A stretch of 64,000 nt of DNA. It comes from Xanthomonas hortorum pv. cynarae. Lineage in GTDB: Bacteria > Pseudomonadota > Gammaproteobacteria > Xanthomonadales > Xanthomonadaceae. The position numbers were made by a program, and so were the translations under genes. Shown one piece after another: positions 1 to 64,000 of the stretch. The stretch is taken from assembly GCF_002939985.1 (NCBI RefSeq), contig NZ_MDFM01000013.1, forward strand, positions 62,001 through 126,000, written 5' to 3'. Position 1 is the stretch's first letter. Every line of letters begins with the position of its first letter. The notes beneath the pieces are model-generated. The model was not told the DNA's origin, searched no databases, and saw only the letters and a list, made by a program, of their open reading frames with translations.

Positions 1-680
1 AGGCCGGCGCGTACGGCGGCCAGGATCTGCAGGGCGACAACCCGGGCACCACCCAGGCCGTGCATGCGGCATGGACCCCGTTCAAGGCCGAAGGCGACGT
101 GCTGCATCTGGGTATCGCCGGCTCGGTCGAAAACCCGCGCGGTTTCAGCGACGGCCGCGGCGTGTCCTTCAGCCCGCGCGTGCGCCTGCGTGCCCGCCCG
201 GAAGCCGGCCTGACCGACGTGCGTCTGATCGATACCGGCACCATCCTCGATGTGGACCACGTGATCCGTACCGGCGTGGAAGCGGTCTGGATCCACGGCC
301 CGTTCTCGCTGCAGAGCGAAGCGCTGCGTGCCGAAGTGGCGCGTAATGCCGGCCAGCCGCACTTCATCGCGCAGGGCCAGTACCTCTACGGCACCTGGTC
401 GCTGACCGGCGAGTCGCGCAGCTATGCCGGCGGCGTCCCGGGCAATATCAAGCCGGCGCACGACTACGGCGCGGTCGAGCTGACCGCCCGTTACAGCCGT
501 CTGAATCTGGAAGACAACAACGTCCACGGCGGCCGCCAGCACGACACCACCATTGGCGCCAACTGGTACCTCACCAGCCACTTCAAGATGCAGGCCAACT
601 ACAGTTGGGTGGATTCCTCGCGCAATGGCGTGCATGAGACCCCGCACGTGATGGAACTGCGTGCGCAGGTGCAGTTTTAA
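1..680 (+). CDS. OprO/OprP-family outer-membrane porin, C-terminal part (5' end outside window)
   Basis: The reading frame is open from base 3 and ends at 680. The visible ~225 residues look like the end of a Porin_O_P (phosphate/pyrophosphate-selective porin) beta-barrel: alternating amphipathic strands, a GANWYLTSHFKMQANYSWVD strand pair, and a terminal Phe (AQVQF) typical of outer-membrane insertion. The family forms anion-selective trimers in the outer membrane; the actual solute here is unknown. It resembles the complete porin at 11639-12832, with the same Gly-Asn-Trp-Tyr turn near the C-terminus, so the two are probably paralogues. The start, signal peptide and any operon partners lie upstream and cannot be judged. 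Confidence 0.85.
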   Translation, partial: AGAYGGQDLQGDNPGTTQAVHAAWTPFKAEGDVLHLGIAGSVENPRGFSDGRGVSFSPRVRLRARPEAGLTDVRLIDTGTILDVDHVIRTGVEAVWIHGPFSLQSEALRAEVARNAGQPHFIAQGQYLYGTWSLTGESRSYAGGVPGNIKPAHDYGAVELTARYSRLNLEDNNVHGGRQHDTTIGANWYLTSHFKMQANYSWVDSSRNGVHETPHVMELRAQVQF

Positions 681-784
681 GCGCTGTTGAGCAGAGGCAA
701 CGCGGGCCGGGTTGGCCGCACGTTGCCTTGGTTGGCCGCTTCAACGCGGTGATGCTGTAACGCACACCAGCGTGTGTGCCTCTG

Positions 785-812
785 CGGCCGCATCCTTCCG
801 AGGATGCGGCCG
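785..812 (+). terminator. Strong stem-loop downstream of the porin
   Basis: An 11-bp perfect stem (CGGCCGCATCC / GGATGCGGCCG) closes a 6-nt loop, followed by a short T-rich stretch (tagtcgttt). It sits 105 bp after the porin stop and before the sensor kinase. It could end porin transcription, but the U-tract is weak. Confidence 0.5.
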
Positions 813-918
813 TAGTCGTTTGTCGGGGGCTTGTTTGGTGGTCATGCGGGGCGGTTGTCGGGGCGGATATCCGCGGCCATAGCTGCGCGATGTACCTGCG
901 CACCGCCATACTTGCCGC

Positions 919-3564
919 ATGTACGCCTCGCAACGCCGCCGCCTGCTGTTCACGCTGTCCATCGTATTGGGCGGCATGTTGGTGGCCATGTTCGCGGCCG
1001 GGCATTTTGTCGAGCAGAACGCCTTGCGCGACGAAAGCGCCACCGTGCGGCGTCAGCTGCGGCTGTATGCGCAGGCCTTGCAGCAGCGTATCGATCGCTA
1101 TCGCACCTTGCCCCAGATTCTGGCGCTGGACCCGGAGCTGCGCGCTGCGGTGTCCGGGCCGTTGTCTGCCGCGCAGGTGGAACAGCTCAACGACAAACTC
1201 GAACGCGCCAACAACGTCACCCAATCGTCCACGCTGACGGTGATCGACCGCAGCGGTATCGCGTTGGCGGCCAGCAACTGGCGCGCGCCGCGCAGCAATG
1301 TGGGCGTGGACTACGCGTTCCGCCCTTATTACCAGCAGGCACTGGCCACCGGCAGCGGCAGCTTCTACGGCATCGGCATGACCACCAGCGAGCCGGGGTA
1401 TTTCCTCTCGCAGGCGATCGTCGACTCTGCCGGGCAGGTGCAGGGCGTGGTGGTGATCAAGATCGCGCTGGCTGCACTGGAACGCGAATGGCTGCAGACC
1501 CCGGACATCGTGCTTGCCTCCGATGCGCACGACGTGGTGTTTCTGGCCAGCCGCCCCGAGTGGCGCTACCGCATGCTGGCACCGTTGAGCCTGCGCGATC
1601 GCAGCGAATTGCAGAGCACCCGCCAGTACGCCGACCAGGGATTGCTGCCGTTGCAGCGCCGGCTGATCGAGCAGACCGGCAACGGTGGCGTATTGACCGA
1701 GGTGCGCGAGCCAGCGCTCGCCGGCCCGGTGCTGTGGCAGACCCTGGAAGTGCCCGAAAGCGGCTGGCGCCTGCATCTGCTGCACGACACCCGCGCCAGC
1801 GCAGCCGCCGGCCGCGCTGCTGCGATTGCCGCCGCCGGTGTATCGCTGGCACTGGCCTTGCTGTGGTTGTTCGTGCAGCAACGGCGGCGGCTGGCGGCTT
1901 TGCGTCAGCGCAGCCGGGACGAACTGGAAACACTGCTGCAACAACACGCCGAAGAACTGCGCACCGCCCAGGATGGCGTGGTCACCGCCGCGCAGCAGGC
2001 CAATGCGGGCTTGAGCCGCAGCCTGGAACACCTGCCGCAAGGCGTGGTGGTGATCGACGATGCGCTCAATCTGGTGGCGTGGAATTCGCGCTATGTCGAG
2101 CTGTTCCGCTTCCCGCCCGAGCTGCTCAAGATCGGCCGCCCGATCGAAGACCTGTTCCGCTTCAACGCACGCCGCGGCCTGCTCGGTCCCGGACCGATCG
2201 AAGCGGCGATCGAGCGCCGCTTGAACCACTTGCGCAGCGGCAAACCGCATATGCGCGAGAGCGAGAAGGAAGACGGCACGGTGCTGGAAATCCGCGGCAA
2301 TCCGCTGCCCGATGGCGGCTTCGTCACCAGTTACGCCGACATCACCAGCTACAAGAACGCCGCGCGCGAACTGCGCTCGTTGGCCGACGCGCTGGAACAC
2401 CGCGTGGCCGAACGCACCCGCGACCTGGCCGCCGCCAAGCGCGAGGCCGAGAGCGCCAATCGCTACAAGACCCGCTTCGTCGCCTCGGCCGTGCACGACC
2501 TGCTGCAGCCGCTCAACGCCGCGCGCATGTTCGTCTCGGTATTGCGTGGCCAGGTGCGCGAGACCGGCAGCGCGCGCGTGGTCGACAACATCGAAGGCGC
2601 GCTGGCCGCGCAGGACGCCATCCTCAACAGCCTGCTGGATATCTCGCGGCTGGAAGCGGGCAGCCTGAAAACCCAGGTGCGCGATTTCGCCATTGCCCCG
2701 CTGCTGGAAACGCTGGCACGCGAGTTCGGGATCCTGGCCGAAGACCGCGGCCTGGTGCTGGATTGGGTGCCCACCTCAGCGGTGGTGTTGAGCGATGAAA
2801 ACCTGCTGCGGCGCATCCTGCAGAACTTTCTCTCCAATGCCATCCGCTACACCCCGCGTGGGCGGGTGCTGATCGGCTGTCGTCGCCGTGGCGGCTGGCT
2901 GCGCATCGAAGTGCACGATCAAGGACCCGGCATTCCCGAAACACTGCAGCATGAAATCTTCGAAGAATTCCGCCGCCTGGACGACGGCGTGGCCAACGAT
3001 CGCGGCGCTGGTCTGGGGCTTGCCATCGTCGAACGTATCGGCCGCCTGCTCGGTCACCGCATCGGCCTGCATTCCACGCTGGGGAGCGGCAGCGTATTTT
3101 CGGTAACGCTGCCGCTGGGCGAGCGTGCCGCCATCGCCAAGCAATTGCCGCCGCCCACCACCACTGCAGAAAACGCCAACGACCCGATTCTGCACGGCTG
3201 CCGCGTCTGGTGCGTGGACGATGAGCCACGCGTGTGCGAAGCCACGCGCGTCCTGCTCGAACGCTGGGAATGCCGGGTGGATTTTGCCGGTGCCCCCGAC
3301 GATGCATTGGCCGCCGCCAACGCCGACGAGGTGCCGGAACTGCTGCTGCTGGACGTGCGCATGGGCGAGCACTACGGCCCCATCTTGCTGCCGCAGTTGG
3401 TGCAACGCTGGCAACGCGAACCGCGGGTAATTTTGGTCACCGCAGAACCCGACCCCGCGCTGCGCGAGCATGCGCTGGACCTGGGCTGGGGATTGTTGTC
3501 CAAGCCAGTGCGCCCGCCGGCACTGCGCGCTCTGATGACGCAAACACTGTTGCGACGCGGGTGA
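919..3564 (+). CDS. Hybrid sensor histidine kinase (extracytoplasmic sensor, PAS, HisKA, HATPase, REC)
   Basis: Membrane-bound hybrid kinase of 881 residues. TM1 (about 10-28) and TM2 (about 297-318) flank a ~265-residue periplasmic region that looks like a double-Cache sensor. A coiled coil (320-365) and a PAS domain (about 368-480, LPQGVVVIDDALNLVAWNSR) follow. The HisKA box is SAVHDLLQPLNAARMF with H526, the NahK/ErcS-like H-box variant. HATPase motifs are NFLSNAIRYTP and DQGPGIP, then GAGLGLAIV. A C-terminal REC domain carries D812 (LLLLDVRMGE). There is no HPt or output domain, so phosphate must go to another protein. The orphan LuxR-type regulator at 7435-8073 is a possible partner by proximity only. 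The ligand is unknown. Confidence 0.9.
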   Translation: MYASQRRRLLFTLSIVLGGMLVAMFAAGHFVEQNALRDESATVRRQLRLYAQALQQRIDRYRTLPQILALDPELRAAVSGPLSAAQVEQLNDKLERANNVTQSSTLTVIDRSGIALAASNWRAPRSNVGVDYAFRPYYQQALATGSGSFYGIGMTTSEPGYFLSQAIVDSAGQVQGVVVIKIALAALEREWLQTPDIVLASDAHDVVFLASRPEWRYRMLAPLSLRDRSELQSTRQYADQGLLPLQRRLIEQTGNGGVLTEVREPALAGPVLWQTLEVPESGWRLHLLHDTRASAAAGRAAAIAAAGVSLALALLWLFVQQRRRLAALRQRSRDELETLLQQHAEELRTAQDGVVTAAQQANAGLSRSLEHLPQGVVVIDDALNLVAWNSRYVELFRFPPELLKIGRPIEDLFRFNARRGLLGPGPIEAAIERRLNHLRSGKPHMRESEKEDGTVLEIRGNPLPDGGFVTSYADITSYKNAARELRSLADALEHRVAERTRDLAAAKREAESANRYKTRFVASAVHDLLQPLNAARMFVSVLRGQVRETGSARVVDNIEGALAAQDAILNSLLDISRLEAGSLKTQVRDFAIAPLLETLAREFGILAEDRGLVLDWVPTSAVVLSDENLLRRILQNFLSNAIRYTPRGRVLIGCRRRGGWLRIEVHDQGPGIPETLQHEIFEEFRRLDDGVANDRGAGLGLAIVERIGRLLGHRIGLHSTLGSGSVFSVTLPLGERAAIAKQLPPPTTTAENANDPILHGCRVWCVDDEPRVCEATRVLLERWECRVDFAGAPDDALAAANADEVPELLLLDVRMGEHYGPILLPQLVQRWQREPRVILVTAEPDPALREHALDLGWGLLSKPVRPPALRALMTQTLLRRG

Positions 3565-3869
3565 GCTGCGCAATCAGCAGCATCGACAGGCAGGTTAGGC
3601 CTGCGGTTGGTGTGTAGCGACAATGTCGGCTTGCTTACCGCCGAGAGGCCGAACGATGTCGCGCCGTGCTGCATGCGTCCTATGCAGCGATTTCCGCGCC
3701 GCGCACGGTCTTGCGAGTTTCGCCGGATCGTTTCAGCGTACAGAAGTGCGTTCCGTTTCAAGCGTGCATTCGCGATGGCGCTACAGTGCTTGCGCCTCTG
3801 TCGCTGCGCAGATCTGCTTCGTGCATAGCTCAGCTGCCGATTTTTCTCCCCCAGGAAATTGGAGCCCAC
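3565..3869. other. Intergenic region without a recognised gene
   Basis: About 305 bp between the hybrid kinase and the DUF1460 lipoprotein. It has short imperfect palindromes (for example around 3590-3606) and presumably the promoter of the downstream gene, but no convincing ORF or RNA. A longer in-frame upstream start exists for the next gene, but lacks a ribosome site and a signal peptide. Confidence 0.4.
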
Positions 3870-4706
3870 ATGTTCAGACCTGCCTCCGTGATGTTGACCG
3901 CGTTGCTTGCCGCAGGCTGCGCGGCCGATCTGCCTGCGCACGCGTCCACGCCATCAAGGACCGTGCAGCCCTCCGGCCCGGTGCACGCGGAGATGGACCC
4001 ATCCACGCTGCAGACCTTGAATCGCGTGCTGCATCAGGCATCCACGCATCGCGGTCTGAGCCCGGGGCATCTGATCAAGCTGCTCTCGGCGGAATTTCTC
4101 GGCACGCCGTATCAGGCCAACATGCTGCAGGGATCGGCCACCACGCCGGAGCAGCTGATCATCGACTTCAGGGGCCTGGATTGCTTCACCTATCTGGACT
4201 ATGTCGAAGCGGCGCGCCACGCCCATTCGCAGCAGGACTTTGTCGATCGCGTGATCCTCACCCGCTACGTCGATGGCATCATCGGCTTCACCTCGCGCAA
4301 GCACTTCTTTTCGGACTGGGTCGCACGTCCCTACCAACTTGCCGACGACATCACCGCCACGCTCAGCCCCAGGGCCGTGAGCGTGGACAAGGCGCTCAAT
4401 CTCAAAGCTGACGGCAGCAACTATCTGCCCGGATTGCCGGTGGTGCAGCGGTCCATCACCTACATCCCCGCCGCCGATGTGGATAGCACTGTCGTTAGGC
4501 GACTGCGCACCGGCGACTATGTGGGCAGGTACTCGCCGGCGCCCGGGCTGGATGTCAGCCATGTCGGCATCTTCGTCATGACCGACCAGGGTCCGGTGTT
4601 GCGCAATGCCTCATCGCGTCCGGAAAACGAAAAGGTCGTGGACTCGCCGTTCATGGAGTACGTCGCACGCACGCAGGGCATCGTCGTCTACAGGCCCCGG
4701 CCCTGA
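3870..4706 (+). CDS. DUF1460 lipoprotein, NlpC/P60-like putative cell-wall amidase
   Basis: 278 residues from the ATG at 3870, chosen because GGAG lies just upstream and the product begins with a lipoprotein signal (lipobox LAAGC). The rest matches DUF1460 (PF07313), a papain-like NlpC/P60-related fold annotated as N-acetylmuramoyl-L-alanine amidase-like. The likely nucleophile is C105 (FRGLDCFTYLDYV) and the His is H231 (DVSHVGIFV), the expected Cys-His order. It would act in the periplasm on peptidoglycan fragments, anchored to a membrane. It stands alone between a kinase and a TonB receptor. The substrate is inferred from family only. Confidence 0.8.
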   Translation: MFRPASVMLTALLAAGCAADLPAHASTPSRTVQPSGPVHAEMDPSTLQTLNRVLHQASTHRGLSPGHLIKLLSAEFLGTPYQANMLQGSATTPEQLIIDFRGLDCFTYLDYVEAARHAHSQQDFVDRVILTRYVDGIIGFTSRKHFFSDWVARPYQLADDITATLSPRAVSVDKALNLKADGSNYLPGLPVVQRSITYIPAADVDSTVVRRLRTGDYVGRYSPAPGLDVSHVGIFVMTDQGPVLRNASSRPENEKVVDSPFMEYVARTQGIVVYRPRP

Positions 4707-4971
4707 TACCGATCGCGACGCGGATAACATCCATTCCGGAGGCAACGGGCGTCTCAATCCGCTCCGCTCGGCAAGCGCATTGTCGGAACCGCCTTGTGTC
4801 AGTGGGGTGGGCGAGTGGCAGCCCCATCGCCCGCTCCAGCGCGCGCTGCGCGATGCCAACGCAGCGTGCGGATCTACAGGATCGCCGCTCAGCAATCGCG
4901 GGGGTGTCGGCGCGACGCCGGCACTCGCGGATCCAGCCGGGCACCGGGACGAGTGCACCTGCTACAATATC

Positions 4972-4990
4972 GAGAACGATTCTCATTTGA
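4972..4990 (+). promoter_or_regulatory. Fur box upstream of the IutA-like receptor
   Basis: GAGAACGATTCTCATTTGA matches the 19-bp Fur consensus at 12 of 19 positions, including GAxAAxGAT and TCATT, and contains the palindrome GAGAA-CG-ATTCTC. It lies about 55 bp before the chosen start of the receptor at 5046, where a promoter would be. It predicts iron repression. Confidence 0.7.
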
Positions 4991-5045
4991 ATTTGCGTAG
5001 CGGTGCATGTCGCGTGCTCCGTCCGCGCCTCGGAGTTCTTACTCG

Positions 5046-7166
5046 ATGAAGCTTTCCGCCCATGGATCGGCCGCCATGCCGTTCGTTGCCACCCTCTGCC
5101 TGCTTGCCTCTGCCACCGCGTCCGCACAATCGGATGTCACCGATACGCTGGACACGGTGGTGGTTGCCGCCTCGCGCTCCAACATGACCGTGGCCGAGTC
5201 GCCGCAGACGGTGCTGATCATCGACAAGGCGCAGATCCAGCAACAGCTGACCATCTCCAGCAACTCCTCCGACGTGCTCGCCAACCTGATTCCTTCGTAC
5301 ACGCCCAGCCGCGGCAAGATGAACGGCAGCGGCGAAACCCTGCGCGGGCGCACGCCGCTGATCCTGATCGACGGCGTGCCGCAGTCCAATCCGATCCGCC
5401 CCACCGGTCGCGAAGCGCACACCATCGACTACGCGATGGTCGAGCGCATCGAAGTGATCCAGGGCGCCAACGCGATCAACGGCCTGGGCGCCACCGGCGG
5501 CACCATCAACATCATCACCCGGCGTCCGCAGGACGGTGAGCTCAACCAGCACGTCGACGTGCAGGCCACCGCCCCCACCTCGGAAACGCGTGCGGAAACC
5601 ACCAGCGTCGAGACGCGCTACCGCGTGGACGGCCGCTCGGACAAGCTCGATTACCTGCTCTCGGCCAGCTACAGCGACCAAGGTCTGTATGTGGATGGAC
5701 AAGGTCGGCCAATCGGTGCCGACAACACCCAGGGCGACCTGATGACCTCCAAGAGCTACGACGTGCTGGCCAAGCTCGGCTACGCGCTCACCGATGCGCA
5801 GCGCCTGAGCGTCAGCGTCAACCGCTATCGCATCAAGAATGACAACGACTACATCGGCATCGCCGGCAACCGTGCGCAAGGCCTGCCCACCACCTCGGTG
5901 CGCGGCACCCCGCAAGGCACCGCGCCCTGGAACGATGTGCTGACCTCCAGCCTGTCGTACACCGATGACGATCTGGCCGGCATGCAGCTGAGCGCGATGG
6001 TATTCAACCAGGAATTCGAAGGGCTGTTCGGCGCCGACAATTCGTCCACGTTTCAGGACCCGCGCATCGCACCGGTCGGCAGCTTGTACGACCAATCGCG
6101 GTCGGTCGCGTCCAAATGGGGCAGCAAGATCAGCCTGACCAAGGATGATCTGCTCGATGGCCGGCTCAAGCTCACCGGCGGCGTCGACCTGCTGGCAGAT
6201 ACCGGCAAGCAGGATCTCTACGGCACCGGACGCACCTATGTGCCCGAGTCGGACTACCGCAATCTGTCGCTGTTCGTGCAGGGCGAATACAAGCTGCTGC
6301 CCGAACTGAACCTGCACGCCGGCGTGCGCCGCGAAGAAGCCGAGTTGAAGATCGACAGCTACCAGACCCTGTGGCGCTACAACCGGGTCGATGTCGAAGG
6401 CGGCACGCTCGACTTCAACCAGACCCTCTACAACACCGGCCTGGTCTATACGCCACTCGAAGGTGTGAGCTTTTTCACCAGTTATTCCGAAGGCTTCGGC
6501 ATGCCGGACGTGGGCCGCGTGCTGCGCGCGATCAATACGCCGGGCACGCGCGTGGCCAACCTGAGCACGCTGGAACCGATCCTGACCAAGAGCGTGGAAG
6601 CCGGCACCCGCCTCACGCGTGGCGCCTTCGATGCGGACCTGAGCTACTTCCAGTCCAACTCGGATCTGGGCACGCGCGTGGTACCGATCAATGGCGCTTT
6701 CATGATGAGCCGCGAGAAAACCCGCGTGCAGGGTGTGGACGCCAGCCTGGGGTATCGCCTGGATGCGGCGCATCGCCTGCGCCTGTCGTATGCGTACACG
6801 CGTGGCCGCTACGACAGCGACAACGATGGGCAACTGGATGCCCGCCTGGATGGCCTCAACGTAGCGCCCAATCGCGTGATCGCTTCGTGGTCGGCGCAGT
6901 GGACACCGAAGTTCTCCTCGTTCGTGCAGGCCCAGCATGCCTTCAGCCAATCCTTCGACGAGGCCGACAAGCGCTTCAGCGGCTACACGCTGGTGGATGC
7001 GACCTTCAACTACGCGTTGCCGCGCGGTGCAGTGCGCATGGGTGCGTCCAATCTGTTCGACAAGCAGTACATCACCTACTACTCGCAATCGGCCCTGGTC
7101 GAACCGCTGCGCTACTTCGCCGGACGCGGCCGCACGTTTACGCTGGGATATTCGCTGGATTTTTGA
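5046..7166 (+). CDS. TonB-dependent siderophore receptor, IutA-like
   Basis: Outer-membrane receptor of 706 residues. The ATG at 5046 is preferred over an in-frame ATG at 5007: GGAG precedes it by ~10 nt and it opens a clean signal peptide (MKLSAHGSAAMPFVATLCLL..ASA). A TonB box (DTLDTVVVAAS) leads into a plug domain with RGRTPLILIDGVP and VERIEVIQGANAINGLGATG, and the barrel ends GRGRTFTLGYSLDF. The plug and C-terminus recall aerobactin receptor IutA, which takes up hydroxamate/citrate siderophores using TonB-ExbBD energy. A Fur box lies upstream. No siderophore biosynthesis genes are nearby, so it may use foreign siderophores; the ligand is inferred. Confidence 0.88.
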   Translation: MKLSAHGSAAMPFVATLCLLASATASAQSDVTDTLDTVVVAASRSNMTVAESPQTVLIIDKAQIQQQLTISSNSSDVLANLIPSYTPSRGKMNGSGETLRGRTPLILIDGVPQSNPIRPTGREAHTIDYAMVERIEVIQGANAINGLGATGGTINIITRRPQDGELNQHVDVQATAPTSETRAETTSVETRYRVDGRSDKLDYLLSASYSDQGLYVDGQGRPIGADNTQGDLMTSKSYDVLAKLGYALTDAQRLSVSVNRYRIKNDNDYIGIAGNRAQGLPTTSVRGTPQGTAPWNDVLTSSLSYTDDDLAGMQLSAMVFNQEFEGLFGADNSSTFQDPRIAPVGSLYDQSRSVASKWGSKISLTKDDLLDGRLKLTGGVDLLADTGKQDLYGTGRTYVPESDYRNLSLFVQGEYKLLPELNLHAGVRREEAELKIDSYQTLWRYNRVDVEGGTLDFNQTLYNTGLVYTPLEGVSFFTSYSEGFGMPDVGRVLRAINTPGTRVANLSTLEPILTKSVEAGTRLTRGAFDADLSYFQSNSDLGTRVVPINGAFMMSREKTRVQGVDASLGYRLDAAHRLRLSYAYTRGRYDSDNDGQLDARLDGLNVAPNRVIASWSAQWTPKFSSFVQAQHAFSQSFDEADKRFSGYTLVDATFNYALPRGAVRMGASNLFDKQYITYYSQSALVEPLRYFAGRGRTFTLGYSLDF

Positions 7167-7188
7167 TGCTGTCGCGGCATCGTCGGCT

Positions 7189-7223
7189 GCACGCTTGCGC
7201 GCGATGGGTCTGCGCAAGCGTGC
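7189..7223 (+). terminator. Stem-loop after the IutA-like receptor
   Basis: A perfect 12-bp stem (GCACGCTTGCGC / GCGCAAGCGTGC) with an 11-nt loop begins 22 bp after the receptor stop. It is probably a transcript end or 3'-stabilising hairpin. No U-tract follows, so intrinsic termination is uncertain. Confidence 0.5.
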
Positions 7224-7434
7224 TGTTGCACCGGTGCCGCATTGCCTGCGATCCCGCTCGTTGCTGGCTGCTCGCTCAGCAGGAGCGTTCCGATTTCAAC
7301 GTTCCAGTTCGCATGCCTGCATGCGCACGGATGCACGTCTGCACTCAGCAGCCTGGCCGCTCACTCGCCGCACGGCGCTAGCGCTGCATCGCCGAACGGC
7401 GAAAGAAAACAATCAGCACGGTGGCCCGATTCGA

Positions 7435-8073
7435 TCAGCCCTCGCCTTCCGGCTCCAGCGCCTTGACCAGCACTGCCGCCTGCGTGCGGCTGTAGCAATC
7501 CAGCTTCTTCAGGATCGCGGTGACGTGCACCTTGACGGTGTTCTCGGCCAGCCCGAGTTCGTGCGCGATCTGCTTGTTGAGCAGGCCATCGGCCAGGCTC
7601 AGCAAGACGCGGAATTGCTGCGGGGTGAGCTGGGCGAGTTTGGAGGCCAGCTGCGCGTCGGCCTCGGAGCGCTCGGCGGTCATCGGCGGGAACCAGGTGC
7701 CGCCCTCCAACACGCTGGCCACCGCGGTGCCGATCGATTCGGCCGGGGTGGATTTGGGAATGAAACCGGCCGCGCCGAATTGCTGCGCGCGCCGGATCAC
7801 GCGCGGGTGATCGTTGGAGGAGATCACCACCACCGGGATGTCCGGATGCTCGCCACGCACGTGCAACAGCGCCGAGAAGCCGCGTGCGCCCGGCATCGCC
7901 AGGTCCAGCAGCACCAGCTCGGCCTGCGGGTGCGAGCGCAGCATGGCGCTCAGCGTGGCGGCGCTGGAGGCCTCCACCACATCGGCCTGCGGCAAGGTCT
8001 GCTGCAGTACGTGGATCACGGCGGCACGGAACAGCGGGTGGTCGTCGGCGACGAGGATGGTGAGATCGGCCAT
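7435..8073 (-). CDS. LuxR/NarL-family response regulator
   Basis: 212 residues: REC domain (1-120) with acidic pocket ADDHP, phosphoacceptor D57 (LVLLDLAMPG) and conserved Lys in IPKSTP, then a LuxR-type HTH (about 145-205, LTPQQFRVLLSLADG..NKQIAHELGLAENTVKVH). The start at 8073 (MADLTILVADDH) fits the domain; six more codons upstream are possible. It is a DNA-binding transcription factor activated by phosphorylation. No kinase is directly adjacent. Candidates are the hybrid kinase at 919-3564, whose H-box type often pairs with NarL-like regulators, or the TctE-like kinase, which already has its own OmpR-type partner. Confidence 0.9.
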   Translation of the reverse strand: MADLTILVADDHPLFRAAVIHVLQQTLPQADVVEASSAATLSAMLRSHPQAELVLLDLAMPGARGFSALLHVRGEHPDIPVVVISSNDHPRVIRRAQQFGAAGFIPKSTPAESIGTAVASVLEGGTWFPPMTAERSEADAQLASKLAQLTPQQFRVLLSLADGLLNKQIAHELGLAENTVKVHVTAILKKLDCYSRTQAAVLVKALEPEGEG

Positions 8074-8267
8074 GCGCCAAGTCTGGCACATGGACGTGTC
8101 TGTTTCCGTCCCCGAGCGTCCACCGCCACGGCGGCGCGCGTGTCAGGGCGGCGCGCCGCCGGCGGCGCATGCGCGGCGACCGCCGATTCCAGCTCCCGCA
8201 CATGCACCCCTGGCGGTCACGCAGCGCGGACGCGCAGCGCATATCGCCGCTCGTGTTATTGCTCGCG

Positions 8268-9317
8268 CTAGCGCGGCGGCTGCGTGCTGGCGCGCCAGGC
8301 GTCCAGAAACTGCCGGCGCTTGAGTTTGTCCAGATACACCAGCAGGCCGGGGCCCAGCGGGATCGGGCGGAACGGCGGTTGCGCCGAGCCGCCACGGCCA
8401 CCGGCGGCCGGCAGGATCGGCATCAATCGCGCCTCGCGCGAGAGCACCTGCTGGCCGCGTGGCGAGAGCAGATAGTCGAGGAATCTGCGCGCCTCGGGCG
8501 CATGCGGCGCGGTCTTGGGGATCACTGCGGTGCGCAGCGCCACCAGCGTGTAGTCCTGCGGCTGCACGATGCCCAGCGGCGCGCCGGCATCGATGCGCGT
8601 CTGCGCGTACGAGCCAAGCACGTTGTAGGCCAGCAGCAGCTCGCCACGGCTGACGCGGTCGAGCAAGGTGCCCGTGCGTTCTTCCAGCCTGACCTGGTTC
8701 GCGCCCAACGCGGCCAGCAGCGCGCCGGCGATACTGCCGACCTGCCCGTCCTGGGTGGCGAACAGATAGCCCACGCCGCTGCGCTCCACATCGTAGGTGC
8801 CCACCCGGCCGCGCAGCGGTGCATCGGGCGCGCGCAACAGGGCCAGCAGCTGTCTGCGCGTGCGCGGCACGCGTGCGGCCGCCAGCTTGCGGGTGTTGTA
8901 GACGATGGCCACCGGCTCGTAGCTGATGCCGAACACCTCGTGCCGCCACTGCGCCCACGCCGGCAGCGCTTCGGTCTGTGCGGAGCGGTGCGCGAGCGCG
9001 TGACCGTCGTTCACCAGCTTGGTCTGCAGATCCATGCTGGCGCTGATCAGCATGTCCGCAGCAGGCGTGGCCTTGCCTGGATGCAGATAGCGCGCATAGA
9101 TGTCCCAGGCGATCACGTCTTCGTAGATCACCTCGGTGCCCGGATGCAGGCGCTGATAGTCCTGGATGACCGCGCCGAACACTTCCAGATCGGTGGAGCC
9201 CTGCACGCGCAATTGCGCCTGCATCGGGCCCTGCGCGGGAAACCGCCGTACATCGCCGGGCGCGGCGCAGGCGATGCCATGTGCCAGCAACACCACCATC
9301 AGCAACAGCACGCGCAT
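8268..9317 (-). CDS. Periplasmic ABC-type substrate-binding protein, third gene of the TctDE-like operon
   Basis: 349 residues with a Sec signal (MRVLLLMVVLLAHGIACAA) and a type II periplasmic binding-protein fold: VQGSTDLEVFGAVIQDYQ near the N-terminus, then VYNTRKL, and DYLLSPRGQQVLSREARLM near the C-terminus, as in iron/anion (AfuA/FbpA-like) binding proteins. Its ATG overlaps the TGA of the upstream kinase gene by one base (TGATG), so translation is coupled. No ABC permease or ATPase gene is near. It more likely presents a ligand to the TctE-like kinase than feeds a transporter; this is inference. Confidence 0.85.
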   Translation of the reverse strand: MRVLLLMVVLLAHGIACAAPGDVRRFPAQGPMQAQLRVQGSTDLEVFGAVIQDYQRLHPGTEVIYEDVIAWDIYARYLHPGKATPAADMLISASMDLQTKLVNDGHALAHRSAQTEALPAWAQWRHEVFGISYEPVAIVYNTRKLAAARVPRTRRQLLALLRAPDAPLRGRVGTYDVERSGVGYLFATQDGQVGSIAGALLAALGANQVRLEERTGTLLDRVSRGELLLAYNVLGSYAQTRIDAGAPLGIVQPQDYTLVALRTAVIPKTAPHAPEARRFLDYLLSPRGQQVLSREARLMPILPAAGGRGGSAQPPFRPIPLGPGLLVYLDKLKRRQFLDAWRASTQPPR

Positions 9318-10702
9318 CAGCGTGTCCCTCCAGGAAAATGCAACGAGGCGATCAGCCCGCCGCCAACGCGGTTGGCCAGATCGATGCGCCCGCCATGCGC
9401 CTCGACCACGCGTTTGACGATCGCCAGCCCCAGCCCCGCACCGCCGGCCGGCGCATCCGGCCCGCGCGCGAAACGCTCGAACACGCGCTCGGCTTCGGCT
9501 GCGGGAATGCCGGGGCCGTGATCGGCGATGGTGATGACGTGGTGGCTGCCATCGCTGGTAAGCGCCACCTGCAATGGCGCGCCGCCACCGTACTTGCAGG
9601 CGTTGTCGATCAGGTTCTTGAGCGCCTCGCGCAACAGCAAGGCATCGCCATGCAACAGCGCCGGTTGCGGGTCGATCGCCAGGTGCGCGCGCGGTGCACT
9701 GTCGCTACGCGGTAGCGCTTCGTGCAAGGCCTTGTGCAAGACCTCGGCCAGATCCACCGTGGCAAAGCGCTGCAGATTGGCGCGGTGAATCACGCTGGCA
9801 TCGCTGAGTAATTGATTGAGCAGCCGGCTCATATGGCTGGCATTGCGCTCGATCGCCACCAGGCTGCGCTGCATCTCGCGCGGGTCGTCCTCGTCCATCG
9901 CCAGCTGCGCCTGCGCGCGCAAGGCAGCCAGGGGCGTGCGCATCTGGTGCGCGGCTTCGGCCATGAACGCGCGCAATGTTTCGTTGCTGGACGACAGCCG
10001 CGCCATGAAACGATTGAGCGCGGTCACCATCAACTGCATTTCCTGCGGTGCCGGCACGCTCAGCGGTTTCAGGTCGGAGGGCTCGCGCCGCGACAGATCG
10101 CGCTCGATGCGCTGCAACGGACGCAACGCGCGGTACACGCCCAGCCACACCAGGCCCAGGGCGAGCAGCGACAACACGCCGATCGCCACCAAGGCATTGA
10201 GCACCACATCGCGCGCCAACGCATCGCGCGCGCGCCGGGTCTGGCCTACCTGCACGCGCACTTCGCCCTGCCCGGACGCCGATGCCACCCGATGCATCAC
10301 CACCGCAAAGCGCACCGGCTCGCCGCTGTAGTCGGCGTCGAACAACAGCGGGCGCTCGTCGCTGGGCGGGCGTGGCGGCAGCGGCAAATTCTCTTCGCCG
10401 GTGATGGTGCGGCCTTGCGCATCGAACACGCGATAGAACACGCGGTCTTCCGGCGCCATGCCGAGCAGATCCAGCGAGGCATACGGCAGATCCACCTGCC
10501 AGTCGCCGCCGACCAAGGCCACGCTGTCGATGATGGACAGTGCCGAGGACACCAGCAGATGGTCGTAGGAGCGATTGGCCGCCCGCTCGCCGTAATCGCG
10601 CGCGGCAAAGAACAGCACCACCGCGCCAAGCAGCGACAGGCTGCCCAGATACAGCAGCAAGGTGCGCCGGATCGAGGGCGCTACCAGCAGCGGCTCAGCC
10701 AT
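9317..10702 (-). CDS. tctE: TctE-like sensor histidine kinase
   Basis: 461 residues from the ATG at 10702, which overlaps the regulator stop by 8 bp (ATGGCTGA). TM1 about 13-36; a periplasmic loop of ~135 residues with VGGDWQVDLPYASLDLLG, as in the two-component sensor N-terminal (2CSK_N) domain of TctE/QseC kinases; TM2 about 172-196; HAMP; HisKA EAAHQMRTPLAAL with H252; HATPase motifs NLIDNACKYG, DHGPGIP and GAGLGLAIV. TctE kinases sense tricarboxylates and signal to TctD. Here the divergent porin and the CitMHS transporter are the likely targets, which supports citrate or a related acid as the signal. Confidence 0.88.
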   Translation of the reverse strand: MAEPLLVAPSIRRTLLLYLGSLSLLGAVVLFFAARDYGERAANRSYDHLLVSSALSIIDSVALVGGDWQVDLPYASLDLLGMAPEDRVFYRVFDAQGRTITGEENLPLPPRPPSDERPLLFDADYSGEPVRFAVVMHRVASASGQGEVRVQVGQTRRARDALARDVVLNALVAIGVLSLLALGLVWLGVYRALRPLQRIERDLSRREPSDLKPLSVPAPQEMQLMVTALNRFMARLSSSNETLRAFMAEAAHQMRTPLAALRAQAQLAMDEDDPREMQRSLVAIERNASHMSRLLNQLLSDASVIHRANLQRFATVDLAEVLHKALHEALPRSDSAPRAHLAIDPQPALLHGDALLLREALKNLIDNACKYGGGAPLQVALTSDGSHHVITIADHGPGIPAAEAERVFERFARGPDAPAGGAGLGLAIVKRVVEAHGGRIDLANRVGGGLIASLHFPGGTR

Positions 10703-11396
10703 CGACGCCCGACTCCACCGGCGCGTGCTGGTCGGCTTCTTCGAGCTTGTAACCGGCGCCGCGCACGGTGACGATGCGCAACGGCGCCCCCGCCAACTTG
10801 CGACGCAAGCGGCCGACATACAGCTCGATCGCATTGGGCCCGGCATCGTCGTCGAAACCGAACAAGCCGTTGCCGATCTCGTCCTTGCCCACCACCTGCC
10901 CGAGCCGCCCGATCAGGATTTCGAACAGCCGGTATTCGCGATTCGGTAATTCGATTGGCACGCCGTCCAGCAGTAGCGTGTGCGCGGCGTTATCGAACAC
11001 GAAACCGCCGATCTGCACCACTTCGCTGGCCTGGCCGCGATTGCGCCGCAGCAGCACGCGACAGCGCGCTTCGAACTCGCGGAAATCGAACGGCTTGCCC
11101 AGGTAATCGTCCGCGCCGACATCCAACGCCTGCACGCGGTCTTCGATGCCATCGCGCGCGGTCAGCATCAGCACCGGTGTGGTATCGCCGCGCTCGCGCA
11201 TGCCGGCCAGCACCCGCAAGCCATCCAGCTTGGGCAGGCCGATATCCAGCACCACCAGATCGAAGCTCTGATAGCGCAACACACTCGCCGCCGCCAGGCC
11301 ATCGGCCTGCCAATCCACCGCATGCCCGCTACGGCGCATGCGCCGCACGATGGCATCGGCGAGGTCGGCGTTGTCTTCGACTAGCAGCAGGCGCAT
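10695..11396 (-). CDS. tctD: TctD-like OmpR-family response regulator
   Basis: 233 residues. The start at 11396 (MRLLLVEDNADLADAIVRRM) gives a standard REC domain with E7/D8, D51 (LVVLDIGLPKLDG) and K in GKPFDF; a winged helix (about 125-220) carries ELPNREYRLFEILI and ELYVGRLRRKL..IRTV-like motifs. First gene of a tightly coupled minus-strand operon with tctE and the binding protein. It is divergent from the porin at 11639, with 242 bp between, so it may act on both promoters. The symbol is by family and context; the regulon is inferred. Confidence 0.88.
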   Translation of the reverse strand: MRLLLVEDNADLADAIVRRMRRSGHAVDWQADGLAAASVLRYQSFDLVVLDIGLPKLDGLRVLAGMRERGDTTPVLMLTARDGIEDRVQALDVGADDYLGKPFDFREFEARCRVLLRRNRGQASEVVQIGGFVFDNAAHTLLLDGVPIELPNREYRLFEILIGRLGQVVGKDEIGNGLFGFDDDAGPNAIELYVGRLRRKLAGAPLRIVTVRGAGYKLEEADQHAPVESGVDG

Positions 11397-11398
11397 TG

Positions 11399-11526
11399 GG
11401 CGGGGAATCGAGAATGGAGAATGGGGAATCGGAACGGCGGTTGGCTGCGGCCGGAAGGTAACAGGCCGCGAAGACAAAAGCTCTTAACGCTCTTGCGATT
11501 CCCCATTCCCGACTCCCCATTCCCGC
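11399..11526. repeat. Inverted GGGAATGGGGAATCG-type repeat
   Basis: Two arms of ~30 bp (11399-11430 and 11496-11526), built from GGGAATC/GGGAATGG words, face each other as an imperfect inverted repeat in the tctD-porin intergenic space. Similar words form the inverted repeat at 14281-14390 and a single arm at 16410-16440. The repeat lies in the divergent promoter region. Confidence 0.6.
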
Positions 11527-11638
11527 CCCAACGACAGGTCCATGACAGCTTCACCGGACTAGGCTGCTGCCAACCTGCCGCAGCGTGCTTGTGCGGTGCA
11601 TCGCTGAACGTGATTCACACATGTACCTGGGAGGGTCT

Positions 11639-12832
11639 GTGAGCAACGACACCCTGCGTCTGCGCGTCTTCACCGCCTGCGCCGCGATCTGCCTGGCGCC
11701 GGCGGCGCATGCGGCGGATGGCGACGGTCCGGTCACCGCCGAGGTGGGTGGGCGCGTGCACTGGGACTTCACCATGTTCGACAACGACGAACGCGGCACG
11801 CCCGAGCGCAACGACACCCAGTTCCGCCGCGTGTGGCTGGATGTGGCGGGCAAGTTCTACGGCTTCAACTACAAGGCCGAAGCGGAATTTGCCGGCCTGC
11901 AATACGAATCCGGCAGCCGCGGCATCCTGGCGCGCGATGTGTATATCGCCAAGAAATTTTCCGCCGGTACGCTGACCGTTGGCCAGTTCAAGCAGTACTT
12001 CTCGCTGGACGATCGCACCGGCTCCAACTACGGCCCGTTCCTGGAACGCGGCTATGCCTCCACCACGCTGGCGCCGATCTATCGCAAGGCGATCTCCTGG
12101 CAGGCCAATCGCCCCGATGCGACCTGGTCCACCGCGGCCTACAGCCTGGAAAGCATCGACAATTCCTCGACCAAGGGCGGCGCGCTCGGCACGCGGCTGA
12201 CCTTCGCACCGGAGATGGGCGAGGCGCGGCTGCGCCACCTGGGTGTGTCGCTGGCGCACGAGCGCTATTCGCATCCGGGCAGCGGCGGTGCGGCGCCGTT
12301 GCTGATCCGTCCACGTCCGGAGAACGATCTGGCCAACAACAGCCGCATCACGCTGGCGCGCTTTGCCGATGGCCGCGACACCGACTTCGATAAATGGTCG
12401 CTGGAATACGCCGAAGTACTGGGCCCGTGGTCGTGGCAGAGCGAATTCAGCGGCGGCCTGTTCGACGATGGCGGGCAGCATGCCAAGGTGTTGGCTAGCT
12501 ACGGCTTGGTCAGTTGGTTCATCACCGGCGAGTCGCGCGGCTACGACCGCAAGACCGGGCGTTTCAGCCGCATCAAGACGCCCAATCGCCCATCCGGCGC
12601 GTTCGAGCTGGCCTTGCGCTACGACTACATGCGCGGCGACCAACATATGGATGGCCAGCCCAACTTCATCGATGCCAGCACGCAGTCGTGGACGCTGGGC
12701 GGCAACTGGTATTTCAAGCCGAATCTGCGCGTGATGCTCAATGTGATCGACAGCCGCAACCGCGACCGCATGGTCGATGCGGTGGTCGATCACACGCTGG
12801 CAGTGACCGGCCGTTTTCAGTACGACTTCTGA
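11639..12832 (+). CDS. OprO/OprP-family porin next to TctDE and CitMHS
   Basis: 397 residues. The GTG at 11639 is chosen over upstream ATGs because GGAGGG (11630-11635) precedes it and it begins a clean signal peptide (VSNDTLRLRVFTACAAICLA..AHA-ADG). The mature part is a Porin_O_P barrel (VGGRVHWDFTMFDNDERG, FRRVWLDVAGKFYGFNYKAE, KQYFSLDDRTGSNYGPFLER) ending in Phe (TGRFQYDF). It probably lets anionic substrates across the outer membrane. With the citrate transporter gene 114 bp downstream, a tricarboxylate is a reasonable guess despite the phosphate-selective family name. Confidence 0.9.
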   Translation: MSNDTLRLRVFTACAAICLAPAAHAADGDGPVTAEVGGRVHWDFTMFDNDERGTPERNDTQFRRVWLDVAGKFYGFNYKAEAEFAGLQYESGSRGILARDVYIAKKFSAGTLTVGQFKQYFSLDDRTGSNYGPFLERGYASTTLAPIYRKAISWQANRPDATWSTAAYSLESIDNSSTKGGALGTRLTFAPEMGEARLRHLGVSLAHERYSHPGSGGAAPLLIRPRPENDLANNSRITLARFADGRDTDFDKWSLEYAEVLGPWSWQSEFSGGLFDDGGQHAKVLASYGLVSWFITGESRGYDRKTGRFSRIKTPNRPSGAFELALRYDYMRGDQHMDGQPNFIDASTQSWTLGGNWYFKPNLRVMLNVIDSRNRDRMVDAVVDHTLAVTGRFQYDF

Positions 12833-12946
12833 TGTGTCGTTCGTGACCGAGCCAGATTTCCAGCAACTGCAAACGCGTCATCGCTTCCGCGCTGCATGCG
12901 CACGCCCCATCCTCTCCCTGTTGTACGTCTCAAAGGATTTTCCCGC

Positions 12947-14275
12947 ATGCTGACCGCGCTCGGTTTCGGAATGGTGATCACCTTCATGTACCTGATCATG
13001 AGCAAGCGGTTGTCGCCGCTGGTGGCTCTGATCACGGTGCCGATCGTGTTCGCGCTGCTGGGCGGCTTCGGCACCGGCATCAACGAGATGATGCTCGAAG
13101 GCATCAAGAAGATCGCGCCCACCGGCGTGATGCTGATGTTCGCCATCCTCTACTTCGGGGTGATGATCGATGCCGGCCTGTTCGATCCGCTGGTCGGCCG
13201 CATCCTGCGCCTGGTCAAGGGCGACCCGTTGAAGATCGTGATGGGCACGGCGATCCTGGCGATGCTGATCTCGCTCGATGGCGATGGCTCCACCACCTAC
13301 ATGATCACCGTGTCGGCGATGCTGCCGCTGTATCAGCGCCTGGGCATGAACGCGCTCAACCTCACCTGCGTGACCATCCTGGCCAGCGGCGTGATGAATC
13401 TGACCCCGTGGGGCGGCCCCACCGCGCGCGCCGCTACCGCCTTGCATGTGGATCCGGCCGATGTATTCGTGCCGCTGGTCCCGGCGATGGCGATGGCGAT
13501 CGCCGGCATCATCGCGCTGGCCTGGCTGTTGGGGATGCGCGAACGTCGCCGCCTGGGCGTGGTGCGCTTGCCGGCCGACGGCAACTGGCTGGACACCAGC
13601 CTGCCGGAGGAAAACGACGCGTTGCCGCGCGTGGAAGACACCGAGGACATGAAGCGGCCCGAGCTGCTGTGGGTGAACCTGATCCTGACCCTGGCGCTGA
13701 TGGCCGCACTGGTGGTCGGGGTGCTGCCGATGCCGGTGCTGTTCATGATCGGCTTTGCGCTGGCGCTGATGATCAACTACCCCAACCTGGCCGAGCAGCG
13801 CCGCCGGCTGGTCAATCACGCCGGCAACGTGCTGTCGGTGGTGTCGCTGATTTTTGCCGCCGGCATCTTCACCGGCATCCTGTCCAACACCGGCATGGTC
13901 GAGGCGATGTCGCGCAGCTTTCTGGCGGTGATCCCGGACAGCTGGGGCCCGTATCTGGCGGTGATCACTGCGATCGTCAGCATGCCGTTTACGTTCTTCA
14001 TGTCCAACGACGCGTTCTACTTCGGCGTGCTGCCGATCCTGTCCGAAGCGGCCGGCCACTACGGCATCACCCCGGTGGAAATGGCCCGCGCCTCGCTCGC
14101 CGGCCAGCCGGTGCATCTGCTCAGCCCCCTGGTGCCCTCGACCTATCTGCTGGTTGGCCTGGCCAAGGTGGATTTTGCCGACCATCAACGCTTCACGCTG
14201 AAGTGGGCGGTGTTGATTTCGATGCTGATGTTGGCGGGCGGATTGTTGTTTGGCTTGTTTCCGTTGGCGCGCTGA
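12947..14275 (+). CDS. citH: CitMHS-family citrate (metal-citrate:proton) symporter
   Basis: 442 residues with 11-12 predicted membrane segments. The ATG at 12947 follows AAAGGA and begins directly in a hydrophobic helix (MLTALGFGMVITFMYLIM). Typical CitMHS features include DGDGSTTYMITVSAMLPLY, GVMNLTPWGGPTARAA and LSPLVPSTYLLVGLAKVDF. The family takes up citrate, often with a divalent cation, by proton symport across the inner membrane. A CitMHS gene called citH is known in xanthomonads, so the symbol is by family and context. With the porin and TctDE it forms a sensing-and-uptake module. The SDR gene follows after 123 bp. Confidence 0.9.
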   Translation: MLTALGFGMVITFMYLIMSKRLSPLVALITVPIVFALLGGFGTGINEMMLEGIKKIAPTGVMLMFAILYFGVMIDAGLFDPLVGRILRLVKGDPLKIVMGTAILAMLISLDGDGSTTYMITVSAMLPLYQRLGMNALNLTCVTILASGVMNLTPWGGPTARAATALHVDPADVFVPLVPAMAMAIAGIIALAWLLGMRERRRLGVVRLPADGNWLDTSLPEENDALPRVEDTEDMKRPELLWVNLILTLALMAALVVGVLPMPVLFMIGFALALMINYPNLAEQRRRLVNHAGNVLSVVSLIFAAGIFTGILSNTGMVEAMSRSFLAVIPDSWGPYLAVITAIVSMPFTFFMSNDAFYFGVLPILSEAAGHYGITPVEMARASLAGQPVHLLSPLVPSTYLLVGLAKVDFADHQRFTLKWAVLISMLMLAGGLLFGLFPLAR

Positions 14276-14280
14276 CGCCC

Positions 14281-14390
14281 GCCGGGATTCGGCATTCGGG
14301 AGTGGGGATTCGCCAAAAGCCAGAGCGAACGCCAATGCCCGCTGTTGCCAATCCCATCATCCCCAATCCCGAATCCCAACTCCGAAGGAG
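14281..14390. repeat. Inverted GGGATTCGG-type repeat between citH and the SDR gene
   Basis: The left arm (14283-14312) is made of GGGATTCGG, ATTCGGGAG and TGGGGATTC words; the right arm (14349-14380) is made of their reverse complements. Same family as 11399-11526. It ends just before the SDR ribosome site (GAAGGAG), so it could affect the downstream message. Confidence 0.55.
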
Positions 14391-14398
14391 TTACACCA

Positions 14399-15139
14399 AT
14401 GACACTTCGCATCGCATACGTCACCAGCGGCATGGGCAGTGTGGGCACCGCGATCTGCCAGAAGCTGGCGCGCAGCGGGCATACCGTGGTCGCCGGTTGC
14501 GGACCCAATTCGCCGCGCAAGACCTCGTGGTTGCGTGAGCAGCGCGAGCAAGGCTTCGAGTTCGTTGCCTCCGAGGGCAATGCCGCCGATTGGGATTCCA
14601 CCGTGGCCGCGTTCGCCAAGGTCAAGGCCGAGGTCGGCGAGATCGATGTGCTGGTCAACAACGCCGGCGGTAGCCGCGACACCTTGTTCCGGCAGATGAC
14701 GCGCGACGACTGGAACGCGGTGATCGCCAGCAACCTGCACTCGTTGTTCAACATCACCAAGCAGGTGGTCGATGGCATGACGTCGCGCGGCTGGGGACGC
14801 ATCGTCAATATCGGCTCGGTCAGCGCGCACAAGGGCCAGATCGGGCAGATCAATTTCGCTACCGCCAAGGCGGCGATGCATGGTTTCAGTCGCGCGTTGG
14901 CGCAAGAGGTCGCCTCGCGCGGCGTCACCGTCAACACCATTTCACCGGGCTATATCGCCAGTGCCTCGATCAGCAGCTTTCCGCCCGACGTACTCGACCG
15001 CCTGGCCACCTCGGTGCCGGTGCGCCGGCTCGGCAAACCTGCAGAAGTCGCAGGTTTGTGCGCGTGGCTGGCTTCCGATGAAGCCGCCTACGTGACCGGT
15101 GCGGACTATGCCGTCAACGGCGGCCTCTACATGGGCTAG
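14399..15139 (+). CDS. PhaB-like short-chain dehydrogenase/reductase with Tyr153 replaced by Phe
   Basis: 246 residues from the ATG at 14399 after GAAGGAG. The sequence runs collinear with acetoacetyl-CoA reductase PhaB/PhbB (NADPH-dependent reduction of acetoacetyl-CoA): TSGMGSVGTAICQKL, GEIDVLVNNAGGSRD, GWGRIVNIGSVSAHKGQ, VTVNTISPGYI, TGADYAVNGGLYMG. In the catalytic set S140 and K157 are present, but residue 153, normally Tyr, is Phe (NFATAK; codon TTC at 14855-14857). The first Gly pair is also altered (TSGMG instead of TGGMG). It may be inactive, substrate-binding only, or use other chemistry. No PHA synthase gene is in the window. Confidence 0.85.
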   Translation: MTLRIAYVTSGMGSVGTAICQKLARSGHTVVAGCGPNSPRKTSWLREQREQGFEFVASEGNAADWDSTVAAFAKVKAEVGEIDVLVNNAGGSRDTLFRQMTRDDWNAVIASNLHSLFNITKQVVDGMTSRGWGRIVNIGSVSAHKGQIGQINFATAKAAMHGFSRALAQEVASRGVTVNTISPGYIASASISSFPPDVLDRLATSVPVRRLGKPAEVAGLCAWLASDEAAYVTGADYAVNGGLYMG

Positions 15140-15145
15140 CGCGGC

Positions 15146-15202
15146 CAAAAAAACTACTGCGCTCACCACCAGATGAGCGCGGCCGGTGCTCGCTACGTTT
15201 GT
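15146..15202 (-). repeat. Family C palindromic element, internally deleted copy
   Basis: 57 bp matching the two ends of the 123-bp element at 22775-22897: AAACTACTGCGCTCACC at one end and GCTACGTTTGT at the other, with most of the middle missing. It starts 6 bp after the SDR stop codon. Confidence 0.55.
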
Positions 15203-15376
15203 CTGCTCCTGCGAAGCGTCATGCTTGGCGAGTGGCAAGCACAACCTACAGGCTGTGCGCTTGCACCGATGTGCGTGCTTGCAGTTGGTCATCCCCCGCA
15301 AGCAACCGCCACTGCGATGAGTGACCCACCTGCTGCGCGAACTGATTACACTCTGGTTTTTAAGCAGCGCGTTGTC

Positions 15377-16408
15377 ATGGTCAAACCTCCAGAACGCGCA
15401 ACGCCGGGCGCCCGCCCGCAGATGGCCGATATCGCCCGCATGGCGGGCGTGTCCGAATCCACCGTGTCGCGCGCACTCGCCGGCAGCCCGGTGGTGGCCG
15501 AGCGCACACGCGCCTACATCAAGCAGATTGCCGCCGATGCCGGCTATCAGGTCGATCCGATCGCACGCAGCCTGCGCGCCAAACGCTCAAACACCGTGAG
15601 CGTGGCAGTGCCGATGATGCATGCACTCGATCAGCCGTTATCCGATCCCTTCATGATGACCATGCTGGCGTTGCTGGCCGAAGAGCTCACCGGGCGCGGT
15701 TACAGCATGCTGCTGTCCAAGCTGGATCGGCATCAGGATGGATGGGTGGAACAACTCGCACGCGGTAGCCGCTCCGATGGCGTGATCGTGCTCGGGCAAA
15801 GCTCCGAACACGATGCGCTGGATGCTGCCGCGCGCGACGGTCTGCCGATGGCGGTGTGGGGCAGCAAGATCGAAGGGCAGTCGTACATCAGCGTGGGCAG
15901 CGACAACTTTCAGGGCGGCGCCATTGCCACCGAGCATCTGATCGCCAGTGGCCGTCGCCGTATCGCCTTTCTGGGCGACGATCAACTGCCCGAGGTCGCA
16001 CCGCGCTTTGCAGGGTATCGGCATGCACTTGAGCAGCACGGGCTGGAATTCGACACGCGCCTGCATGCGCGCAGCCACTTCCTCAGCGAAGACGCCTACC
16101 GCCTGACCCGCGCAATGCTCAAGAAGACCGACCCACCGGACGGGCTGTTCGCGGCCTCCGATGTGATCGCAGTCGGTGCGATTCGCGCCCTGGTCGAAGC
16201 CGGCCATCGTGTGCCGCAGGATATTTCGCTGGTGGGCTTCGACGACATCCCGCTGGCCGCCTATAGCCAGCCGCCACTGACCACGGTGCGGCAGGACTTG
16301 GGGCTTGCGGCACGCCTGCTGGTGGATCGGCTGTTGGCACTGATCGCGGGCGAATCAGTGGAATCGGTGGAAATGGCGGTGAAGCTGGTGGTGCGCGAGT
16401 CGGCTTGA
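15377..16408 (+). CDS. suxR: LacI-family repressor of the sucrose locus
   Basis: 343 residues. An N-terminal LacI HTH (about 17-65: MADIARMAGVSESTVSRALA, then the hinge helix IARSLRAKRSNTVSVAVP) is followed by a periplasmic-binding-protein-like sugar domain (70-343) with GSDNFQGG, HLIASGRRRIAFLG and ISLVGFDDIPLAAYSQPPLTTV. The start at 15377 places the HTH normally; no strong ribosome site is seen. In X. campestris SuxR represses suxA, suxB and suxC and is relieved by sucrose. Two identical 14-bp palindromes in the suxC-suxA intergenic region are its likely operators. Confidence 0.92.
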   Translation: MVKPPERATPGARPQMADIARMAGVSESTVSRALAGSPVVAERTRAYIKQIAADAGYQVDPIARSLRAKRSNTVSVAVPMMHALDQPLSDPFMMTMLALLAEELTGRGYSMLLSKLDRHQDGWVEQLARGSRSDGVIVLGQSSEHDALDAAARDGLPMAVWGSKIEGQSYISVGSDNFQGGAIATEHLIASGRRRIAFLGDDQLPEVAPRFAGYRHALEQHGLEFDTRLHARSHFLSEDAYRLTRAMLKKTDPPDGLFAASDVIAVGAIRALVEAGHRVPQDISLVGFDDIPLAAYSQPPLTTVRQDLGLAARLLVDRLLALIAGESVESVEMAVKLVVRESA

Positions 16409-16481
16409 AGCGGGGATTGGGGATTGGGGATTCGCAGGTCGTCAACTATCCCGACGTGTTCGCTGACGACTGCAACCACCG

Positions 16482-17801
16482 CTACACCACTGCAGCACGC
16501 GGCTTGCGGACGCGCACGCACAACATCGCCACCGCTGCAGCCAACATCAGCGCGCCGGCAAGACGGATCACGTTGCGCGGGTCGCCGTGCAACAGCCGCT
16601 CGTAATACAGCGGCAAGGTGACGATCTGGATCAGCATCGGCAGCACGATGAACAGATTGAACAGGCCCATGTACACGCCGGTGCGCTCGGGCGGGATGCT
16701 GTCGGCCAGCATCAGATACGGGTTACCCATCATGCTGGCCCAGGCCAGGCCAATGCCGATCATCGGCAGCAGCATCAGCCAGCGGTCCTGGATGCCCGGC
16801 AACACCCACATGCCGATCCCGGCAGCGACCAGACAGGCCGCATGCGTGTATTTCGGGCCGAAGCGGCGCACCACCGGCACCATCGCAAATGCTGCCAGAA
16901 AGGCGATGAAATTGTAGAACCCGCCGATCTGCCCGTTGACCAGTCCCGCCTCGCGGAAGCCATGCGAGTTGGCCTCGGTGGTGCCGAACAACGTGGTCGA
17001 CAACGACAGCACGATGTATTGCCAGTAGCAAAAAATCCCGTACCACTGGAACAGCATCACCGGTGCGAGCTGGCGCATCGTGAGCGGCATCGCGCGCAAG
17101 GCACCGTAGATTTCGCGCACCGTCGCGCCCAACCCCGCACCGGTCTGGCGCATGCGGGCAATCTCGGCCGGCGCAATCGCCGGCTCGCGCACGCTGCGCG
17201 CGGTGAGCAGGATCGAGGCGGCAGAAAATCCCGCGCCGATCACGAACGCAGCGATGGTGACGTAGGGAATATGGTGCGCATTGGCGGCGTCCTGATTCAT
17301 GCCCAGCCACACCAGCAACGGTGGGGTGAGATAGGCCAGCGTCTGCGCAAGACCGGTGAATGCACTTTGCGTGAGATAGCCAAGCGGCCGCTGCGGCGGC
17401 GCCAGCACATCGCTGACCAGGGCACGGTACGGCTCCATCGCCACGTTGTTGGCCGCATCCAGGATCCACAGCAGGCACACCGCCATCCACAACGCGGTAC
17501 TGAACGGCATCGCCAGCAGGCACAGGCTGCACACCAGCGCGCCCAGCACCATGTACGGCATGCGCCGGCCCCAGCGGGTCACCGAGCGGTCGCTCCACGC
17601 GCCCACGAACGGCTGCAGCACCAGCCCGGTGATCGGCCCGGCCAGCCACAGGTACGGCAGGCTGGCGTGGTCGGCACCCAGATAGTTGTAGATCGGGCTC
17701 ATATTGCTCTGCTGCAACCCGAAGCTGTATTGCACGCCAAAAAAGCCGGCGTTGAGCGCCAGGATGCGCAGGAAGGAAAGCGGTGGAGCGTTCGACGACA
17801 T
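16482..17801 (-). CDS. suxC: SuxC inner-membrane sucrose transporter (MFS/GPH type)
   Basis: 439 residues, 12 predicted membrane helices. The ATG at 17801 (MSSNAPPLSFLRILALNAGF) starts at the family N-terminus. It shows GVQYSFGLQQSNMSPIYNYLGA, the loop motif GAWSDRSVTRWGRRMPY and ADSIPPERTGVYMGLFN, all typical of bacterial relatives of plant sucrose transporters. It would import sucrose delivered through SuxA by proton symport. It is divergent from suxA and convergent with suxR; the promoter region it shares with suxA holds the two putative SuxR operators. Confidence 0.92.
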   Translation of the reverse strand: MSSNAPPLSFLRILALNAGFFGVQYSFGLQQSNMSPIYNYLGADHASLPYLWLAGPITGLVLQPFVGAWSDRSVTRWGRRMPYMVLGALVCSLCLLAMPFSTALWMAVCLLWILDAANNVAMEPYRALVSDVLAPPQRPLGYLTQSAFTGLAQTLAYLTPPLLVWLGMNQDAANAHHIPYVTIAAFVIGAGFSAASILLTARSVREPAIAPAEIARMRQTGAGLGATVREIYGALRAMPLTMRQLAPVMLFQWYGIFCYWQYIVLSLSTTLFGTTEANSHGFREAGLVNGQIGGFYNFIAFLAAFAMVPVVRRFGPKYTHAACLVAAGIGMWVLPGIQDRWLMLLPMIGIGLAWASMMGNPYLMLADSIPPERTGVYMGLFNLFIVLPMLIQIVTLPLYYERLLHGDPRNVIRLAGALMLAAAVAMLCVRVRKPRAAVV

Positions 17802-17862
17802 ACAAGATCCTGAGCTTGGGTGCGGCGATCGGTGGCCGCAGCGCACTGTACGCTGACGCTTA

Positions 17863-17876
17863 TGCAATCGATTGTA
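17863..17876. promoter_or_regulatory. Putative SuxR operator 1
   Basis: TGCAATCGATTGTA, a 14-bp near-perfect palindrome with the central CG expected of LacI-family operators, 62 bp upstream of suxC. An identical copy lies 89 bp away. Confidence 0.7.
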
Positions 17877-17951
17877 ACGCTGCGATGCAACACACTTCCG
17901 CTTTGAAGATTCTGTCCTTCCAGCATGCATTGGATTGCTGCAATGCAGGAT

Positions 17952-17965
17952 TGCAATCGATTGTA
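17952..17965. promoter_or_regulatory. Putative SuxR operator 2
   Basis: A second exact TGCAATCGATTGTA, about 104 bp upstream of suxA. Centre-to-centre spacing to operator 1 is 89 bp (about 8.5 helical turns). Related half-sites (TGCAATGCAGGATTGCAA) lie just upstream, suggesting a composite operator. Confidence 0.7.
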
Positions 17966-18068
17966 TTGCAGCGTATTACTGCGCTCGCACTGCAGGCTAC
18001 ACGGCCACTCCCTGGGAGGGGACGATGCAGATATCGGCACACCACCATTCGTGAGAGAGAGAACCGCG

Positions 18069-20522
18069 ATGTCCACTTTGCACCCCCTTCGCCTGCATGC
18101 CCTGGCCTGCGCGGTCGCCTCCTGCCTGTGCGTGCCTGCCGCGCTGGCGCAGGACGCCACCAGCGCAACCACCACCCCGCCGGCTGCCGACAGCGCCGCG
18201 GTCAATCTGGATTCGGTGTTCGTCACCGGCACCTCCACCGCCACCACCAAGCTGAAGTCCAGCGTGTCGGTGAGCACCGTGGGCGCCGAGGCGATCGAGC
18301 AATCGGCCCCGCGCAGCACCGCCGAGATCTTCCGCAACATTCCCGGCATCCGCTCCGAATCCAGCGGTGGCGAAGGCAACGCCAATATCGCCGTGCGCGG
18401 CCTCCCCGTCGCTTCGGGCGGCGCCAAGTTCCTGCAATTGCAGGAAGACGGTTTGCCGGTGATGGAGTTCGGCGATATCGCCTTCGGCAACTCGGATATC
18501 TTCCTGCGTTCGGATTTCACGATGGACCGCATCGAAGCGATCCGCGGCGGTTCGGCCTCGACGTTCACCAGTAACGCGCCCGGCGGCATCATCAACTTCA
18601 TCAGCAAGACCGGCGACACCGAAGGCGGCAGCGTCGGCGTGAGCCGCGGCGTGGATTACGACAGCACGCGCGTGGACTTCAACTACGGCGCACCGTTTGC
18701 CGAGCATTGGCAGTTCAATATCGGCGGCTTCTTTCGCCAGGGCGATGGCGTGCGCGACGCCGGTTACACCACCGAAAAGGGTGGCCAGCTCAAGGCCAAC
18801 CTCACCCGCCTGTTCGAGAACGGCTACGTGCGTGTGTACGGCAAATACCTCAACGACCGCGCCGCCGGCTATCTGCCGGTGCCCACCTCCGTGCGCGGCC
18901 GCGACGGTTCGCCGGACCTGGGCGGCTTCGCCGGCTTCGACCCCGGCAACGACACCTTGTATAGCCGCAATTTCCGCAGCGATGTGGGCCTGGATGGCAA
19001 CAACCAGCCGCGCCGCACCGACCTGGGCGACGGCATGCACCCGATCTCGCGCACCATTGGCGCCGAAGCCTGGTTCGACCTGGGCAACGGCTGGAACCTG
19101 AGCGAGAAATTCCGCATCGCCGACAACAGCGGCCGCTTCGTCAGCCCGTTCCCGGCCGAAGTCACCGATGCCGCCTCGCTCGCCTCTTCCATCGGCGGCG
19201 CTGGCGCGCAACTGGTGCAGGCCAGCGGCCCCGACGCCGGTCAGGCCTACACCGGCAACGCAATCCGCACGCATCTGTTCAACGTGGCGATCAACGACCT
19301 GGGCAACGTCACCAACGACCTCAGCGTCTCGCGCGCGTTCGACGGCGATGACCGCACGCTCACCCTGCGCATGGGCTATTACAGCTCGCGCCAGACCATC
19401 GACATGGACTGGACCTGGAACTCCTACGTGCAGACCCTGGGCCGCGACTCGCGCCTGCTCAACGTGGTCGATGCCGGCGGCGTGTCGCGCTCGCAAAACG
19501 GTTTGTACGCCTACGGCGTGCCGTTCTGGGGCGATTGCTGCAACACGCGCAGCTACGACGTGCGCTACGACGTGAACGCACCCTACGTGGCGCTCACCTT
19601 CGACAGCGGCAAGCTCAGCGTCGACGGCAGCCTGCGTTACGACATGGGCGATGCACGCGGCAGCTATTCCGGTACCGCGATCGCACAGAACCTGGACGTC
19701 AACGGCGATGGCGTGATCCAGCCGGTGGAACAACGCGTGGCCACGGTCGATACCGCCAACGCGCGGCCGGTGGATTACGACTGGAATTACCTGTCGTATT
19801 CGTTGGGCAGCAATTATCTGATCAACGACGACCTGGGCGCGTTCGCGCGCGTCAGCCGCGGTGCACGTGCCAATGCCGACCGCCTGTTGTTCGGGGTGAT
19901 CCGCGACGATGGCTCGGTGTCTTCCGACGAAGGCGTCAACGTGGTCCGCCAGACCGAAGCCGGTTTGAAGTGGCGCCGCGACGGGCTGAGCCTGTTTGCG
20001 ACCGCGTTCTCCGCACGCACCCAGGAACAGAACTTCGAAGTGACCAGCCAGCGCTTCTTCAACCGCAGCTACAAGGCGCACGGTGTGGAGCTGGAAGCCA
20101 GCTACCGCTACGAAGGATTCACCGTCAACGGCGGCCTGACCTGGACCGATGCGGAAATCTCCAGGGACCAGATCACCCCGGAAAACACCGGCAATGTGCC
20201 GCGCCGCCAGGCCGATGTCGTGTGGCAGCTGACGCCCAGCTATCGCGGCGACGGCTATCAGTTCGGCGTGAACCTGATCGGCACCACCGATGCCTACACC
20301 CAGGATTCCAACCAGCTGAAGATGCCCGGCTATACCCAGGTGAACCTGTTCGGCGATTACCGCGTGACCGATGCGCTCACCGTCGCGCTCAACGTCAACA
20401 ACCTGTTCAACACGTTTGGCCTGACCGAAGCCGAGGAAGCCACGATTCCTGCCAACGGCATCATCCGCGCGCGTTCGATTGCCGGCCGCACCACCAGCAT
20501 CAGCTTGCGCTACGACTTCTAA
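18069..20522 (+). CDS. suxA: SuxA TonB-dependent sucrose receptor
   Basis: 817 residues; the ATG at 18069 follows GAGAGAGA and begins a signal peptide (MSTLHPLRLHALACAVASCL..ALAQ). A TonB-box-like stretch (VNLDSVFVTG) precedes a plug with STAEIFRNIPGIRSE and MDRIEAIRGGSASTFTSNAPG; the barrel ends SISLRYDF. In X. campestris SuxA is the outer-membrane receptor that takes up sucrose with high affinity, a defining member of the CUT carbohydrate loci. It is followed 34 bp later by suxB and is probably co-transcribed from the SuxR-controlled promoter. Confidence 0.93.
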   Translation: MSTLHPLRLHALACAVASCLCVPAALAQDATSATTTPPAADSAAVNLDSVFVTGTSTATTKLKSSVSVSTVGAEAIEQSAPRSTAEIFRNIPGIRSESSGGEGNANIAVRGLPVASGGAKFLQLQEDGLPVMEFGDIAFGNSDIFLRSDFTMDRIEAIRGGSASTFTSNAPGGIINFISKTGDTEGGSVGVSRGVDYDSTRVDFNYGAPFAEHWQFNIGGFFRQGDGVRDAGYTTEKGGQLKANLTRLFENGYVRVYGKYLNDRAAGYLPVPTSVRGRDGSPDLGGFAGFDPGNDTLYSRNFRSDVGLDGNNQPRRTDLGDGMHPISRTIGAEAWFDLGNGWNLSEKFRIADNSGRFVSPFPAEVTDAASLASSIGGAGAQLVQASGPDAGQAYTGNAIRTHLFNVAINDLGNVTNDLSVSRAFDGDDRTLTLRMGYYSSRQTIDMDWTWNSYVQTLGRDSRLLNVVDAGGVSRSQNGLYAYGVPFWGDCCNTRSYDVRYDVNAPYVALTFDSGKLSVDGSLRYDMGDARGSYSGTAIAQNLDVNGDGVIQPVEQRVATVDTANARPVDYDWNYLSYSLGSNYLINDDLGAFARVSRGARANADRLLFGVIRDDGSVSSDEGVNVVRQTEAGLKWRRDGLSLFATAFSARTQEQNFEVTSQRFFNRSYKAHGVELEASYRYEGFTVNGGLTWTDAEISRDQITPENTGNVPRRQADVVWQLTPSYRGDGYQFGVNLIGTTDAYTQDSNQLKMPGYTQVNLFGDYRVTDALTVALNVNNLFNTFGLTEAEEATIPANGIIRARSIAGRTTSISLRYDF

Positions 20523-20556
20523 GGACCCCTCGCCGGCTTCTTACCGGCGCTTGCCA

Positions 20557-22476
20557 ATGAGCACCTCCCCCATCGATTTCACTGTAGTGCGCGCAGCCTT
20601 TGCTGCGCCGTTGGATGCGCAGCGTGCGAATGCGCTGTTGCCGCGCTTCGATCAGCATGCGCCGCGTCTGCTCGACGCGCTGCAAGCGCTGTATGGGCAA
20701 CGCCCGGACTATGCGTCGTGGTTGACGCAGTGGTTGAGCGCGCTCGGCAACACTGCGCAACAGCGCCCGCAGCCACTGCAACAACTGGACACAACGCGTC
20801 AGCCCGGCTGGTTTGGCGAACAACACATGCTGGGCTACAGCGCGTATGTGGATCGCTTCGCCGGCACCTTGCAAGGCGTGGCCGAGCGTGTGCCGTATCT
20901 GCAGGAACTGGGCGTGCGCTATCTGCACTTGCTGCCGTTCCTGCGTGCGCGCGCCGGCGACAACGATGGCGGCTTTGCGGTCAGCGATTACGGCCAGGTC
21001 GAACCAAGCCTGGGCAACAACGACGACCTCATCGCACTCACCACGCGTTTGCGCGAGGCCGGCATCAGCCTGTGCGCGGATTTCGTACTCAACCATACCG
21101 CCGACGATCACGCCTGGGCACAGGCGGCGCGTGCGGGCGACGCACGCTATCTCGATTACTACCATCACTTTGCAGACCGCGCGCTACCCGATCAGTACGA
21201 AACCACGCTGGGGCAGGTCTTCCCACATACCGCACCCGGCAACTTCACTTGGGTGGACGACACCGCGCACTGGATGTGGACCACCTTCTATCCCTATCAA
21301 TGGGATTTGAACTGGAGCAACCCGGCGGTGTTCGGCGAGATGGCGCTGGCGATGCTGCAGCTGGCCAATCTGGGCGTGGAAGCATTTCGGCTGGATTCCA
21401 CGGCGTATCTGTGGAAGCGCACCGGCACCGACTGCATGAATCAGCCCGAGGCGCACACCTTACTGGTGGCGCTACGCGCGGTCACTGACATCGTGGCGCC
21501 CTCGGTGGTGATGAAGGCCGAAGCCATCGTGCCGATGACGCAGCTGCCGCCGTATTTCGGCACAGGTGCGGATCAGGGACACGAGTGCCATCTCGCGTAT
21601 CACAGCACGCTGATGGCAGCCGGCTGGTCGGCCTTGGCGCTGCAACGCGGCGACATTCTGCACACCGTCATCGCGCATAGCCCGCCGTTGCCGCACAACT
21701 GCGCGTGGCTGAGCTATGTGCGCTGCCACGACGATATCGGCTGGAACGTGCTGCAGCATGAAGCGGCCGGCAATGCCGAGCAGCCACCGTTTGCGTTACG
21801 CGATGTCGCGCGCTTCTATGCCAACCATGTGCCCGGCAGCTACGCGCGCGGCGAGAGCTTCCAGAGCAGTGGCGACGGTGTGCATGGCACCAATGGCATG
21901 GCCGCTGCGCTTGCGGGCATTCAGGCGGCGCAGGAGGCAGGTGATGCGGTGGCGTTGGACACTGCGGTGGACCGGTTGGTACTGCTCTATGCGATCGCGC
22001 TTGCAATGCCGGGCGTGCCGTTGATCTATATGGGCGACGAACTCGCCTTGCCCAACGACATCAGTTATCGAGGCGACCCGCTCCGTCAGCACGAAGGCCG
22101 CTGGTTGCATCGTCCGGCGATGGATTGGCAGGTTGCTGCTCAACGTGAGACTGCGGATAGTTTGAGCGGCAAGGTGTATCGCCGATTGCGTGCATTGATC
22201 CGGCAACGTGCTGCGCTTTCTGCACTCGCTGCCGATCAGGCGTTGGGCAGTGTGGCGCTGGGCGATCCGCGACTGTTTGCGTTGACGCGTGGCGATGGTT
22301 TCTTGGCCGTCCACAACTTCGGCGATCAGCCGCTGACGGTGGAGCTTGCCGCGATCGGGGATGGCCGATGGACGTTGCTGGCTGATGATAGCGACGCATC
22401 GGTCGAATCGCTGAGCGATGACATGCGGCTGGTGCTGCCGGCTTATGCGGTGCGCTGGTTGGAGCGTAGTGCCTGA
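20557..22476 (+). CDS. suxB: SuxB amylosucrase (GH13)
   Basis: 639 residues, the usual amylosucrase length. It splits sucrose and transfers glucose to alpha-1,4-glucan while releasing fructose (or hydrolyses sucrose). GH13 landmarks: YLHLLPFLRARAGDNDGGFA, ADFVLNHTADDH, nucleophile D280 (EAFRLDSTAYLWKRTGTD), acid/base E322 (VVMKAEAIVP) and the VRCHDDIGW motif with H391-D392. The ATG at 20557 follows suxA by 34 bp without a strong Shine-Dalgarno. No signal peptide, so cytoplasmic. With SuxA and SuxC it completes uptake and cleavage of sucrose. Confidence 0.94.
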   Translation: MSTSPIDFTVVRAAFAAPLDAQRANALLPRFDQHAPRLLDALQALYGQRPDYASWLTQWLSALGNTAQQRPQPLQQLDTTRQPGWFGEQHMLGYSAYVDRFAGTLQGVAERVPYLQELGVRYLHLLPFLRARAGDNDGGFAVSDYGQVEPSLGNNDDLIALTTRLREAGISLCADFVLNHTADDHAWAQAARAGDARYLDYYHHFADRALPDQYETTLGQVFPHTAPGNFTWVDDTAHWMWTTFYPYQWDLNWSNPAVFGEMALAMLQLANLGVEAFRLDSTAYLWKRTGTDCMNQPEAHTLLVALRAVTDIVAPSVVMKAEAIVPMTQLPPYFGTGADQGHECHLAYHSTLMAAGWSALALQRGDILHTVIAHSPPLPHNCAWLSYVRCHDDIGWNVLQHEAAGNAEQPPFALRDVARFYANHVPGSYARGESFQSSGDGVHGTNGMAAALAGIQAAQEAGDAVALDTAVDRLVLLYAIALAMPGVPLIYMGDELALPNDISYRGDPLRQHEGRWLHRPAMDWQVAAQRETADSLSGKVYRRLRALIRQRAALSALAADQALGSVALGDPRLFALTRGDGFLAVHNFGDQPLTVELAAIGDGRWTLLADDSDASVESLSDDMRLVLPAYAVRWLERSA

Positions 22477-22558
22477 ACGGTATGGGGCAGTTCTGAATCG
22501 CACTTCAGAGCGAGATGATCTGCCAGAGCAGACGATCTGCGGCTTGACTGCAGGGCCC

Positions 22559-22656
22559 TTGCCCGCCCACCGTCGCAGGACACGCCGCAAGTACGTCCGT
22601 GTAGGCTCTTACGCGGCATCCATGCCGCGTAAGGTCCCGCGACGGTGGGCGGGCAA
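22559..22656 (+). repeat. B-type palindromic element (solo copy)
   Basis: 98 bp. Outer arms TTGCCCGCCCACCGTCGC / GCGACGGTGGGCGGGCAA pair perfectly; the inner arms TTACGCGGCAT / ATGCCGCGTAA pair around CC; the unpaired 5' side carries CACGCCGCAAGTACGTCC then GTGTAGGCTC. Flanks (GATCTGCGGCTTGACTGCAG left, CCAGTCGAGATGGTCGGTG right) match flanks of the other B copies, so the mobile unit is nearer 160 bp. No A partner here. Confidence 0.85.
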
Positions 22657-22774
22657 GCGCCAGTCGAGATGGTCGGTGCGCTTGGTTGCGAGGACTGGAT
22701 TGCGTTGAGCTTTCGGATGCTGCGGCATTCTGAATGCTGCGGCATTCTGAAAACGCACGACTCAAGAAAAGCTA

Positions 22775-22897
22775 CAAAACTACTGCTCTCACCGTCAGGT
22801 GGGTGCGGCCGGTGCTCGGCATCGGCATGTACAACTCGTACATGCCCGCTCCTTCGCCTCGTCCGCACCCACCTGCACGACTAATCGCTACGTTTTG
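22775..22897 (-). repeat. Family C palindromic element, full copy
   Basis: 123 bp bounded by CAAAAC and GTTTTG. Inner arms GGTGGGTGCGG / CCGCACCCACC enclose a tight hairpin GGCATGTAC-aactc-GTACATGCC. Related copies: 23828-23948, 29192-29293 and 15146-15202. Confidence 0.75.
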
Positions 22898-22967
22898 TCA
22901 GCCGCTCCAAATCAAAAGGCGCGGCTTGCTCCGGCGGTCGATGCACGACCACACGACAACCGCAAAA

Positions 22968-23648
22968 TCAGCGCTTCAACAGCTCGAGCAACGTCTCGGC
23001 GGCTTTTTCGGACGAGGCCGGATTCTGCCCGGTCACCAGCGTGCCATCGGTCACCACATGCACGCCCCAGTCGGCGCCCTTCTCGTAACGTCCGCCGAGT
23101 TCGGTCAGCACGTCTTCGACCAGGAACGGCACGATCTTGGTCAGGCCAACGCCCTCTTCTTCGCCATTGGTAAAGCCGGTGACGCGGCGGCCATTGACCA
23201 GCGGCTTGCCATCGCTGCCCTTGACCCGACGCAGTACGCCCGGCGCGTGGCAGACCAGGGCATGCGGTTTGTCGGCAGCGGCGAAGGCTTCGATCAAGGC
23301 GATCGACTGCGCGTCTTCGGCCAGATCCCACAACGGTCCGTGGCCACCCGGATAGAACACCGCATCGAAGTCCTCCGCCTTGACGTCCGCCAGACGATGC
23401 GTGCTGGCCAATGCCTGCTGCGCGTCGGCGTCCTGCTTGAAGCGCTTGGTGGCATCGGTCTGTGCGTCGGGCTCGTCGCTCTTGGGATCCAGCGGCGACT
23501 GGCCGCCCTTGGGCGAGACCAGGGTGATGTCGGCGCCGGCATCCTTGAACACGTAGTACGGCGCTGCAAATTCTTCCAGCCAGAAGCCGGTTTTCTTGCC
23601 GGTATCGCCGAGCTGGTCGTGGGAGGTGAGCACCATCAGGATTTTCAT
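22968..23648 (-). CDS. DJ-1/PfpI-family protein (HchA-like, class I glutamine-amidotransferase fold)
   Basis: 226 residues. Begins MKILMVLTSHDQLGDTGKKT, with the substrate-facing Glu in TGFWLEEFAAPYY, the nucleophile-elbow Cys in ALVCHAPGVL, and FYPGGHGPLWDL upstream of it, all typical of the HchA/Hsp31-like branch of DJ-1/PfpI. Members act as glyoxalase III, chaperones or protein deglycases in the cytoplasm; the exact activity cannot be told from sequence. It stands alone, flanked on both sides by family C elements. Confidence 0.88.
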   Translation of the reverse strand: MKILMVLTSHDQLGDTGKKTGFWLEEFAAPYYVFKDAGADITLVSPKGGQSPLDPKSDEPDAQTDATKRFKQDADAQQALASTHRLADVKAEDFDAVFYPGGHGPLWDLAEDAQSIALIEAFAAADKPHALVCHAPGVLRRVKGSDGKPLVNGRRVTGFTNGEEEGVGLTKIVPFLVEDVLTELGGRYEKGADWGVHVVTDGTLVTGQNPASSEKAAETLLELLKR

Positions 23649-24018
23649 CGCATTGCCTCGTGTCGTTGCCCATCTCGGGCGAGGCGACCAGTGTGTGGAT
23701 CAGCCCGTTGCAACATCGTGTAGAACACGTCGCCGCGATGCATAAGGTTCAGCGCCACTTGCAGCAGGCCACGCAATTGCGAGGCCCGCTGCATCCGCAA
23801 GGGATGCGCGACTACCAAGAGCGCTAACAACACGTAGCGAGCAGTCCACAGGTGGTGCGGACGGCACGGAGGAACCGGGGTGTACGAGTGGCTATGCCGA
23901 TTCCGAGCATTGGCCGCGACCGCCTGACGGCGAACGCAGTGGTTGTTTCAGCTGCGCTAAAATCGCGGTGCGTGTTCGCATCTACCCGGCAAGTGTTTGC
24001 ACCCTGTCGTAACGATGC
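23649..24018. other. Gene-free region with a family C element
   Basis: 370 bp between two minus-strand genes. It holds C element 23828-23948. Nothing else recognisable except a presumed promoter for the DJ-1/PfpI gene at its left end. Confidence 0.5.
23828..23948 (+). repeat. Family C palindromic element
   Basis: 121 bp in the opposite orientation to 22775-22897: ACGTAGCGAGCAGTCCACAG, GGTGGTGCGGACGGC, GGGGTGTACGAGTGG, ATGCCGATTCCGAGCA, GGCCGCGACCGCCTGACGGC and GTGGTTGTTT match it in order with scattered changes. Confidence 0.7.
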
Positions 24019-25281
24019 TCAGACATTCATCGCTGGCGGCTGCAGCTGATCCATGCGGATGCGATTGGCGAATAACGAAAACGCCAGCATGCCGGCCAGC
24101 CCGCTGACCCGGCTCACCCACGGCGGCAGCCAGCGCGGTGCAACCAGCACGCCGCTGTCGAACAAGGGCGCAAAGCGCGCCACATCGCCCAGCGCCATCT
24201 TGCCGGCAAACAGGTACCGGCACAGCTGCAGCTGGTCGCGCTGCAGGGAATGCCGGAAGAACGTGTGCACCGCGACCAAACCACGCAGATATACCGTGTC
24301 CTTGGTGAAGGCGCCGCCGCCTGCGGTGGGCACCCCGCGGAACACGCGTTGCGCCGAGGAAAAACTTTCGGTTGCGCTCTGCCCGCTGCTGGTGAAATAG
24401 CGGAACACCTCGATGAAGTCCGCGCCCGAGCGCGCCATCGCAATCGCCTCGATCCGCAGGCTGATGCGCTTCATGCGTTCGATGTCGATGCTACCGGTGA
24501 TCTGCTCGGCGAACGTGGCCAGCCCTTCCTGGGTGGCCGTGGTGCGCGGCGAAGAGATCCCCAGGCTGGGCAGATGCACCTGCGCGCGGCCATTGAGTGC
24601 GGTCAGCGAATGCACCAGCGCTTCGTGATGGAACAACTGCGCGCGGTCGTAATCGCTGAAGGTGGCACCGCTGCGCAAGCGGATGCGATGCGCACCAGCG
24701 GCCGCTTTGGCCAGCAGATCCGGATCCAGGGTGACGGTGATGACGCGGCCTTCGAAGAACGCGTCCAGATCGTTCTGCAGCTGCATGCGCAAGGCGGTTG
24801 CCGAGACCGGCACCTGTTCTTCGGGCGCCAGCAGTTCGCGGTCCAGTTCCTGCGCAATCTGGATGAAATGCCGCGCCGCCTCGCGTGTGGTCGGGCCGTT
24901 GCCCGGCATCGGATCGTCGGGCACACCAAACAGTTGCGCCGAGTAATCGCTGACTGCGGTAGTGCCCAGCGATTCCAGCAGGCCGGCAGCCAGGCCCCAG
25001 CTATGCGCCGAGTCGATCAGATACGCGCCCAGCGGATGATGCGGATCGGCGGCCTTGGCAATCGCCGCCAATTCGCGTCGGGTATCGCCGAAATCCAGCG
25101 CCGGATACTCCACCTGCGGCAGTTCCGGCTGACCACGCGCCACGCTCTGCAGAAACGGCTCCTGCAGCGAGCGCGGCCAGCTGGCCAGAGCCAACAGACG
25201 CACGCCGCGCACCGCCTTGACCAGGCGCACATCCAGCGCCGCGTGATGGACGATGTCCGGCGGCGCCTTGCGCAGCGGCAT
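24019..25281 (-). CDS. DUF1704 (QEGLA-motif) putative metallopeptidase, MATCAP-like fold family
   Basis: 420 residues of the DUF1704/TIGR02421 family, annotated as flavohemoglobin expression-modulating QEGLA motif protein. The QEGLA signature is at 251-255 and an HExxxH zinc motif at H219-E220-H224 (LFHHEALVHSL). The eukaryotic members of this family are tubulin tyrosine carboxypeptidases (MATCAP), with the same HExxxH and downstream Glu, so a carboxypeptidase-type role is plausible; no bacterial substrate is implied. No signal peptide. Its ATG follows the rsgA stop by one base (TGA-A-ATG), so it is translationally coupled to rsgA. Confidence 0.85.
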   Translation of the reverse strand: MPLRKAPPDIVHHAALDVRLVKAVRGVRLLALASWPRSLQEPFLQSVARGQPELPQVEYPALDFGDTRRELAAIAKAADPHHPLGAYLIDSAHSWGLAAGLLESLGTTAVSDYSAQLFGVPDDPMPGNGPTTREAARHFIQIAQELDRELLAPEEQVPVSATALRMQLQNDLDAFFEGRVITVTLDPDLLAKAAAGAHRIRLRSGATFSDYDRAQLFHHEALVHSLTALNGRAQVHLPSLGISSPRTTATQEGLATFAEQITGSIDIERMKRISLRIEAIAMARSGADFIEVFRYFTSSGQSATESFSSAQRVFRGVPTAGGGAFTKDTVYLRGLVAVHTFFRHSLQRDQLQLCRYLFAGKMALGDVARFAPLFDSGVLVAPRWLPPWVSRVSGLAGMLAFSLFANRIRMDQLQPPAMNV

Positions 25282-25282
25282 T

Positions 25283-26374
25283 TCAGCGGCGCCCGGTGCG
25301 ATCGACGCTGGCAGGCCGCCGGCCCGATCCCTTGCCCCGGTTGTTCTGCGCCAGGCGCGTGGCGAGTTTTTCGGCCGCAGCGGCTACTTCCACGCGCAGC
25401 TTCATGTAGTTGGCCACCCGCTCCGGATCCAGCGTATCGGCCTCGATCGCCGCACGCACCGCGCAGCCGGGCTCGGCGATATGCGCGCAATCGTTGAAGC
25501 GGCATTGCGCGGCCAATGCCTCCACATCCGAGAAACCGCCCTCGGCCAGGTCCTCTTCGCCAGTGGGCTTGAGCTCGCGCATGCCGGGCGTATCGATCAG
25601 GCAAGCACCGGACGGCAGCGGAATCAACGCGCGATGCGTGGTGGTATGCCGGCCGCGCGAATCGTTCTCGCGCACCGCATTGGTCTTCATCTTCTGCGAC
25701 CCGAGCAAGGTGTTGGTCAGCGTCGACTTGCCGGCGCCCGATGAGCCCACCAGCACCGCGGTGCGGCCATCGCCCAGCCACGGCCGAAGCGCAGCCACGC
25801 TCTCGGGATCCTTGGCATTGACCGCGCGCAACGCGATGTTCTGCGCTTCCAGTTCCTCCAGCACCGCCAACGCATCCTCAGCGTATTCGGTCTGATCGGC
25901 CTTGGTCAGCACCACCACCGGCTCGGCACCGCCGCCGCCGACCAGCAGCAGATAGCGCTCGATGCGGCGCGGATTGAAATCCGCATCCAGCCCGCACACG
26001 ATGAACACCGTATCGATGTTGGCCGCGATCACCTGCTGGTGGTAATGCTCACCGGCTGCCCCGCGCTTGATCGAGGTGCGCCGCGGCAGCAAGGCCACGA
26101 TGCGCTTGCCGTCCATCAGCACCCAATCGCCCACCGCCGCCCGCTCATGGCTGGGAAACCGCGGCCGCTGCCACTCCGGCAACGACTCCGCCTTGAGACT
26201 GGCCTCCGGCGTATCGGCCACCACATAGCCGGTGCGGTGCTGCTCCACCACCCGCGCCGGCAGTGCCTGCGGATGCGCGGCAAAGATCGCCTGCCAGGCC
26301 GGGTCCTCGGCAGGGCCAGGCCAGGGCCAGCCGATGGATTGGAGGGTGGGGTAATCGGGGGGTGCGTTGCTCAT
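25283..26374 (-). CDS. rsgA: Ribosome small-subunit biogenesis GTPase RsgA
   Basis: 363 residues with the order of a circularly permuted GTPase: OB-fold (about 40-110), G4 LTKAD, G5-like region, G1 GSSGAGKST, a switch region RGRHTTTH, G3 DTPGM, and the C-terminal zinc finger (C..CRFNDCAH...PGCAV). RsgA matures the 30S subunit and checks the decoding centre. First gene of a two-gene unit with the DUF1704 protein downstream. Confidence 0.95.
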   Translation of the reverse strand: MSNAPPDYPTLQSIGWPWPGPAEDPAWQAIFAAHPQALPARVVEQHRTGYVVADTPEASLKAESLPEWQRPRFPSHERAAVGDWVLMDGKRIVALLPRRTSIKRGAAGEHYHQQVIAANIDTVFIVCGLDADFNPRRIERYLLLVGGGGAEPVVVLTKADQTEYAEDALAVLEELEAQNIALRAVNAKDPESVAALRPWLGDGRTAVLVGSSGAGKSTLTNTLLGSQKMKTNAVRENDSRGRHTTTHRALIPLPSGACLIDTPGMRELKPTGEEDLAEGGFSDVEALAAQCRFNDCAHIAEPGCAVRAAIEADTLDPERVANYMKLRVEVAAAAEKLATRLAQNNRGKGSGRRPASVDRTGRR

Positions 26375-26527
26375 GGGGCGATTCTAGCTGGCTGGCCGCA
26401 GTGGCTTGTGCAATCGGGCCCTGCGCCTGGACTGAAGCGCCCCTTGACATCGTTGCCGATGCAAGCATGCCCGCCTGTCATATTTCCGCTACCATGCCAA
26501 GCCTCACGCCTACAACCGGCCTGCCGT

Positions 26528-27799
26528 ATGTCCACTGCCCAGCAAAAGCCGCTCGCCATCCGCGAGCGTCTGTCCGAAGTCCGCTACGAGATCCGGGGCG
26601 AGCTGGCGCGGCGAGCGCGGGAGCTGGAGGCGCAGGGCCGCAAGCTGATCAAGCTCAATATCGGTAACCCGGGTGCGTTCGGGTTCCGTGCGCCGGAGCA
26701 TCTGCAGCGCGCGATCGCCGACGACATGGGCCGCACCGATCCGTACACCCATCAGCAGGGCCTGCCGGAAGCGCGCGAGGCGATCGCCAAGGCGTATTCG
26801 CGGCGCCAGCACCCCGATGCGCATCCTGACCGCATCTTCATCGGCAACGGCGTCAGCGAGCTGATCGACCTGTCGCTGCGTGCGCTGCTCAATCCCGGCG
26901 ACGAAGTGCTGGTGCCCTCGCCCGACTATCCGCTGTGGTCGGCGGCGACCATCCTCAACGACGGCCGCCCGGTGTATTACCGCTGCGCGCCGGAGAACGG
27001 CTTCCAGCCGGACCCGGTGGAAATCGAAACCTTGGTGTCTTCTCGCACCCGCGCCATCGTGCTGATCAATCCGAACAACCCCAGCGGCGCCAGTTATTCG
27101 CGCGAGTTGCTGGAGCGCATCGTGGCGATTGCCACCAAGCACAATCTGTTGCTGATGGTCGATGAAATCTACGACCAGGTGCTCTACGACGATGCCGCCT
27201 TCGTGCCGGTCGCGCCGCTGGCCGGCGCGCATCCGTGCATCACCTTCGGCGGGCTGAGCAAGGTGCACCGCGCCTGCGGCTGGCGCGTGGGTTGGGGGCT
27301 ACTGTCGGGCGAGCAATCGCGCATCAACGATCTGCGCAACGCGATGGACCTGCTTGGCGCGTTGCGCCTGTGCGCCAACGTGCCGGGCCAGTACGCCATC
27401 GATGCGGCAGTGAACGGGCCGGACACCATCTCGGCGCTGTGCGCGCCGGGTGGGCGTTTGTACGAAACCCGCCGTGCGGTGATCGAGGCCTGTGCAGCCA
27501 GCGAGCACTTGTCGCTGGTGGCGCCGGCCGGTGCGCTTTACGCGTTCCCGGCGGTGGTCGGCCCGGCGGCTCGCAATTTCGACGACCATGAATTTGCGCT
27601 CGAGCTGATGAACGAGGAAGGCGTGTTGGTGGTGCCGGGTTCCAGCTTCAACGTGCCGTACCGCCACCACTTCCGCGTGACCCTGATGCCGGAGGCGACG
27701 GTGATGCGCGATGTGTTCACGCGTATCGACCGTGCACTGGCACGGCGCGCCGAGGCGGTCACCAAGGTCGTGCCGCTCAAGTCGCGCAGCGTGGCCTGA
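26528..27799 (+). CDS. alaA: AlaA-type pyridoxal-phosphate aminotransferase
   Basis: 423 residues from the ATG at 26528 (MSTAQQKPLAIRERLSEVRY). Class I/II aminotransferase fold: LNIGNPGAFGFRAPEHL, DPYTHQQGLPEAREAIA, LINPNNPSGASYS, MVDEIYDQVLYDD, and the PLP lysine in GGLSKVHRACGWRVGW. Closest in pattern to glutamate-pyruvate aminotransferase AlaA, which makes alanine from pyruvate and glutamate. The stop overlaps the next ATG (TGATG at 27797-27801), coupling it to the SGNH hydrolase. The symbol rests on recognition of the family, not on a search. Confidence 0.85.
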   Translation: MSTAQQKPLAIRERLSEVRYEIRGELARRARELEAQGRKLIKLNIGNPGAFGFRAPEHLQRAIADDMGRTDPYTHQQGLPEAREAIAKAYSRRQHPDAHPDRIFIGNGVSELIDLSLRALLNPGDEVLVPSPDYPLWSAATILNDGRPVYYRCAPENGFQPDPVEIETLVSSRTRAIVLINPNNPSGASYSRELLERIVAIATKHNLLLMVDEIYDQVLYDDAAFVPVAPLAGAHPCITFGGLSKVHRACGWRVGWGLLSGEQSRINDLRNAMDLLGALRLCANVPGQYAIDAAVNGPDTISALCAPGGRLYETRRAVIEACAASEHLSLVAPAGALYAFPAVVGPAARNFDDHEFALELMNEEGVLVVPGSSFNVPYRHHFRVTLMPEATVMRDVFTRIDRALARRAEAVTKVVPLKSRSVA

Positions 27800-28422
27800 T
27801 GGCAGCGCCTGGTACGCCGTTGCGCTATCTGGCGCTCGGCGACTCGTACACCATCGGCGAAGGCGTTGCGTCTGCGCAGCGCTGGCCGGTGCAATTGGTC
27901 GAAGGTTTGCGTGCCTACGGCTGGAACGTGGCGCCGCCGCAGATCATCGCCACCACCGGCTGGACCACCGACGAGCTGCAGGCCGGCATCGATACAGCCG
28001 CACCGCAGGGGCCATTCGAGCTGGTGAGCCTGCTGATCGGCGTCAACAATCAATACCGCGGACGGTCGCTGGACGAGTACCGCAGCCAGTTCGATGCGCT
28101 GTTGCAGCGTGCGATCGGGTTCGCGGGCGGTCGTGCATCGCACGTGTTCGTGCTGTCGATTCCCGGTTGGGGGCTGACGCCGTTCGCGCATGCGCAGGGC
28201 GCCGATGCGGCGCTGATTGCCGCGCAGATCGATGCCTTCAACAGCGTCGCCTCCGATCTCTGCGCCAAACGTGCCGTACGCTTTGTCGACATCACCGCCA
28301 CCAGCCGCGATGGCGACGATGCGGCAGACATGCTGGTCGACGATGGCCTGCATCCCTCTGGCGCGATGTATGCGCGCTGGACCGCATTGGCACTGCCTGC
28401 GGCGCGCGATGCTCTAAGCTAG
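27799..28422 (+). CDS. SGNH/GDSL-family hydrolase
   Basis: 207 residues. Block I is LALGDSYTIGEG with the nucleophile Ser, an oxyanion Asn occurs in LLIGVNNQYRGRSLDEY, and the block V catalytic Asp/His is DGLHPSGAMY. Short GDSL enzymes are esterases, lipases or thioesterases. No signal peptide, so probably cytoplasmic. Translationally coupled to alaA by a one-base overlap; a methyltransferase gene follows after about 10-35 bp, suggesting a three-gene operon. Confidence 0.88.
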   Translation: MAAPGTPLRYLALGDSYTIGEGVASAQRWPVQLVEGLRAYGWNVAPPQIIATTGWTTDELQAGIDTAAPQGPFELVSLLIGVNNQYRGRSLDEYRSQFDALLQRAIGFAGGRASHVFVLSIPGWGLTPFAHAQGADAALIAAQIDAFNSVASDLCAKRAVRFVDITATSRDGDDAADMLVDDGLHPSGAMYARWTALALPAARDALS

Positions 28423-28431
28423 CCGCGCAAC

Positions 28432-29151
28432 ATGCCTCACTGCCAAGGAACGACATTGCACAGCACCGCCACCCAACCCATGAGCCGCGCGCAGGCGCTG
28501 GCAATCGCGCGCGCGTTTCTGCCGCCGCATCCGCTGGGCAATCGCTACGATTACTACTACACGCAAGCCAAACTGCGCACCGATCCGCTGTATCCGGGCG
28601 TGCTGGCCGAACTGCGCAGCACCAACGCACCGGTACTGGATCTGGGCTGCGGCCTGGGCCTGCTCGCGCATGCATTGCGTGCCGATGGCCAGGCACTGGC
28701 GTATCACGGGGTGGATGTGGATGCGTCCAAGATCCGCCGCGCGCAACACATCGCGCAGCGCTCGGCGCTGGGCAACACGCAGTTCGCCGTGGTCGATCTG
28801 AGCGTGGCATGGCCGCAACACCGCGGCAGCGTGACCATCCTGGATGTGCTGCAGTATCTGCACGACGACATGCAGGCCAACCTGCTGCGCAGCGTGGCGC
28901 AGATGCTGACGCCGGGCGCGAAGCTGGTGATCCGCAGTGCCTTGGGCGATGCCAGCAGCCGTGGCCGCACCAGCCGCGTCACCGACGTGCTGGCGCATCT
29001 GAGCGGCTGGATGCAGCGCATGCCGCGCAGCTACCCTACCCGCGACAGCCTGCAGGCGCAGTTGGATGCCGCTGGTCTGCGCGCGACGTTTGCGCCGTTG
29101 TATGGGAATACGCCATTCAACAATTGGTTGATCGTGGCCGAACCGCGCTGA
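28432..29151 (+). CDS. Class I SAM-dependent methyltransferase
   Basis: Up to 239 residues with a Rossmann-type methyltransferase core: motif I VLDLGCGLGLLAHAL, acidic motif II YHGVDVDASKIRRA, then VTILDVLQYLHDD. Substrate unknown. The start is uncertain: ATG 28432 lacks a ribosome site, TTG 28456 follows AAGGAA by 5 nt, and ATG 28480 is also possible; the core is unaffected. Probably co-transcribed with alaA and the SGNH hydrolase. Confidence 0.82.
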   Translation: MPHCQGTTLHSTATQPMSRAQALAIARAFLPPHPLGNRYDYYYTQAKLRTDPLYPGVLAELRSTNAPVLDLGCGLGLLAHALRADGQALAYHGVDVDASKIRRAQHIAQRSALGNTQFAVVDLSVAWPQHRGSVTILDVLQYLHDDMQANLLRSVAQMLTPGAKLVIRSALGDASSRGRTSRVTDVLAHLSGWMQRMPRSYPTRDSLQAQLDAAGLRATFAPLYGNTPFNNWLIVAEPR

Positions 29152-29191
29152 GGCGGTGCACGAAGTACTTGGCTCGATTTAGAACAGCTAA

Positions 29192-29293
29192 CAAAACGTA
29201 GCAAGCGGTCGTCAGGCGGGTGTGGACGGCGCGAAGGAGCCGGGGTGTACGCGTGGAGCATGCCGCAGCGAGCAGCGGCCGCGCAGTCGTTTT
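29192..29293 (+). repeat. Family C palindromic element, shortened copy
   Basis: About 102 bp starting CAAAACGTAGCAAGCGGTCG and containing GTGGACGGCGCGAAGGAGCC, GGGGTGTACGCGTGG and ATGCCGCAGCGAGCA, ending near CAGTCGTTTT. It lacks part of the right inner arm present in the 121-123-bp copies. Confidence 0.65.
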
Positions 29294-29346
29294 AACGGCC
29301 GCTCTTGACGCTATGTGGATGATCCCAAGCTGCGTTGGTCGAGTGC

Positions 29347-29449
29347 GCGGTGCCCTCGCCGCTCGCGGGACACGCCGCAAGTACATCCATGTAGGCTCGG
29401 TGGCGGCATCCATGCCGCCACACGGTCCCGCAATCGGCGAGGACACCGC
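29347..29449 (+). repeat. A-type palindromic element, array unit 1
   Basis: 103 bp. Outer arms GCGGTGCCCTCGCCG / CGGCGAGGACACCGC, then GCGGGAC / GGTCCCGC; inner arms GTGGCGGCAT / ATGCCGCCAC around CC; fixed unpaired side CACGCCGCAAGTACATCC then ATGTAGGCTC. Paired with the B element at 29597. Confidence 0.85.
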
Positions 29450-29596
29450 ACCGGAAAGTTGGTCGGTCGTTTGATGAAAGCCTGCCTGTTGATCGCGTTG
29501 CGTTTTGCGTTGCGAAGCTAATCGGCCGCAGCGTTATCCGAGCAGCGCACGTCATGCATTGCTTGCACCATGCACACCGACCATCTCCACTGGCCC

Positions 29597-29694
29597 TTGC
29601 CCGCCCACCGTCGCGGGACCTTACGCGGCATGGATGCCGCGTAAGAGCCTACACGGACGTACTTGCGGCGTGTCCCGCGATGGTGGGCGGGCAA
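29597..29694 (-). repeat. B-type palindromic element, array unit 1
   Basis: 98 bp, inverted relative to the A element 147 bp upstream. The same internal order as 22559-22656, read on the minus strand, with one arm mismatch (GATGGTGGG). Followed by the conserved flank GGGCCCTGCAGCCAAGCCGC. Confidence 0.85.
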
Positions 29695-29826
29695 GGGCCC
29701 TGCAGCCAAGCCGCAGATCAACCGCTCTACAACTGATCTATCCGCACTCTCCATGCGTTTACAAGACACCCGAAATTTCGAGTCGTAGCGTTATGAGATG
29801 CAGCCACAAGCTAGTTAGTCGAGCGC

Positions 29827-29929
29827 GCGGTGCCCTCACCGCTCGCGGGACACGCCGCAAGTACGTCCATGTAGGCTCGGTGGCGGCATCCATGCCGCCA
29901 CACGGTCCCGCAAGCGGCGAGGACACCGC
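29827..29929 (+). repeat. A-type palindromic element, array unit 2
   Basis: 103 bp, 480 bp after the A element of unit 1. Left arm GCGGTGCCCTCACCGC, right arm AGCGGCGAGGACACCGC; core identical to the other A copies. Confidence 0.85.
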
Positions 29930-30070
29930 ACCAGAAAGTTGGTCGGCTGCTTTCTAAAAAGCTTGTTGGTTGCTCGGCTTGCGTTGGAAAGCTAACCGAA
30001 CCCACCGTTATCCGAACAACATGCATCGTGTATTGCTTGCACCATGCACACCGACCAACCCGACTGGTCC

Positions 30071-30168
30071 TTGCCCGCTCACCGTCGCGGGACCTTACGC
30101 GGCATGGATGCCGCGTAAGAGCCTACACGGACGTACTTGCGGCGTGTCCCGCGAGGGTGGGCGGGCAA
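30071..30168 (-). repeat. B-type palindromic element, array unit 2
   Basis: 98 bp, 141 bp after its A partner. The arms carry a change (GCTCACC for GCCCACC). Its right flank (to about 30295) matches the right flank of unit 1's B element, confirming a tandem duplication of the whole unit. Confidence 0.85.
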
Positions 30169-30296
30169 GGGCCCTGCAGCAAACCCTCAGATCAACCGCT
30201 CTGTAACTGATCTATCCGCACTCTCCATGCGTTCAAGACAACCGAGATTTCGAGTCGTAGCGTCATTAGATCCAGTGACAAGCTAGCTAGTCGAGC

Positions 30297-30419
30297 GCGC
30301 GGCGCCCTCACCGCACCAGAGAGTTCGCTGATTGCTTTGTTGAAAGCCATGCACACCGACACTCTCGACCGGTCCTTGCCCGCCCACCGTCGCGGGACCT
30401 TACGCGGCATGGATGCCGC
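30297..30419. repeat. Degenerate third unit: A remnant plus truncated B
   Basis: The A part is reduced to GCGGCGCCCTCACCGCACCAG. The whole hairpin between the two CACCGC words of an A element is missing, as expected from slippage between short direct repeats. The B part starts at 30375 and stops at 30419 in the inner arm (GGCATGGATGCCGC), 24 bp before the stop codon of the receptor gene on the opposite strand. Confidence 0.75.
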
Positions 30420-30443
30420 TAGCGGCTGGCGCCTTGAGCGAGA

Positions 30444-32627
30444 TCAGAACTTCCAGGACACGGTCAGCTCCACATCGCGTGGGTCGCCGTAGATCAGCTG
30501 GCTCTGATAGACGATGTTGGCGTAGTACTTGCGGTCGAACAGATTGCGCACGTTGAGCTGCGCCGACCACGCCTGGTTGATGTCGTAGCGCGCCATTGCG
30601 TTGGCCAGTAGCACGCTGCCCTGGGTCAGCCGCTGCGTGGTGCCCTGTGGCCCCAACATCAATTCGTGAATGGCCGACTGCCAACTTAGACCACCACCAA
30701 CGCGCCATGGACCGGTTTGCCAACTGGTGAACAACGTCGCTTCGCGACGCGGACTGGTTGGATTCACGTCGACGCCGCTGGCGTCGTTGGCATCGAACTG
30801 GGCAAAGCCGAACGCGATGCGCCATTGCTCCGAAAGCTGGCCATCGAGCTGGAATTCCACGCCCTGGCTGACTGTGCCTTTGGCAGCGAGATAGGCCTGA
30901 TCGGTGGTGCCGGGCACCAACTGGCCGGGGTCGTTGACGGCGAGGTTGTCCTGCTCGATACGGAACAGCGCCAATGCCGCATTGAGTTGGCCACCGAGGT
31001 ACTCGCCCTTTGCGCCGACCTCGTAGCTGTTGCCTTGCAGCGGTTCGATATACCGCCCGCTACGGTCACGATTGCTCTGCGGTTTGAAGATGCCGGTGTA
31101 GCTGGCGTAGAACGAATGGTGATCGTCCACATCGAAGATCAGGCCGGCGTACGGCGTGCTGCGGCCGCGGCGTTCGTACGAGTTGGCCGGCACCAGTTGG
31201 TCGGTGTTCTTCCAGTCGGTGATGCGTGCGCCGACGATGGCCTTGAGCGCATCGGTCAGGCTGAAACGGCCGGCAGCGTAGGCGGCAACCTGGCGCACAT
31301 CGCGCTCTTCGCCTTTGGTCAGCGGCGTCCACTCCGGCTGCGCCATGCGGCCGGTCCAGGCGTAGACGCTTTCGGCACTTAGCGGTTGCAGTGGTGCGTT
31401 GGACCAGCTGCGCAGGTTGCGATTCATCCAGGTGGCGCCAGCCACCAGTTCGTGTTCGCGGCCCCACAGCGTCAGCGGCACCGTGGCGTAGGCATCCAGA
31501 CTGTTCTGCGCGCTCAAGGTGGGATAGCGGCCACCAAAGTTGCTGGCAAGGCCCAGGCCGGTGTCGCGGTCCGGGTAATCGAGATAGCCGAACAGCACCG
31601 ATTTCCAATCGGCCTCGAAACGCTGATGCGAATACTCCACGTGCAGCTGCGTGCCGTTGTCGAAACGATGGGTCAGGCCGGCGAAGGCATTGGTGGTGTC
31701 GGCCACGCCGCGAGCCCAGCGCGGAGTGAACGAATCCGAGCGCGCAAAGTCGGTACGGCTGCCATCGCTGAAGTACGCCGGCACACCGCCCCAGGTGGTG
31801 CCGCGACCGTCGTTGCGCTGCTTGTTGACGCCGATGTAACCGCTGGTGGCATCGCTGAAATCGGCATCGACAATGCCGTAGAACAGCGACGATTGCTTGC
31901 TGTAGTAATCGCGGAAGGACTGCTTGTCTTCGTAACTGGTCACCACCCGTCCGCGCACGTTGCCTGCCGTGTTCAATGGCGATTGCAGATCCACAGTGCC
32001 GCGATAGCGGTCCCAGCGCCCCGCCGACAGATCCACGCGGCCCGCGAACACGTCGCTATTGGCATGCTTGCGCACCAGATCGATCGACGCGGCCGGGCTG
32101 CCCGCACCGGAGGTCAGTCCGTTGGCGCCGCGGATGATTTCGACGTGGTCGTAGATCGCCATGTTCTGCTGCACATCGCCGCTGTAGTCGGTGGGGATGC
32201 CGTCGATGCGGTAGTAGTCCACCTCGAAGCCGCGCGCGTTGATGTAGGTACGCTCGGTGTCCCAGGTCGGCGAGTTGAAGCCGGCCACGGTGTCGGTGAC
32301 GTCCTGCAGCGATTGCAGATTGCGGTCGACGATCTGCTGGCGGGTCACCACCACCACCGATTGCGGCGTTTCGCGCAGCGAAAGTTGCAGCTTGGTCGAA
32401 CTGCGCGCGACATCGGCGGTGTACGAGTCGGTGCCTTCGGTGGCAGCGCCGCGATGCGCGTGGATCTGCATGCGGTCCAGGTCGACCGGATCGCGCGTGC
32501 TCGACTGCGCCATCGCAGACAACGGCCATGCGCAGGCCAGCGCCAGCAAGGAATACGACAGGCGAGCGTTCAACAAACACACATCCGCACGCACAACAGC
32601 GCGCGCAGGAGCAATGCGATAAGACAT
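30444..32627 (-). CDS. TonB-dependent siderophore receptor (FhuE/FpvA-like)
   Basis: 727 residues from the ATG at 32627 (MSYRIAPARAVVRADVCLLN), preceded by GAGGCTGACACC; a long signal region ends at AMAQSS. The plug has LRETPQSVVVVTRQQIVDRN, LQDVTDTVAGFNSPTWDTER, DGIPTDYSGDVQQNMAIYD and VEIIRGANGLTSGAGSPAA, the wording typical of FhuE/FpvA/FoxA ferric-hydroxamate or pyoverdine-type receptors. The barrel ends DVELTVSWKF. The ligand is inferred from family. No Fur box was recognised, unlike the receptor at 5046. Its 3' end adjoins a truncated B repeat. Confidence 0.88.
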   Translation of the reverse strand: MSYRIAPARAVVRADVCLLNARLSYSLLALACAWPLSAMAQSSTRDPVDLDRMQIHAHRGAATEGTDSYTADVARSSTKLQLSLRETPQSVVVVTRQQIVDRNLQSLQDVTDTVAGFNSPTWDTERTYINARGFEVDYYRIDGIPTDYSGDVQQNMAIYDHVEIIRGANGLTSGAGSPAASIDLVRKHANSDVFAGRVDLSAGRWDRYRGTVDLQSPLNTAGNVRGRVVTSYEDKQSFRDYYSKQSSLFYGIVDADFSDATSGYIGVNKQRNDGRGTTWGGVPAYFSDGSRTDFARSDSFTPRWARGVADTTNAFAGLTHRFDNGTQLHVEYSHQRFEADWKSVLFGYLDYPDRDTGLGLASNFGGRYPTLSAQNSLDAYATVPLTLWGREHELVAGATWMNRNLRSWSNAPLQPLSAESVYAWTGRMAQPEWTPLTKGEERDVRQVAAYAAGRFSLTDALKAIVGARITDWKNTDQLVPANSYERRGRSTPYAGLIFDVDDHHSFYASYTGIFKPQSNRDRSGRYIEPLQGNSYEVGAKGEYLGGQLNAALALFRIEQDNLAVNDPGQLVPGTTDQAYLAAKGTVSQGVEFQLDGQLSEQWRIAFGFAQFDANDASGVDVNPTSPRREATLFTSWQTGPWRVGGGLSWQSAIHELMLGPQGTTQRLTQGSVLLANAMARYDINQAWSAQLNVRNLFDRKYYANIVYQSQLIYGDPRDVELTVSWKF

Positions 32628-32631
32628 GGTG

Positions 32632-32683
32632 TCAGCCTCATGAGCGAAACATTGCCGTCCGGGACGGCCGCTGAGGCTGGCGT
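32632..32683 (-). promoter_or_regulatory. Leader hairpin that could mask the receptor ribosome site
   Basis: On the minus strand CAGCCTCAGCG can pair with CGCTCATGAGGCTG (with a small bulge), placing the GAGG ribosome site in a stem. An inner stem GCCGTCC-CGGACGGC sits inside. It is a candidate for translational control; no known riboswitch motif was recognised. Confidence 0.4.
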
Positions 32684-32729
32684 CATGCATGCCATCGAAA
32701 GGCACGCACCATTTGCTGGCTGGGCGCGC

Positions 32730-32758
32730 ATGTTCGATCCAGGTGAAAGTGCTGTCAA
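32730..32758 (-). promoter_or_regulatory. Sigma-70-like promoter of the receptor gene
   Basis: Perfect TTGACA -35 (minus strand, 32753-32758), a 17-bp spacer and GAACAT as a weak -10 (32730-32735), about 100 bp upstream of the start codon. Confidence 0.45.
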
Positions 32759-33042
32759 TAGATCAGGGCACAAGGTCTGCCGCTGACGGCTGTGAATTGG
32801 CGTCTGTTTGTTGCAGCGAGTGATCGCAACCCGACGGACCCAGCGGCGACACCGCGACAGGCATTGGCTCTGCGCGCGCGCATCACATCCGGCGCTGTTT
32901 CAGCTGCATCCAGGCGCAGCTCACAGAGCGCAGCGAGCGGCCTCAGGCGGACATGCACGGCACAATCAGCACGACGTGCCGGCATCTAGAACTAAGCACC
33001 GGGCGCGCCTCGCGGTGAACGCAGCCGCCTTGCCGGGAACCT

Positions 33043-33819
33043 TCAGTCCGGACGCCGCCCAACTAACCCACGCTCCCGCATCGCCTCCAGCACGCCCCGC
33101 AGGATGGTCAGGTTGTGGCCGTGCGCGGCACCTTCGTGCAGCAGCACGATCGCGCCGGGGCGCAGGTCGCGCACGATGCGGGCGACGGTGGCGTCCGGCT
33201 CGCAATGCACGCCATCGAAGCCGCGTGCGCTCCAGGCCACACGGGTCAGGCCGTGCGCACGCAGCGGCGAGGCGACGAACGGGTTGGTCATACCCACCAC
33301 CGAGCGGTACAGCCGTGGCGCCTGCCCGGTGATGGTGGCCAGCACGCGCTGCGCCTGGCCGATTTCCTGCGCCATGCGGCGCGGGCCCAGTGCCCAGAAC
33401 CAGGCCTGCGGATGGGTATGGCTGTGGTTGCCGATGCCATGCCCGCGACACACGATCTCGCGCACCAGCTCAGGCCGCTGCTCGGCGCGTGCGCCGACCA
33501 CGAAGAACGTGGCCTTGGCATCGTAGGCGTCCAGCAATTCCAGCATCGCCGGGGTGTCGTCGGAGGGGCCATCGTCGATGGTCAGCCACACCTGCGGCGC
33601 GTGTCCGGGCAGGCGTGCCAGTACCGGCGCATACAGGCGCGCGCGCGGCAGGAATACCGGCACCACGAACAGCGCGTGCGACAGCAACAGCGCCGGCACG
33701 CCCCAGATCCAGCCCAGGTGCCACCACAACAGCGCCACCGCAGCCTGCGAGAGGGCCAGCAGGCCAAGCCAGCGGTAAGGATGTGAGGGAATGCGATACA
33801 GCGTTTGCAGCGTGGTCAT
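33043..33819 (-). CDS. NodB-type polysaccharide deacetylase, membrane-anchored
   Basis: 258 residues from the ATG at 33819 (MTTLQTLYRIPSHPYRWLGL). Two N-terminal hydrophobic helices (about 17-55) precede a NodB homology domain: motif 1 LTIDDGPSDDT (catalytic base and metal Asp), motif 2 GNHSHTHP (HxxxH metal ligands), then RSVVGMTNP, and DLRPGAIVLLHEG near the end. The family removes N- or O-acetyl groups from chitin-like oligosaccharides, peptidoglycan or surface polysaccharides. The 60-bp gap to the divergent fusion gene is probably a shared promoter. Substrate unknown. Confidence 0.88.
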   Translation of the reverse strand: MTTLQTLYRIPSHPYRWLGLLALSQAAVALLWWHLGWIWGVPALLLSHALFVVPVFLPRARLYAPVLARLPGHAPQVWLTIDDGPSDDTPAMLELLDAYDAKATFFVVGARAEQRPELVREIVCRGHGIGNHSHTHPQAWFWALGPRRMAQEIGQAQRVLATITGQAPRLYRSVVGMTNPFVASPLRAHGLTRVAWSARGFDGVHCEPDATVARIVRDLRPGAIVLLHEGAAHGHNLTILRGVLEAMRERGLVGRRPD

Positions 33820-33879
33820 ACCGCATGATGCCACGCGGCGTAGAATGGCTCGTCTCCACGATCTGACCGAAGTGCTGCC

Positions 33880-34806
33880 ATGTCCCTCGATCCCGCCCTG
33901 CGTTCCCGTATCGATACGCTGCTGCAAGCCAGCCGCGTGGTGCTCTTCATGAAAGGCCAGCCCAGCATGCCGCAGTGCGGTTTCTCGGCCAAGGCGGTCG
34001 GCGTGCTGGACGGCCTGGGCATCGACTATGCCCACGTCAACGTGCTGGCCGACCAGGACATCCGCGAAGGCATCAAGGCCTATGGCGACTGGCCGACCAT
34101 TCCGCAGTTGTACGTGGATGGCGAGTTGGTCGGCGGCAGCGACATCATCCTGCAGATGGCCGACAGCGGCGAGTTGAGCAGCATGCTCGGCCTGCAGGCG
34201 CCAGACCGGACTCCGCCCAAGATCACCGTCACCCCCGCGGCGGTCGAGATGCTCAAGGGCGCGCTGGCCGATGCGCCGGACGCCTCGCTGACGCTGTCCA
34301 TCGACGCCGACTTCCAGCCGAACTTCCAGCTGGCGCCGACCAACCCGAATGCGATCGCGGCCGAATCCAACGGCCTGCGCGTGCAGTTCGACCTGGCCAG
34401 CGCGCGCCGCGCCGATGGCATCACCATCGATTGGGTGGACGACATCCGCGGCCGCGGCCTGGCCATCGACAACCCCAACGCGCCCAAGCCGGTGCAGGAA
34501 CTGTCGGTGCGCGATGCCGACGACCGTCTCAAGGCCGGCACGCTGACCCTGGTGGACGTGCGCCCCGCCGACGAGCGTGCGCTGGCGTCGGTTGCCGCCC
34601 CGTTCCGCACGCTGGACGCGCACGAGCGTGCCGCCATCGAGCAGCTGCCCAAGGACACCCCGCTGGCGTTCCTGTGCCACCACGGCGGGCGCAGCCTGCA
34701 GGCGGCCGAGCACTTCCGCAGCCTGGGCTTCAGCAACGTCTACAACGTCACCGGCGGCATCGATGCATGGTCGGACCAGGTGGACAACGGCGTGGCGAAG
34801 TACTGA
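33880..34806 (+). CDS. Three-domain fusion: monothiol glutaredoxin, degenerate IscA-like domain, rhodanese
   Basis: 308 residues. Domain 1 (1-105) is a Grx4/GrxD-type monothiol glutaredoxin (FMKGQPSMPQCGFSAKAV; WPTIPQLYVDGELVGGSDI), which binds [2Fe-2S] with glutathione. Domain 2 (about 112-205; KITVTPAAVEMLKGAL..) aligns with A-type carriers (HesB/IscA) but has no cysteine, so it cannot bind a cluster by the usual three Cys. Domain 3 (about 210-308) is a rhodanese with active Cys in AFLCHHGGRSLQAAEHF. Likely cytoplasmic Fe-S or sulfur trafficking. The start follows a short leader; no frameshift is seen. Confidence 0.9.
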   Translation: MSLDPALRSRIDTLLQASRVVLFMKGQPSMPQCGFSAKAVGVLDGLGIDYAHVNVLADQDIREGIKAYGDWPTIPQLYVDGELVGGSDIILQMADSGELSSMLGLQAPDRTPPKITVTPAAVEMLKGALADAPDASLTLSIDADFQPNFQLAPTNPNAIAAESNGLRVQFDLASARRADGITIDWVDDIRGRGLAIDNPNAPKPVQELSVRDADDRLKAGTLTLVDVRPADERALASVAAPFRTLDAHERAAIEQLPKDTPLAFLCHHGGRSLQAAEHFRSLGFSNVYNVTGGIDAWSDQVDNGVAKY

Positions 34807-34911
34807 GCACGACGACAATTGCGCAGCAGTTTTGACGTAGCTATTTATTTACCTGTGCATATCGTTGCTGTCTCGGTTTAGAGCTGTCGTGTTCCATCGA
34901 GGGTCGAGGGC

Positions 34912-35014
34912 GCGGTGCCCTCGACCCTCGCGGGACACGCCGCAAGTACGTCCATGTAGGCTCGGTGGCGGCATCCATGCCGCCACACGGTCCCGCAATT
35001 GGTAAGGACACCGC
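34912..35014 (+). repeat. A-type palindromic element, paired copy
   Basis: 103 bp with the fixed core, but the middle of the outer arms has diverged (CGACCCT against ATTGGTA) and no longer pairs, while the ends GCGGTG / CACCGC and GCGGGAC / GTCCCGC still do. The B partner is 61 bp downstream. Confidence 0.82.
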
Positions 35015-35075
35015 ACCAGACAGTTTGCCGGTTGCTTTATTGAAAACCCTGCACACCGACCATCTCGACTGGTCC

Positions 35076-35173
35076 TTGCCCGCCCACCGTCGCGGGACCT
35101 TATGCGGCATGGATGCCGCAGAAGAGCCTACATGGACGTACTTGCGGCGTGTCCCGTGATGGTGGGCGGGCAA
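35076..35173 (-). repeat. B-type palindromic element, paired copy
   Basis: 98 bp. Inner arm changed on both sides (TTATGCGGCAT / ATGCCGCAGAA), partly losing pairing. The upstream flank CACACCGACCATCTCGACTG is identical to that of the copy at 45275. Confidence 0.82.
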
Positions 35174-35245
35174 GGGCCCTGCAGTGAAGTAACACCCCTA
35201 GGGACGCTGTAACTTAAACAGCGCCGAGAAACCCGCCGCCGCGCC

Positions 35246-35806
35246 TCAACCGGCAAATCCACCGTCATCGAGAAACTGCTGTTCTTCCGCGTTGCTCTCA
35301 CGCCCCAGCACCGCATTGCGATGGGGGAAGCGCCCGAAGCGCTGGATGATCTGCTGGTGATGCACTGCCCAGTGCGTGGTTTCGGCATCGTCCAACGCGG
35401 TGATCAGCTGCACCGCGCGTGCCTGCTCCTGCAGATCTTCGGCATGCCCGAACGGCAAGTAGAAGAACAGCCGCAACTGCGCGGAGACCTGTCGATCGAA
35501 ACCGCTGGCGAGTGCCTGCTTGGCGTAGTGCAACGCCAGGCCGTCGGTGGCATAGCAATGCGCGCTGCCGCGGAAGGCGTTACGCGGGAACTGGTCGAGC
35601 AGGATCAGCAAGGCCAATGCATCTTCGGCACCTTCCATCCAGTGCGCATACTCGCCGCGAGCGGCGGCAAAATGCTGCTCGCTGAAATGCTGGCGGAAGT
35701 TGGCATCGAACGCATCGTTGTGCGTGAACCAGCGGGCCGGGCCGGCCAGTTCCCAGAAAGCCAACACGACATCGGCCTGTTTGTTGCGCTCTGATTTGGC
35801 AATCAT
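35246..35806 (-). CDS. DUF924-family protein
   Basis: 186 residues from the ATG at 35806 (MIAKSERNKQADVVLAFWEL); AGGGG lies 8 nt upstream, better placed than for the ATG at 35812. DUF924 landmarks are VLAFWE, WFTHNDAFDANFRQHF, LLILLDQFPRNAFRGSA, FFYLPFGHAEDLQEQ and RFGRFPHRNAVLGRES. The all-helical family has a TPR-like fold and no established biochemical role. Single gene, convergent with an upstream A/B repeat pair and divergent from the amidohydrolase pair. Confidence 0.85.
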   Translation of the reverse strand: MIAKSERNKQADVVLAFWELAGPARWFTHNDAFDANFRQHFSEQHFAAARGEYAHWMEGAEDALALLILLDQFPRNAFRGSAHCYATDGLALHYAKQALASGFDRQVSAQLRLFFYLPFGHAEDLQEQARAVQLITALDDAETTHWAVHHQQIIQRFGRFPHRNAVLGRESNAEEQQFLDDGGFAG

Positions 35807-35946
35807 CGACATTTCCCCTGACGAATACGGCACAGCATGCACGCGCGGATGTGATGAGCCCGCCGCCACCGAGGGCGCAGCACTTGGCAAGCACGCCGCC
35901 GGCCGCTAGGTTTGCTGCTGACGTTTTCGTTGCACCGGGGAAATCC

Positions 35947-37340
<1,394 letters not shown>

Positions 37341-37344
<4 letters not shown>

Positions 37345-38621
37345 GCCGCGCAACCTTCGTTCGCCCGCGTCTGCGCGCGATCTCGGCAGTGGTCATTGCA
37401 GTGCTTGCACTACCCGCATTCGGCCAGCAGGTGCTGATCCGTGGCGCCACCGTCCACACTGCCACCGCACAAGGCACGCTGCGCAATACCGACGTGCTCG
37501 TGCAGGGCGGGGTGATCCGCGCCATCGGCAATCACCTGGCCGTGCCCACCGATGGCCGCGTGGTCGAGGCCAAGGGCCGTCCGTTGACGCCGGCGCTGTT
37601 CGGCGGCATCACCGAGATCGGCATCGAAGAAGTCTCCGGCGAAGACAGCACCGTGGACAGCGGCGTCAAACTGAGCGATCAGCCGATGCGCCCGGAATTC
37701 GACGTTACCCTGGCCTACAACCCCGACTCGGTGCTGGTGCCGGTGGCGCGCGTGGAAGGCATCGGTTTCACTGCGTTGGGCGCGACCACCAGCGGCGCGT
37801 TTATCGCCGGACAAGGCGGCATCGTGCGGCTGGATGGCAGCCCCGACCCGATCGGCCCGCATGCCCTGTTTCTCCGCATCGGTGCAGCCGCATCCGACCT
37901 CACCGGCAGCTCGCGTGCCGCGCAGTGGATGTTGCTCGACCAACTGGTTGCCGAAGCGCGCGGGCGCGTGCCGGCCGATTCGCCGCATGCGCTGCTGACG
38001 CCGGTCGGCCGCAGCGTGCTGGCCAAGTACCTGGCCGGGCAAGGCCGCATCGTGGTGCAGGTGGAACGTGCCGCCGACATTCGCCAGTTGTTGCGCTGGG
38101 CGCAGCGCGAAAAGGTGCGCATCGCCATTGCCGGCGGTGCCGAAGCCTGGAAGCTCGCACCGCAATTGGCGCAGGCCAAGGTGCCGGTGCTGGTGGATGC
38201 GCTGGCGGATCTGCCATCCACCTTCGACCAGATCGGCGCAACGCTGGAAAACGCCGCACGTCTGCGCGCCGCCGGCGTGGAGGTCAGCTTCACCCAGAGC
38301 GGCGATGCCTCGCACAACGCACGCAAGCTGCGTCAGTTGGCCGGCAATGCGGTGGCCAATGGACTGCCGTGGGAATCCGGCCTGGCCGGGCTGACCCGCG
38401 TGCCGGCGGAGATCTTCGGCGTGGCCGATCGCATCGGCAGCATCGCGGTCGGCAAGCAGGCCGATCTGGTGCTGTGGGACGGCGATCCGCTGGATGTCGC
38501 CCACTATGCCGAACAGGTGTGGCTGGGCGGCCGCGACATGCCGATGCGCTCGCGCCAGACCGACCTGCGCGACCGTTACATGCAACAGGCCGGGCCGTTG
38601 CCGCGTGCGTATCTGAAGTGA
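37341..38621 (+). CDS. Secreted amidohydrolase paralogue lacking metal ligands
   Basis: 426 residues with a Sec signal (MSRATFVRPRLRAISAVVIA..AFGQ). It keeps the amidohydrolase frame (VLIRGATVHTATAQGTLRNT, GSIAVGKQADLVLWDGDPLD) but where the HxH should follow TPG it reads TPALFGGITEIG, and the later barrel histidines are also missing. It is therefore probably non-catalytic. The ATGA overlap with the upstream active-looking paralogue suggests equal synthesis and perhaps a heteromeric complex in the periplasm. This partner role is inference. Confidence 0.85.
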
Positions 38622-38666
38622 GCGTGCTTGTAACGGGCGTGCTTGTAACGGGCGTGCTTGTCACGC
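38622..38666 (+). repeat. Three 15-bp tandem repeats
   Basis: GCGTGCTTGTAACGG twice, then GCGTGCTTGTCACGC, immediately after the amidohydrolase stop codon, with further decayed GTGCGTG words to about 38695. Confidence 0.7.
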
Positions 38667-38790
38667 GCATGTTCGTAGTGAGCGTGTGCGTGATGTGCTG
38701 CACCGCTGCCCACGCAGGAAGGGGGATTGCGCCGCGCGGCGCCACCCTTACAGAGAGCACACACGGCTGTCATCTGGCAGGCACCCCCTG

Positions 38791-39204
38791 ATGCCGATGT
38801 CCCCACGCGCACGCGTGCTCTACCTGCTGCTCGCACTCGCCGTGCTGCTGATCGAAGTGGCGATCGGCGCCGGTCGGCTCGGTGGGCCGTGGGTGCGCGG
38901 CAGCCTGGGCGATGTGTTGGCAGTGATCCTGGTCTACTGCGGATTGCGCGGTGTGCTTGCGCTCTCACCGCGTTGGGCGGCGCCGCTGGCGGTGGCGACC
39001 GGGTGCGTGATCGAAGGCTTGCAGGCGATCCATCTGGCCGACCGGCTCGGCCTGCGTCCCGGCAGCGCCGCAGCTATCGCGCTCGGCAACACCGCCACCC
39101 TGCACGATCTGGCGATGTATCTGGTTGGCGGTGGCGTGGCGTACATTGGCGATGTGCTGTCATGCCGTGTCGCTGCGTCTTCCGGGCGACATCCGCAGCA
39201 GTGA
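38791..39204 (+). CDS. DUF2809 small integral membrane protein
   Basis: 137 residues from the ATG at 38791, four predicted membrane helices (YLLLALAVLLIEVAIGAG; LGDVLAVILVYCGLRGVLAL; APLAVATGCVIEGLQAI; LHDLAMYLVGGGVAYIGDVL). RGSLGDVLAVILVY and the conserved E in CVIEGLQ match DUF2809. Function unknown. No strong ribosome site; a second ATG six bases later is possible. Not obviously linked to its neighbours. Confidence 0.8.
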   Translation: MPMSPRARVLYLLLALAVLLIEVAIGAGRLGGPWVRGSLGDVLAVILVYCGLRGVLALSPRWAAPLAVATGCVIEGLQAIHLADRLGLRPGSAAAIALGNTATLHDLAMYLVGGGVAYIGDVLSCRVAASSGRHPQQ

Positions 39205-39315
39205 TGCACTCCCCCGGGTCTACCGTATGTCTTGCGTTTCACCATCGGCACTGATCGAAACAGTCGCGGCCTTGCACCGGCAGACGCGGCCGATCTGCAT
39301 GGCAGGGGTACCGCG

Positions 39316-39669
39316 GTGACCTCGCTGTTCCAGGGCAGCGGATTGCGCTCGATCGATCGCGTCGTGCTGCGCCAGGCACCCGCCAATCTGCAACGTGGTC
39401 TGGAAGCGGTGGGCGGGCGCTTGATCCTCACTGCCGATGCGCTGCACTTTCAGCCGCATGCCCTCAATATCCAGACCCAGTCGTTGACCGTGCATCTGGC
39501 GCAGATCGAGGCGATGCAACTGCGCTGGACACGCTTGTTCGGCTTGCTGCCGGTTGCGCCGACCTCGCTGGTGGTTCAACTGGACGATGGCGGCGAACAT
39601 CGCTTCGTGATCGGCAAACGCGAACAGTGGGTGCTGGCGATCCAGTCGGCGCGCGACGCGCTGCACTGA
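39316..39669 (+). CDS. Small PH/GRAM-like domain protein
   Basis: 117 residues from a GTG at 39316, preferred because AGGGG precedes it by 6 nt; an ATG at 39232 would add 28 unstructured residues. The product is a predicted beta-barrel: AVGGRLILTADALHFQPHAL, LAQIEAMQLRWTRLFGLLPV, TSLVVQLDDGGEHRFVIGKR, then a C-terminal helix EQWVLAIQSARDAL. This is the pattern of bacterial PH/GRAM-like domains, which often bind lipids or proteins. Role unknown. Confidence 0.7.
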   Translation: MTSLFQGSGLRSIDRVVLRQAPANLQRGLEAVGGRLILTADALHFQPHALNIQTQSLTVHLAQIEAMQLRWTRLFGLLPVAPTSLVVQLDDGGEHRFVIGKREQWVLAIQSARDALH

Positions 39670-39876
39670 CGCATGTCACCGCAGTGAAATGCAGGCAGCA
39701 CCGTCCATCGGTCGCTTCGCGCCTCCAGGTTGCAGACAGAGAGCGTGACCTCCACTGCGTTTCGGCACGCCACTTCGAACAGGGCGCACGCTCTGTACGC
39801 GTGGTCATCGTTGTCGCTGTCCAGCTCGCCTAGCATCGCGCGTCGGCATCACAACGCGCCCCACTCGGAGATCGAT

Positions 39877-41484
39877 ATGCCCCGCCCTACCCTGCGCATC
39901 CTGGCATGCGCACTGTTGTTCTACGGCAGCGTCAACGCACCTGCCATGGCGGCCTTCGGCGTGACCCGCAGCGGTGATCGCTTCATCGTGGACACCGGCG
40001 CCCAACTGGTGTTTTCGGTCAACGCCGGCAATGGCGATATCGTGTCGATGCGTTATCGCGACAACGAGTTGCAGACCACCGAGTCCAAGGGAACGCAGCT
40101 GGCCTCGGGGCTGGGTAGCGCCAGCGTGGAGGCGCGCACGGTGGGTGGGGCGATCGTGGTCTCGGCCAGGGCCGGCGACCTGACCCAGTACTACATTGCA
40201 CGCACAGGCCGCAACGCGATCTACATGGCAACCTATGCACCGGCACTGTCGAAGGTCGGCGGCGAAGAGCTACGCTTCGTCACCCGCTTGAATGTCGCCA
40301 AGCTGCCGAATGCACAGCAGGAACCCGATTCCAACGTGGGCACGCCGGTCGAGAGCGAGGATGTGTTCTTGCTGCCGGATGGACGCACCAGTTCCAAGTT
40401 CTACTCGGCACGCCGCATGATCGACGACAAGGTGCATGGGGTCAGCGGTTCGGGGGTTGCGGCGTTCATGCTGATGGGCAATCGCGAGCGCAGTTCCGGC
40501 GGGCCGTTTTTCAAGGACATCGCCACGCAAAAAACCCGCGTGACGCATGAACTCTACAACTACATGTATTCCGACCATACCCAGACCGAGGCGTTTCGCG
40601 GCGGTTTCCACGGCGTGTACGGGCTGCTGTTCACCGATGGCGGTGCGCCCTCCAGCGCGCAACTGGACACCAGCTTTGTCGACGCCAGCCTGGGCCTGAG
40701 CGGTTATCTCGCCGATGCCGGGCGCGGTGCGGTGAGCGGCCGCGTCAGCGGCGTGTTGTCCGGCCAACCCGCCGTGATTGGCCTGCGCAGCGACCAGGCG
40801 CAGTACTGGGCCACGGCCAATGGCAGCGGCGACTACCAGCTTGCCGGTGTGCGCCCGGGACGCTATCGCATGACGCTCTACCAGAACGAACTGGAAGTGG
40901 CCCAACGCGATGTCGAAGTGTTTGCCAATGCGACGGCGCAAGCCGCGCTACAGGCAGTGGCATTGGCGGGCACGCCGAAGTGGCAGATCGGCGTTGCCGA
41001 TGGCACGCCCGCCGGTTTCCGGCATGCAGACCTGTTGCCGCGCGCGCATCCCTCCGACAAACGCATGAGCTGGGTACCGGTCACCTACACCGTTGGCTCC
41101 AGCAGTGTGAGCAGCTTTCCGGCGGTGCAGTGGCGCAGCTTCAACACGCCGAACCGCATCGACTTCACCTTGGCGGCCAATGAAGTGCGTGGCTACCGCC
41201 TGCGTATCTTCGTACCACTGAGCCAGGTCAGCGCGCGTCCGCAGATCAGCGTCAATGCGCGCTGGAATGGACCGCTACCGGCCACACCCAACCAACCCAA
41301 GACGCGCGCCATCACCCGTGGCACCACGCGCGGCAACAACACGTTGTACGAGGTGGATATTCCTGCCTCGGCGCTGCAGGCCGGCAGCAACCGCATCGAG
41401 ATCGGCGTCGCCTCCGGATCGCCGGACGATGGCTTCCTCAGCCCGGCGTTCGTGTTCGACAGCATCCAGCTGGTGGCGATGTAA
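39877..41484 (+). CDS. Rhamnogalacturonan lyase, PL4 family, secreted
   Basis: 535 residues from the ATG at 39877, after CGGAG, with a signal peptide (MPRPTLRILACALLFYGSVN..MAA). An N-terminal galactose-mutarotase-like lyase domain (28-300; ISMRYRDNELQ-like start, YYIARTGRNAIYMATYAPAL, SSKFYSARRMIDDKVHGVSG), a fibronectin-III-like carboxypeptidase-regulatory segment (about 305-375) and a C-terminal CBM-like jelly roll (about 380-535) give the three-domain layout of PL4 enzymes. It cuts the rhamnose-galacturonate backbone of pectin by beta-elimination. Catalytic residues were not assigned. Next to two GH12 genes, forming a wall-degrading cluster. Confidence 0.88.
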   Translation: MPRPTLRILACALLFYGSVNAPAMAAFGVTRSGDRFIVDTGAQLVFSVNAGNGDIVSMRYRDNELQTTESKGTQLASGLGSASVEARTVGGAIVVSARAGDLTQYYIARTGRNAIYMATYAPALSKVGGEELRFVTRLNVAKLPNAQQEPDSNVGTPVESEDVFLLPDGRTSSKFYSARRMIDDKVHGVSGSGVAAFMLMGNRERSSGGPFFKDIATQKTRVTHELYNYMYSDHTQTEAFRGGFHGVYGLLFTDGGAPSSAQLDTSFVDASLGLSGYLADAGRGAVSGRVSGVLSGQPAVIGLRSDQAQYWATANGSGDYQLAGVRPGRYRMTLYQNELEVAQRDVEVFANATAQAALQAVALAGTPKWQIGVADGTPAGFRHADLLPRAHPSDKRMSWVPVTYTVGSSSVSSFPAVQWRSFNTPNRIDFTLAANEVRGYRLRIFVPLSQVSARPQISVNARWNGPLPATPNQPKTRAITRGTTRGNNTLYEVDIPASALQAGSNRIEIGVASGSPDDGFLSPAFVFDSIQLVAM

Positions 41485-41496
41485 GGCACCTGCCCC

Positions 41497-41534
41497 TGCC
41501 ACCCACCGCGCACAGACACGTGCGGTGGGTGGCA
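41497..41534 (+). terminator. Stem-loop between converging lyase and GH12 genes
   Basis: A perfect 13-bp stem (TGCCACCCACCGC / GCGGTGGGTGGCA) with a 12-nt loop, 13 bp after the lyase stop. No U-tract, but the place and stability suit a terminator for the lyase message. Confidence 0.55.
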
Positions 41535-41686
41535 CAGCTCAGGAACGACGACACACGACCACCGAGCAGCGCATCGAATGCGCCTGACCGCTGATTGCAA
41601 TCGGCCCATGCGATCCCTGCGCCAGAGTCCGCGGGAGCATGCCGCTTCCAGCTGCCGACTACACAACAGATCGTTGATCGCCGCGC

Positions 41687-42484
41687 TTATTTGGCGGTGA
41701 TCGCCCCACTCAGCGACACCGAACCCATCCCGCCGGTGACTTCGAAGCCGCCCTCCACCACCTGCAGATACAACGCGTTGCTGTAACGGCCATCGCCGCC
41801 ACGCAACTCCTGCAGCCTGGTCAAGAACGCCTTGACGTCCGCAGTGAGATGGCCCTTTGCCGGCAACGCGTTGCTGTTACCGGCAGTGCCATGCGGAATG
41901 AAGGTGTACACGTAATAGCCTGCAGCGGAGTTATTGCCTTCCCACAGGTCATAGGTGACGCCGCCGGAGGTGATGGCATTGGCGGTGGTCAGCGTACCCA
42001 GCGGATAGGAATTGTTGGCGCCCCAGATCATCACTTCCAGCTGCGGGTCGCCCTTGCTGGCGTCCTTGCGGAAGAACAGATCGTAGGCAAAGTCACCGGT
42101 CTGCCCGCTGCCGCTGGTGGTGAACGCCACTGCGCCGCTCAGGCTGCCGATCTTGGACACCTGATGCGGAAAGTAGCTGTCGGTGGCCGGGTTCATGGTG
42201 TAGTGCCAACCGCGGCAAATGGCCGGATAGCCATACAACGTTCCGCTGGGCAGGTTGTAGGTCACGATCATGCTCGGCGTACTGCCCGAGCCGAAGCTCG
42301 CCTTGATGTTGTTGTTCTTGTCGTTGAAATTATTGTTGTAGGCGTACTGCGTGCCGTAGACCTTGGTCTCGCCGGTAGCGGCGCTGGCGCTGGATGCGAC
42401 CAGCACCAAGGCCAACGCCACAGCGCGCGGCAACCGGTTGGAACCAGCGGACGTCAGCGAACGGAAGCTGTTGTGCAACTGCAT
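41687..42484 (-). CDS. GH12 endoglucanase/xyloglucanase, downstream copy
   Basis: 265 residues with a signal peptide (..AVALALVLVASSASA-ATG). GH12 beta-jelly-roll motifs: YAYNNNFNDKNNNIKASFGS, LYGYPAICRGWHYTMNP, DFAYDLFFRKD, the nucleophile Glu in QLEVMIWGANNSYPLGT, LWEGNNSAAGYYVYTFIP, and acid/base Glu in VVEGGFEVTGG. GH12 enzymes cut beta-1,4-glucan or xyloglucan with retention; specificity is not clear. Secreted to act on plant hemicellulose. 238 bp from its paralogue, same strand. Confidence 0.92.
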   Translation of the reverse strand: MQLHNSFRSLTSAGSNRLPRAVALALVLVASSASAATGETKVYGTQYAYNNNFNDKNNNIKASFGSGSTPSMIVTYNLPSGTLYGYPAICRGWHYTMNPATDSYFPHQVSKIGSLSGAVAFTTSGSGQTGDFAYDLFFRKDASKGDPQLEVMIWGANNSYPLGTLTTANAITSGGVTYDLWEGNNSAAGYYVYTFIPHGTAGNSNALPAKGHLTADVKAFLTRLQELRGGDGRYSNALYLQVVEGGFEVTGGMGSVSLSGAITAK

Positions 42485-42722
42485 GGGGTGGACTCCGATG
42501 ATGGATGGATAAACGTTCGTCCACCAGCGTGCAGCGCAACGCGCCGAGCGGTGAACGAACGACCATTACGCATCCGGCGCCATCGCCGCATTGGCGTCAC
42601 TGGCAACGGACACCCTCGCGCTGACGGGGCGAGGACGTGGCCATCCCTGCAGACCGATCACCGTGGCCCCGTCCGATGCGCGGCGCATGCATGCGCCGCG
42701 CACAAGACCACGTTATTGCAGC

Positions 42723-43538
42723 TTACTGTGCGTCGAGTGTGGCGCTGACCTTGGCCCAGCCATTGCCGCGCACCACTTCAAAACCCGCTTCGACCGCATG
42801 CAGATACATGCTGTTGTTGTAGCGCCCATCCTTGGACCGGTTGGTCTGCAGCCAGGTGAGGAACGGCTTGGCATCCACGTTGAGGCTGCCGCTGGTCTTG
42901 AGCGTGGGCTGGCCGGCAGTGCCGGTCGGGATGAAGGTGTAGACGTAGTAGCCGGCACCGGAGTTGAAGCCTTCCCACAGGTCGAAGGTGCGTCCACCGG
43001 CAGTGATCACATTACTCGCGGTCAGCGTGCCGATCGGCCAGGAGTTGTGGTCGCCCCAGATCATCACTTCCAGCTGCGGATTGCCCTTGGCGGTATCCCA
43101 ACGAAAGAAGATGTCGTAGGCAAAATCGCCGGCCAGATTGCTGCCGCCCGCGCTATAGGTGAACTTGAGCGGGATCTTGCTCAGCGAGGAAATCTGCTTC
43201 GGGAACAAGGTGTCGCTGGTCGGATTCCAGTCGTAATGCCAGCCGCGCACGATCGCCGGGTAGCCGTAGAGGTTGTAGTCGGCGAAGTTGAAGGTCACGG
43301 TCAACTCCGGCGTGCTGCCGGTACCGAAGGTGCCCTGGATAATGTTGTTGGGATCGTTGAAATTGTTCACCCACGCATAGTGGTTGCCGAAGATCTTGTA
43401 GGGCCCGGCCAGTGCCGCCGGCGCGAGCGCCACCAGACCGATTGCCAATGCTGCTTTCCACCAGCGCGATGCGCGCCGCCGCATGGTCGGCGCCTGCGCA
43501 CCGGTGTGAGTGAGGGTGCTGGATTGGCTGTTGTGCAT
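42723..43538 (-). CDS. GH12 endoglucanase/xyloglucanase, upstream copy
   Basis: 271 residues from the ATG at 43538 after GGAGAGTC. A long N-terminus with a hydrophobic signal (WWKAALAIGLVALAPAALA) precedes the GH12 domain: YAWVNNFNDPNNIIQGTFGT, LYGYPAIVRGWHYDWNP, DFAYDIFFRWD, nucleophile in QLEVMIWGDHNSWPIGT, LWEGFNSGAGYYVYTFIP, acid/base in AVEAGFEVVRG. Clearly a tandem paralogue of the downstream copy with diverged loops, perhaps a different substrate preference. A GCAACGCC / GGCGTTGT hairpin (43565-43585) lies in the leader. Confidence 0.92.
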   Translation of the reverse strand: MHNSQSSTLTHTGAQAPTMRRRASRWWKAALAIGLVALAPAALAGPYKIFGNHYAWVNNFNDPNNIIQGTFGTGSTPELTVTFNFADYNLYGYPAIVRGWHYDWNPTSDTLFPKQISSLSKIPLKFTYSAGGSNLAGDFAYDIFFRWDTAKGNPQLEVMIWGDHNSWPIGTLTASNVITAGGRTFDLWEGFNSGAGYYVYTFIPTGTAGQPTLKTSGSLNVDAKPFLTWLQTNRSKDGRYNNSMYLHAVEAGFEVVRGNGWAKVSATLDAQ

Positions 43539-44024
43539 TTGACTCTCCGTGTGGGTTCCGCGCGGCAACGCCAGTACGGCGTTGTCGAAAACCGCCTTGC
43601 AGCGGTGGCGTCGGACCCTAGCAGCGCCGTTGTGAGCGGAGCTATAGCGATTCCGGCAGCCCTCGCTCGCCATGCACCATAGCAGGTGCTATCTGGCACG
43701 CGAAGCGTGCGCGAGTCCTCAGTTTGTGTTCGTTATCGGCTGCCAGCAGGATGTATCAGTCAGAAGGCACACAACGCCGCGATCAGGAATGGTGCAGAGC
43801 CGCATCACGCGCAGGCAGCGATTGCGCCACACAAGCGATCGCTTGTGCATGCCCTGCACGATGCATCTGTGGCTGCTGCCTGTCGTCACTGGCCGCTGCA
43901 TCACGCCGATGAACGCGTCACCTTGCACCACGACAGCGACGCGCCAGGCGATAGTCCTACGCGCCACGGCCGTTTTGCGATAGCGTTCGCACTACAGACG
44001 ACGCAACAGCCGAAGGGGGCGACG
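43539..44024. other. Divergent intergenic region, no gene
   Basis: 486 bp between the GH12 gene and degV. It should hold both promoters. The standout is an 18-bp perfect palindrome at 43830-43847. The left part has a leader hairpin of the GH12 gene. No ORF with a ribosome site was found. Confidence 0.5.
43830..43847. promoter_or_regulatory. 18-bp perfect palindrome, possible operator
   Basis: CACAAGCGATCGCTTGTG, a perfect dyad without spacer, about 178 bp upstream of degV and 290 bp upstream of the GH12 gene. The binding protein is unknown. Confidence 0.45.
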
Positions 44025-44967
44025 ATGCGCATCGGAATCGTGGTGGACAGTGCGTGCGATCTGCCGCAGGACTTCATCCAACGCAATAACGTCATCGTGC
44101 TGCCGATCAGCGTACGCATCGGCGAAGCAGTGCTGGCCGATCACCGCGATGAAGAGGCCACGCTGAGCTTCCTGCACGCGCATGTGGCCGAGCGCGGTCA
44201 CGAGGCGGAGACCACACCGTTCTCGGTCAATCAGATCCGCGATCTGTTCCTGCAGCGGCTGGTCATCGATTATGACCACGTGTTCTGCCTGACCATCTCC
44301 AAGCTGCGCAGCCAGATCTTCGATAACGCCATGCAGGCCAGCTTCGCGATCCTCAACGACTACAAGCCGATCCGCCAGGCGGCCGGCCATACCTCGCCGT
44401 TCGCACTGCGCGTGATCGATACGCTCAACCTGTTCGCCGGCCAAGGCATCACTGCGGTGGAGGCGGTGCGTCTGCGCGAGCAGGGCCAGGGCGTGGCGGC
44501 CATTCGCGCCCGGCTCGAGCAGCTGTCCGAACACACTTACGGCTACATGATTCCGCGCGATCTCTATTACCTGCGTGCGCGTGCCCGCACCAAGGGCGAT
44601 CGCAGCGTGGGCTTGATCAGCCGCGTTGGGCAGTGCGCTGGATATCAAGCCGGTGCTGCGCGCGTATCGCGGCGTCACTGAACCGGTCGCCAAGTTGAAG
44701 GGCTTCGAGTCATCCGCAGAGAAGCTGTTCGGCTTCACCGTGCGCAAGCTCCGCGAGGGCTTGATGACGCCCACCGTATGCGTAGGTTACGGCGGCGAGC
44801 TGACCGAGTTGCACGCCCTGCCCGGCTACGCAGCCTTGCAGGCCGCCTGCCAGAGCCACGGTGTGGAATTGTTCGAAAGCATGATGAGCCTGACCGGCAT
44901 GGTCAACGTGGGCAAGGGCGCACTGGCAGTGGCATTTGCGGCCGAGCCGCATAATTTTTCTGCCTGA
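44025..44967 (+). pseudogene. degV-family fatty-acid-binding protein gene interrupted by a +1 frameshift
   Basis: The ATG at 44025 after AAGGGGG opens a normal DegV N-terminal domain (MRIGIVVDSACDLPQDFIQR; AETTPFSVNQIRDLF; RVIDTLNLFAGQG). After ..GDRSVGLISR the frame runs into a stop at 44681, while the C-terminal domain (LGSALDIKPVLRAYRG.. to HNFSA) continues one base later, to 44967. Skipping one base near 44621 (cgcGttggg) restores a ~313-residue DegV, the family's usual size. DegV proteins bind fatty acids and can serve as FakB subunits for fatty-acid kinase. The N-terminal fragment would keep part of the lipid pocket only. A sequencing error is possible. Confidence 0.8.
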
Positions 44968-45110
44968 AGCATGGTAGGTCGATGGCTTTGCAGCCAAGCG
45001 GCAGCGCTATCGCCTTGCAACTGATTCGTCTACATCGTGCAATCAGCTTACGGCTACAGAGATAATGTCGAATCGTTTAGATGTATTCAAAAGCTGAGTC
45101 ATTCGAGGGC

Positions 45111-45213
45111 GCGGTGCCCTCACCGCTCGCGGGACACGCCGCAAGTACGTCCCTGTAGGCTCGGTGGCGGCATCCATGCCGCCACACGGTCCCGCAATCG
45201 GCGAGGACACCGC
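45111..45213 (+). repeat. A-type palindromic element, paired copy
   Basis: 103 bp. Outer arms GCGGTGCCCTCACCGCT / CGGCGAGGACACCGC; fixed core with one change (CCCTGTAGG for CCATGTAGG). The B partner follows after 61 bp, the same spacing as at 34912/35076. Confidence 0.85.
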
Positions 45214-45274
45214 ACCGGGGAATTTACAGGTTGCTTTGCTGAAAACCCTGCACACCGACCATCTCGACTGGTCC

Positions 45275-45372
45275 TTGTCCGCCCACCGTCGCGGGACCTT
45301 ACGCGGCATGGATGCCGCGTAAGAGCCTACACGGACGTACTTGCGGCGTGTCCCGCGATGGTGGGCGGGCAA
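45275..45372 (-). repeat. B-type palindromic element, paired copy
   Basis: 98 bp, inverted to its A partner. One arm change (TTGTCCGCCC). The 26 bp upstream (CACACCGACCATCTCGACTG..) and about 45 bp downstream are conserved with other B copies. Confidence 0.85.
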
Positions 45373-45391
45373 GGGCCCACAGCCAAGCTAC

Positions 45392-45420
45392 AGATCAGCC
45401 GCTCTACAACTGAGCTATCC
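45392..45420 (-). repeat. tRNA D-arm-like segment in the B-element flank
   Basis: The minus strand reads GGATAGCTCAGTTG then TAGAGCGGCTGATC, close to the TAGCTCAGTTGGTAGAGC D-arm of many tRNAs with one base missing. No anticodon, T arm or acceptor pairing follows, so it is not a functional tRNA. Decayed versions flank the B copies at 29597, 30071 and 22559. Confidence 0.45.
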
Positions 45421-45613
45421 CCACTGGCCAACCACTCCAGAACAACCGAGAGTTGGCGTCATAGCGTCATATAGACGCAATCGAATGCTGAGGTCAAAAG
45501 CTTGGTTCCAAGTAGAAGTGGGTCGCAGAGAGCTACATGCCTGCACACCTGTCGACGGAATACTCACCGCCGCTGCACTAACGTGCCAACGTCATCCACC
45601 AGAGTCTTCGCAC

Positions 45614-45952
45614 ATGCCCGTCAGCTATTCGATCAGCCTGCCCGACCCCAAGCTCGCCCGCGGCAGCGATGCGAGCGTGAGCTTCAGCGCCCATGGCGCC
45701 GAGGCCTTTGCCGAACAGCTGCAGGCCGCCCTGCGCGACCCGGCCTGGTTCGATCGCTGGCGCCAGCTGCAGGCCGACCCGGACGCGGTGGATCCCAGCC
45801 TCGGCGTGACCGATCCCTCGGCCACGGTCACCGGCAAGCAGGGCGACCTGCGGATCGATCTGGTCGCCACCACCAGCATCCCCGGCGACCTGCTCAAACA
45901 GCGCATGCAGGCGCTGGCCGGACATCACTGGGAACTGCGCGACGTGCGTTGA
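45614..45952 (+). CDS. Small conserved-looking protein of unknown function
   Basis: 112 residues from the ATG at 45614. Predicted alpha/beta: MPVSYSISLPDPKLARGSDA, an amphipathic helix GAEAFAEQLQAALRDPAWFD, then strands DLRIDLVATTSIPGD and a C-terminal LLKQRMQALAGHHWELRDV. Strong codon bias and third-position GC support coding. No signal peptide, no Cys, no recognised domain. Convergent with the eamA gene 41 bp downstream. Confidence 0.75.
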   Translation: MPVSYSISLPDPKLARGSDASVSFSAHGAEAFAEQLQAALRDPAWFDRWRQLQADPDAVDPSLGVTDPSATVTGKQGDLRIDLVATTSIPGDLLKQRMQALAGHHWELRDVR

Positions 45953-45993
45953 AGCTCGCTGCCGCCGCGCGTAAGGCGCGGCGGCAACTCCAC

Positions 45994-46920
45994 TCAGGTC
46001 AGCGCGCTGTCCGCCACCCGCCGCGGCCAACGCCACTTCAGATTCACCGCCAGCGTCCCGATCACGATCAACGCCAGGCCCAGCCATTGCACCGGTACCA
46101 GCGCGTGGCCGTAGAGCAGATAGTCCAGCAACAGCGTGACCAGCGGATAGACGAACGCCAGTACCGCAATCGTGGCCACGTGCAGATGGCGATAGGACGA
46201 ATAGAACAGCACATACACGATACCGCTGTGGATCACGCCCAGGCCCACCAGCCACAGCCAATGCAGGCCTGGATGCAGCGCGGCGCCACTGGAAAACCCT
46301 GCCAGCAATAAGGTGCCGACCCAGCATTGGACGGTCACCACGGCCAGTGGCCGCTCGCGGCTGATGCGGCGCGACATCAGCAACGACGCCCCGCACAGCA
46401 ATGCCGCCAGCAAGGTGAGCGCGATCCCGATCAGATAACCGCGATCGGCCGCCTGCCAGAGCCGCGCCGGATCGGCCGAACAGGCCACACCGACGAATGC
46501 CAGAAACGTCCAGCCCAGATCGACACGCCGCGTGCGCTCGCCCTGCAGCAATGCAGCAAGGATCAACATCACGAACGGAAACACGTGGTAGACCATCGTC
46601 GCCACACCGATCGACGAGCGCGCCATGCCGGCGAACAACGCCACCCAGTTCAGCACCAGCAACACACCGCTGATGACCGCATCGCGCAACAGCGCACGCT
46701 CGCGCCACAGGCCGCGCAGCTGCCCACCGATCAAACCGCACACCGTCAGAAACAGCGCACCGAACAGGCAGCGGTAGAACACCGCAGTCACCGGATCCTG
46801 CCCGCTTTCGTGCACAAACACGCCCACCGACCCGATCAACACTTCGGCCACCAGCAATTGCCAGATTGCACGTCGCGCAGCGCCCGCCGAGGTCGCTTGA
46901 GCAGACAAGGACACGCTCAT
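45994..46920 (-). CDS. EamA/DMT-family transporter
   Basis: 308 residues, ten predicted membrane helices in two EamA repeats (first repeat ALLVAEVLIGS-like start to LGWTFLAFVGVACS; second from YLIGIALTLLAALLCGASLL to WLGLALIVIGTLAV). Drug/metabolite exporters of this family often export amino acids. The ATG at 46920 overlaps the TGA of phzF (ATGA), so the two are translationally coupled. With the divergent MocR regulator this suggests control by an amino acid- or PLP-derived signal; substrate unknown. Confidence 0.88.
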   Translation of the reverse strand: MSVSLSAQATSAGAARRAIWQLLVAEVLIGSVGVFVHESGQDPVTAVFYRCLFGALFLTVCGLIGGQLRGLWRERALLRDAVISGVLLVLNWVALFAGMARSSIGVATMVYHVFPFVMLILAALLQGERTRRVDLGWTFLAFVGVACSADPARLWQAADRGYLIGIALTLLAALLCGASLLMSRRISRERPLAVVTVQCWVGTLLLAGFSSGAALHPGLHWLWLVGLGVIHSGIVYVLFYSSYRHLHVATIAVLAFVYPLVTLLLDYLLYGHALVPVQWLGLALIVIGTLAVNLKWRWPRRVADSALT

Positions 46921-47708
46921 AGCGCAATCGCTCCCTGCAGATACTGCACAGCGCTGCCGCGCACGTACACATGCTGCGGCTCGACCCGGCAATCGAGTTC
47001 ACCGCCGCGTGCCGATGCCTGCAGCGCCCGCAGCTGCGTCCTGCCAAGCGTTTGTGCCCACAGCGGCGCCAACGCGGCATGGATCGACCCGGTCACCGGA
47101 TCCTCGCTACCGCCATTGGCCGGCCAGAAATAGCGCGAGACGAAGTCATGCCCGACACCCGGCGCGGTGACCGCCACATCGCGCGGCGCCAGCACCAACA
47201 TCCGGCTCAGATCGGGCGTTACCTCACGCACCTGTCCTTCATCGGCGTAGACGGCGATGTAGGCCTGCGCGTTTGCATAGACAGCCTGTGGCGCGATCGA
47301 CAACGCCTCCAACAAGGCTTGCGGCACTACCGGCACCAGCGACGGCATCTGGTTGGGGAAGCGCAGCTCGAAGGTACTCTCGGCCACCCTGGCGACCTCG
47401 ATCTCACCGACGGCAGGCGCGCGCAATCGCAACGGGAATGCAGCGCCTTGATGCATGGCAATCACCAACGCGCTGGCCAAGGTCGCATGCCCGCAGAAGC
47501 CGACTTCCTTGATCGGAGAAAACCAGCGAATGTCGAATACCCCGCTCTCGTCGCGCACGAAAAATGCGGTCTCCGACAAATTGTGTTCGCCGGCAATCGC
47601 CTGCATCAGCGACTCCGGCAACCATTCCTGCAACGGCACAACAGCCGCAGGATTGCCCTTGAAACGCACCGAGGTGAACGCATCGACGATAAACACAGGA
47701 AGCAGCAC
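46917..47708 (-). CDS. PhzF-family isomerase
   Basis: 263 residues from a GTG at 47708, chosen because GAGG lies 6 nt upstream and the product then starts at the normal family N-terminus (LLPVFIVDAFTSVRFKGNPA). PhzF motifs: GNPAAVV, HNLSETAFFV with the catalytic Glu, RWFSPIKEVGFCGHATLA, and GGSEDPVTGSIHAAL near the C-terminus. PhzF itself isomerises dihydro-hydroxyanthranilate; most relatives outside phenazine clusters have unknown substrates. No phenazine genes are here. Probably expressed with eamA under the divergent MocR regulator. Confidence 0.88.
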   Translation of the reverse strand: MLLPVFIVDAFTSVRFKGNPAAVVPLQEWLPESLMQAIAGEHNLSETAFFVRDESGVFDIRWFSPIKEVGFCGHATLASALVIAMHQGAAFPLRLRAPAVGEIEVARVAESTFELRFPNQMPSLVPVVPQALLEALSIAPQAVYANAQAYIAVYADEGQVREVTPDLSRMLVLAPRDVAVTAPGVGHDFVSRYFWPANGGSEDPVTGSIHAALAPLWAQTLGRTQLRALQASARGGELDCRVEPQHVYVRGSAVQYLQGAIAL

Positions 47709-47786
47709 GGCCAACCTCACAAAAGAAAACAACCGCCTGGCGCACTCACCGGGCACAGCCAGTCTGCAGCGCAGTACACGACCATG

Positions 47787-47823
47787 ACAGATTCAGATAC
47801 GCTGTAAATCGACCAATACAGAT
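47787..47823. promoter_or_regulatory. Direct repeats ACAGAT in the phzF-mocR intergenic region
   Basis: ACAGAT at 47787-47792 and at 47818-47823, spaced 31 bp (about three helical turns), in the 130-bp divergent promoter region and 15 bp before the mocR start; TCAGAT at 47793 extends the first copy. Direct repeats on one face of the helix are the usual MocR/PdxR operator type. Confidence 0.5.
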
Positions 47824-47838
47824 AAAGGGCGCCCGCAC

Positions 47839-49248
47839 ATGCTCCTGTACGAATCGCTGGCCACCCAGCTGCGCCAGCAGATCGAAGACGGCACCCTGCG
47901 TGCCGGCGAGCGCCTGCCCTCGATTCGGCAACTGGCCGCCAATCACGGCATCAGCACGGCAACGGCAGTGCAGGCATGCCTGCAACTGGAACGCGAAGGC
48001 CGCGTGCAGGCGCGGCCGCGCTCCGGCTACTTCGTGCGCACCACCGCCTCTGCATTGCCTGTCGCTACACCCGCAATGCGTCGGCGCAAACCCGGCATGG
48101 TCGACAACCCTGCCTTGCAGCGCGTGCTCGACACCCTGGCGCGTACCGACCTGCTGCCGTTGCACACCGCCACTCCCGCGCCGGCGTTGTTGCCGGCTGC
48201 GCACTTGGCCGCCGCCCTGTCGCGTCAGTTGCGGCGCCAACGCACCGCCGCACTGGACTACGCACCGCCACAAGGCCACGCCGTACTGCGCCGGCAGATC
48301 GCACAGCGCTACGCACACTGCGCAACCACCGTAGCCGCAGAAGAAGTGGTGATCACCGCCGGTGCGATGGAAGCGATCAGCCTGGCACTGCGCACCCTCA
48401 CCGCACCGGGCGATGTCGTGCTGGTGGAAACACCCACCTACCACGGCATCCTGCAGGCGGTGGCCACATTACGACTCAAGGTGCTGGAAGTCCCCAACCG
48501 CGCCGGCCATGGCATCGATGTCGCGCGCCTGGACGCGCTGCTGCAACGCACGCCGGTGCGCGCAGCAGTGCTGGTGCCCAACTTCAACAATCCCAACGGC
48601 AGCCTCACCCCCGACAGTGCCAAGCGCGCACTGCTCGATAGCTGCGCACGCCACGGCACCGTGGTGATCGAAGACGATATCTACGGCGAACTGGATTGGT
48701 CGGGCCAGCGCCCACGCCCGCTACGCCACTTCGACACGCATGCCAATGTGATCACCTGCGGCTCGTTCTCCAAGGTACTGTCGCCCGGCATGCGCGTGGG
48801 GTGGTTGCTAGGCGGCGACTGGACCGACGCCTTGGTGCGCGCCAAATACTTTTCCACCGTCGGCAGCGCCAGCCTGCCGCAACTGGCGCTGGCCGATTAT
48901 CTGGCGCAACACGATCTGGAACGGCATCTGCGCAAGCTACGCCGCACCCTGGCCGACAACGGCCAACGCCTGCGCGATGCGATCGTGCGGCATTGGCCTG
49001 AGGGCACGCGGGTGGGCGACCCGGCCGGCGGACTCTCGCTGTGGCTGCAATTGCCCGATGGCGGCAGCGGCCAGGCATTGTTCGAAGCCGCATTGGCCGA
49101 AGGTATCGGCACCTCGCCGGGCCATCTGTACTCCAGCCGTGGCGACTACGCCGATCATCTACGTCTCACCTGCGGCCAGCCGTGGAGCGAGATGCTGGAA
49201 CGCGGAATGCGGCGATTGGGCAGGCTTGCGGCGCAGGTGGCGCGTTAG
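47839..49248 (+). CDS. MocR-type GntR regulator with aminotransferase domain
   Basis: 469 residues: a GntR winged helix (1-70; LYESLATQLRQQIEDGTLRA, GERLPSIRQLAANHGISTAT, LEREGRVQARPRSGYFV) fused to a fold-type I aminotransferase domain (about 110-460; GAMEAISLALRTL, ETPTYHGIL, VPNFNNPNGSLTP, IEDDIYGELDW, PLP Lys in CGSFSKVLSPGMRVGW). MocR proteins use PLP or an amino-acid adduct as effector and usually control divergent genes. Here phzF and eamA are divergent, 130 bp away. Confidence 0.92.
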   Translation: MLLYESLATQLRQQIEDGTLRAGERLPSIRQLAANHGISTATAVQACLQLEREGRVQARPRSGYFVRTTASALPVATPAMRRRKPGMVDNPALQRVLDTLARTDLLPLHTATPAPALLPAAHLAAALSRQLRRQRTAALDYAPPQGHAVLRRQIAQRYAHCATTVAAEEVVITAGAMEAISLALRTLTAPGDVVLVETPTYHGILQAVATLRLKVLEVPNRAGHGIDVARLDALLQRTPVRAAVLVPNFNNPNGSLTPDSAKRALLDSCARHGTVVIEDDIYGELDWSGQRPRPLRHFDTHANVITCGSFSKVLSPGMRVGWLLGGDWTDALVRAKYFSTVGSASLPQLALADYLAQHDLERHLRKLRRTLADNGQRLRDAIVRHWPEGTRVGDPAGGLSLWLQLPDGGSGQALFEAALAEGIGTSPGHLYSSRGDYADHLRLTCGQPWSEMLERGMRRLGRLAAQVAR

Positions 49249-49370
49249 CTTCGTCGTTGACATCAACTTTTGAATTGGCGTTGACGTCAGCTGTTGCTGT
49301 TGCTGTTGAACAAAAACAACGATGTCGCCGGCATCTACTCGACGCGGACTTTCAGATACGCAATGGCGAG

Positions 49371-49500
49371 CCCCTCTCCCCACGGGAGAGGGGTTGGGGT
49401 GAGGGTACGGGGCGAAGCCGTCGTCACTTTCAAACTGCACGAGGCTTCGCCCGTACCCTCATCCGCCCCTGCGGGGCACCTTCTCCCGAGGGGAGAAGGG
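49371..49500. repeat. Composite palindromic repeat (CCCTCTCCC/GGGAGAGGG type)
   Basis: Three hairpins in a row: CCCCTCTCC / GGGAGAGGGG at the left, a long stem GGGTACGGG-GCGAAGCC / GGCTTCGCCCGTACCC in the middle, and CTTCTCCC / GGGGAGAAG at the right. Sequences with CCTCACCCCAACCCCTCTCC are common REP-like intergenic repeats in proteobacteria. Confidence 0.7.
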
Positions 49501-49602
49501 AAATCAGCTCGGCGCTTTATTCATGCCACCGGTCCAGGCAACACGGCAACGCAAGCAATGCAACGCACGCAACTGCGCGAGCTCTACTGCCGCGCACACG
49601 CC

Positions 49603-49710
49603 ACAAAGTTAACAAACGCAACAAAGGCAACAAAGGCAACAAAGGCAACAAAGTTAACAAACGCAACAAAGGCAACAAAGGCAACAAAGGCAACAAAGGC
49701 AACAAACGAT
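49603..49710 (+). repeat. 9-bp minisatellite, 12 units
   Basis: Units of ACAAAGGCA with variants ACAAAGTTA, ACAAACGCA and ACAAACGAT. There is a higher-order 45-bp period: ACAAAGTTA-ACAAACGCA then three or four ACAAAGGCA, run twice. Low GC against its surroundings. It ends 32 bp before the fghA stop codon. Confidence 0.9.
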
Positions 49711-49741
49711 CGACTATTTCCACAATCAAGCAATCAAGCAA

Positions 49742-50572
49742 TCACGAACGCAACGCCGCAGCATGATGCGCAATATGCTCGCCGATAAAACTCGAAATAA
49801 AGTAATAGCTATGGTCGTAACCAGGCTGCAGACGCACCGTCACCGGATAACCCGCAGCCTTTGCAGCTTCTTCAAATAGCGCAGTTTTTAGCTGATTCTC
49901 AAGAAATTCATCTGCACCGCCCTGATCGATCAACAGCGGCAAGCGCTCCTGTACCTGCGCGATCAACGCAGTCGCGTCATACGCTTTCCACGCATCACGG
50001 TCCGGCCCCAGGTACTGGCCAAACGCCTTCTCGCCCCACGGCACCTGGCTCGGCGCGACGATCGGTGAAAATGCAGACACGCTGCGATAGCGGCCCGGAT
50101 TCTTCAATGCGATGGTCAAGGCGCCGTGCCCGCCCATCGAGTGGCCGCTGATCGCGCGCGCGCCGGTGGTGGCGAAGGTCGCTTCGATCAACGCCGGCAA
50201 TTCGTTCACCACATAGTCGTACATGCGGTAGTGCGCCGCCCACGGCTGCTGCGTGGCATCGACGTAGAAACCGGCGCCCTTGCCGATGTCGTAGCCGTCC
50301 GCGTCGGCCACCTCGTCGCCGCGCGGGCTTGTGTCGGGCGCAACCAGGATCACGCCATGCTCGGCGGCATAACGTTGCGCGCCGGCCTTGCTGATGAAAT
50401 TCTGTTCGGTGCAGGTCAGGCCGCTGAGCCAGTACAGCACCGGCAGCGGGCCATCGGCGGCCTGCGGTGGCAGATACACGCCCACCTGCATGCTGCAGTT
50501 CAAGCTCTGCGACTGGTGCCGGTAGACATCTTGCCAACCGCCGAAGCAGGCACGGTGTTCGATACGTTCCAT
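49742..50572 (-). CDS. fghA: S-formylglutathione hydrolase
   Basis: 276 residues from the ATG at 50572, after AAGGAATCTC. Esterase D family: LPVLYWLSGLTCTEQNF (oxyanion region with conserved Cys), nucleophile Ser in AISGHSMGGHGALTIAL, acidic Asp in LIDQGGADEFL, and His in GYDHSYYFISSFI. It hydrolyses S-formylglutathione to formate and glutathione, the last step of glutathione-dependent formaldehyde oxidation. Fourth gene of the frmR-frmA-gfa-fghA operon on the minus strand, 58 bp after gfa. Confidence 0.95.
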   Translation of the reverse strand: MERIEHRACFGGWQDVYRHQSQSLNCSMQVGVYLPPQAADGPLPVLYWLSGLTCTEQNFISKAGAQRYAAEHGVILVAPDTSPRGDEVADADGYDIGKGAGFYVDATQQPWAAHYRMYDYVVNELPALIEATFATTGARAISGHSMGGHGALTIALKNPGRYRSVSAFSPIVAPSQVPWGEKAFGQYLGPDRDAWKAYDATALIAQVQERLPLLIDQGGADEFLENQLKTALFEEAAKAAGYPVTVRLQPGYDHSYYFISSFIGEHIAHHAAALRS

Positions 50573-50630
50573 GAGATTCCTTCGATAAAAACCTGCGGCC
50601 GACATGGCTGCCGGCCGCGGGGTTGGGCGG

Positions 50631-51209
50631 TCAGTGCAGCAGGCCCTTATGGCGTGCCACATTGGCCGCCAATGCATCCATCAATCCCGGCGACAGGCAG
50701 TCGTACGGGGTCAAGCCGAGCTCGTTGAGGCGCGCGCGTACGCCGTCCATGTCATCCGGCGGCGTGCCGGTTTCGATGATGGAGGACACGAACGCCGCAA
50801 AGCCCGGCGGTGACCAGCCCGACTGCTGCGACAACTCGGTATGGATGAAGTCCAGACCATAAAACGCATGGTCCTTGTTCTCGATGCGGCCAATCATATG
50901 CACGCCGCAACCGGTACAGGCGTGGCGCTGGATCGCCGCGCTTTCGTCGACGATCTTGAGCTTCTCCGCATGCGCGGTGACCGTGACCTTGTCGCGCGGC
51001 ACCACTGCAATCACCGAAAAGGTCGCGCCCTCCGGCTTCCAGCATTTACTGCAACCGCAGGCGTGGTTATGCGCGGTCTGCGCACCCACGTCCACGGTCA
51101 CCTTGTCGCTGGCGCAATGACATTCAAGGGTTCCCCCCTGAAAGCTTTCTGCACCTCCACGCGCAACACCACTGTCTACCGAAGGATGAATCGAGACGCT
51201 GGTCATCAT
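50631..51209 (-). CDS. gfa: S-(hydroxymethyl)glutathione synthase (Gfa, GFA/CENP-V domain)
   Basis: 192 residues; the start is at one of two adjacent ATGs (51209 or 51206) behind GGGAGGGG. GFA zinc domain with [29 protein letters not shown] and [16 protein letters not shown], then [13 protein letters not shown] and the Gfa-specific tail [20 protein letters not shown]. Gfa-type proteins are annotated as speeding the addition of formaldehyde to glutathione (or as glutathione carriers); the catalytic role is debated. Located between frmA and fghA, which fits. Confidence 0.92.
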
Positions 51210-51274
51210 GCCCCTCCCGGAGTATCGGGTACCACGTGCGCGGAAGCGGCCGCGCGCCGATCCTGGCCGTACGG

Positions 51275-52447
<1,173 letters not shown>

Positions 52448-52723
52448 TCATTTGAGGTAGGACCGGACCAGGCCGAGCAATTCCTGCACCCGCTCGGCGC
52501 GTTGCGCATCGGACGTTGCGGCATGTCCGAAATCTTCCCGGATATGTGCTTCAAGCACCTGCGACATCAGCCCATTCACGGCCCCCCGGATCGCGGCGAT
52601 CTGCTGCAAGACAGGCGCGCAGTCTGCGCCTGCCTGCAGCGCCCGCTCAAGTGCATCGCACTGTCCACGCAAGCGGCGCACGCGTGCTAGCGCCCGCTTT
52701 TTCTCTTGCGGCGAATGCGGCAT
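52448..52723 (-). CDS. frmR: Formaldehyde-responsive repressor FrmR (CsoR/RcnR family)
   Basis: 91 residues from the ATG at 52723 (MPHSPQEKKRALARVRRLRG), all-helical CsoR/RcnR fold. The formaldehyde-sensing residues of E. coli FrmR are kept at the same positions: Pro2 and Cys35 (ADCAPVLQQ), plus His60 (VLEAHIRE). Formaldehyde bridges these groups and releases DNA. First gene of the formaldehyde operon; its operator lies 16 bp upstream. A longer frame to 52819 has no ribosome site and crosses the operator. Confidence 0.94.
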   Translation of the reverse strand: MPHSPQEKKRALARVRRLRGQCDALERALQAGADCAPVLQQIAAIRGAVNGLMSQVLEAHIREDFGHAATSDAQRAERVQELLGLVRSYLK

Positions 52724-52739
52724 GACGGCTCCGATCCAG

Positions 52740-52756
52740 ATACTGGGGGGCAGTAT
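52740..52756. promoter_or_regulatory. FrmR operator
   Basis: ATACTG-GGGGG-CAGTAT, an inverted repeat around a G tract, the classic RcnR/FrmR/InrS-type operator (TACTGGGGGGNAGTA). 16 bp upstream of the frmR start codon, so it probably overlaps the promoter of the whole frm operon. Confidence 0.85.
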
Positions 52757-53001
52757 ATGGATTCGGACGAAAAAAGCCATGGGCATCGGGGGCGTTGTGT
52801 CGAAGATGCCGGCTGGCAACTTGATGTTCGATCAACGCAGATGCGCGCGAGAATGCCGCCAACAGGGACTGTGGCGCGGCCTGTGCACAGACACGCACAG
52901 ATCAAAATTTTCTGCCCTGCGCAGGAAATCCGCAACCGCAATCAGCAAAGTGGCCGCAGTGCAGCATGACGGTGGCTGATGTGCACGGGCAGCATCCAGC
53001 G

Positions 53002-56000
53002 TCATCCCTCATCTCCCTCCAGGCGCATGCTTTCCGACACCGGCAGCTCGATGGTGCAGCGCACCCCATCCGGGCCAAGCTCATAAGTGGTTTCGGCCTG
53101 CAGTTGATACGGCAGCGCGCGCTCGATCAGCTCGCGGCCGTACCCGGAGCCTTGTGGCGCTTCGCCGGGCGTTGGCATGGTCACGCCGGTTTCGCTCCAT
53201 TCGATCCGCAGCCGCGTGCCGTTACCGGTGCGCAGCAGGCGCCAACGCACCTGCAACTGGCCGCCGGGTTGGGCGAGCGCGCCGTACTTGTTCGCATTGG
53301 TCGCCAGCTCATGCAGCGCCAGCGCAAACGTCTGCACGGTGCTGGAGCGCAGACGCACGCCACTGGGGCCATCCAGCACCACCTGCTCACCCTGGCCTTG
53401 CGCATCGATTGCGCCCATCGCCGAGAGTTCGACATGGATCAACTCATCGAACAGGATGCGATCGCCGTCGTTCAGGCGCGAGAGCAATCCCTGCACGCGC
53501 GCCAGCGCGTCCAGCCGGTCGTTGTAGATCAGCGCCAGCTCGGCGATGGTCTTGCTGCTGCGCTGGGTGCGATTGAAGACCACACGCACCACGCCCATCA
53601 GGTTGCGCGTGCGGTGCTGCAGTTCGGCCAGCAACACCTGCTGGCGATCTTCCCACTCCCGGCGCCGGGTGACGTCCTGGCCGATCTTGAGATACCCCAG
53701 CGGCTCGACACCGCCATCGCGCAGCGGCCGGGTCGCCCCTTCGATGAAGACGCGGCGGCCGTCCTTGCATTGATGCCAGCGGACATTGGGGGCAAAGCCG
53801 GTGTGGTGCGCCTGTTCGATCTCGCGCTGCGGCACCCCGGCCAGGCGATCTTCTGCAACGAAGGTCATGGCGATGTGTTGCCCCACCGCTTCTTCGGCGG
53901 TCCAGCCGAACACCGCTTCGGCACCAGGGGGCCAGGTCTGGATGTAGCCACTGGTGTCGGTGGTAAAGATCGCGTAATCCAGCGCGTTTTCAAGAATCAC
54001 GCGATAACGCTCTTCGCTTTCGATCAGCGCGCCCTGTGCGCGTGCGCGCTCCAATGCCGCCCAGGTGCGCTCTGCGGTTTCCTCGGCCAGCCGGATCTCG
54101 GCGGCCGTCCAATCGCGCGCAGTGCGCTGATTGACCACGAAGCTGGCAACCAGCTGGCCGCTCTTGATCAGCGGCACCACGATCAGCGCACCGATGGCAT
54201 TGCCCAGATAGGCCGCGCGCTGATCGTCGGGCAATGCCGCATCGATGGCAGTGTCGCGCACCACCCATGTCTGCGCGTCGGTCAGCAATGGCATCGGCCA
54301 ATCGCTCAGTGCGAAGCGCCGCGCATGACTGGTTTCGCCGGGTTGATGCCAATCGCGTTCCACCACGTACTGCTGCGCTTTGCGATCCACTTCAACGTAG
54401 TACGCGCGGCCGGCATGCAAATGCTCGCCCAGCACGCACGCGGCGTTGCCCTGGATCGCGGCCGGGTCGCTCAGCGGCCGCAGCGCATCGGACAGCTTCA
54501 ACAAGAAGGCATTGCGATCCTGCACCTCGCGCAATGCCGCTTCGGCCAGCTTGCGGTCGGTGATGTCGAGCACGAATTCGAAACCGGTTCCATCCGGCAG
54601 CCGCTTGGCGGCGAACAACGCCCAGCGAAGCGAGCCGTCCTTGCGCAGATATTCGCGCTCATACGGCGTGGTGCTGCCGTTGGCTTTCAACTCCTGAAAG
54701 GCCTGCGCGGTCAAACCACGCGAGGTTGCCGGGGTCAGGTTCTGCCAGGTGAGCGCGCCTGCTTCCACATCCGCACGGCTATAGCCACTCATCTTCAGGA
54801 ACGCATCGTTGGCGTCGGTAAGCCGGCCATCCATATCGAAATATGTCGCGCCTACGGTTTCGATCGTCAGTGCGGTGCGGAAGCGCTCTTCACTGGCACG
54901 CAGCTGCTCCTGCGCACGTTTCTTGTCGGAGATATCGCGAAAATACACCGACATGCCGCCATCACCGGTGGGATACAGACTGATGTCGACCCAATGCCCC
55001 AGCACCGGTGAGGCGACATCCAGGCGAACCATCTGCCGGGTTTGTGCGGCCTGCAAATGCGCGGTATGCGTTGCAGAGCCGATCAAATCGGCAAACTCGT
55101 CCCAGATCACCTTGCCCAGCAATTGCGCACGCCAGCGTGCCCACAGCGCCTCGGCCTTGCGATTGATATAGGTAAAGCGCCACTGCGCATCGACGCCATA
55201 GAACGCATCGGAAATGCTTTCCAGAATGTCGCGGTTACGCTCTGCAAGCACGCCCAGTTCGGCCTGCACTTGCCGCTGCCCGGTCACGTCCTGCACCACG
55301 GTCAATCCACCGGTCACCTTGCTGCCATCGCGTAACGCAACGGCGGTGACACGTAGCCAACGTTCGGTAGTGCCATCGAGATGGCGGAAATCCACCGGCG
55401 CTGTGGTGTCTTCGCCGCGCAACGCACGCGCGCCGGGAAACTGCTGCGGTGGCACCGGGTTGCCTTGCTGGTCGACACCCTTCCACTCCTCTCCATGCAC
55501 GCTATCGCGCGAGGGAATGCGATCGGTCAATTGCTCGCTCAGCTGCGGGTTCTTGTAGGTGAAACGGCCTTGCGTATCGAACAGACCGACGCCGATCGGA
55601 ATCTGATCGAGCACCAGCGCCAGCCGCGCCTCGCTGTCGCGCAGGCGTTGTTCGGCCTGCTTGCGTGCGGTGATGTCGGCGGCGGTGCCGAACCATTCGG
55701 TGATGTTTCCATCCGCACCTAGTGCCGGCACGCCCTTGGTGGCGATCCAGGCCAGGCTGCCGTCCGCACGTCGCACCCGATGCTCAAAAATGATCGGTGT
55801 CTTTGCATGGATGCCGGCATCGATCTTTTGCCGCACCATTGCCCGATCGTCATCGGGAATGTAATCCATCAGCCAGGCGCGATTGGGATTGACCGTATCG
55901 GCCAGAAAGCCTTTACCGGTCGATGTGCGCATCTCGCCCCAATCCGAGCTCATCCGGTAATGCACTTCGGAACTTACCAGCGACAACGCAGCCAGCCGCG

Positions 56001-56598
56001 ACTCGCTGGTCCGCAATGCCGCCTGAGCACGATTGCGTTCGACATAGTCGGCGGCGGTCCACGCAAGCAGTTCGAGCAACCTGAGTTCATGCCCCGCCGG
56101 GCGGTACGGCATGGTGAATTGCGTACTGAGCAAGCCGAGCAACACGCCGGCACGATTGAACAGCGGAGTGAACTGCGCAGCACGAATCCCACTGCACAGC
56201 GCGGCCTCGTAATCCGGCGTGCACTTGAGTGGGGTGAACGTTTCGATGTCTTCGATCACCAGCTGCCGGCGCTCGCGGCGCACGGTATCGCAGGTCGCCT
56301 GAAAACCGTCCTTCAAGAACTGCTGCACGAACGGGCTACGCTCGTCATGCCCGCGATAGACGCGCAGTTCCATGTCGTTGCTGTGCTCGTCGACCAGTTG
56401 CACGCAACCGCACTCGGTGCGCGCGAACGTGCAGGCAAGCGCGGTGATGTCCTGCAGCGCTACACGCATGTCGCTCTGCGCTGCAAGGCTGACCTGTAGC
56501 GCGTGCAACTTGCGCATGCCGGCCAGCTCTTCCTGCATGCTTGCAGCGCTTTCGACACGTTCCACGTTGTCGATCTGCTCGCCAGGCGCACGTTTCAT
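53002..56598 (-). CDS. Large soluble multisensor HWE/HisKA_2-type histidine kinase
   Basis: 1198 residues, no membrane segments. The order from the N-terminus is a GAF domain (about 30-185), then four PAS/PAC modules (about 200-330, 330-460, 465-590, 590-715; ends such as WFGTAADITARKQAE and MSVYFRDISDKKRAQ), a second GAF (about 725-880), a further PAS (about 885-1010, YLKIGQDVTRRREWE) and a C-terminal kinase with the HWE-type H-box LLAELQHRTRNLMGVVRVVF. ATPase motifs include ALHELATNANKYGAL and SGYGRELIERALPY. HWE kinases often act in general stress or light/redox signalling. The ATG at 56598 follows GGGAGAAACC-type sequence. No REC partner is adjacent. Confidence 0.9.
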   Translation of the reverse strand: MKRAPGEQIDNVERVESAASMQEELAGMRKLHALQVSLAAQSDMRVALQDITALACTFARTECGCVQLVDEHSNDMELRVYRGHDERSPFVQQFLKDGFQATCDTVRRERRQLVIEDIETFTPLKCTPDYEAALCSGIRAAQFTPLFNRAGVLLGLLSTQFTMPYRPAGHELRLLELLAWTAADYVERNRAQAALRTSESRLAALSLVSSEVHYRMSSDWGEMRTSTGKGFLADTVNPNRAWLMDYIPDDDRAMVRQKIDAGIHAKTPIIFEHRVRRADGSLAWIATKGVPALGADGNITEWFGTAADITARKQAEQRLRDSEARLALVLDQIPIGVGLFDTQGRFTYKNPQLSEQLTDRIPSRDSVHGEEWKGVDQQGNPVPPQQFPGARALRGEDTTAPVDFRHLDGTTERWLRVTAVALRDGSKVTGGLTVVQDVTGQRQVQAELGVLAERNRDILESISDAFYGVDAQWRFTYINRKAEALWARWRAQLLGKVIWDEFADLIGSATHTAHLQAAQTRQMVRLDVASPVLGHWVDISLYPTGDGGMSVYFRDISDKKRAQEQLRASEERFRTALTIETVGATYFDMDGRLTDANDAFLKMSGYSRADVEAGALTWQNLTPATSRGLTAQAFQELKANGSTTPYEREYLRKDGSLRWALFAAKRLPDGTGFEFVLDITDRKLAEAALREVQDRNAFLLKLSDALRPLSDPAAIQGNAACVLGEHLHAGRAYYVEVDRKAQQYVVERDWHQPGETSHARRFALSDWPMPLLTDAQTWVVRDTAIDAALPDDQRAAYLGNAIGALIVVPLIKSGQLVASFVVNQRTARDWTAAEIRLAEETAERTWAALERARAQGALIESEERYRVILENALDYAIFTTDTSGYIQTWPPGAEAVFGWTAEEAVGQHIAMTFVAEDRLAGVPQREIEQAHHTGFAPNVRWHQCKDGRRVFIEGATRPLRDGGVEPLGYLKIGQDVTRRREWEDRQQVLLAELQHRTRNLMGVVRVVFNRTQRSSKTIAELALIYNDRLDALARVQGLLSRLNDGDRILFDELIHVELSAMGAIDAQGQGEQVVLDGPSGVRLRSSTVQTFALALHELATNANKYGALAQPGGQLQVRWRLLRTGNGTRLRIEWSETGVTMPTPGEAPQGSGYGRELIERALPYQLQAETTYELGPDGVRCTIELPVSESMRLEGDEG

Positions 56599-56858
56599 CG
56601 TGACTGGTTTCTCCCTGCGCGCATTATCCGATCTCTCGCCAAGGGTGAAGCGACACAATGCGTAATCGCGAGCGAAGAGGCTGTAGTAGCGTGCTCGACA
56701 TCTGCCGTGCTGGTGCACGCGCAAGCCTGCGTCTTTGGATGCGCAGCCGACGCGACCGCAAGGTGGTGGTCACTACTTGCAGCGTCATCTGGCGAAACAC
56801 CGGCCCTTCTGCTGTACGGCAACATCCGCTTGCGGCAAGTTACCTGCGCGCATCGGTC

Positions 56859-57167
56859 TCAGCCGTGACGCGGCGGCGGCTCGAATCCCTCCGCCTCCAG
56901 GCATAGCAGCAACGATGACGGCAGCGGCCCAGGCGGTGGCGCATCCGGCACCGGCAACGCGACGTCTTGCGCCGTAGCGCAGGCCTGCAGCGCTGCATCG
57001 AATTCGGGATCGTGCGGCGGCGGTGGGCCATGATGGCCGCGCTCAGGCGGCGGCGGTGACAGCGGCGGCGCGCCACCTGGAGCGCCGCAGAGGCTGGCGC
57101 AGCCGCCCAGGCTCAGTACGGCAAGCAGCGCAGCGGTGACGGCAAAGCCGGGGCGTGTTTGGACCAT
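56859..57167 (-). CDS. Small proline-rich lipoprotein
   Basis: 102 residues from the ATG at 57167 after AGGGAG. Lipoprotein signal MVQTRPGFAVTAALLAVLSL with lipobox LGGC. The mature part is Pro/Gly/His-rich (GAPPLSPPPPERGHHGPPPP), followed by a short helix with Cys (FDAALQACATAQDV) and a PPPGPLPSSLLLCLEAEGFE tail. Two Cys beyond the lipid-anchored one could form a disulfide. No family recognised. It lies between the multisensor kinase and a glycosyltransferase on the same strand. Confidence 0.72.
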   Translation of the reverse strand: MVQTRPGFAVTAALLAVLSLGGCASLCGAPGGAPPLSPPPPERGHHGPPPPHDPEFDAALQACATAQDVALPVPDAPPPGPLPSSLLLCLEAEGFEPPPRHG

Positions 57168-57378
57168 CGTCGATCTCCCTGGATGGATGCACACGTGTGC
57201 GTCGTGCATGCACGTGGCAGGGGCGGGCGACGCCCGCGCTTTCGTCCAGCAAAGCCTTGCATGTGCGTGTGCCGCGCATGTGTCGCGCGCGTGTCGCCAT
57301 CCGCCAAGCGCAGGCGTGCGACGGCATGCGCTGATCGCGCCGCTACCCCTGCTGCACAAACGCGCAAGCGCTAACGCG

Positions 57379-58479
57379 TCAGTTCTCGACGACGGCCGGT
57401 GCCACGCTGACGGCGGCGTCAGCGGCATTTTCAGGCAGCGATGCCATCACCGCAGCGCGAAAGCGCGCAGCGAATGCGGCATCGTTGGCCTGATAGAAGG
57501 CACGCGCATTGGCCGATAACTGATCCAGCTGCGCCTGTGGCAACGCCAATGCGGTTTCCACCGCGTGCGCGATTCCCGCCGCATCGACGTAGTAATACGA
57601 GGCCAGACGCCGCTGGCGCACGTCGGCCACCGGAATCAGCACGCCGTTCTCGGGCCTGACCAATTCGTTCATCGGCTCGCCGTCGGTCGCCAATGTCACC
57701 GCGCCCACGCTCAACGCTTCCATCAGGTAATGACCGAAACCTTCGGCTTCTGACGGGCAGATATGGAACAGATGCGCGTTTTGCAGCCGGCGCAGTTCGG
57801 CATCGTCGAGATAGCGGACCCGGTGATCGATGTTGGCAGCAACCACCGGTTTGCCGGCGGTGCGTGGGCTCTGCACCACGGTCAGCAGCGGCCACTCCGG
57901 ATGCTGCTTCCAGGTCTCCAGCAGCACGCGGGTGCCCTTGGCGGTGCTGCGCCCGGCCAGATGGAAGAATGCACGCTGACGCAGCACCCGTGGGTCGTAT
58001 CGATCCGGGCTGGTAAATCCGATGAACCGCGTGGTGCAGCCCAGATTGCGAAAGATCCGCTCGGCGTGATGGGTCTTGCACAGCACCGCGTCGAAGCGCG
58101 GCAACCGCGGCAGCCACTTGGGCAGCATCCACTCCGGATTGGGCACCAGCAGGTTGGCCTGGCCCAGCGGCAGGCAGCGCGCATACACACGTTCGGAAAA
58201 GATCTGCACCGGCACCCGCCCGAACAGCGCGCGGCTGGCCCACAGACGGGTTTCGCGCAGGGTGTCGTGCAGACGCTGGCTGGTGAATCCCACTTCCTGC
58301 ACCGGCACACCGCCAGCACGCAGGGTCTGCGCCATCAACACCATGTCGCGGGTCAGGCCCACGCCGTTGTCGCGGCTGATCACCCGCATCATCGGAAACG
58401 CCTTGTCATGCGCGCACTCGCCATTGCAGCGGCACAGTGTCGATGTGATGGATTCCTTGGCGATGTCCGGTTCTGTCAT
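57379..58479 (-). CDS. GT-B fold glycosyltransferase (family 4-like)
   Basis: 366 residues from the ATG at 58479 (MTEPDIAKESITSTLCRCNG); a TTG at 58500 is an alternative. A Rossmann-like donor half carries FFHLAGRSTAKGTRVLLETW (the first strand and nucleotide-sugar contact) and the EX7E-like motif in CPSEAEGFGHYLMEALSVGA, typical of GT4. An N-terminal Cys-rich stretch (CRCNGEC) is unusual. Donor and acceptor unknown; a role in surface polysaccharide or protein glycosylation is possible. Divergent from the OmpR-type regulator, with starts ~130 bp apart. Confidence 0.85.
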   Translation of the reverse strand: MTEPDIAKESITSTLCRCNGECAHDKAFPMMRVISRDNGVGLTRDMVLMAQTLRAGGVPVQEVGFTSQRLHDTLRETRLWASRALFGRVPVQIFSERVYARCLPLGQANLLVPNPEWMLPKWLPRLPRFDAVLCKTHHAERIFRNLGCTTRFIGFTSPDRYDPRVLRQRAFFHLAGRSTAKGTRVLLETWKQHPEWPLLTVVQSPRTAGKPVVAANIDHRVRYLDDAELRRLQNAHLFHICPSEAEGFGHYLMEALSVGAVTLATDGEPMNELVRPENGVLIPVADVRQRRLASYYYVDAAGIAHAVETALALPQAQLDQLSANARAFYQANDAAFAARFRAAVMASLPENAADAAVSVAPAVVEN

Positions 58480-58616
58480 GTCGCGCCACACGTATGCCAA
58501 TGGATGACAAATTCAATCATTATGATGCGTGCTCCAGCCTTGCAACTGCGAGCACCATGTATCCGGTAGCCACCACACTGCGCGGCCAAACCTCCGCGCC
58601 ACCGACGATGACCTCC

Positions 58617-59336
58617 ATGGACCTGCAACAACCCTGCGTTCTTGTGGTTGACGACGACCCGGACCTGCGCAAGCTGATCGGCGAGTTCCTGAGCGCCCAC
58701 GGCTACCAGGTGGACGTTGCCGAAAACGTGGCGGAGATGCGCAAGAGCATCGCGCAGCGCCGCCCGGACCTCATCGTACTCGACGTGATGATGCCCGGAG
58801 AAGACGGGCTGAGCGCGGCCCGGGCCCTGGCCAGCGAGCGCGGTTCACCCGCGGTCATCATGCTCAGCGCGTTGGGCAACGACACCGACCGCATCATCGG
58901 CCTGGAAGTGGGCGCCGACGATTACCTGGCCAAACCCTGCAATCCACGCGAATTGCTGGCCCGGGTGCGCGCCCTGCTGCGCCGCAGCCAGGCCAGCAAC
59001 GAGCAGGCCGACCACCGCGGCAACGTCTACGAGTTCGCCGGCTGGCGGCTGGATGTGGTGCGCCGCGACCTGCGCGACCCCACCGGCATCTTCATCAACC
59101 TCTCCGACGGCGAGTTCGCGCTGCTGCGCACCTTCGTCGAGCATCCGCAGCGGGTGCTGAGCCGCGACCAGCTGCTGGACTATGCGCGCGGCCGCGATAC
59201 CGATGTCTACGATCGCGCCATCGACAGCCAGATCAGCCGGCTGCGCCGCAAGATCAACGAACGCGTGCATACCGAGCTGATTCGCACCGTGCGTAACGAA
59301 GGCTACATGCTGCTGCCGGGCGTCTCGCGTCTGTGA
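58617..59336 (+). CDS. OmpR-family response regulator
   Basis: 239 residues if started at 58617 (MDLQQPCVLVVDDDPDLRKL); ATGs at 58608, 58557 and 58494 are in frame and none has a clear ribosome site. REC domain with D12-D14 pocket and phosphoacceptor D56 (LIVLDVMMPGEDG), K in LAKPCN, then a winged helix (about 140-235) with INLSDGEFALLRTFVEHPQR, VLSRDQLLDYARGRD and RLRRKINERVH..IRTVRNEGYML. OmpR-like. Its stop overlaps the GTG of the kinase gene (GTGA), so the pair is coupled. Confidence 0.9.
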   Translation: MDLQQPCVLVVDDDPDLRKLIGEFLSAHGYQVDVAENVAEMRKSIAQRRPDLIVLDVMMPGEDGLSAARALASERGSPAVIMLSALGNDTDRIIGLEVGADDYLAKPCNPRELLARVRALLRRSQASNEQADHRGNVYEFAGWRLDVVRRDLRDPTGIFINLSDGEFALLRTFVEHPQRVLSRDQLLDYARGRDTDVYDRAIDSQISRLRRKINERVHTELIRTVRNEGYMLLPGVSRL

Positions 59337-60841
59337 GCAACCCGGCACGTCGCGGGCTGTCGATCTTTGCGCGGACCTTCGTGTTGCTGGCGGTGGCCCT
59401 GCTCACCGCCCAGGCGGTCGGCATCGCCCTGCTGGTGATGCGCACCCCGGTCTACGAGCCGCCGGTGCATCCGCCGGAGGTGGTGGCGCTGCTGTCCACG
59501 CGCATGCCGGCCGGCACCCAGACCTTGACGGTGCGCGAGTCCGCGCAGTCCCCGCTGCCGCCAGCAGGCCAGGTGCGCGATGCGTTTGCCGAAATGCTGC
59601 TGGCGCATTGGCTGGATGTGCCCGAGCAGCGCGTGCGCTTCTACCGCAGCGCCGACGATCGCCCGGGCCCGCGCGTCGGCATGTCGCTGCCGGGCCAATC
59701 GCAGGCGTCCGAGGCCAATGACGGCGATGGCAGCCCTGCCGGCAATCGCCGCGCTGCCTTGCAGAGATCGCCGCCAGAGCCTGGTGACTGGCACCGCGAG
59801 CGCCATCCCGGCGCCTCGCCGTTCGGCAACGGACTGCGCCCTGACGACGCCCCCGGCGCCTGGGAAAGCGAGCGGCTGACCCCGGGCGTGCCACTGCTGG
59901 ACGGCTTCACCGCCGCGCTGCAGCAGCCCGATGGCCGCTGGCGCACGGTGGAATCGCCGCCACGGCGGTTGTCGGCCGAGTTCAAGACCCACGTGGTGCT
60001 GCTGTTTCTGGCCGGCCTGCTGGCCAACGTGCCGCTGGCGTGGTGGTTCTCGCGTGCGCTGTCGGCGCCGATCAAGCGCTTTGCCGAGGCCGCCGACCGG
60101 CTGGGCCGCAACCCGGATGCCGCCGCACTGCAACGCAGCGGCCCGCCGGAGATCGTGCGCGCGGCCGACTCGTTCAATGCGATGCAGGCGCGCCTGAACC
60201 GCCTGATCAACGAGCGCACCCACATGGTGGCGGCGATCGCGCACGACCTGCGCACGCCGCTGGCGCGCCTGTCGTTCCGTCTGGACGGCCTGCAGCCTCC
60301 GCTACGCGACAAGGCACTGGCCGACATCGACGAGATGAAGGCGATGATTTCCGCCGCGCTGGATTTCATCCAGAACGATCGCCACCGCGGCGAACGCGCG
60401 CCGCTGGATCTGCGCCTGCTGGTGGAAAGCGTGGTCGACAACGCCACCGACATCGGCGCCGAGGCCGAGCTGCTGCCCGGCCCGGCGATCACCCTGGATG
60501 GCGACCCGCTCGCCTTGCGCCGCGCGGTGATGAACCTGCTGGAGAACGCGCTGAAGTACGGCAAACGCGCGCGCCTGCAGCTGCAGCGTGACGGCGAAGA
60601 CGGCGTGCTGTGGATCGACGACGACGGCCCCGGCATCGACCCGACCCAGCGCGAACAGTTGCTGCTGCCGTTCGTGCGTGGCGAGTCCTCGCGCAACCGC
60701 GACACCGGCGGCATCGGGCTAGGCTTGTCGGTGGCGCACAGCATCGTGCTGGCGCATGGCGGCGACCTGCGCCTGGACAACCGTGCCGGCAGCGGTCTGC
60801 GCGTAACGGTGCGCCTGCCGTGCATGCCGGAGCGGCGCTAA
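59333..60841 (+). CDS. EnvZ-like sensor histidine kinase, partner of the OmpR-type regulator
   Basis: 502 residues from a GTG at 59333. TM1 about 11-36, a ~180-residue periplasmic region with a low-complexity, disordered middle (about 120-190; GQSQASEANDGDGSPAGNRR), TM2 about 220-238, HAMP (to about 290), HisKA VAAIAHDLRTPLARLSF with H304, and HATPase motifs NLLENALKYG, DDGPGID and GGIGLGLSVAHSIV. The architecture is that of EnvZ-type kinases. Signal unknown; the pair is separate from the other kinases in the window. Confidence 0.9.
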   Translation: MSNPARRGLSIFARTFVLLAVALLTAQAVGIALLVMRTPVYEPPVHPPEVVALLSTRMPAGTQTLTVRESAQSPLPPAGQVRDAFAEMLLAHWLDVPEQRVRFYRSADDRPGPRVGMSLPGQSQASEANDGDGSPAGNRRAALQRSPPEPGDWHRERHPGASPFGNGLRPDDAPGAWESERLTPGVPLLDGFTAALQQPDGRWRTVESPPRRLSAEFKTHVVLLFLAGLLANVPLAWWFSRALSAPIKRFAEAADRLGRNPDAAALQRSGPPEIVRAADSFNAMQARLNRLINERTHMVAAIAHDLRTPLARLSFRLDGLQPPLRDKALADIDEMKAMISAALDFIQNDRHRGERAPLDLRLLVESVVDNATDIGAEAELLPGPAITLDGDPLALRRAVMNLLENALKYGKRARLQLQRDGEDGVLWIDDDGPGIDPTQREQLLLPFVRGESSRNRDTGGIGLGLSVAHSIVLAHGGDLRLDNRAGSGLRVTVRLPCMPERR

Positions 60842-61089
60842 GCCTGGATCGGATCGAGGGTCTTTACCGGACCCGGACGCGCTGATTGCGAGTGCGGCAG
60901 CGCGCGCGTGATGCCATCGCCTGCGTGTCACGCTACCGAGATCGCCGCGACGGGAGGTCGCCGGAGCACCGCATGCGCGATGAGGCGGCAGCTAATGGCG
61001 CCTCATCGCACTCAGGTCAAGGCGGGCAGAACTGCAGCGGCGCGCCACATCGGCAACCCACCGCAGCCCTTCAACCCACGCTTGCTCAC

Positions 61090-62454
61090 TCAGTACGCAA
61101 ACTCGCGGAACACCCGATCGATGTCGCCGTTCCATGCGCCGTGATACAGCGCCAGCTTGCGCTCGGCGGCGGTGACACCGCTCTCGGCGATCTCGGCGAT
61201 CACATCCACAAAGCCGGTTTCGTCCTGACCGTCGGCATTCAAGCGCGCCCGCCGACGCAGGCCTTCGCGCGCGATCTTGACCGCTTCCACGGCCAAATCG
61301 CGCACCGTGCCGTGACGGAACGGCAGCCCGAGCGCATGCTTGGGCACACCATCGCGCAGCGCGTGACGCTCGGTAGGGCTGAAATCCTTGACCAGATCCC
61401 AGGCCGCATCCAGCGCGGTGTCGTCGTACAGCAGCCCCACCCAGAACGCCGACAGCGCGCACAGGCGGTCCCACGGGCCGGCATCGGCGCCACGCATTTC
61501 CAGATACTTCTTCAAGCGCACTTCCGGGAACGCGGTGGTCATGTGGTCCGACCAATCGCGCAGCGTCGGCAATGCACCCGGCAATGCCGGCAGCTTGCCT
61601 TGCATGAAATCGCGAAAGCTCTGCCCGCTGGCATCGACATACACACCGTCGCGGTACGAAAAATACATCGGCACATCGAGCAGGTAATCGACGTAGCGCT
61701 CGTAGCTGAAGCCGTCTTCGAACACGAAGTCCAGCATGCCGGTGCGATCGGCGTCGGTGTCGGTCCAGATGTGCGAGCGGTAGCTCAGGTAACCGTTGGG
61801 CTTGCCTTCGGTGAACGGCGAATCGGCGAACAACGCGGTGGCGATCGGCTGCAGGGCCAGCGACACGCGGAACTTCTTGACCATGTCCGCTTCGGTGGCG
61901 TAATCCAGATTGACCTGCACCGTGCAGGTGCGCGTCATCATGTCCAGGCCGAGCGAGCCGACCTTGGGCATGTAGTTCTTCATGATCTGGTAGCGGCCCT
62001 TGGGCATCCACGGCATTTCATCGCGGCGCCACTTCGGCTGGAAGCCCATGCCGAGAAAGCCCAGCTGCAACTCACCGGCAACCTGCGCCACTTCGTCCAG
62101 ATGGGTGCCGGTTTCCACGCAGGTGTGATGCAGGGTCTCGACCGCTGCGCCGGAAAGTTCCAGCTGCCCGGCCGGCTCCAGCGTCACCGAGGCACCGTCG
62201 CGCAGCAGCGCGATGGTATGGCCGTTTTCCTGCACCGGCTCCCAGCCGAAGCGAGTCAAGCCGGTCAGCAGCGCCTGGATGCCGCGCGCGCCTTCAAAGG
62301 TGGGCGCGCGCAGGTCATCGAGCTGGAAGCCGAACTTTTCGTGCTCGGTGCCGATCCGCCAGTCCGCGCTGGGCTTCTCGCCGGAGGCAAGTACCTGGAC
62401 CAGCTCCGCGCGTTCGGTGATCGGCGTTTCGGCAACGTGGCTGGGACTCGACAA
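61090..62454 (-). CDS. gshA: Glutamate-cysteine ligase, plant-type (GCS2 family)
   Basis: 454 residues from a TTG at 62454; the next in-frame options would remove the N-terminal [15 protein letters not shown] segment. GCS2 landmarks: [68 protein letters not shown] and [15 protein letters not shown]. It makes gamma-glutamylcysteine, the committed step of glutathione synthesis. It supplies the cofactor used by the formaldehyde operon and the glutaredoxin fusion elsewhere in this window. Single gene. Confidence 0.92.
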
Positions 62455-62825
62455 GGGCAGGCTCGCAGACGTGATGAAGGGGGAACGATGTGGGGATACT
62501 CCCCTGCCACCGCAAGGCCCGCACTATAACCGCCCGGCGCGAAAGGATTGGCGACACCGACAGGGCATGACATTTCCACCGATGGGCGAACGGCAGCCGA
62601 TCCGTGCCTCAACGTGATCCGGTACGCGTCCCGGTGATCCCTACCCAGGCGCGTGCAGCCAGGCGCTGCCGGGCTGTTGCACTGCGCCCGTGTCTGCGCA
62701 TCCGGCATCGCACCTGCGGGCACGCACCGATCAGCACCGTCTTGAAACGCAAACGGCGGGCCGAAGCCCGCCATCGTTAAGCCGCCCCGGGTATAGGCGC
62801 GGGGATGAAGTCAGCGTCTATTGCC
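62455..62825. other. Intergenic region with the engB terminator; no gene
   Basis: 371 bp between two minus-strand genes. It contains the engB terminator (62755-62772) and presumably the gshA promoter. Open frames in it have no ribosome site or family. Confidence 0.5.
62755..62772 (-). terminator. Intrinsic terminator downstream of engB
   Basis: On the minus strand GGCGGGC-TTCG-GCCCGCC, a 7-bp GC stem with a stable TTCG tetraloop, followed by GTTTGCGTTTC. It lies 54 bp after the engB stop codon. Confidence 0.75.
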
Positions 62826-63449
62826 TCACTCGGCGGCAGGCGGCGCGCCATCCAGGCCCAGCCAGCCGCCGACGATGCCGCGCAGTTCGTCCACGCCCTG
62901 GCGCGATTCGCCGGAGTAGGTCTGCACGGTCACGCTGTCGCCAAAGCGCGAGGTCACTTCTTTCTTGACCTTCTGCAGGGTCTGCATCTGCTGGCCACGG
63001 CCGAGCTTGTCGGCCTTGGTCAGCAACCCGTGCGCGGGCAGGCCGCGTTCGGCGGCATAGCCGAGCATCTGCAGGTCGTAATCCTTGAGCGGGTGGCGGA
63101 TGTCCATCACCACCACCAGCCCGCGCAAGGCCTCGCGGGTGCGGAAATAACGGTCGATGAAGGCCTGCCAGTGCGCCTGCAGATCCTGCGGCACCTTGGC
63201 GTAGCCGTAACCGGGCAGATCCACCAGGCAGCGCTCGGGCTGGATCTGGAAGAACACCAGCTGCTGGGTACGACCAGGGGTCTTGGACACACGGGCGAGC
63301 GCGTTCTGGCGGGTCAGCGCATTGAGCGCGCTGGATTTTCCGGCGTTTGAGCGGCCGGCGAAGGCGACCTCGTAGCCGCCATCGTCCGGCAATTGCCGGG
63401 CGTTATGGGCGGACAGGTGGTAGCGGGCTTGTTCGATAAGGAGCGACAT
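62826..63449 (-). CDS. engB: Ribosome biogenesis GTPase EngB (YihA/YsxC)
   Basis: 207 residues from the ATG at 63449 (MSLLIEQARYHLSAHNARQL). G1 GRSNAGKSS, switch region TPGRTQQLVFF, G3 DLPGYGYAKV, G4 LTKADKL, and the C-terminal YSGES segment. EngB is an essential GTPase for 50S ribosomal subunit assembly. Divergent from the cytochrome c4 gene; a terminator follows. Confidence 0.95.
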   Translation of the reverse strand: MSLLIEQARYHLSAHNARQLPDDGGYEVAFAGRSNAGKSSALNALTRQNALARVSKTPGRTQQLVFFQIQPERCLVDLPGYGYAKVPQDLQAHWQAFIDRYFRTREALRGLVVVMDIRHPLKDYDLQMLGYAAERGLPAHGLLTKADKLGRGQQMQTLQKVKKEVTSRFGDSVTVQTYSGESRQGVDELRGIVGGWLGLDGAPPAAE

Positions 63450-63593
63450 CCCCCTAGGATCGCACGTTCGGCGCCTGGCGGTTTTGCTGCACTGTTCGTT
63501 GACCCTGGCGCAAAGGCGTGTCGATAATCGAAGCACGCCTGCCACAGCCAGCCTCAAACGCGCGCAGGTCGGGTCCATACGGAGCTTTAGCTG

Positions 63594-64000
63594 ATGCGCC
63601 ATGCTCGTGTGCTTGTCCTCGCCGCCCTCGCCGTGCCGGTTATTGCCGCCGTGGCGTTTGCGCAATCGGCGGTGACGCCGATCCCCGATCCTCCACCTGT
63701 GCGCATTGCGCCGTTGGAGGTGGACCTGTCCAAGACCACCTGGGGCGATGCCAAGGCCGGCCAGACCAAGGCCGCTGCCTGCGCGGCCTGCCATGGCCCG
63801 GACGGCAACCCGGCCGTCGCCATGTACCCGCGCATCGCCGGCCAGACCGAGCGCTACGTGGCGCACCAGGTCGCCTTGATCGCCAGCGGCGAGCGCAGTA
63901 CCGGCATGGCGGCGGTGATGGTGCCGTTCGTCAAGGACCTCACTGCGCAGGACATGCGCGACCTGGGCGCCTATTTCGCCACCCAGAAGTCTGCCGCCGG
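63594..64000 (+). CDS. Cytochrome c4-type protein, N-terminal part (3' end outside window)
   Basis: The ATG at 63594 starts a frame open to the window end (135 residues seen). A signal peptide (MRHARVLVLAALAVPVIAAV..FAQ) leads to a first haem c site CAACHGPDGN (about residues 64-73) and a methionine region (GERSTGMAAVMVPFVKDLTA) for axial ligation, then LGAYFATQ. Two-haem cytochrome c4 is ~200 residues, so the second haem would lie outside. It carries electrons in the periplasm towards terminal oxidases. Divergent from engB, as in many gammaproteobacteria. Confidence 0.85.
   Translation, partial: MRHARVLVLAALAVPVIAAVAFAQSAVTPIPDPPPVRIAPLEVDLSKTTWGDAKAGQTKAAACAACHGPDGNPAVAMYPRIAGQTERYVAHQVALIASGERSTGMAAVMVPFVKDLTAQDMRDLGAYFATQKSAA

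Follow-up and report, generated by a model that had tools for sequence, protein, structure and literature searches.

Nine palindromes of two kinds, A and B, lie in the window (the whole stretch of 64,000 nucleotides of Xanthomonas hortorum pv. cynarae DNA that was analyzed). With a probability of roughly one in two, we read them as members of a dispersed, partly mobile REP/MITE-like family whose conserved payload would be an RNA module, predicted from its sequence to bind CsrA/RsmA. The module lies on the strand with GGA in its loops, here called the GGA strand. The elements and their GGA (folded) strands are as follows.

22559 to 22656, minus strand: B element, single copy, 98 bp (98.0 bits on the minus strand with the covariance model)
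29347 to 30168, both strands: A-B-A-B array with a period of about 480 bp
29347 to 29449, minus strand: A element, 103 bp
29597 to 29694, plus strand: B element, 98 bp
29827 to 29929, minus strand: A element, 103 bp
29851 to 29878, minus strand: example of the hairpin P2, the core of the first-pass annotation, reading GAGCCTACATGGACGTACTTGCGGCGTG on the minus strand with the loop ATGGAC
30071 to 30168, plus strand: B element, 98 bp
34912 to 35173, both strands: A-B pair in opposite orientation, 61-bp spacer
34912 to 35014, minus strand: A element, 103 bp
35076 to 35173, plus strand: B element, 98 bp
45111 to 45372, both strands: A-B pair in opposite orientation, 61-bp spacer
45111 to 45213, minus strand: A element, 103 bp
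45275 to 45372, plus strand: B element, 98 bp

All nine copies claimed in a first-pass annotation of this DNA are present. The core pattern, with up to three mismatches allowed, has 9 matches in the window and none in 100 shuffles (0 expected); eight window cores are exact, and the copy at 29371 has one change. A and B were confirmed to have the core, ring, and TCCA loop in common; between the two kinds, the stems change on both sides at once. They alternate in opposite orientation with their cores facing (29347/29597, 29827/30071, 34912/35076, and 45111/45275), and the single-copy B element has orthologues in other species. Folding of eight of the nine copies (all except 30071, with one copy folded on both strands) gave z values of −4.5 to −9.5.

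Fold and folded strand

The element is a three-way junction made of an outer stem of about 28 bp (P1) and two hairpins, P2, which is the core, and P3. The first-pass annotation had described an unpaired side with a recognized bulge; this proved to be a hairpin (GCC-bulge-TAC-GTCCNT-GTA-GGC), and the loop motif sits on the opposite strand. Other copies have TCC/GGA or CCC/GGG as the stem of the core hairpin, and CAC/GTG or CTC/GAG in rare cases. Because the window holds two subfamilies, compensation within it amounts to few events, and it becomes strong once other genera are added. The statistical check for covariation proposed at first pass came out positive: in an alignment of 42 rows, picked from 49 copies for register and pairing, 32 of 36 pairs had double changes, and the score was 0.886 versus 0.196 ± 0.012 for shuffled data and at most 0.18 for a slid alignment. 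RNAalifold, unaided, returned a nearly identical fold. Of 63 elements from the family and class sets, 54 reached a stem score of at least 10; in these, the P1 arms of the same element had 14.2 of 16 Watson-Crick pairs compared to 5.4 when arms were paired between copies. Neither own-arm pairing nor covariation showed the decay of stems without compensation that had been named as the sign against structural selection.

The folded strand is opposite to the one presented in the first-pass annotation, and the P1 wobbles sit there. Wobbles on the GGA strand versus the other strand numbered 55:9 (class), 44:11 (family), 144:11 (genus), 190:10 (own), and 115:28 in named genomes (P = 1e−13). A covariance model of the GGA strand had nine matches in the window at E values up to 1, all on that strand, which also gave the more stable fold in 81% of 70 elements. 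GGA-sense elements of the combined class and fetched set were an exception to the bias (7:8), the A subfamily on its consensus fold had a ratio of only 47:38, and P3 wobbles were too few for a bias (0:2 and 3:2). Since the bias is also found in elements antisense to both neighbors, it does not arise from neighbor-gene read-through. Selection for the fold of one particular strand would be unexpected in plain DNA repeats. These results show that such selection acts here, whether or not CsrA is the partner. The wobbles, the covariation, and RNAalifold thus support what was first proposed, selection on a single-stranded nucleic acid that folds around a conserved and presumably recognized center.

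Twin loops and the predicted CsrA/RsmA target

On the GGA strand, the P2 and P3 loops both read C-ANGGAN-G and are 20 nt apart (ungapped alignment). The P3 loop was never used for searching; ANGGA is present there in all 49 in-register copies, 47 of which have CANGGANG. Conservation of P2 is partly circular because most of its loop bases were set by the search patterns. In named genomes, the P3 loop had ANGGA in 71 of 87 elements, and MFE folds of 70 elements placed the motif in both loops in 40, in one in 22, and in none in 8. The “variable base” of the first-pass annotation is the N of ANGGA and the sole core base that varies freely (A41 G28 C11 T3 on the strand of that annotation, n = 83; G7 A2 T2 at one locus in 11 species).

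The published CsrA/RsmA target is RUACARGGAUGU, with the loop ANGGAN, and the loops are mostly six bases long and closed by AC/GU. One dimer bridges two sites 10 to 63 nt apart, best above 18 nt. The loops of the element fit this target, as both are C-ANGGAN-G at 20 nt; ANGGA thus stands in both hairpin loops at a spacing within the 10- to 63-nt range. P3 differs from the CsrA hairpins obtained by SELEX, whose stems were short. CsrA is found in 30 of 34 core carriers versus 283 of 335 other genomes, so that the two are not associated, and one genome that is 98% complete (G588) has four cores and no CsrA match.

Transcription of the GGA strand would be followed by binding of both loops by one CsrA/RsmA dimer, and the many copies would then form a distributed sink for RsmA/CsrA or serve as sites of local RNA stability. 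CsrB, RsmY/RsmZ, and Xanthomonas RsmU, the last as described in the part of PMC7694677 considered here, likewise have several GGA hairpin loops. The element differs from them in being dispersed in up to hundreds of copies, with two predicted sites within a long closing stem.

Mobility and conservation in place

The first-pass annotation had suggested, as one of two options, a hairpin mobilized by a protein that reads the bulge, and had named RAYT-type Y1 transposases as examples of proteins whose presence might track copy number. Mobilization by RAYT/Y1 was not supported: no core lay within about 1.5 kb of any of the 61 Y1_Tnp loci fetched out of 113 matches listed. Cores are present and Y1_Tnp matches absent in genomes G010, G012, G029, and G033, and likewise in G708, G472, G631, and G137, some of which are draft assemblies; Y1_Tnp genes are present in other core carriers. 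Both findings also weigh against a REP/BIME-like single-stranded DNA hairpin, whose GGA strand would be read by a single-strand nuclease, other than the known RAYTs, that copies the element, the loops being the read-out. We consider this unlikely, although it has several observations on its side: strand-specific folding independent of gene direction, high copy number, the predominance of facing-core pairs (69 of 95 counted), and GTAG shortly before P3 in Xanthomonas, like REP heads. GTAG and a GCTC spacer precede P3 in most Xanthomonas copies, and other copies have GGGG, GGAG, or GTAA in the GTAG position. To our knowledge, target duplications are not expected of Y1 elements, and the pairs of the window and of G129 have no consistent ones, sharing k-mers at inconsistent positions only. 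However, a copied hairpin gives no reason for CANGGANG in both loops, and the duplications in G544 and the conservation in place reported below also speak against it.

REP/BIME elements with their RAYTs, such as the Xaxo REP of Xanthomonas, resemble the element in being intergenic, high copy, palindromic, and arranged in alternating clusters, and most of its Xanthomonas copies share GTAG ahead of the hairpin (PMC2817692, in the part considered). Compared with the same part of that source, the element is a three-way junction of about 100 nt rather than a short hairpin, and its loop motif is conserved, not the head alone. It also has no RAYT near its cores in the loci examined, and the Xaxo-type RAYT locus of the source genome (L062) carries its own, different REP.

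Units in G544 have inverted ends, CAGGRCC..GTCATCTAA, and 10-bp target duplications in 18 of 20 cases, matching at 8 of 10 positions or better. The ends may be of ISAs1 type, as judged from CAGGG and the 10-bp duplications. In 2 of 17 units the core is inverted between its arms, which could scramble orientation. No autonomous partner was found as a facing pair 1 to 3 kb apart on one contig among 49 listed ends of this draft assembly, nor in 30 fetched loci. These units are like MITEs in being short, with inverted ends, target duplications, and no gene; unlike in MITEs, the core is common to repeats of other genera with other ends.

At one orthologous locus, compared in our genome and ten species, identity was 0.93 for the core, 0.955 for P3, and 0.90 to 0.91 for the arms, versus 0.74 and 0.81 for the flanks and 0.80 for third codon positions. 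L222 (duplicated unit), L223 (truncated contig), and L225 and L226 (no element) were left out of this set. A core that does not exceed the arms in conservation had been named as evidence against structural selection. Between genera the core is common and the arms share nothing, a contrast limited by the use of the core as search key; at the orthologous locus the core is only slightly above the arms, and both are above the flanks. At the place of 45111, the core in relatives is TCC/GGA (L406) or CCC/GGG (L409), and G007 and G024 lack the pair of 45111 to 45372 at their orthologous site. Block swaps between copies are seen, and gene conversion could be an alternative cause of their likeness.

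Gene context and spread

A bidirectional terminator or mRNA 3′-end stabilizer at gene ends would agree with the rarity of elements between divergent genes (20 of 246 classified, with 40 more within predicted ORFs, versus 82 of the 438 gaps in these loci that measured at least 100 bp). A 3′UTR role would predict GGA-sense orientation, and no such preference was found between same-direction genes (59 versus 80 in the other orientation). Such a role is improbable given that the GGA side has no T-rich run past the stem (T, 0.11 to 0.24; other side, 0.19 to 0.33), that the wobble bias is independent of gene direction, and that loop conservation would be left without explanation. A plain MITE of DDE transposons, with palindromic arms that belong to its ends and a core that is a functionless passenger, would account for the G544 units and for a 45111 pair present or absent within the genus, but it is hardly probable, as the ends vary by genus around a constant core, the window's family has no consistent duplications, double-stranded DNA transposition explains neither strand-specific wobbles nor loop conservation, and the one orthologous locus points toward conservation of the core in old, immobile copies.

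Under our preferred explanation, a repeat family with an RNA payload, the G544 units would have spread through a DDE-type transposase acting on their inverted ends, and spread elsewhere would have taken some further route plus recombination between copies. The source genome has 233 cores, and among the Gammaproteobacteria sampled, a generalized core was found in 34 of 369 genomes and 31 of 272 genera (control, 0). If the explanation is true, REP-like repeats in these many genera would be regulatory RNA on mobile DNA, and mobile repeats could be a means by which RNA modules that bind a regulator become dispersed across genomes. No CsrB/RsmB-type RNA homologue had been found in Xanthomonas, whose antagonist was said to be missing; RsmU is the sole RsmA-sequestering RNA of the genus that we found reported since (PMC7694677, in the part considered). 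If the repeats bind RsmA, a family of repeats would be the antagonist that was lacking. We put forward only tentatively, at less than even odds, the wider proposal of class-wide mobile repeats whose selected cargo would be RNA that binds a CsrA/RsmA dimer; with as many as several hundred copies in a genome, they would form a distributed sponge or network and, in Xanthomonas, the antagonist that was missed.

The first-pass annotation had allowed that the repeat might already be catalogued. Rfam at the gathering score gave sX9 alone in the window, with no match on the elements, a permissive scan of 29300 to 30250 gave nothing above gathering, and the core strings had no match in the literature searched by text. 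GTAG/CGTC repeats and TIRYT terminal repeats are also palindromic, occur as dimers, and lie mostly at gene ends, and some TIR families are palindromic (PMC3733652, in the part considered). The present family was not found in that part of the article's text, which describes no twin-loop core; the ends of the present family vary by genus. A tRNA-like stretch beside the B copy at 45.4 kb was rejected, with no tRNA match, the permissive Rfam scan covering 29300 to 30250 only. Plasmids searched with one A copy had no match; among viral contigs, two stretches matched.

Nine copies of a three-way junction

The first-pass annotation had placed nine palindromes of two subfamilies, A (103 bp) and B (98 bp), in the window, and the search agreed: the core was found nine times, at the positions given, where none was expected by chance. 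Folding covered eight of these elements, each of which was far stabler than shuffled sequences (z of −4.5 to −9.5). In the whole host genome, an 18-base core with up to two mismatches gave 120 + 113 matches, against one control match, and the A element is present in at least 40 full-length copies of 96 to 100% identity, 40 being also the number of candidates scored. Left-half copies occur at five fetched loci (L007, L029, L036, L048, and L057), with homology breaking at or near TGTAG, and in L029 and L057 they form tandem arrays that repeat about every 97 bp. The window also holds three matches to the Rfam small RNA sX9, two of which lie about 200 bp or less from an element:

22827-22903, plus strand, Rfam sX9 match
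23822-23895, minus strand, Rfam sX9 match
29186-29261, minus strand, Rfam sX9 match

The conserved side of the core, originally described as unpaired, is not single-stranded but a hairpin with a three-pair stem. The stem is TAC/GTA, TCC/GGA, or CCC/GGG, with one CAC/GTG and one CTC/GAG, and among elements from named genomes all three pairs are Watson-Crick in 84 of 87. The element is a three-way junction of an outer closing stem (P1; median length of 28 to 29 bp in every group), the core hairpin (P2), which carries an asymmetric five-base bulge, and a second hairpin (P3).

Compensatory change in the stems, proposed in the same annotation along with a covariation test, was borne out. Forty-two copies drawn from separate loci were aligned without gaps; the covariation score was 0.886 (0.196 when shuffled), with double changes in 32 of 36 pairs. 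Standard pairs made up 93.3% of pair cells versus 57.3% in shuffled alignments, a figure that leans towards structure because the 42 rows were selected for fixed register and pairing; slid controls reached 37.6 to 44.3% standard pairs and scores of at most 0.18. RNAalifold, unaided, returned nearly the same fold. Outside Xanthomonas, the arms are often completely different between copies, yet complementary inside each copy. Of 63 family and class elements, 54 reached a stem score of ≥10; in these, with the offset picked for best pairing, the two arms of one element pair at 14.2 of 16 places, compared with 5.4 of 16 when the arms come from different copies, and 11 of 1,053 cross pairings reach 12 places.

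Strand bias and loop sequences

Wobble pairs served as a strand label: a G.U on one strand is an A.C on the opposite one, and the stem finder gave the two equal scores. Wobbles in P1 favored the strand opposite the conserved core side (the GGA strand) by 55:9 in the class set, 44:11 in the family, 144:11 in the genus, 190:10 in the host's own elements, and 115:28 in named genomes; the class and named counts are the fairer ones because copies inside one genome share ancestry. One exception came from an initial tally based on consensus folds, in which the A subfamily gave only 47:38 and B 45:9. P3 wobbles (0:2 and 3:2) are too few to judge strand. When elements were sorted by gene context, almost every group showed the bias, those antisense to both flanking genes among them, and the GGA-sense elements of the class and fetched set did not (7:8). 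A covariance model of the GGA strand recovered the nine elements in the window and nothing else, all on that strand. From the strand bias of the P1 wobbles, therefore, a folded single strand, RNA or single-stranded DNA, is under selection.

On the GGA strand, both the P2 and P3 loops read C-ANGGAN-G. P3 was part of no search pattern, and its loop has TCC (GGA on the opposite strand) in 82/83 own, 42/42 genus, 32/35 family, and 26/30 class elements. Among 87 named-genome elements, P3 carries ANGGA in 71, GGA alone in 9, and no GGA in 1, and is a weak hairpin in 6; copies in register have ANGGA in 49/49 and a C-G closing pair in 47. In P2, a single base of the core varies freely, and it corresponds to the N of ANGGA; most remaining loop bases were fixed by the search patterns. 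The covariance model gave 148 matches in 99 loci, 22 of them outside the P2 pattern. All 22 contain one or more CANGGANG, and 16 contain ANGGA at least twice, which is weak support because loops of this kind were in the model's training set.

CsrA has the published consensus RUACARGGAUGU, which mostly occupies six-base loops closed by AC/GU pairs, and the RsmA/RsmN loop is ANGGAN. One dimer bridges sites separated by 10 to 63 nt, with an optimum above 18. In the present elements, 20 nt separate the two GGAs, and P2 in its TAC/GTA form is mostly UACA[G/U]GGA[U/C]GUA. Judged by this likeness of sequence, the loops may be bound by CsrA, at about even odds. Against CsrA binding, elements between same-direction neighbors show no bias towards GGA-strand orientation (59 versus 80); CsrA is present in 30/34 carriers and 283/335 other genomes and does not separate the groups; and 70 predicted folds had both ANGGA loops in 40, one in 22, and none in 8. 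The structure and strand results stand independently of CsrA.

Distribution and turnover

The 28-base core (up to two mismatches) is found in 33 of 35 Xanthomonas genomes, in up to 245 copies, and is absent from G019 and G024. A shorter form occurs in 102/395 family genomes and 13/54 genera (two control matches in all), and the generalized core GCYGYRARYNCRTCCMTGNRGGC, matched exactly, in 34/369 class genomes and 31/272 genera (no control matches), in up to 403 copies. A scan of named genomes matched at least 120 stretches; carriers among those listed include Xanthomonas, Stenotrophomonas, Arenimonas, Marinobacter, Microbulbifer, Rheinheimera, Alteromonas, Saccharophagus, Methylomicrobium, and Yersinia similis, the last with a full-length element (L361). 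The core matched two stretches of viral contigs, and one A copy used as the query matched no plasmid. The core strings had no match in the literature searched, whose coverage left out most subscription journals, figures, and supplements. Nor did these repeats turn up in the passages covered from Xanthomonas work on RAYT, on REP elements, and on dispersed repeats, or from work on CsrA with repeats; the one paper that names both CsrA and miniature inverted repeats deals with other matters in the passages covered.

The single B copy at 22559 has orthologous elements in 12 other genomes. At this one measured locus, with ten of the 12 used, mean pairwise identity was 0.93 for the core, 0.955 for P3, 0.90 to 0.91 for the arms, and 0.74 and 0.81 for the flanks; the upstream gene gave 0.80 at third codon positions and 0.88 over the whole coding stretch. 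Two genomes (L225 and L226) have no element at the equivalent place, homology stopping with the upstream gene. In G001 (L224), a 20-bp tandem repeat (about GATCTGTGGCTTGAACGGAC) is expanded directly upstream of the orthologous element.

At the A-B pair at 45111, relatives retain the arms of A but carry a different core, replaced en bloc by the TCC/GGA form (L406) or the CCC/GGG form (L409), which suggests gene conversion between copies, and the pair is missing at the orthologous place in G007 and G024. Copies therefore recombine with one another, and elements are gained or lost; gene conversion could explain part of the observed conservation.

Mobility

Mobilization by a RAYT-type Y1 transposase, as first proposed, finds no backing: the core lay within about 1.5 kb of a Y1_Tnp gene in 0 of 61 loci (fetched from 113 matches listed), and eight carrier genomes had no Y1_Tnp match. 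One Y1_Tnp gene of the host (L062) is surrounded by GTAGGAGCGCACC repeats, which match the REP known from X. axonopodis.

In one carrier genome (G544), the module sits inside units with inverted ends. Of 20 units counted, 17 have a length of 161 to 164 bp, 18 are flanked by 10-bp target duplications that agree at 8 or more of the 10 positions, and 10 fit the core pattern exactly. Two of 17 aligned units (L449 and L458) have the core reversed relative to the unit ends, as if it had flipped between its arms. Unit ends in G641 and G476 are unlike those in G544, and no consistent target duplication was found at the pairs of the window and of G129. The commonest pair arrangement has the cores pointing at each other (69 of 95 pairs counted). 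At two G641 loci (L243 and L251), a second stem-loop element, itself with GGA loops, is inserted in P3 or the 3′ arm; it consists of CCAAGGATGG or CCATGGATGG, GTGAATG, and then a GATTTTGCAGGAGCAAAAATC hairpin.
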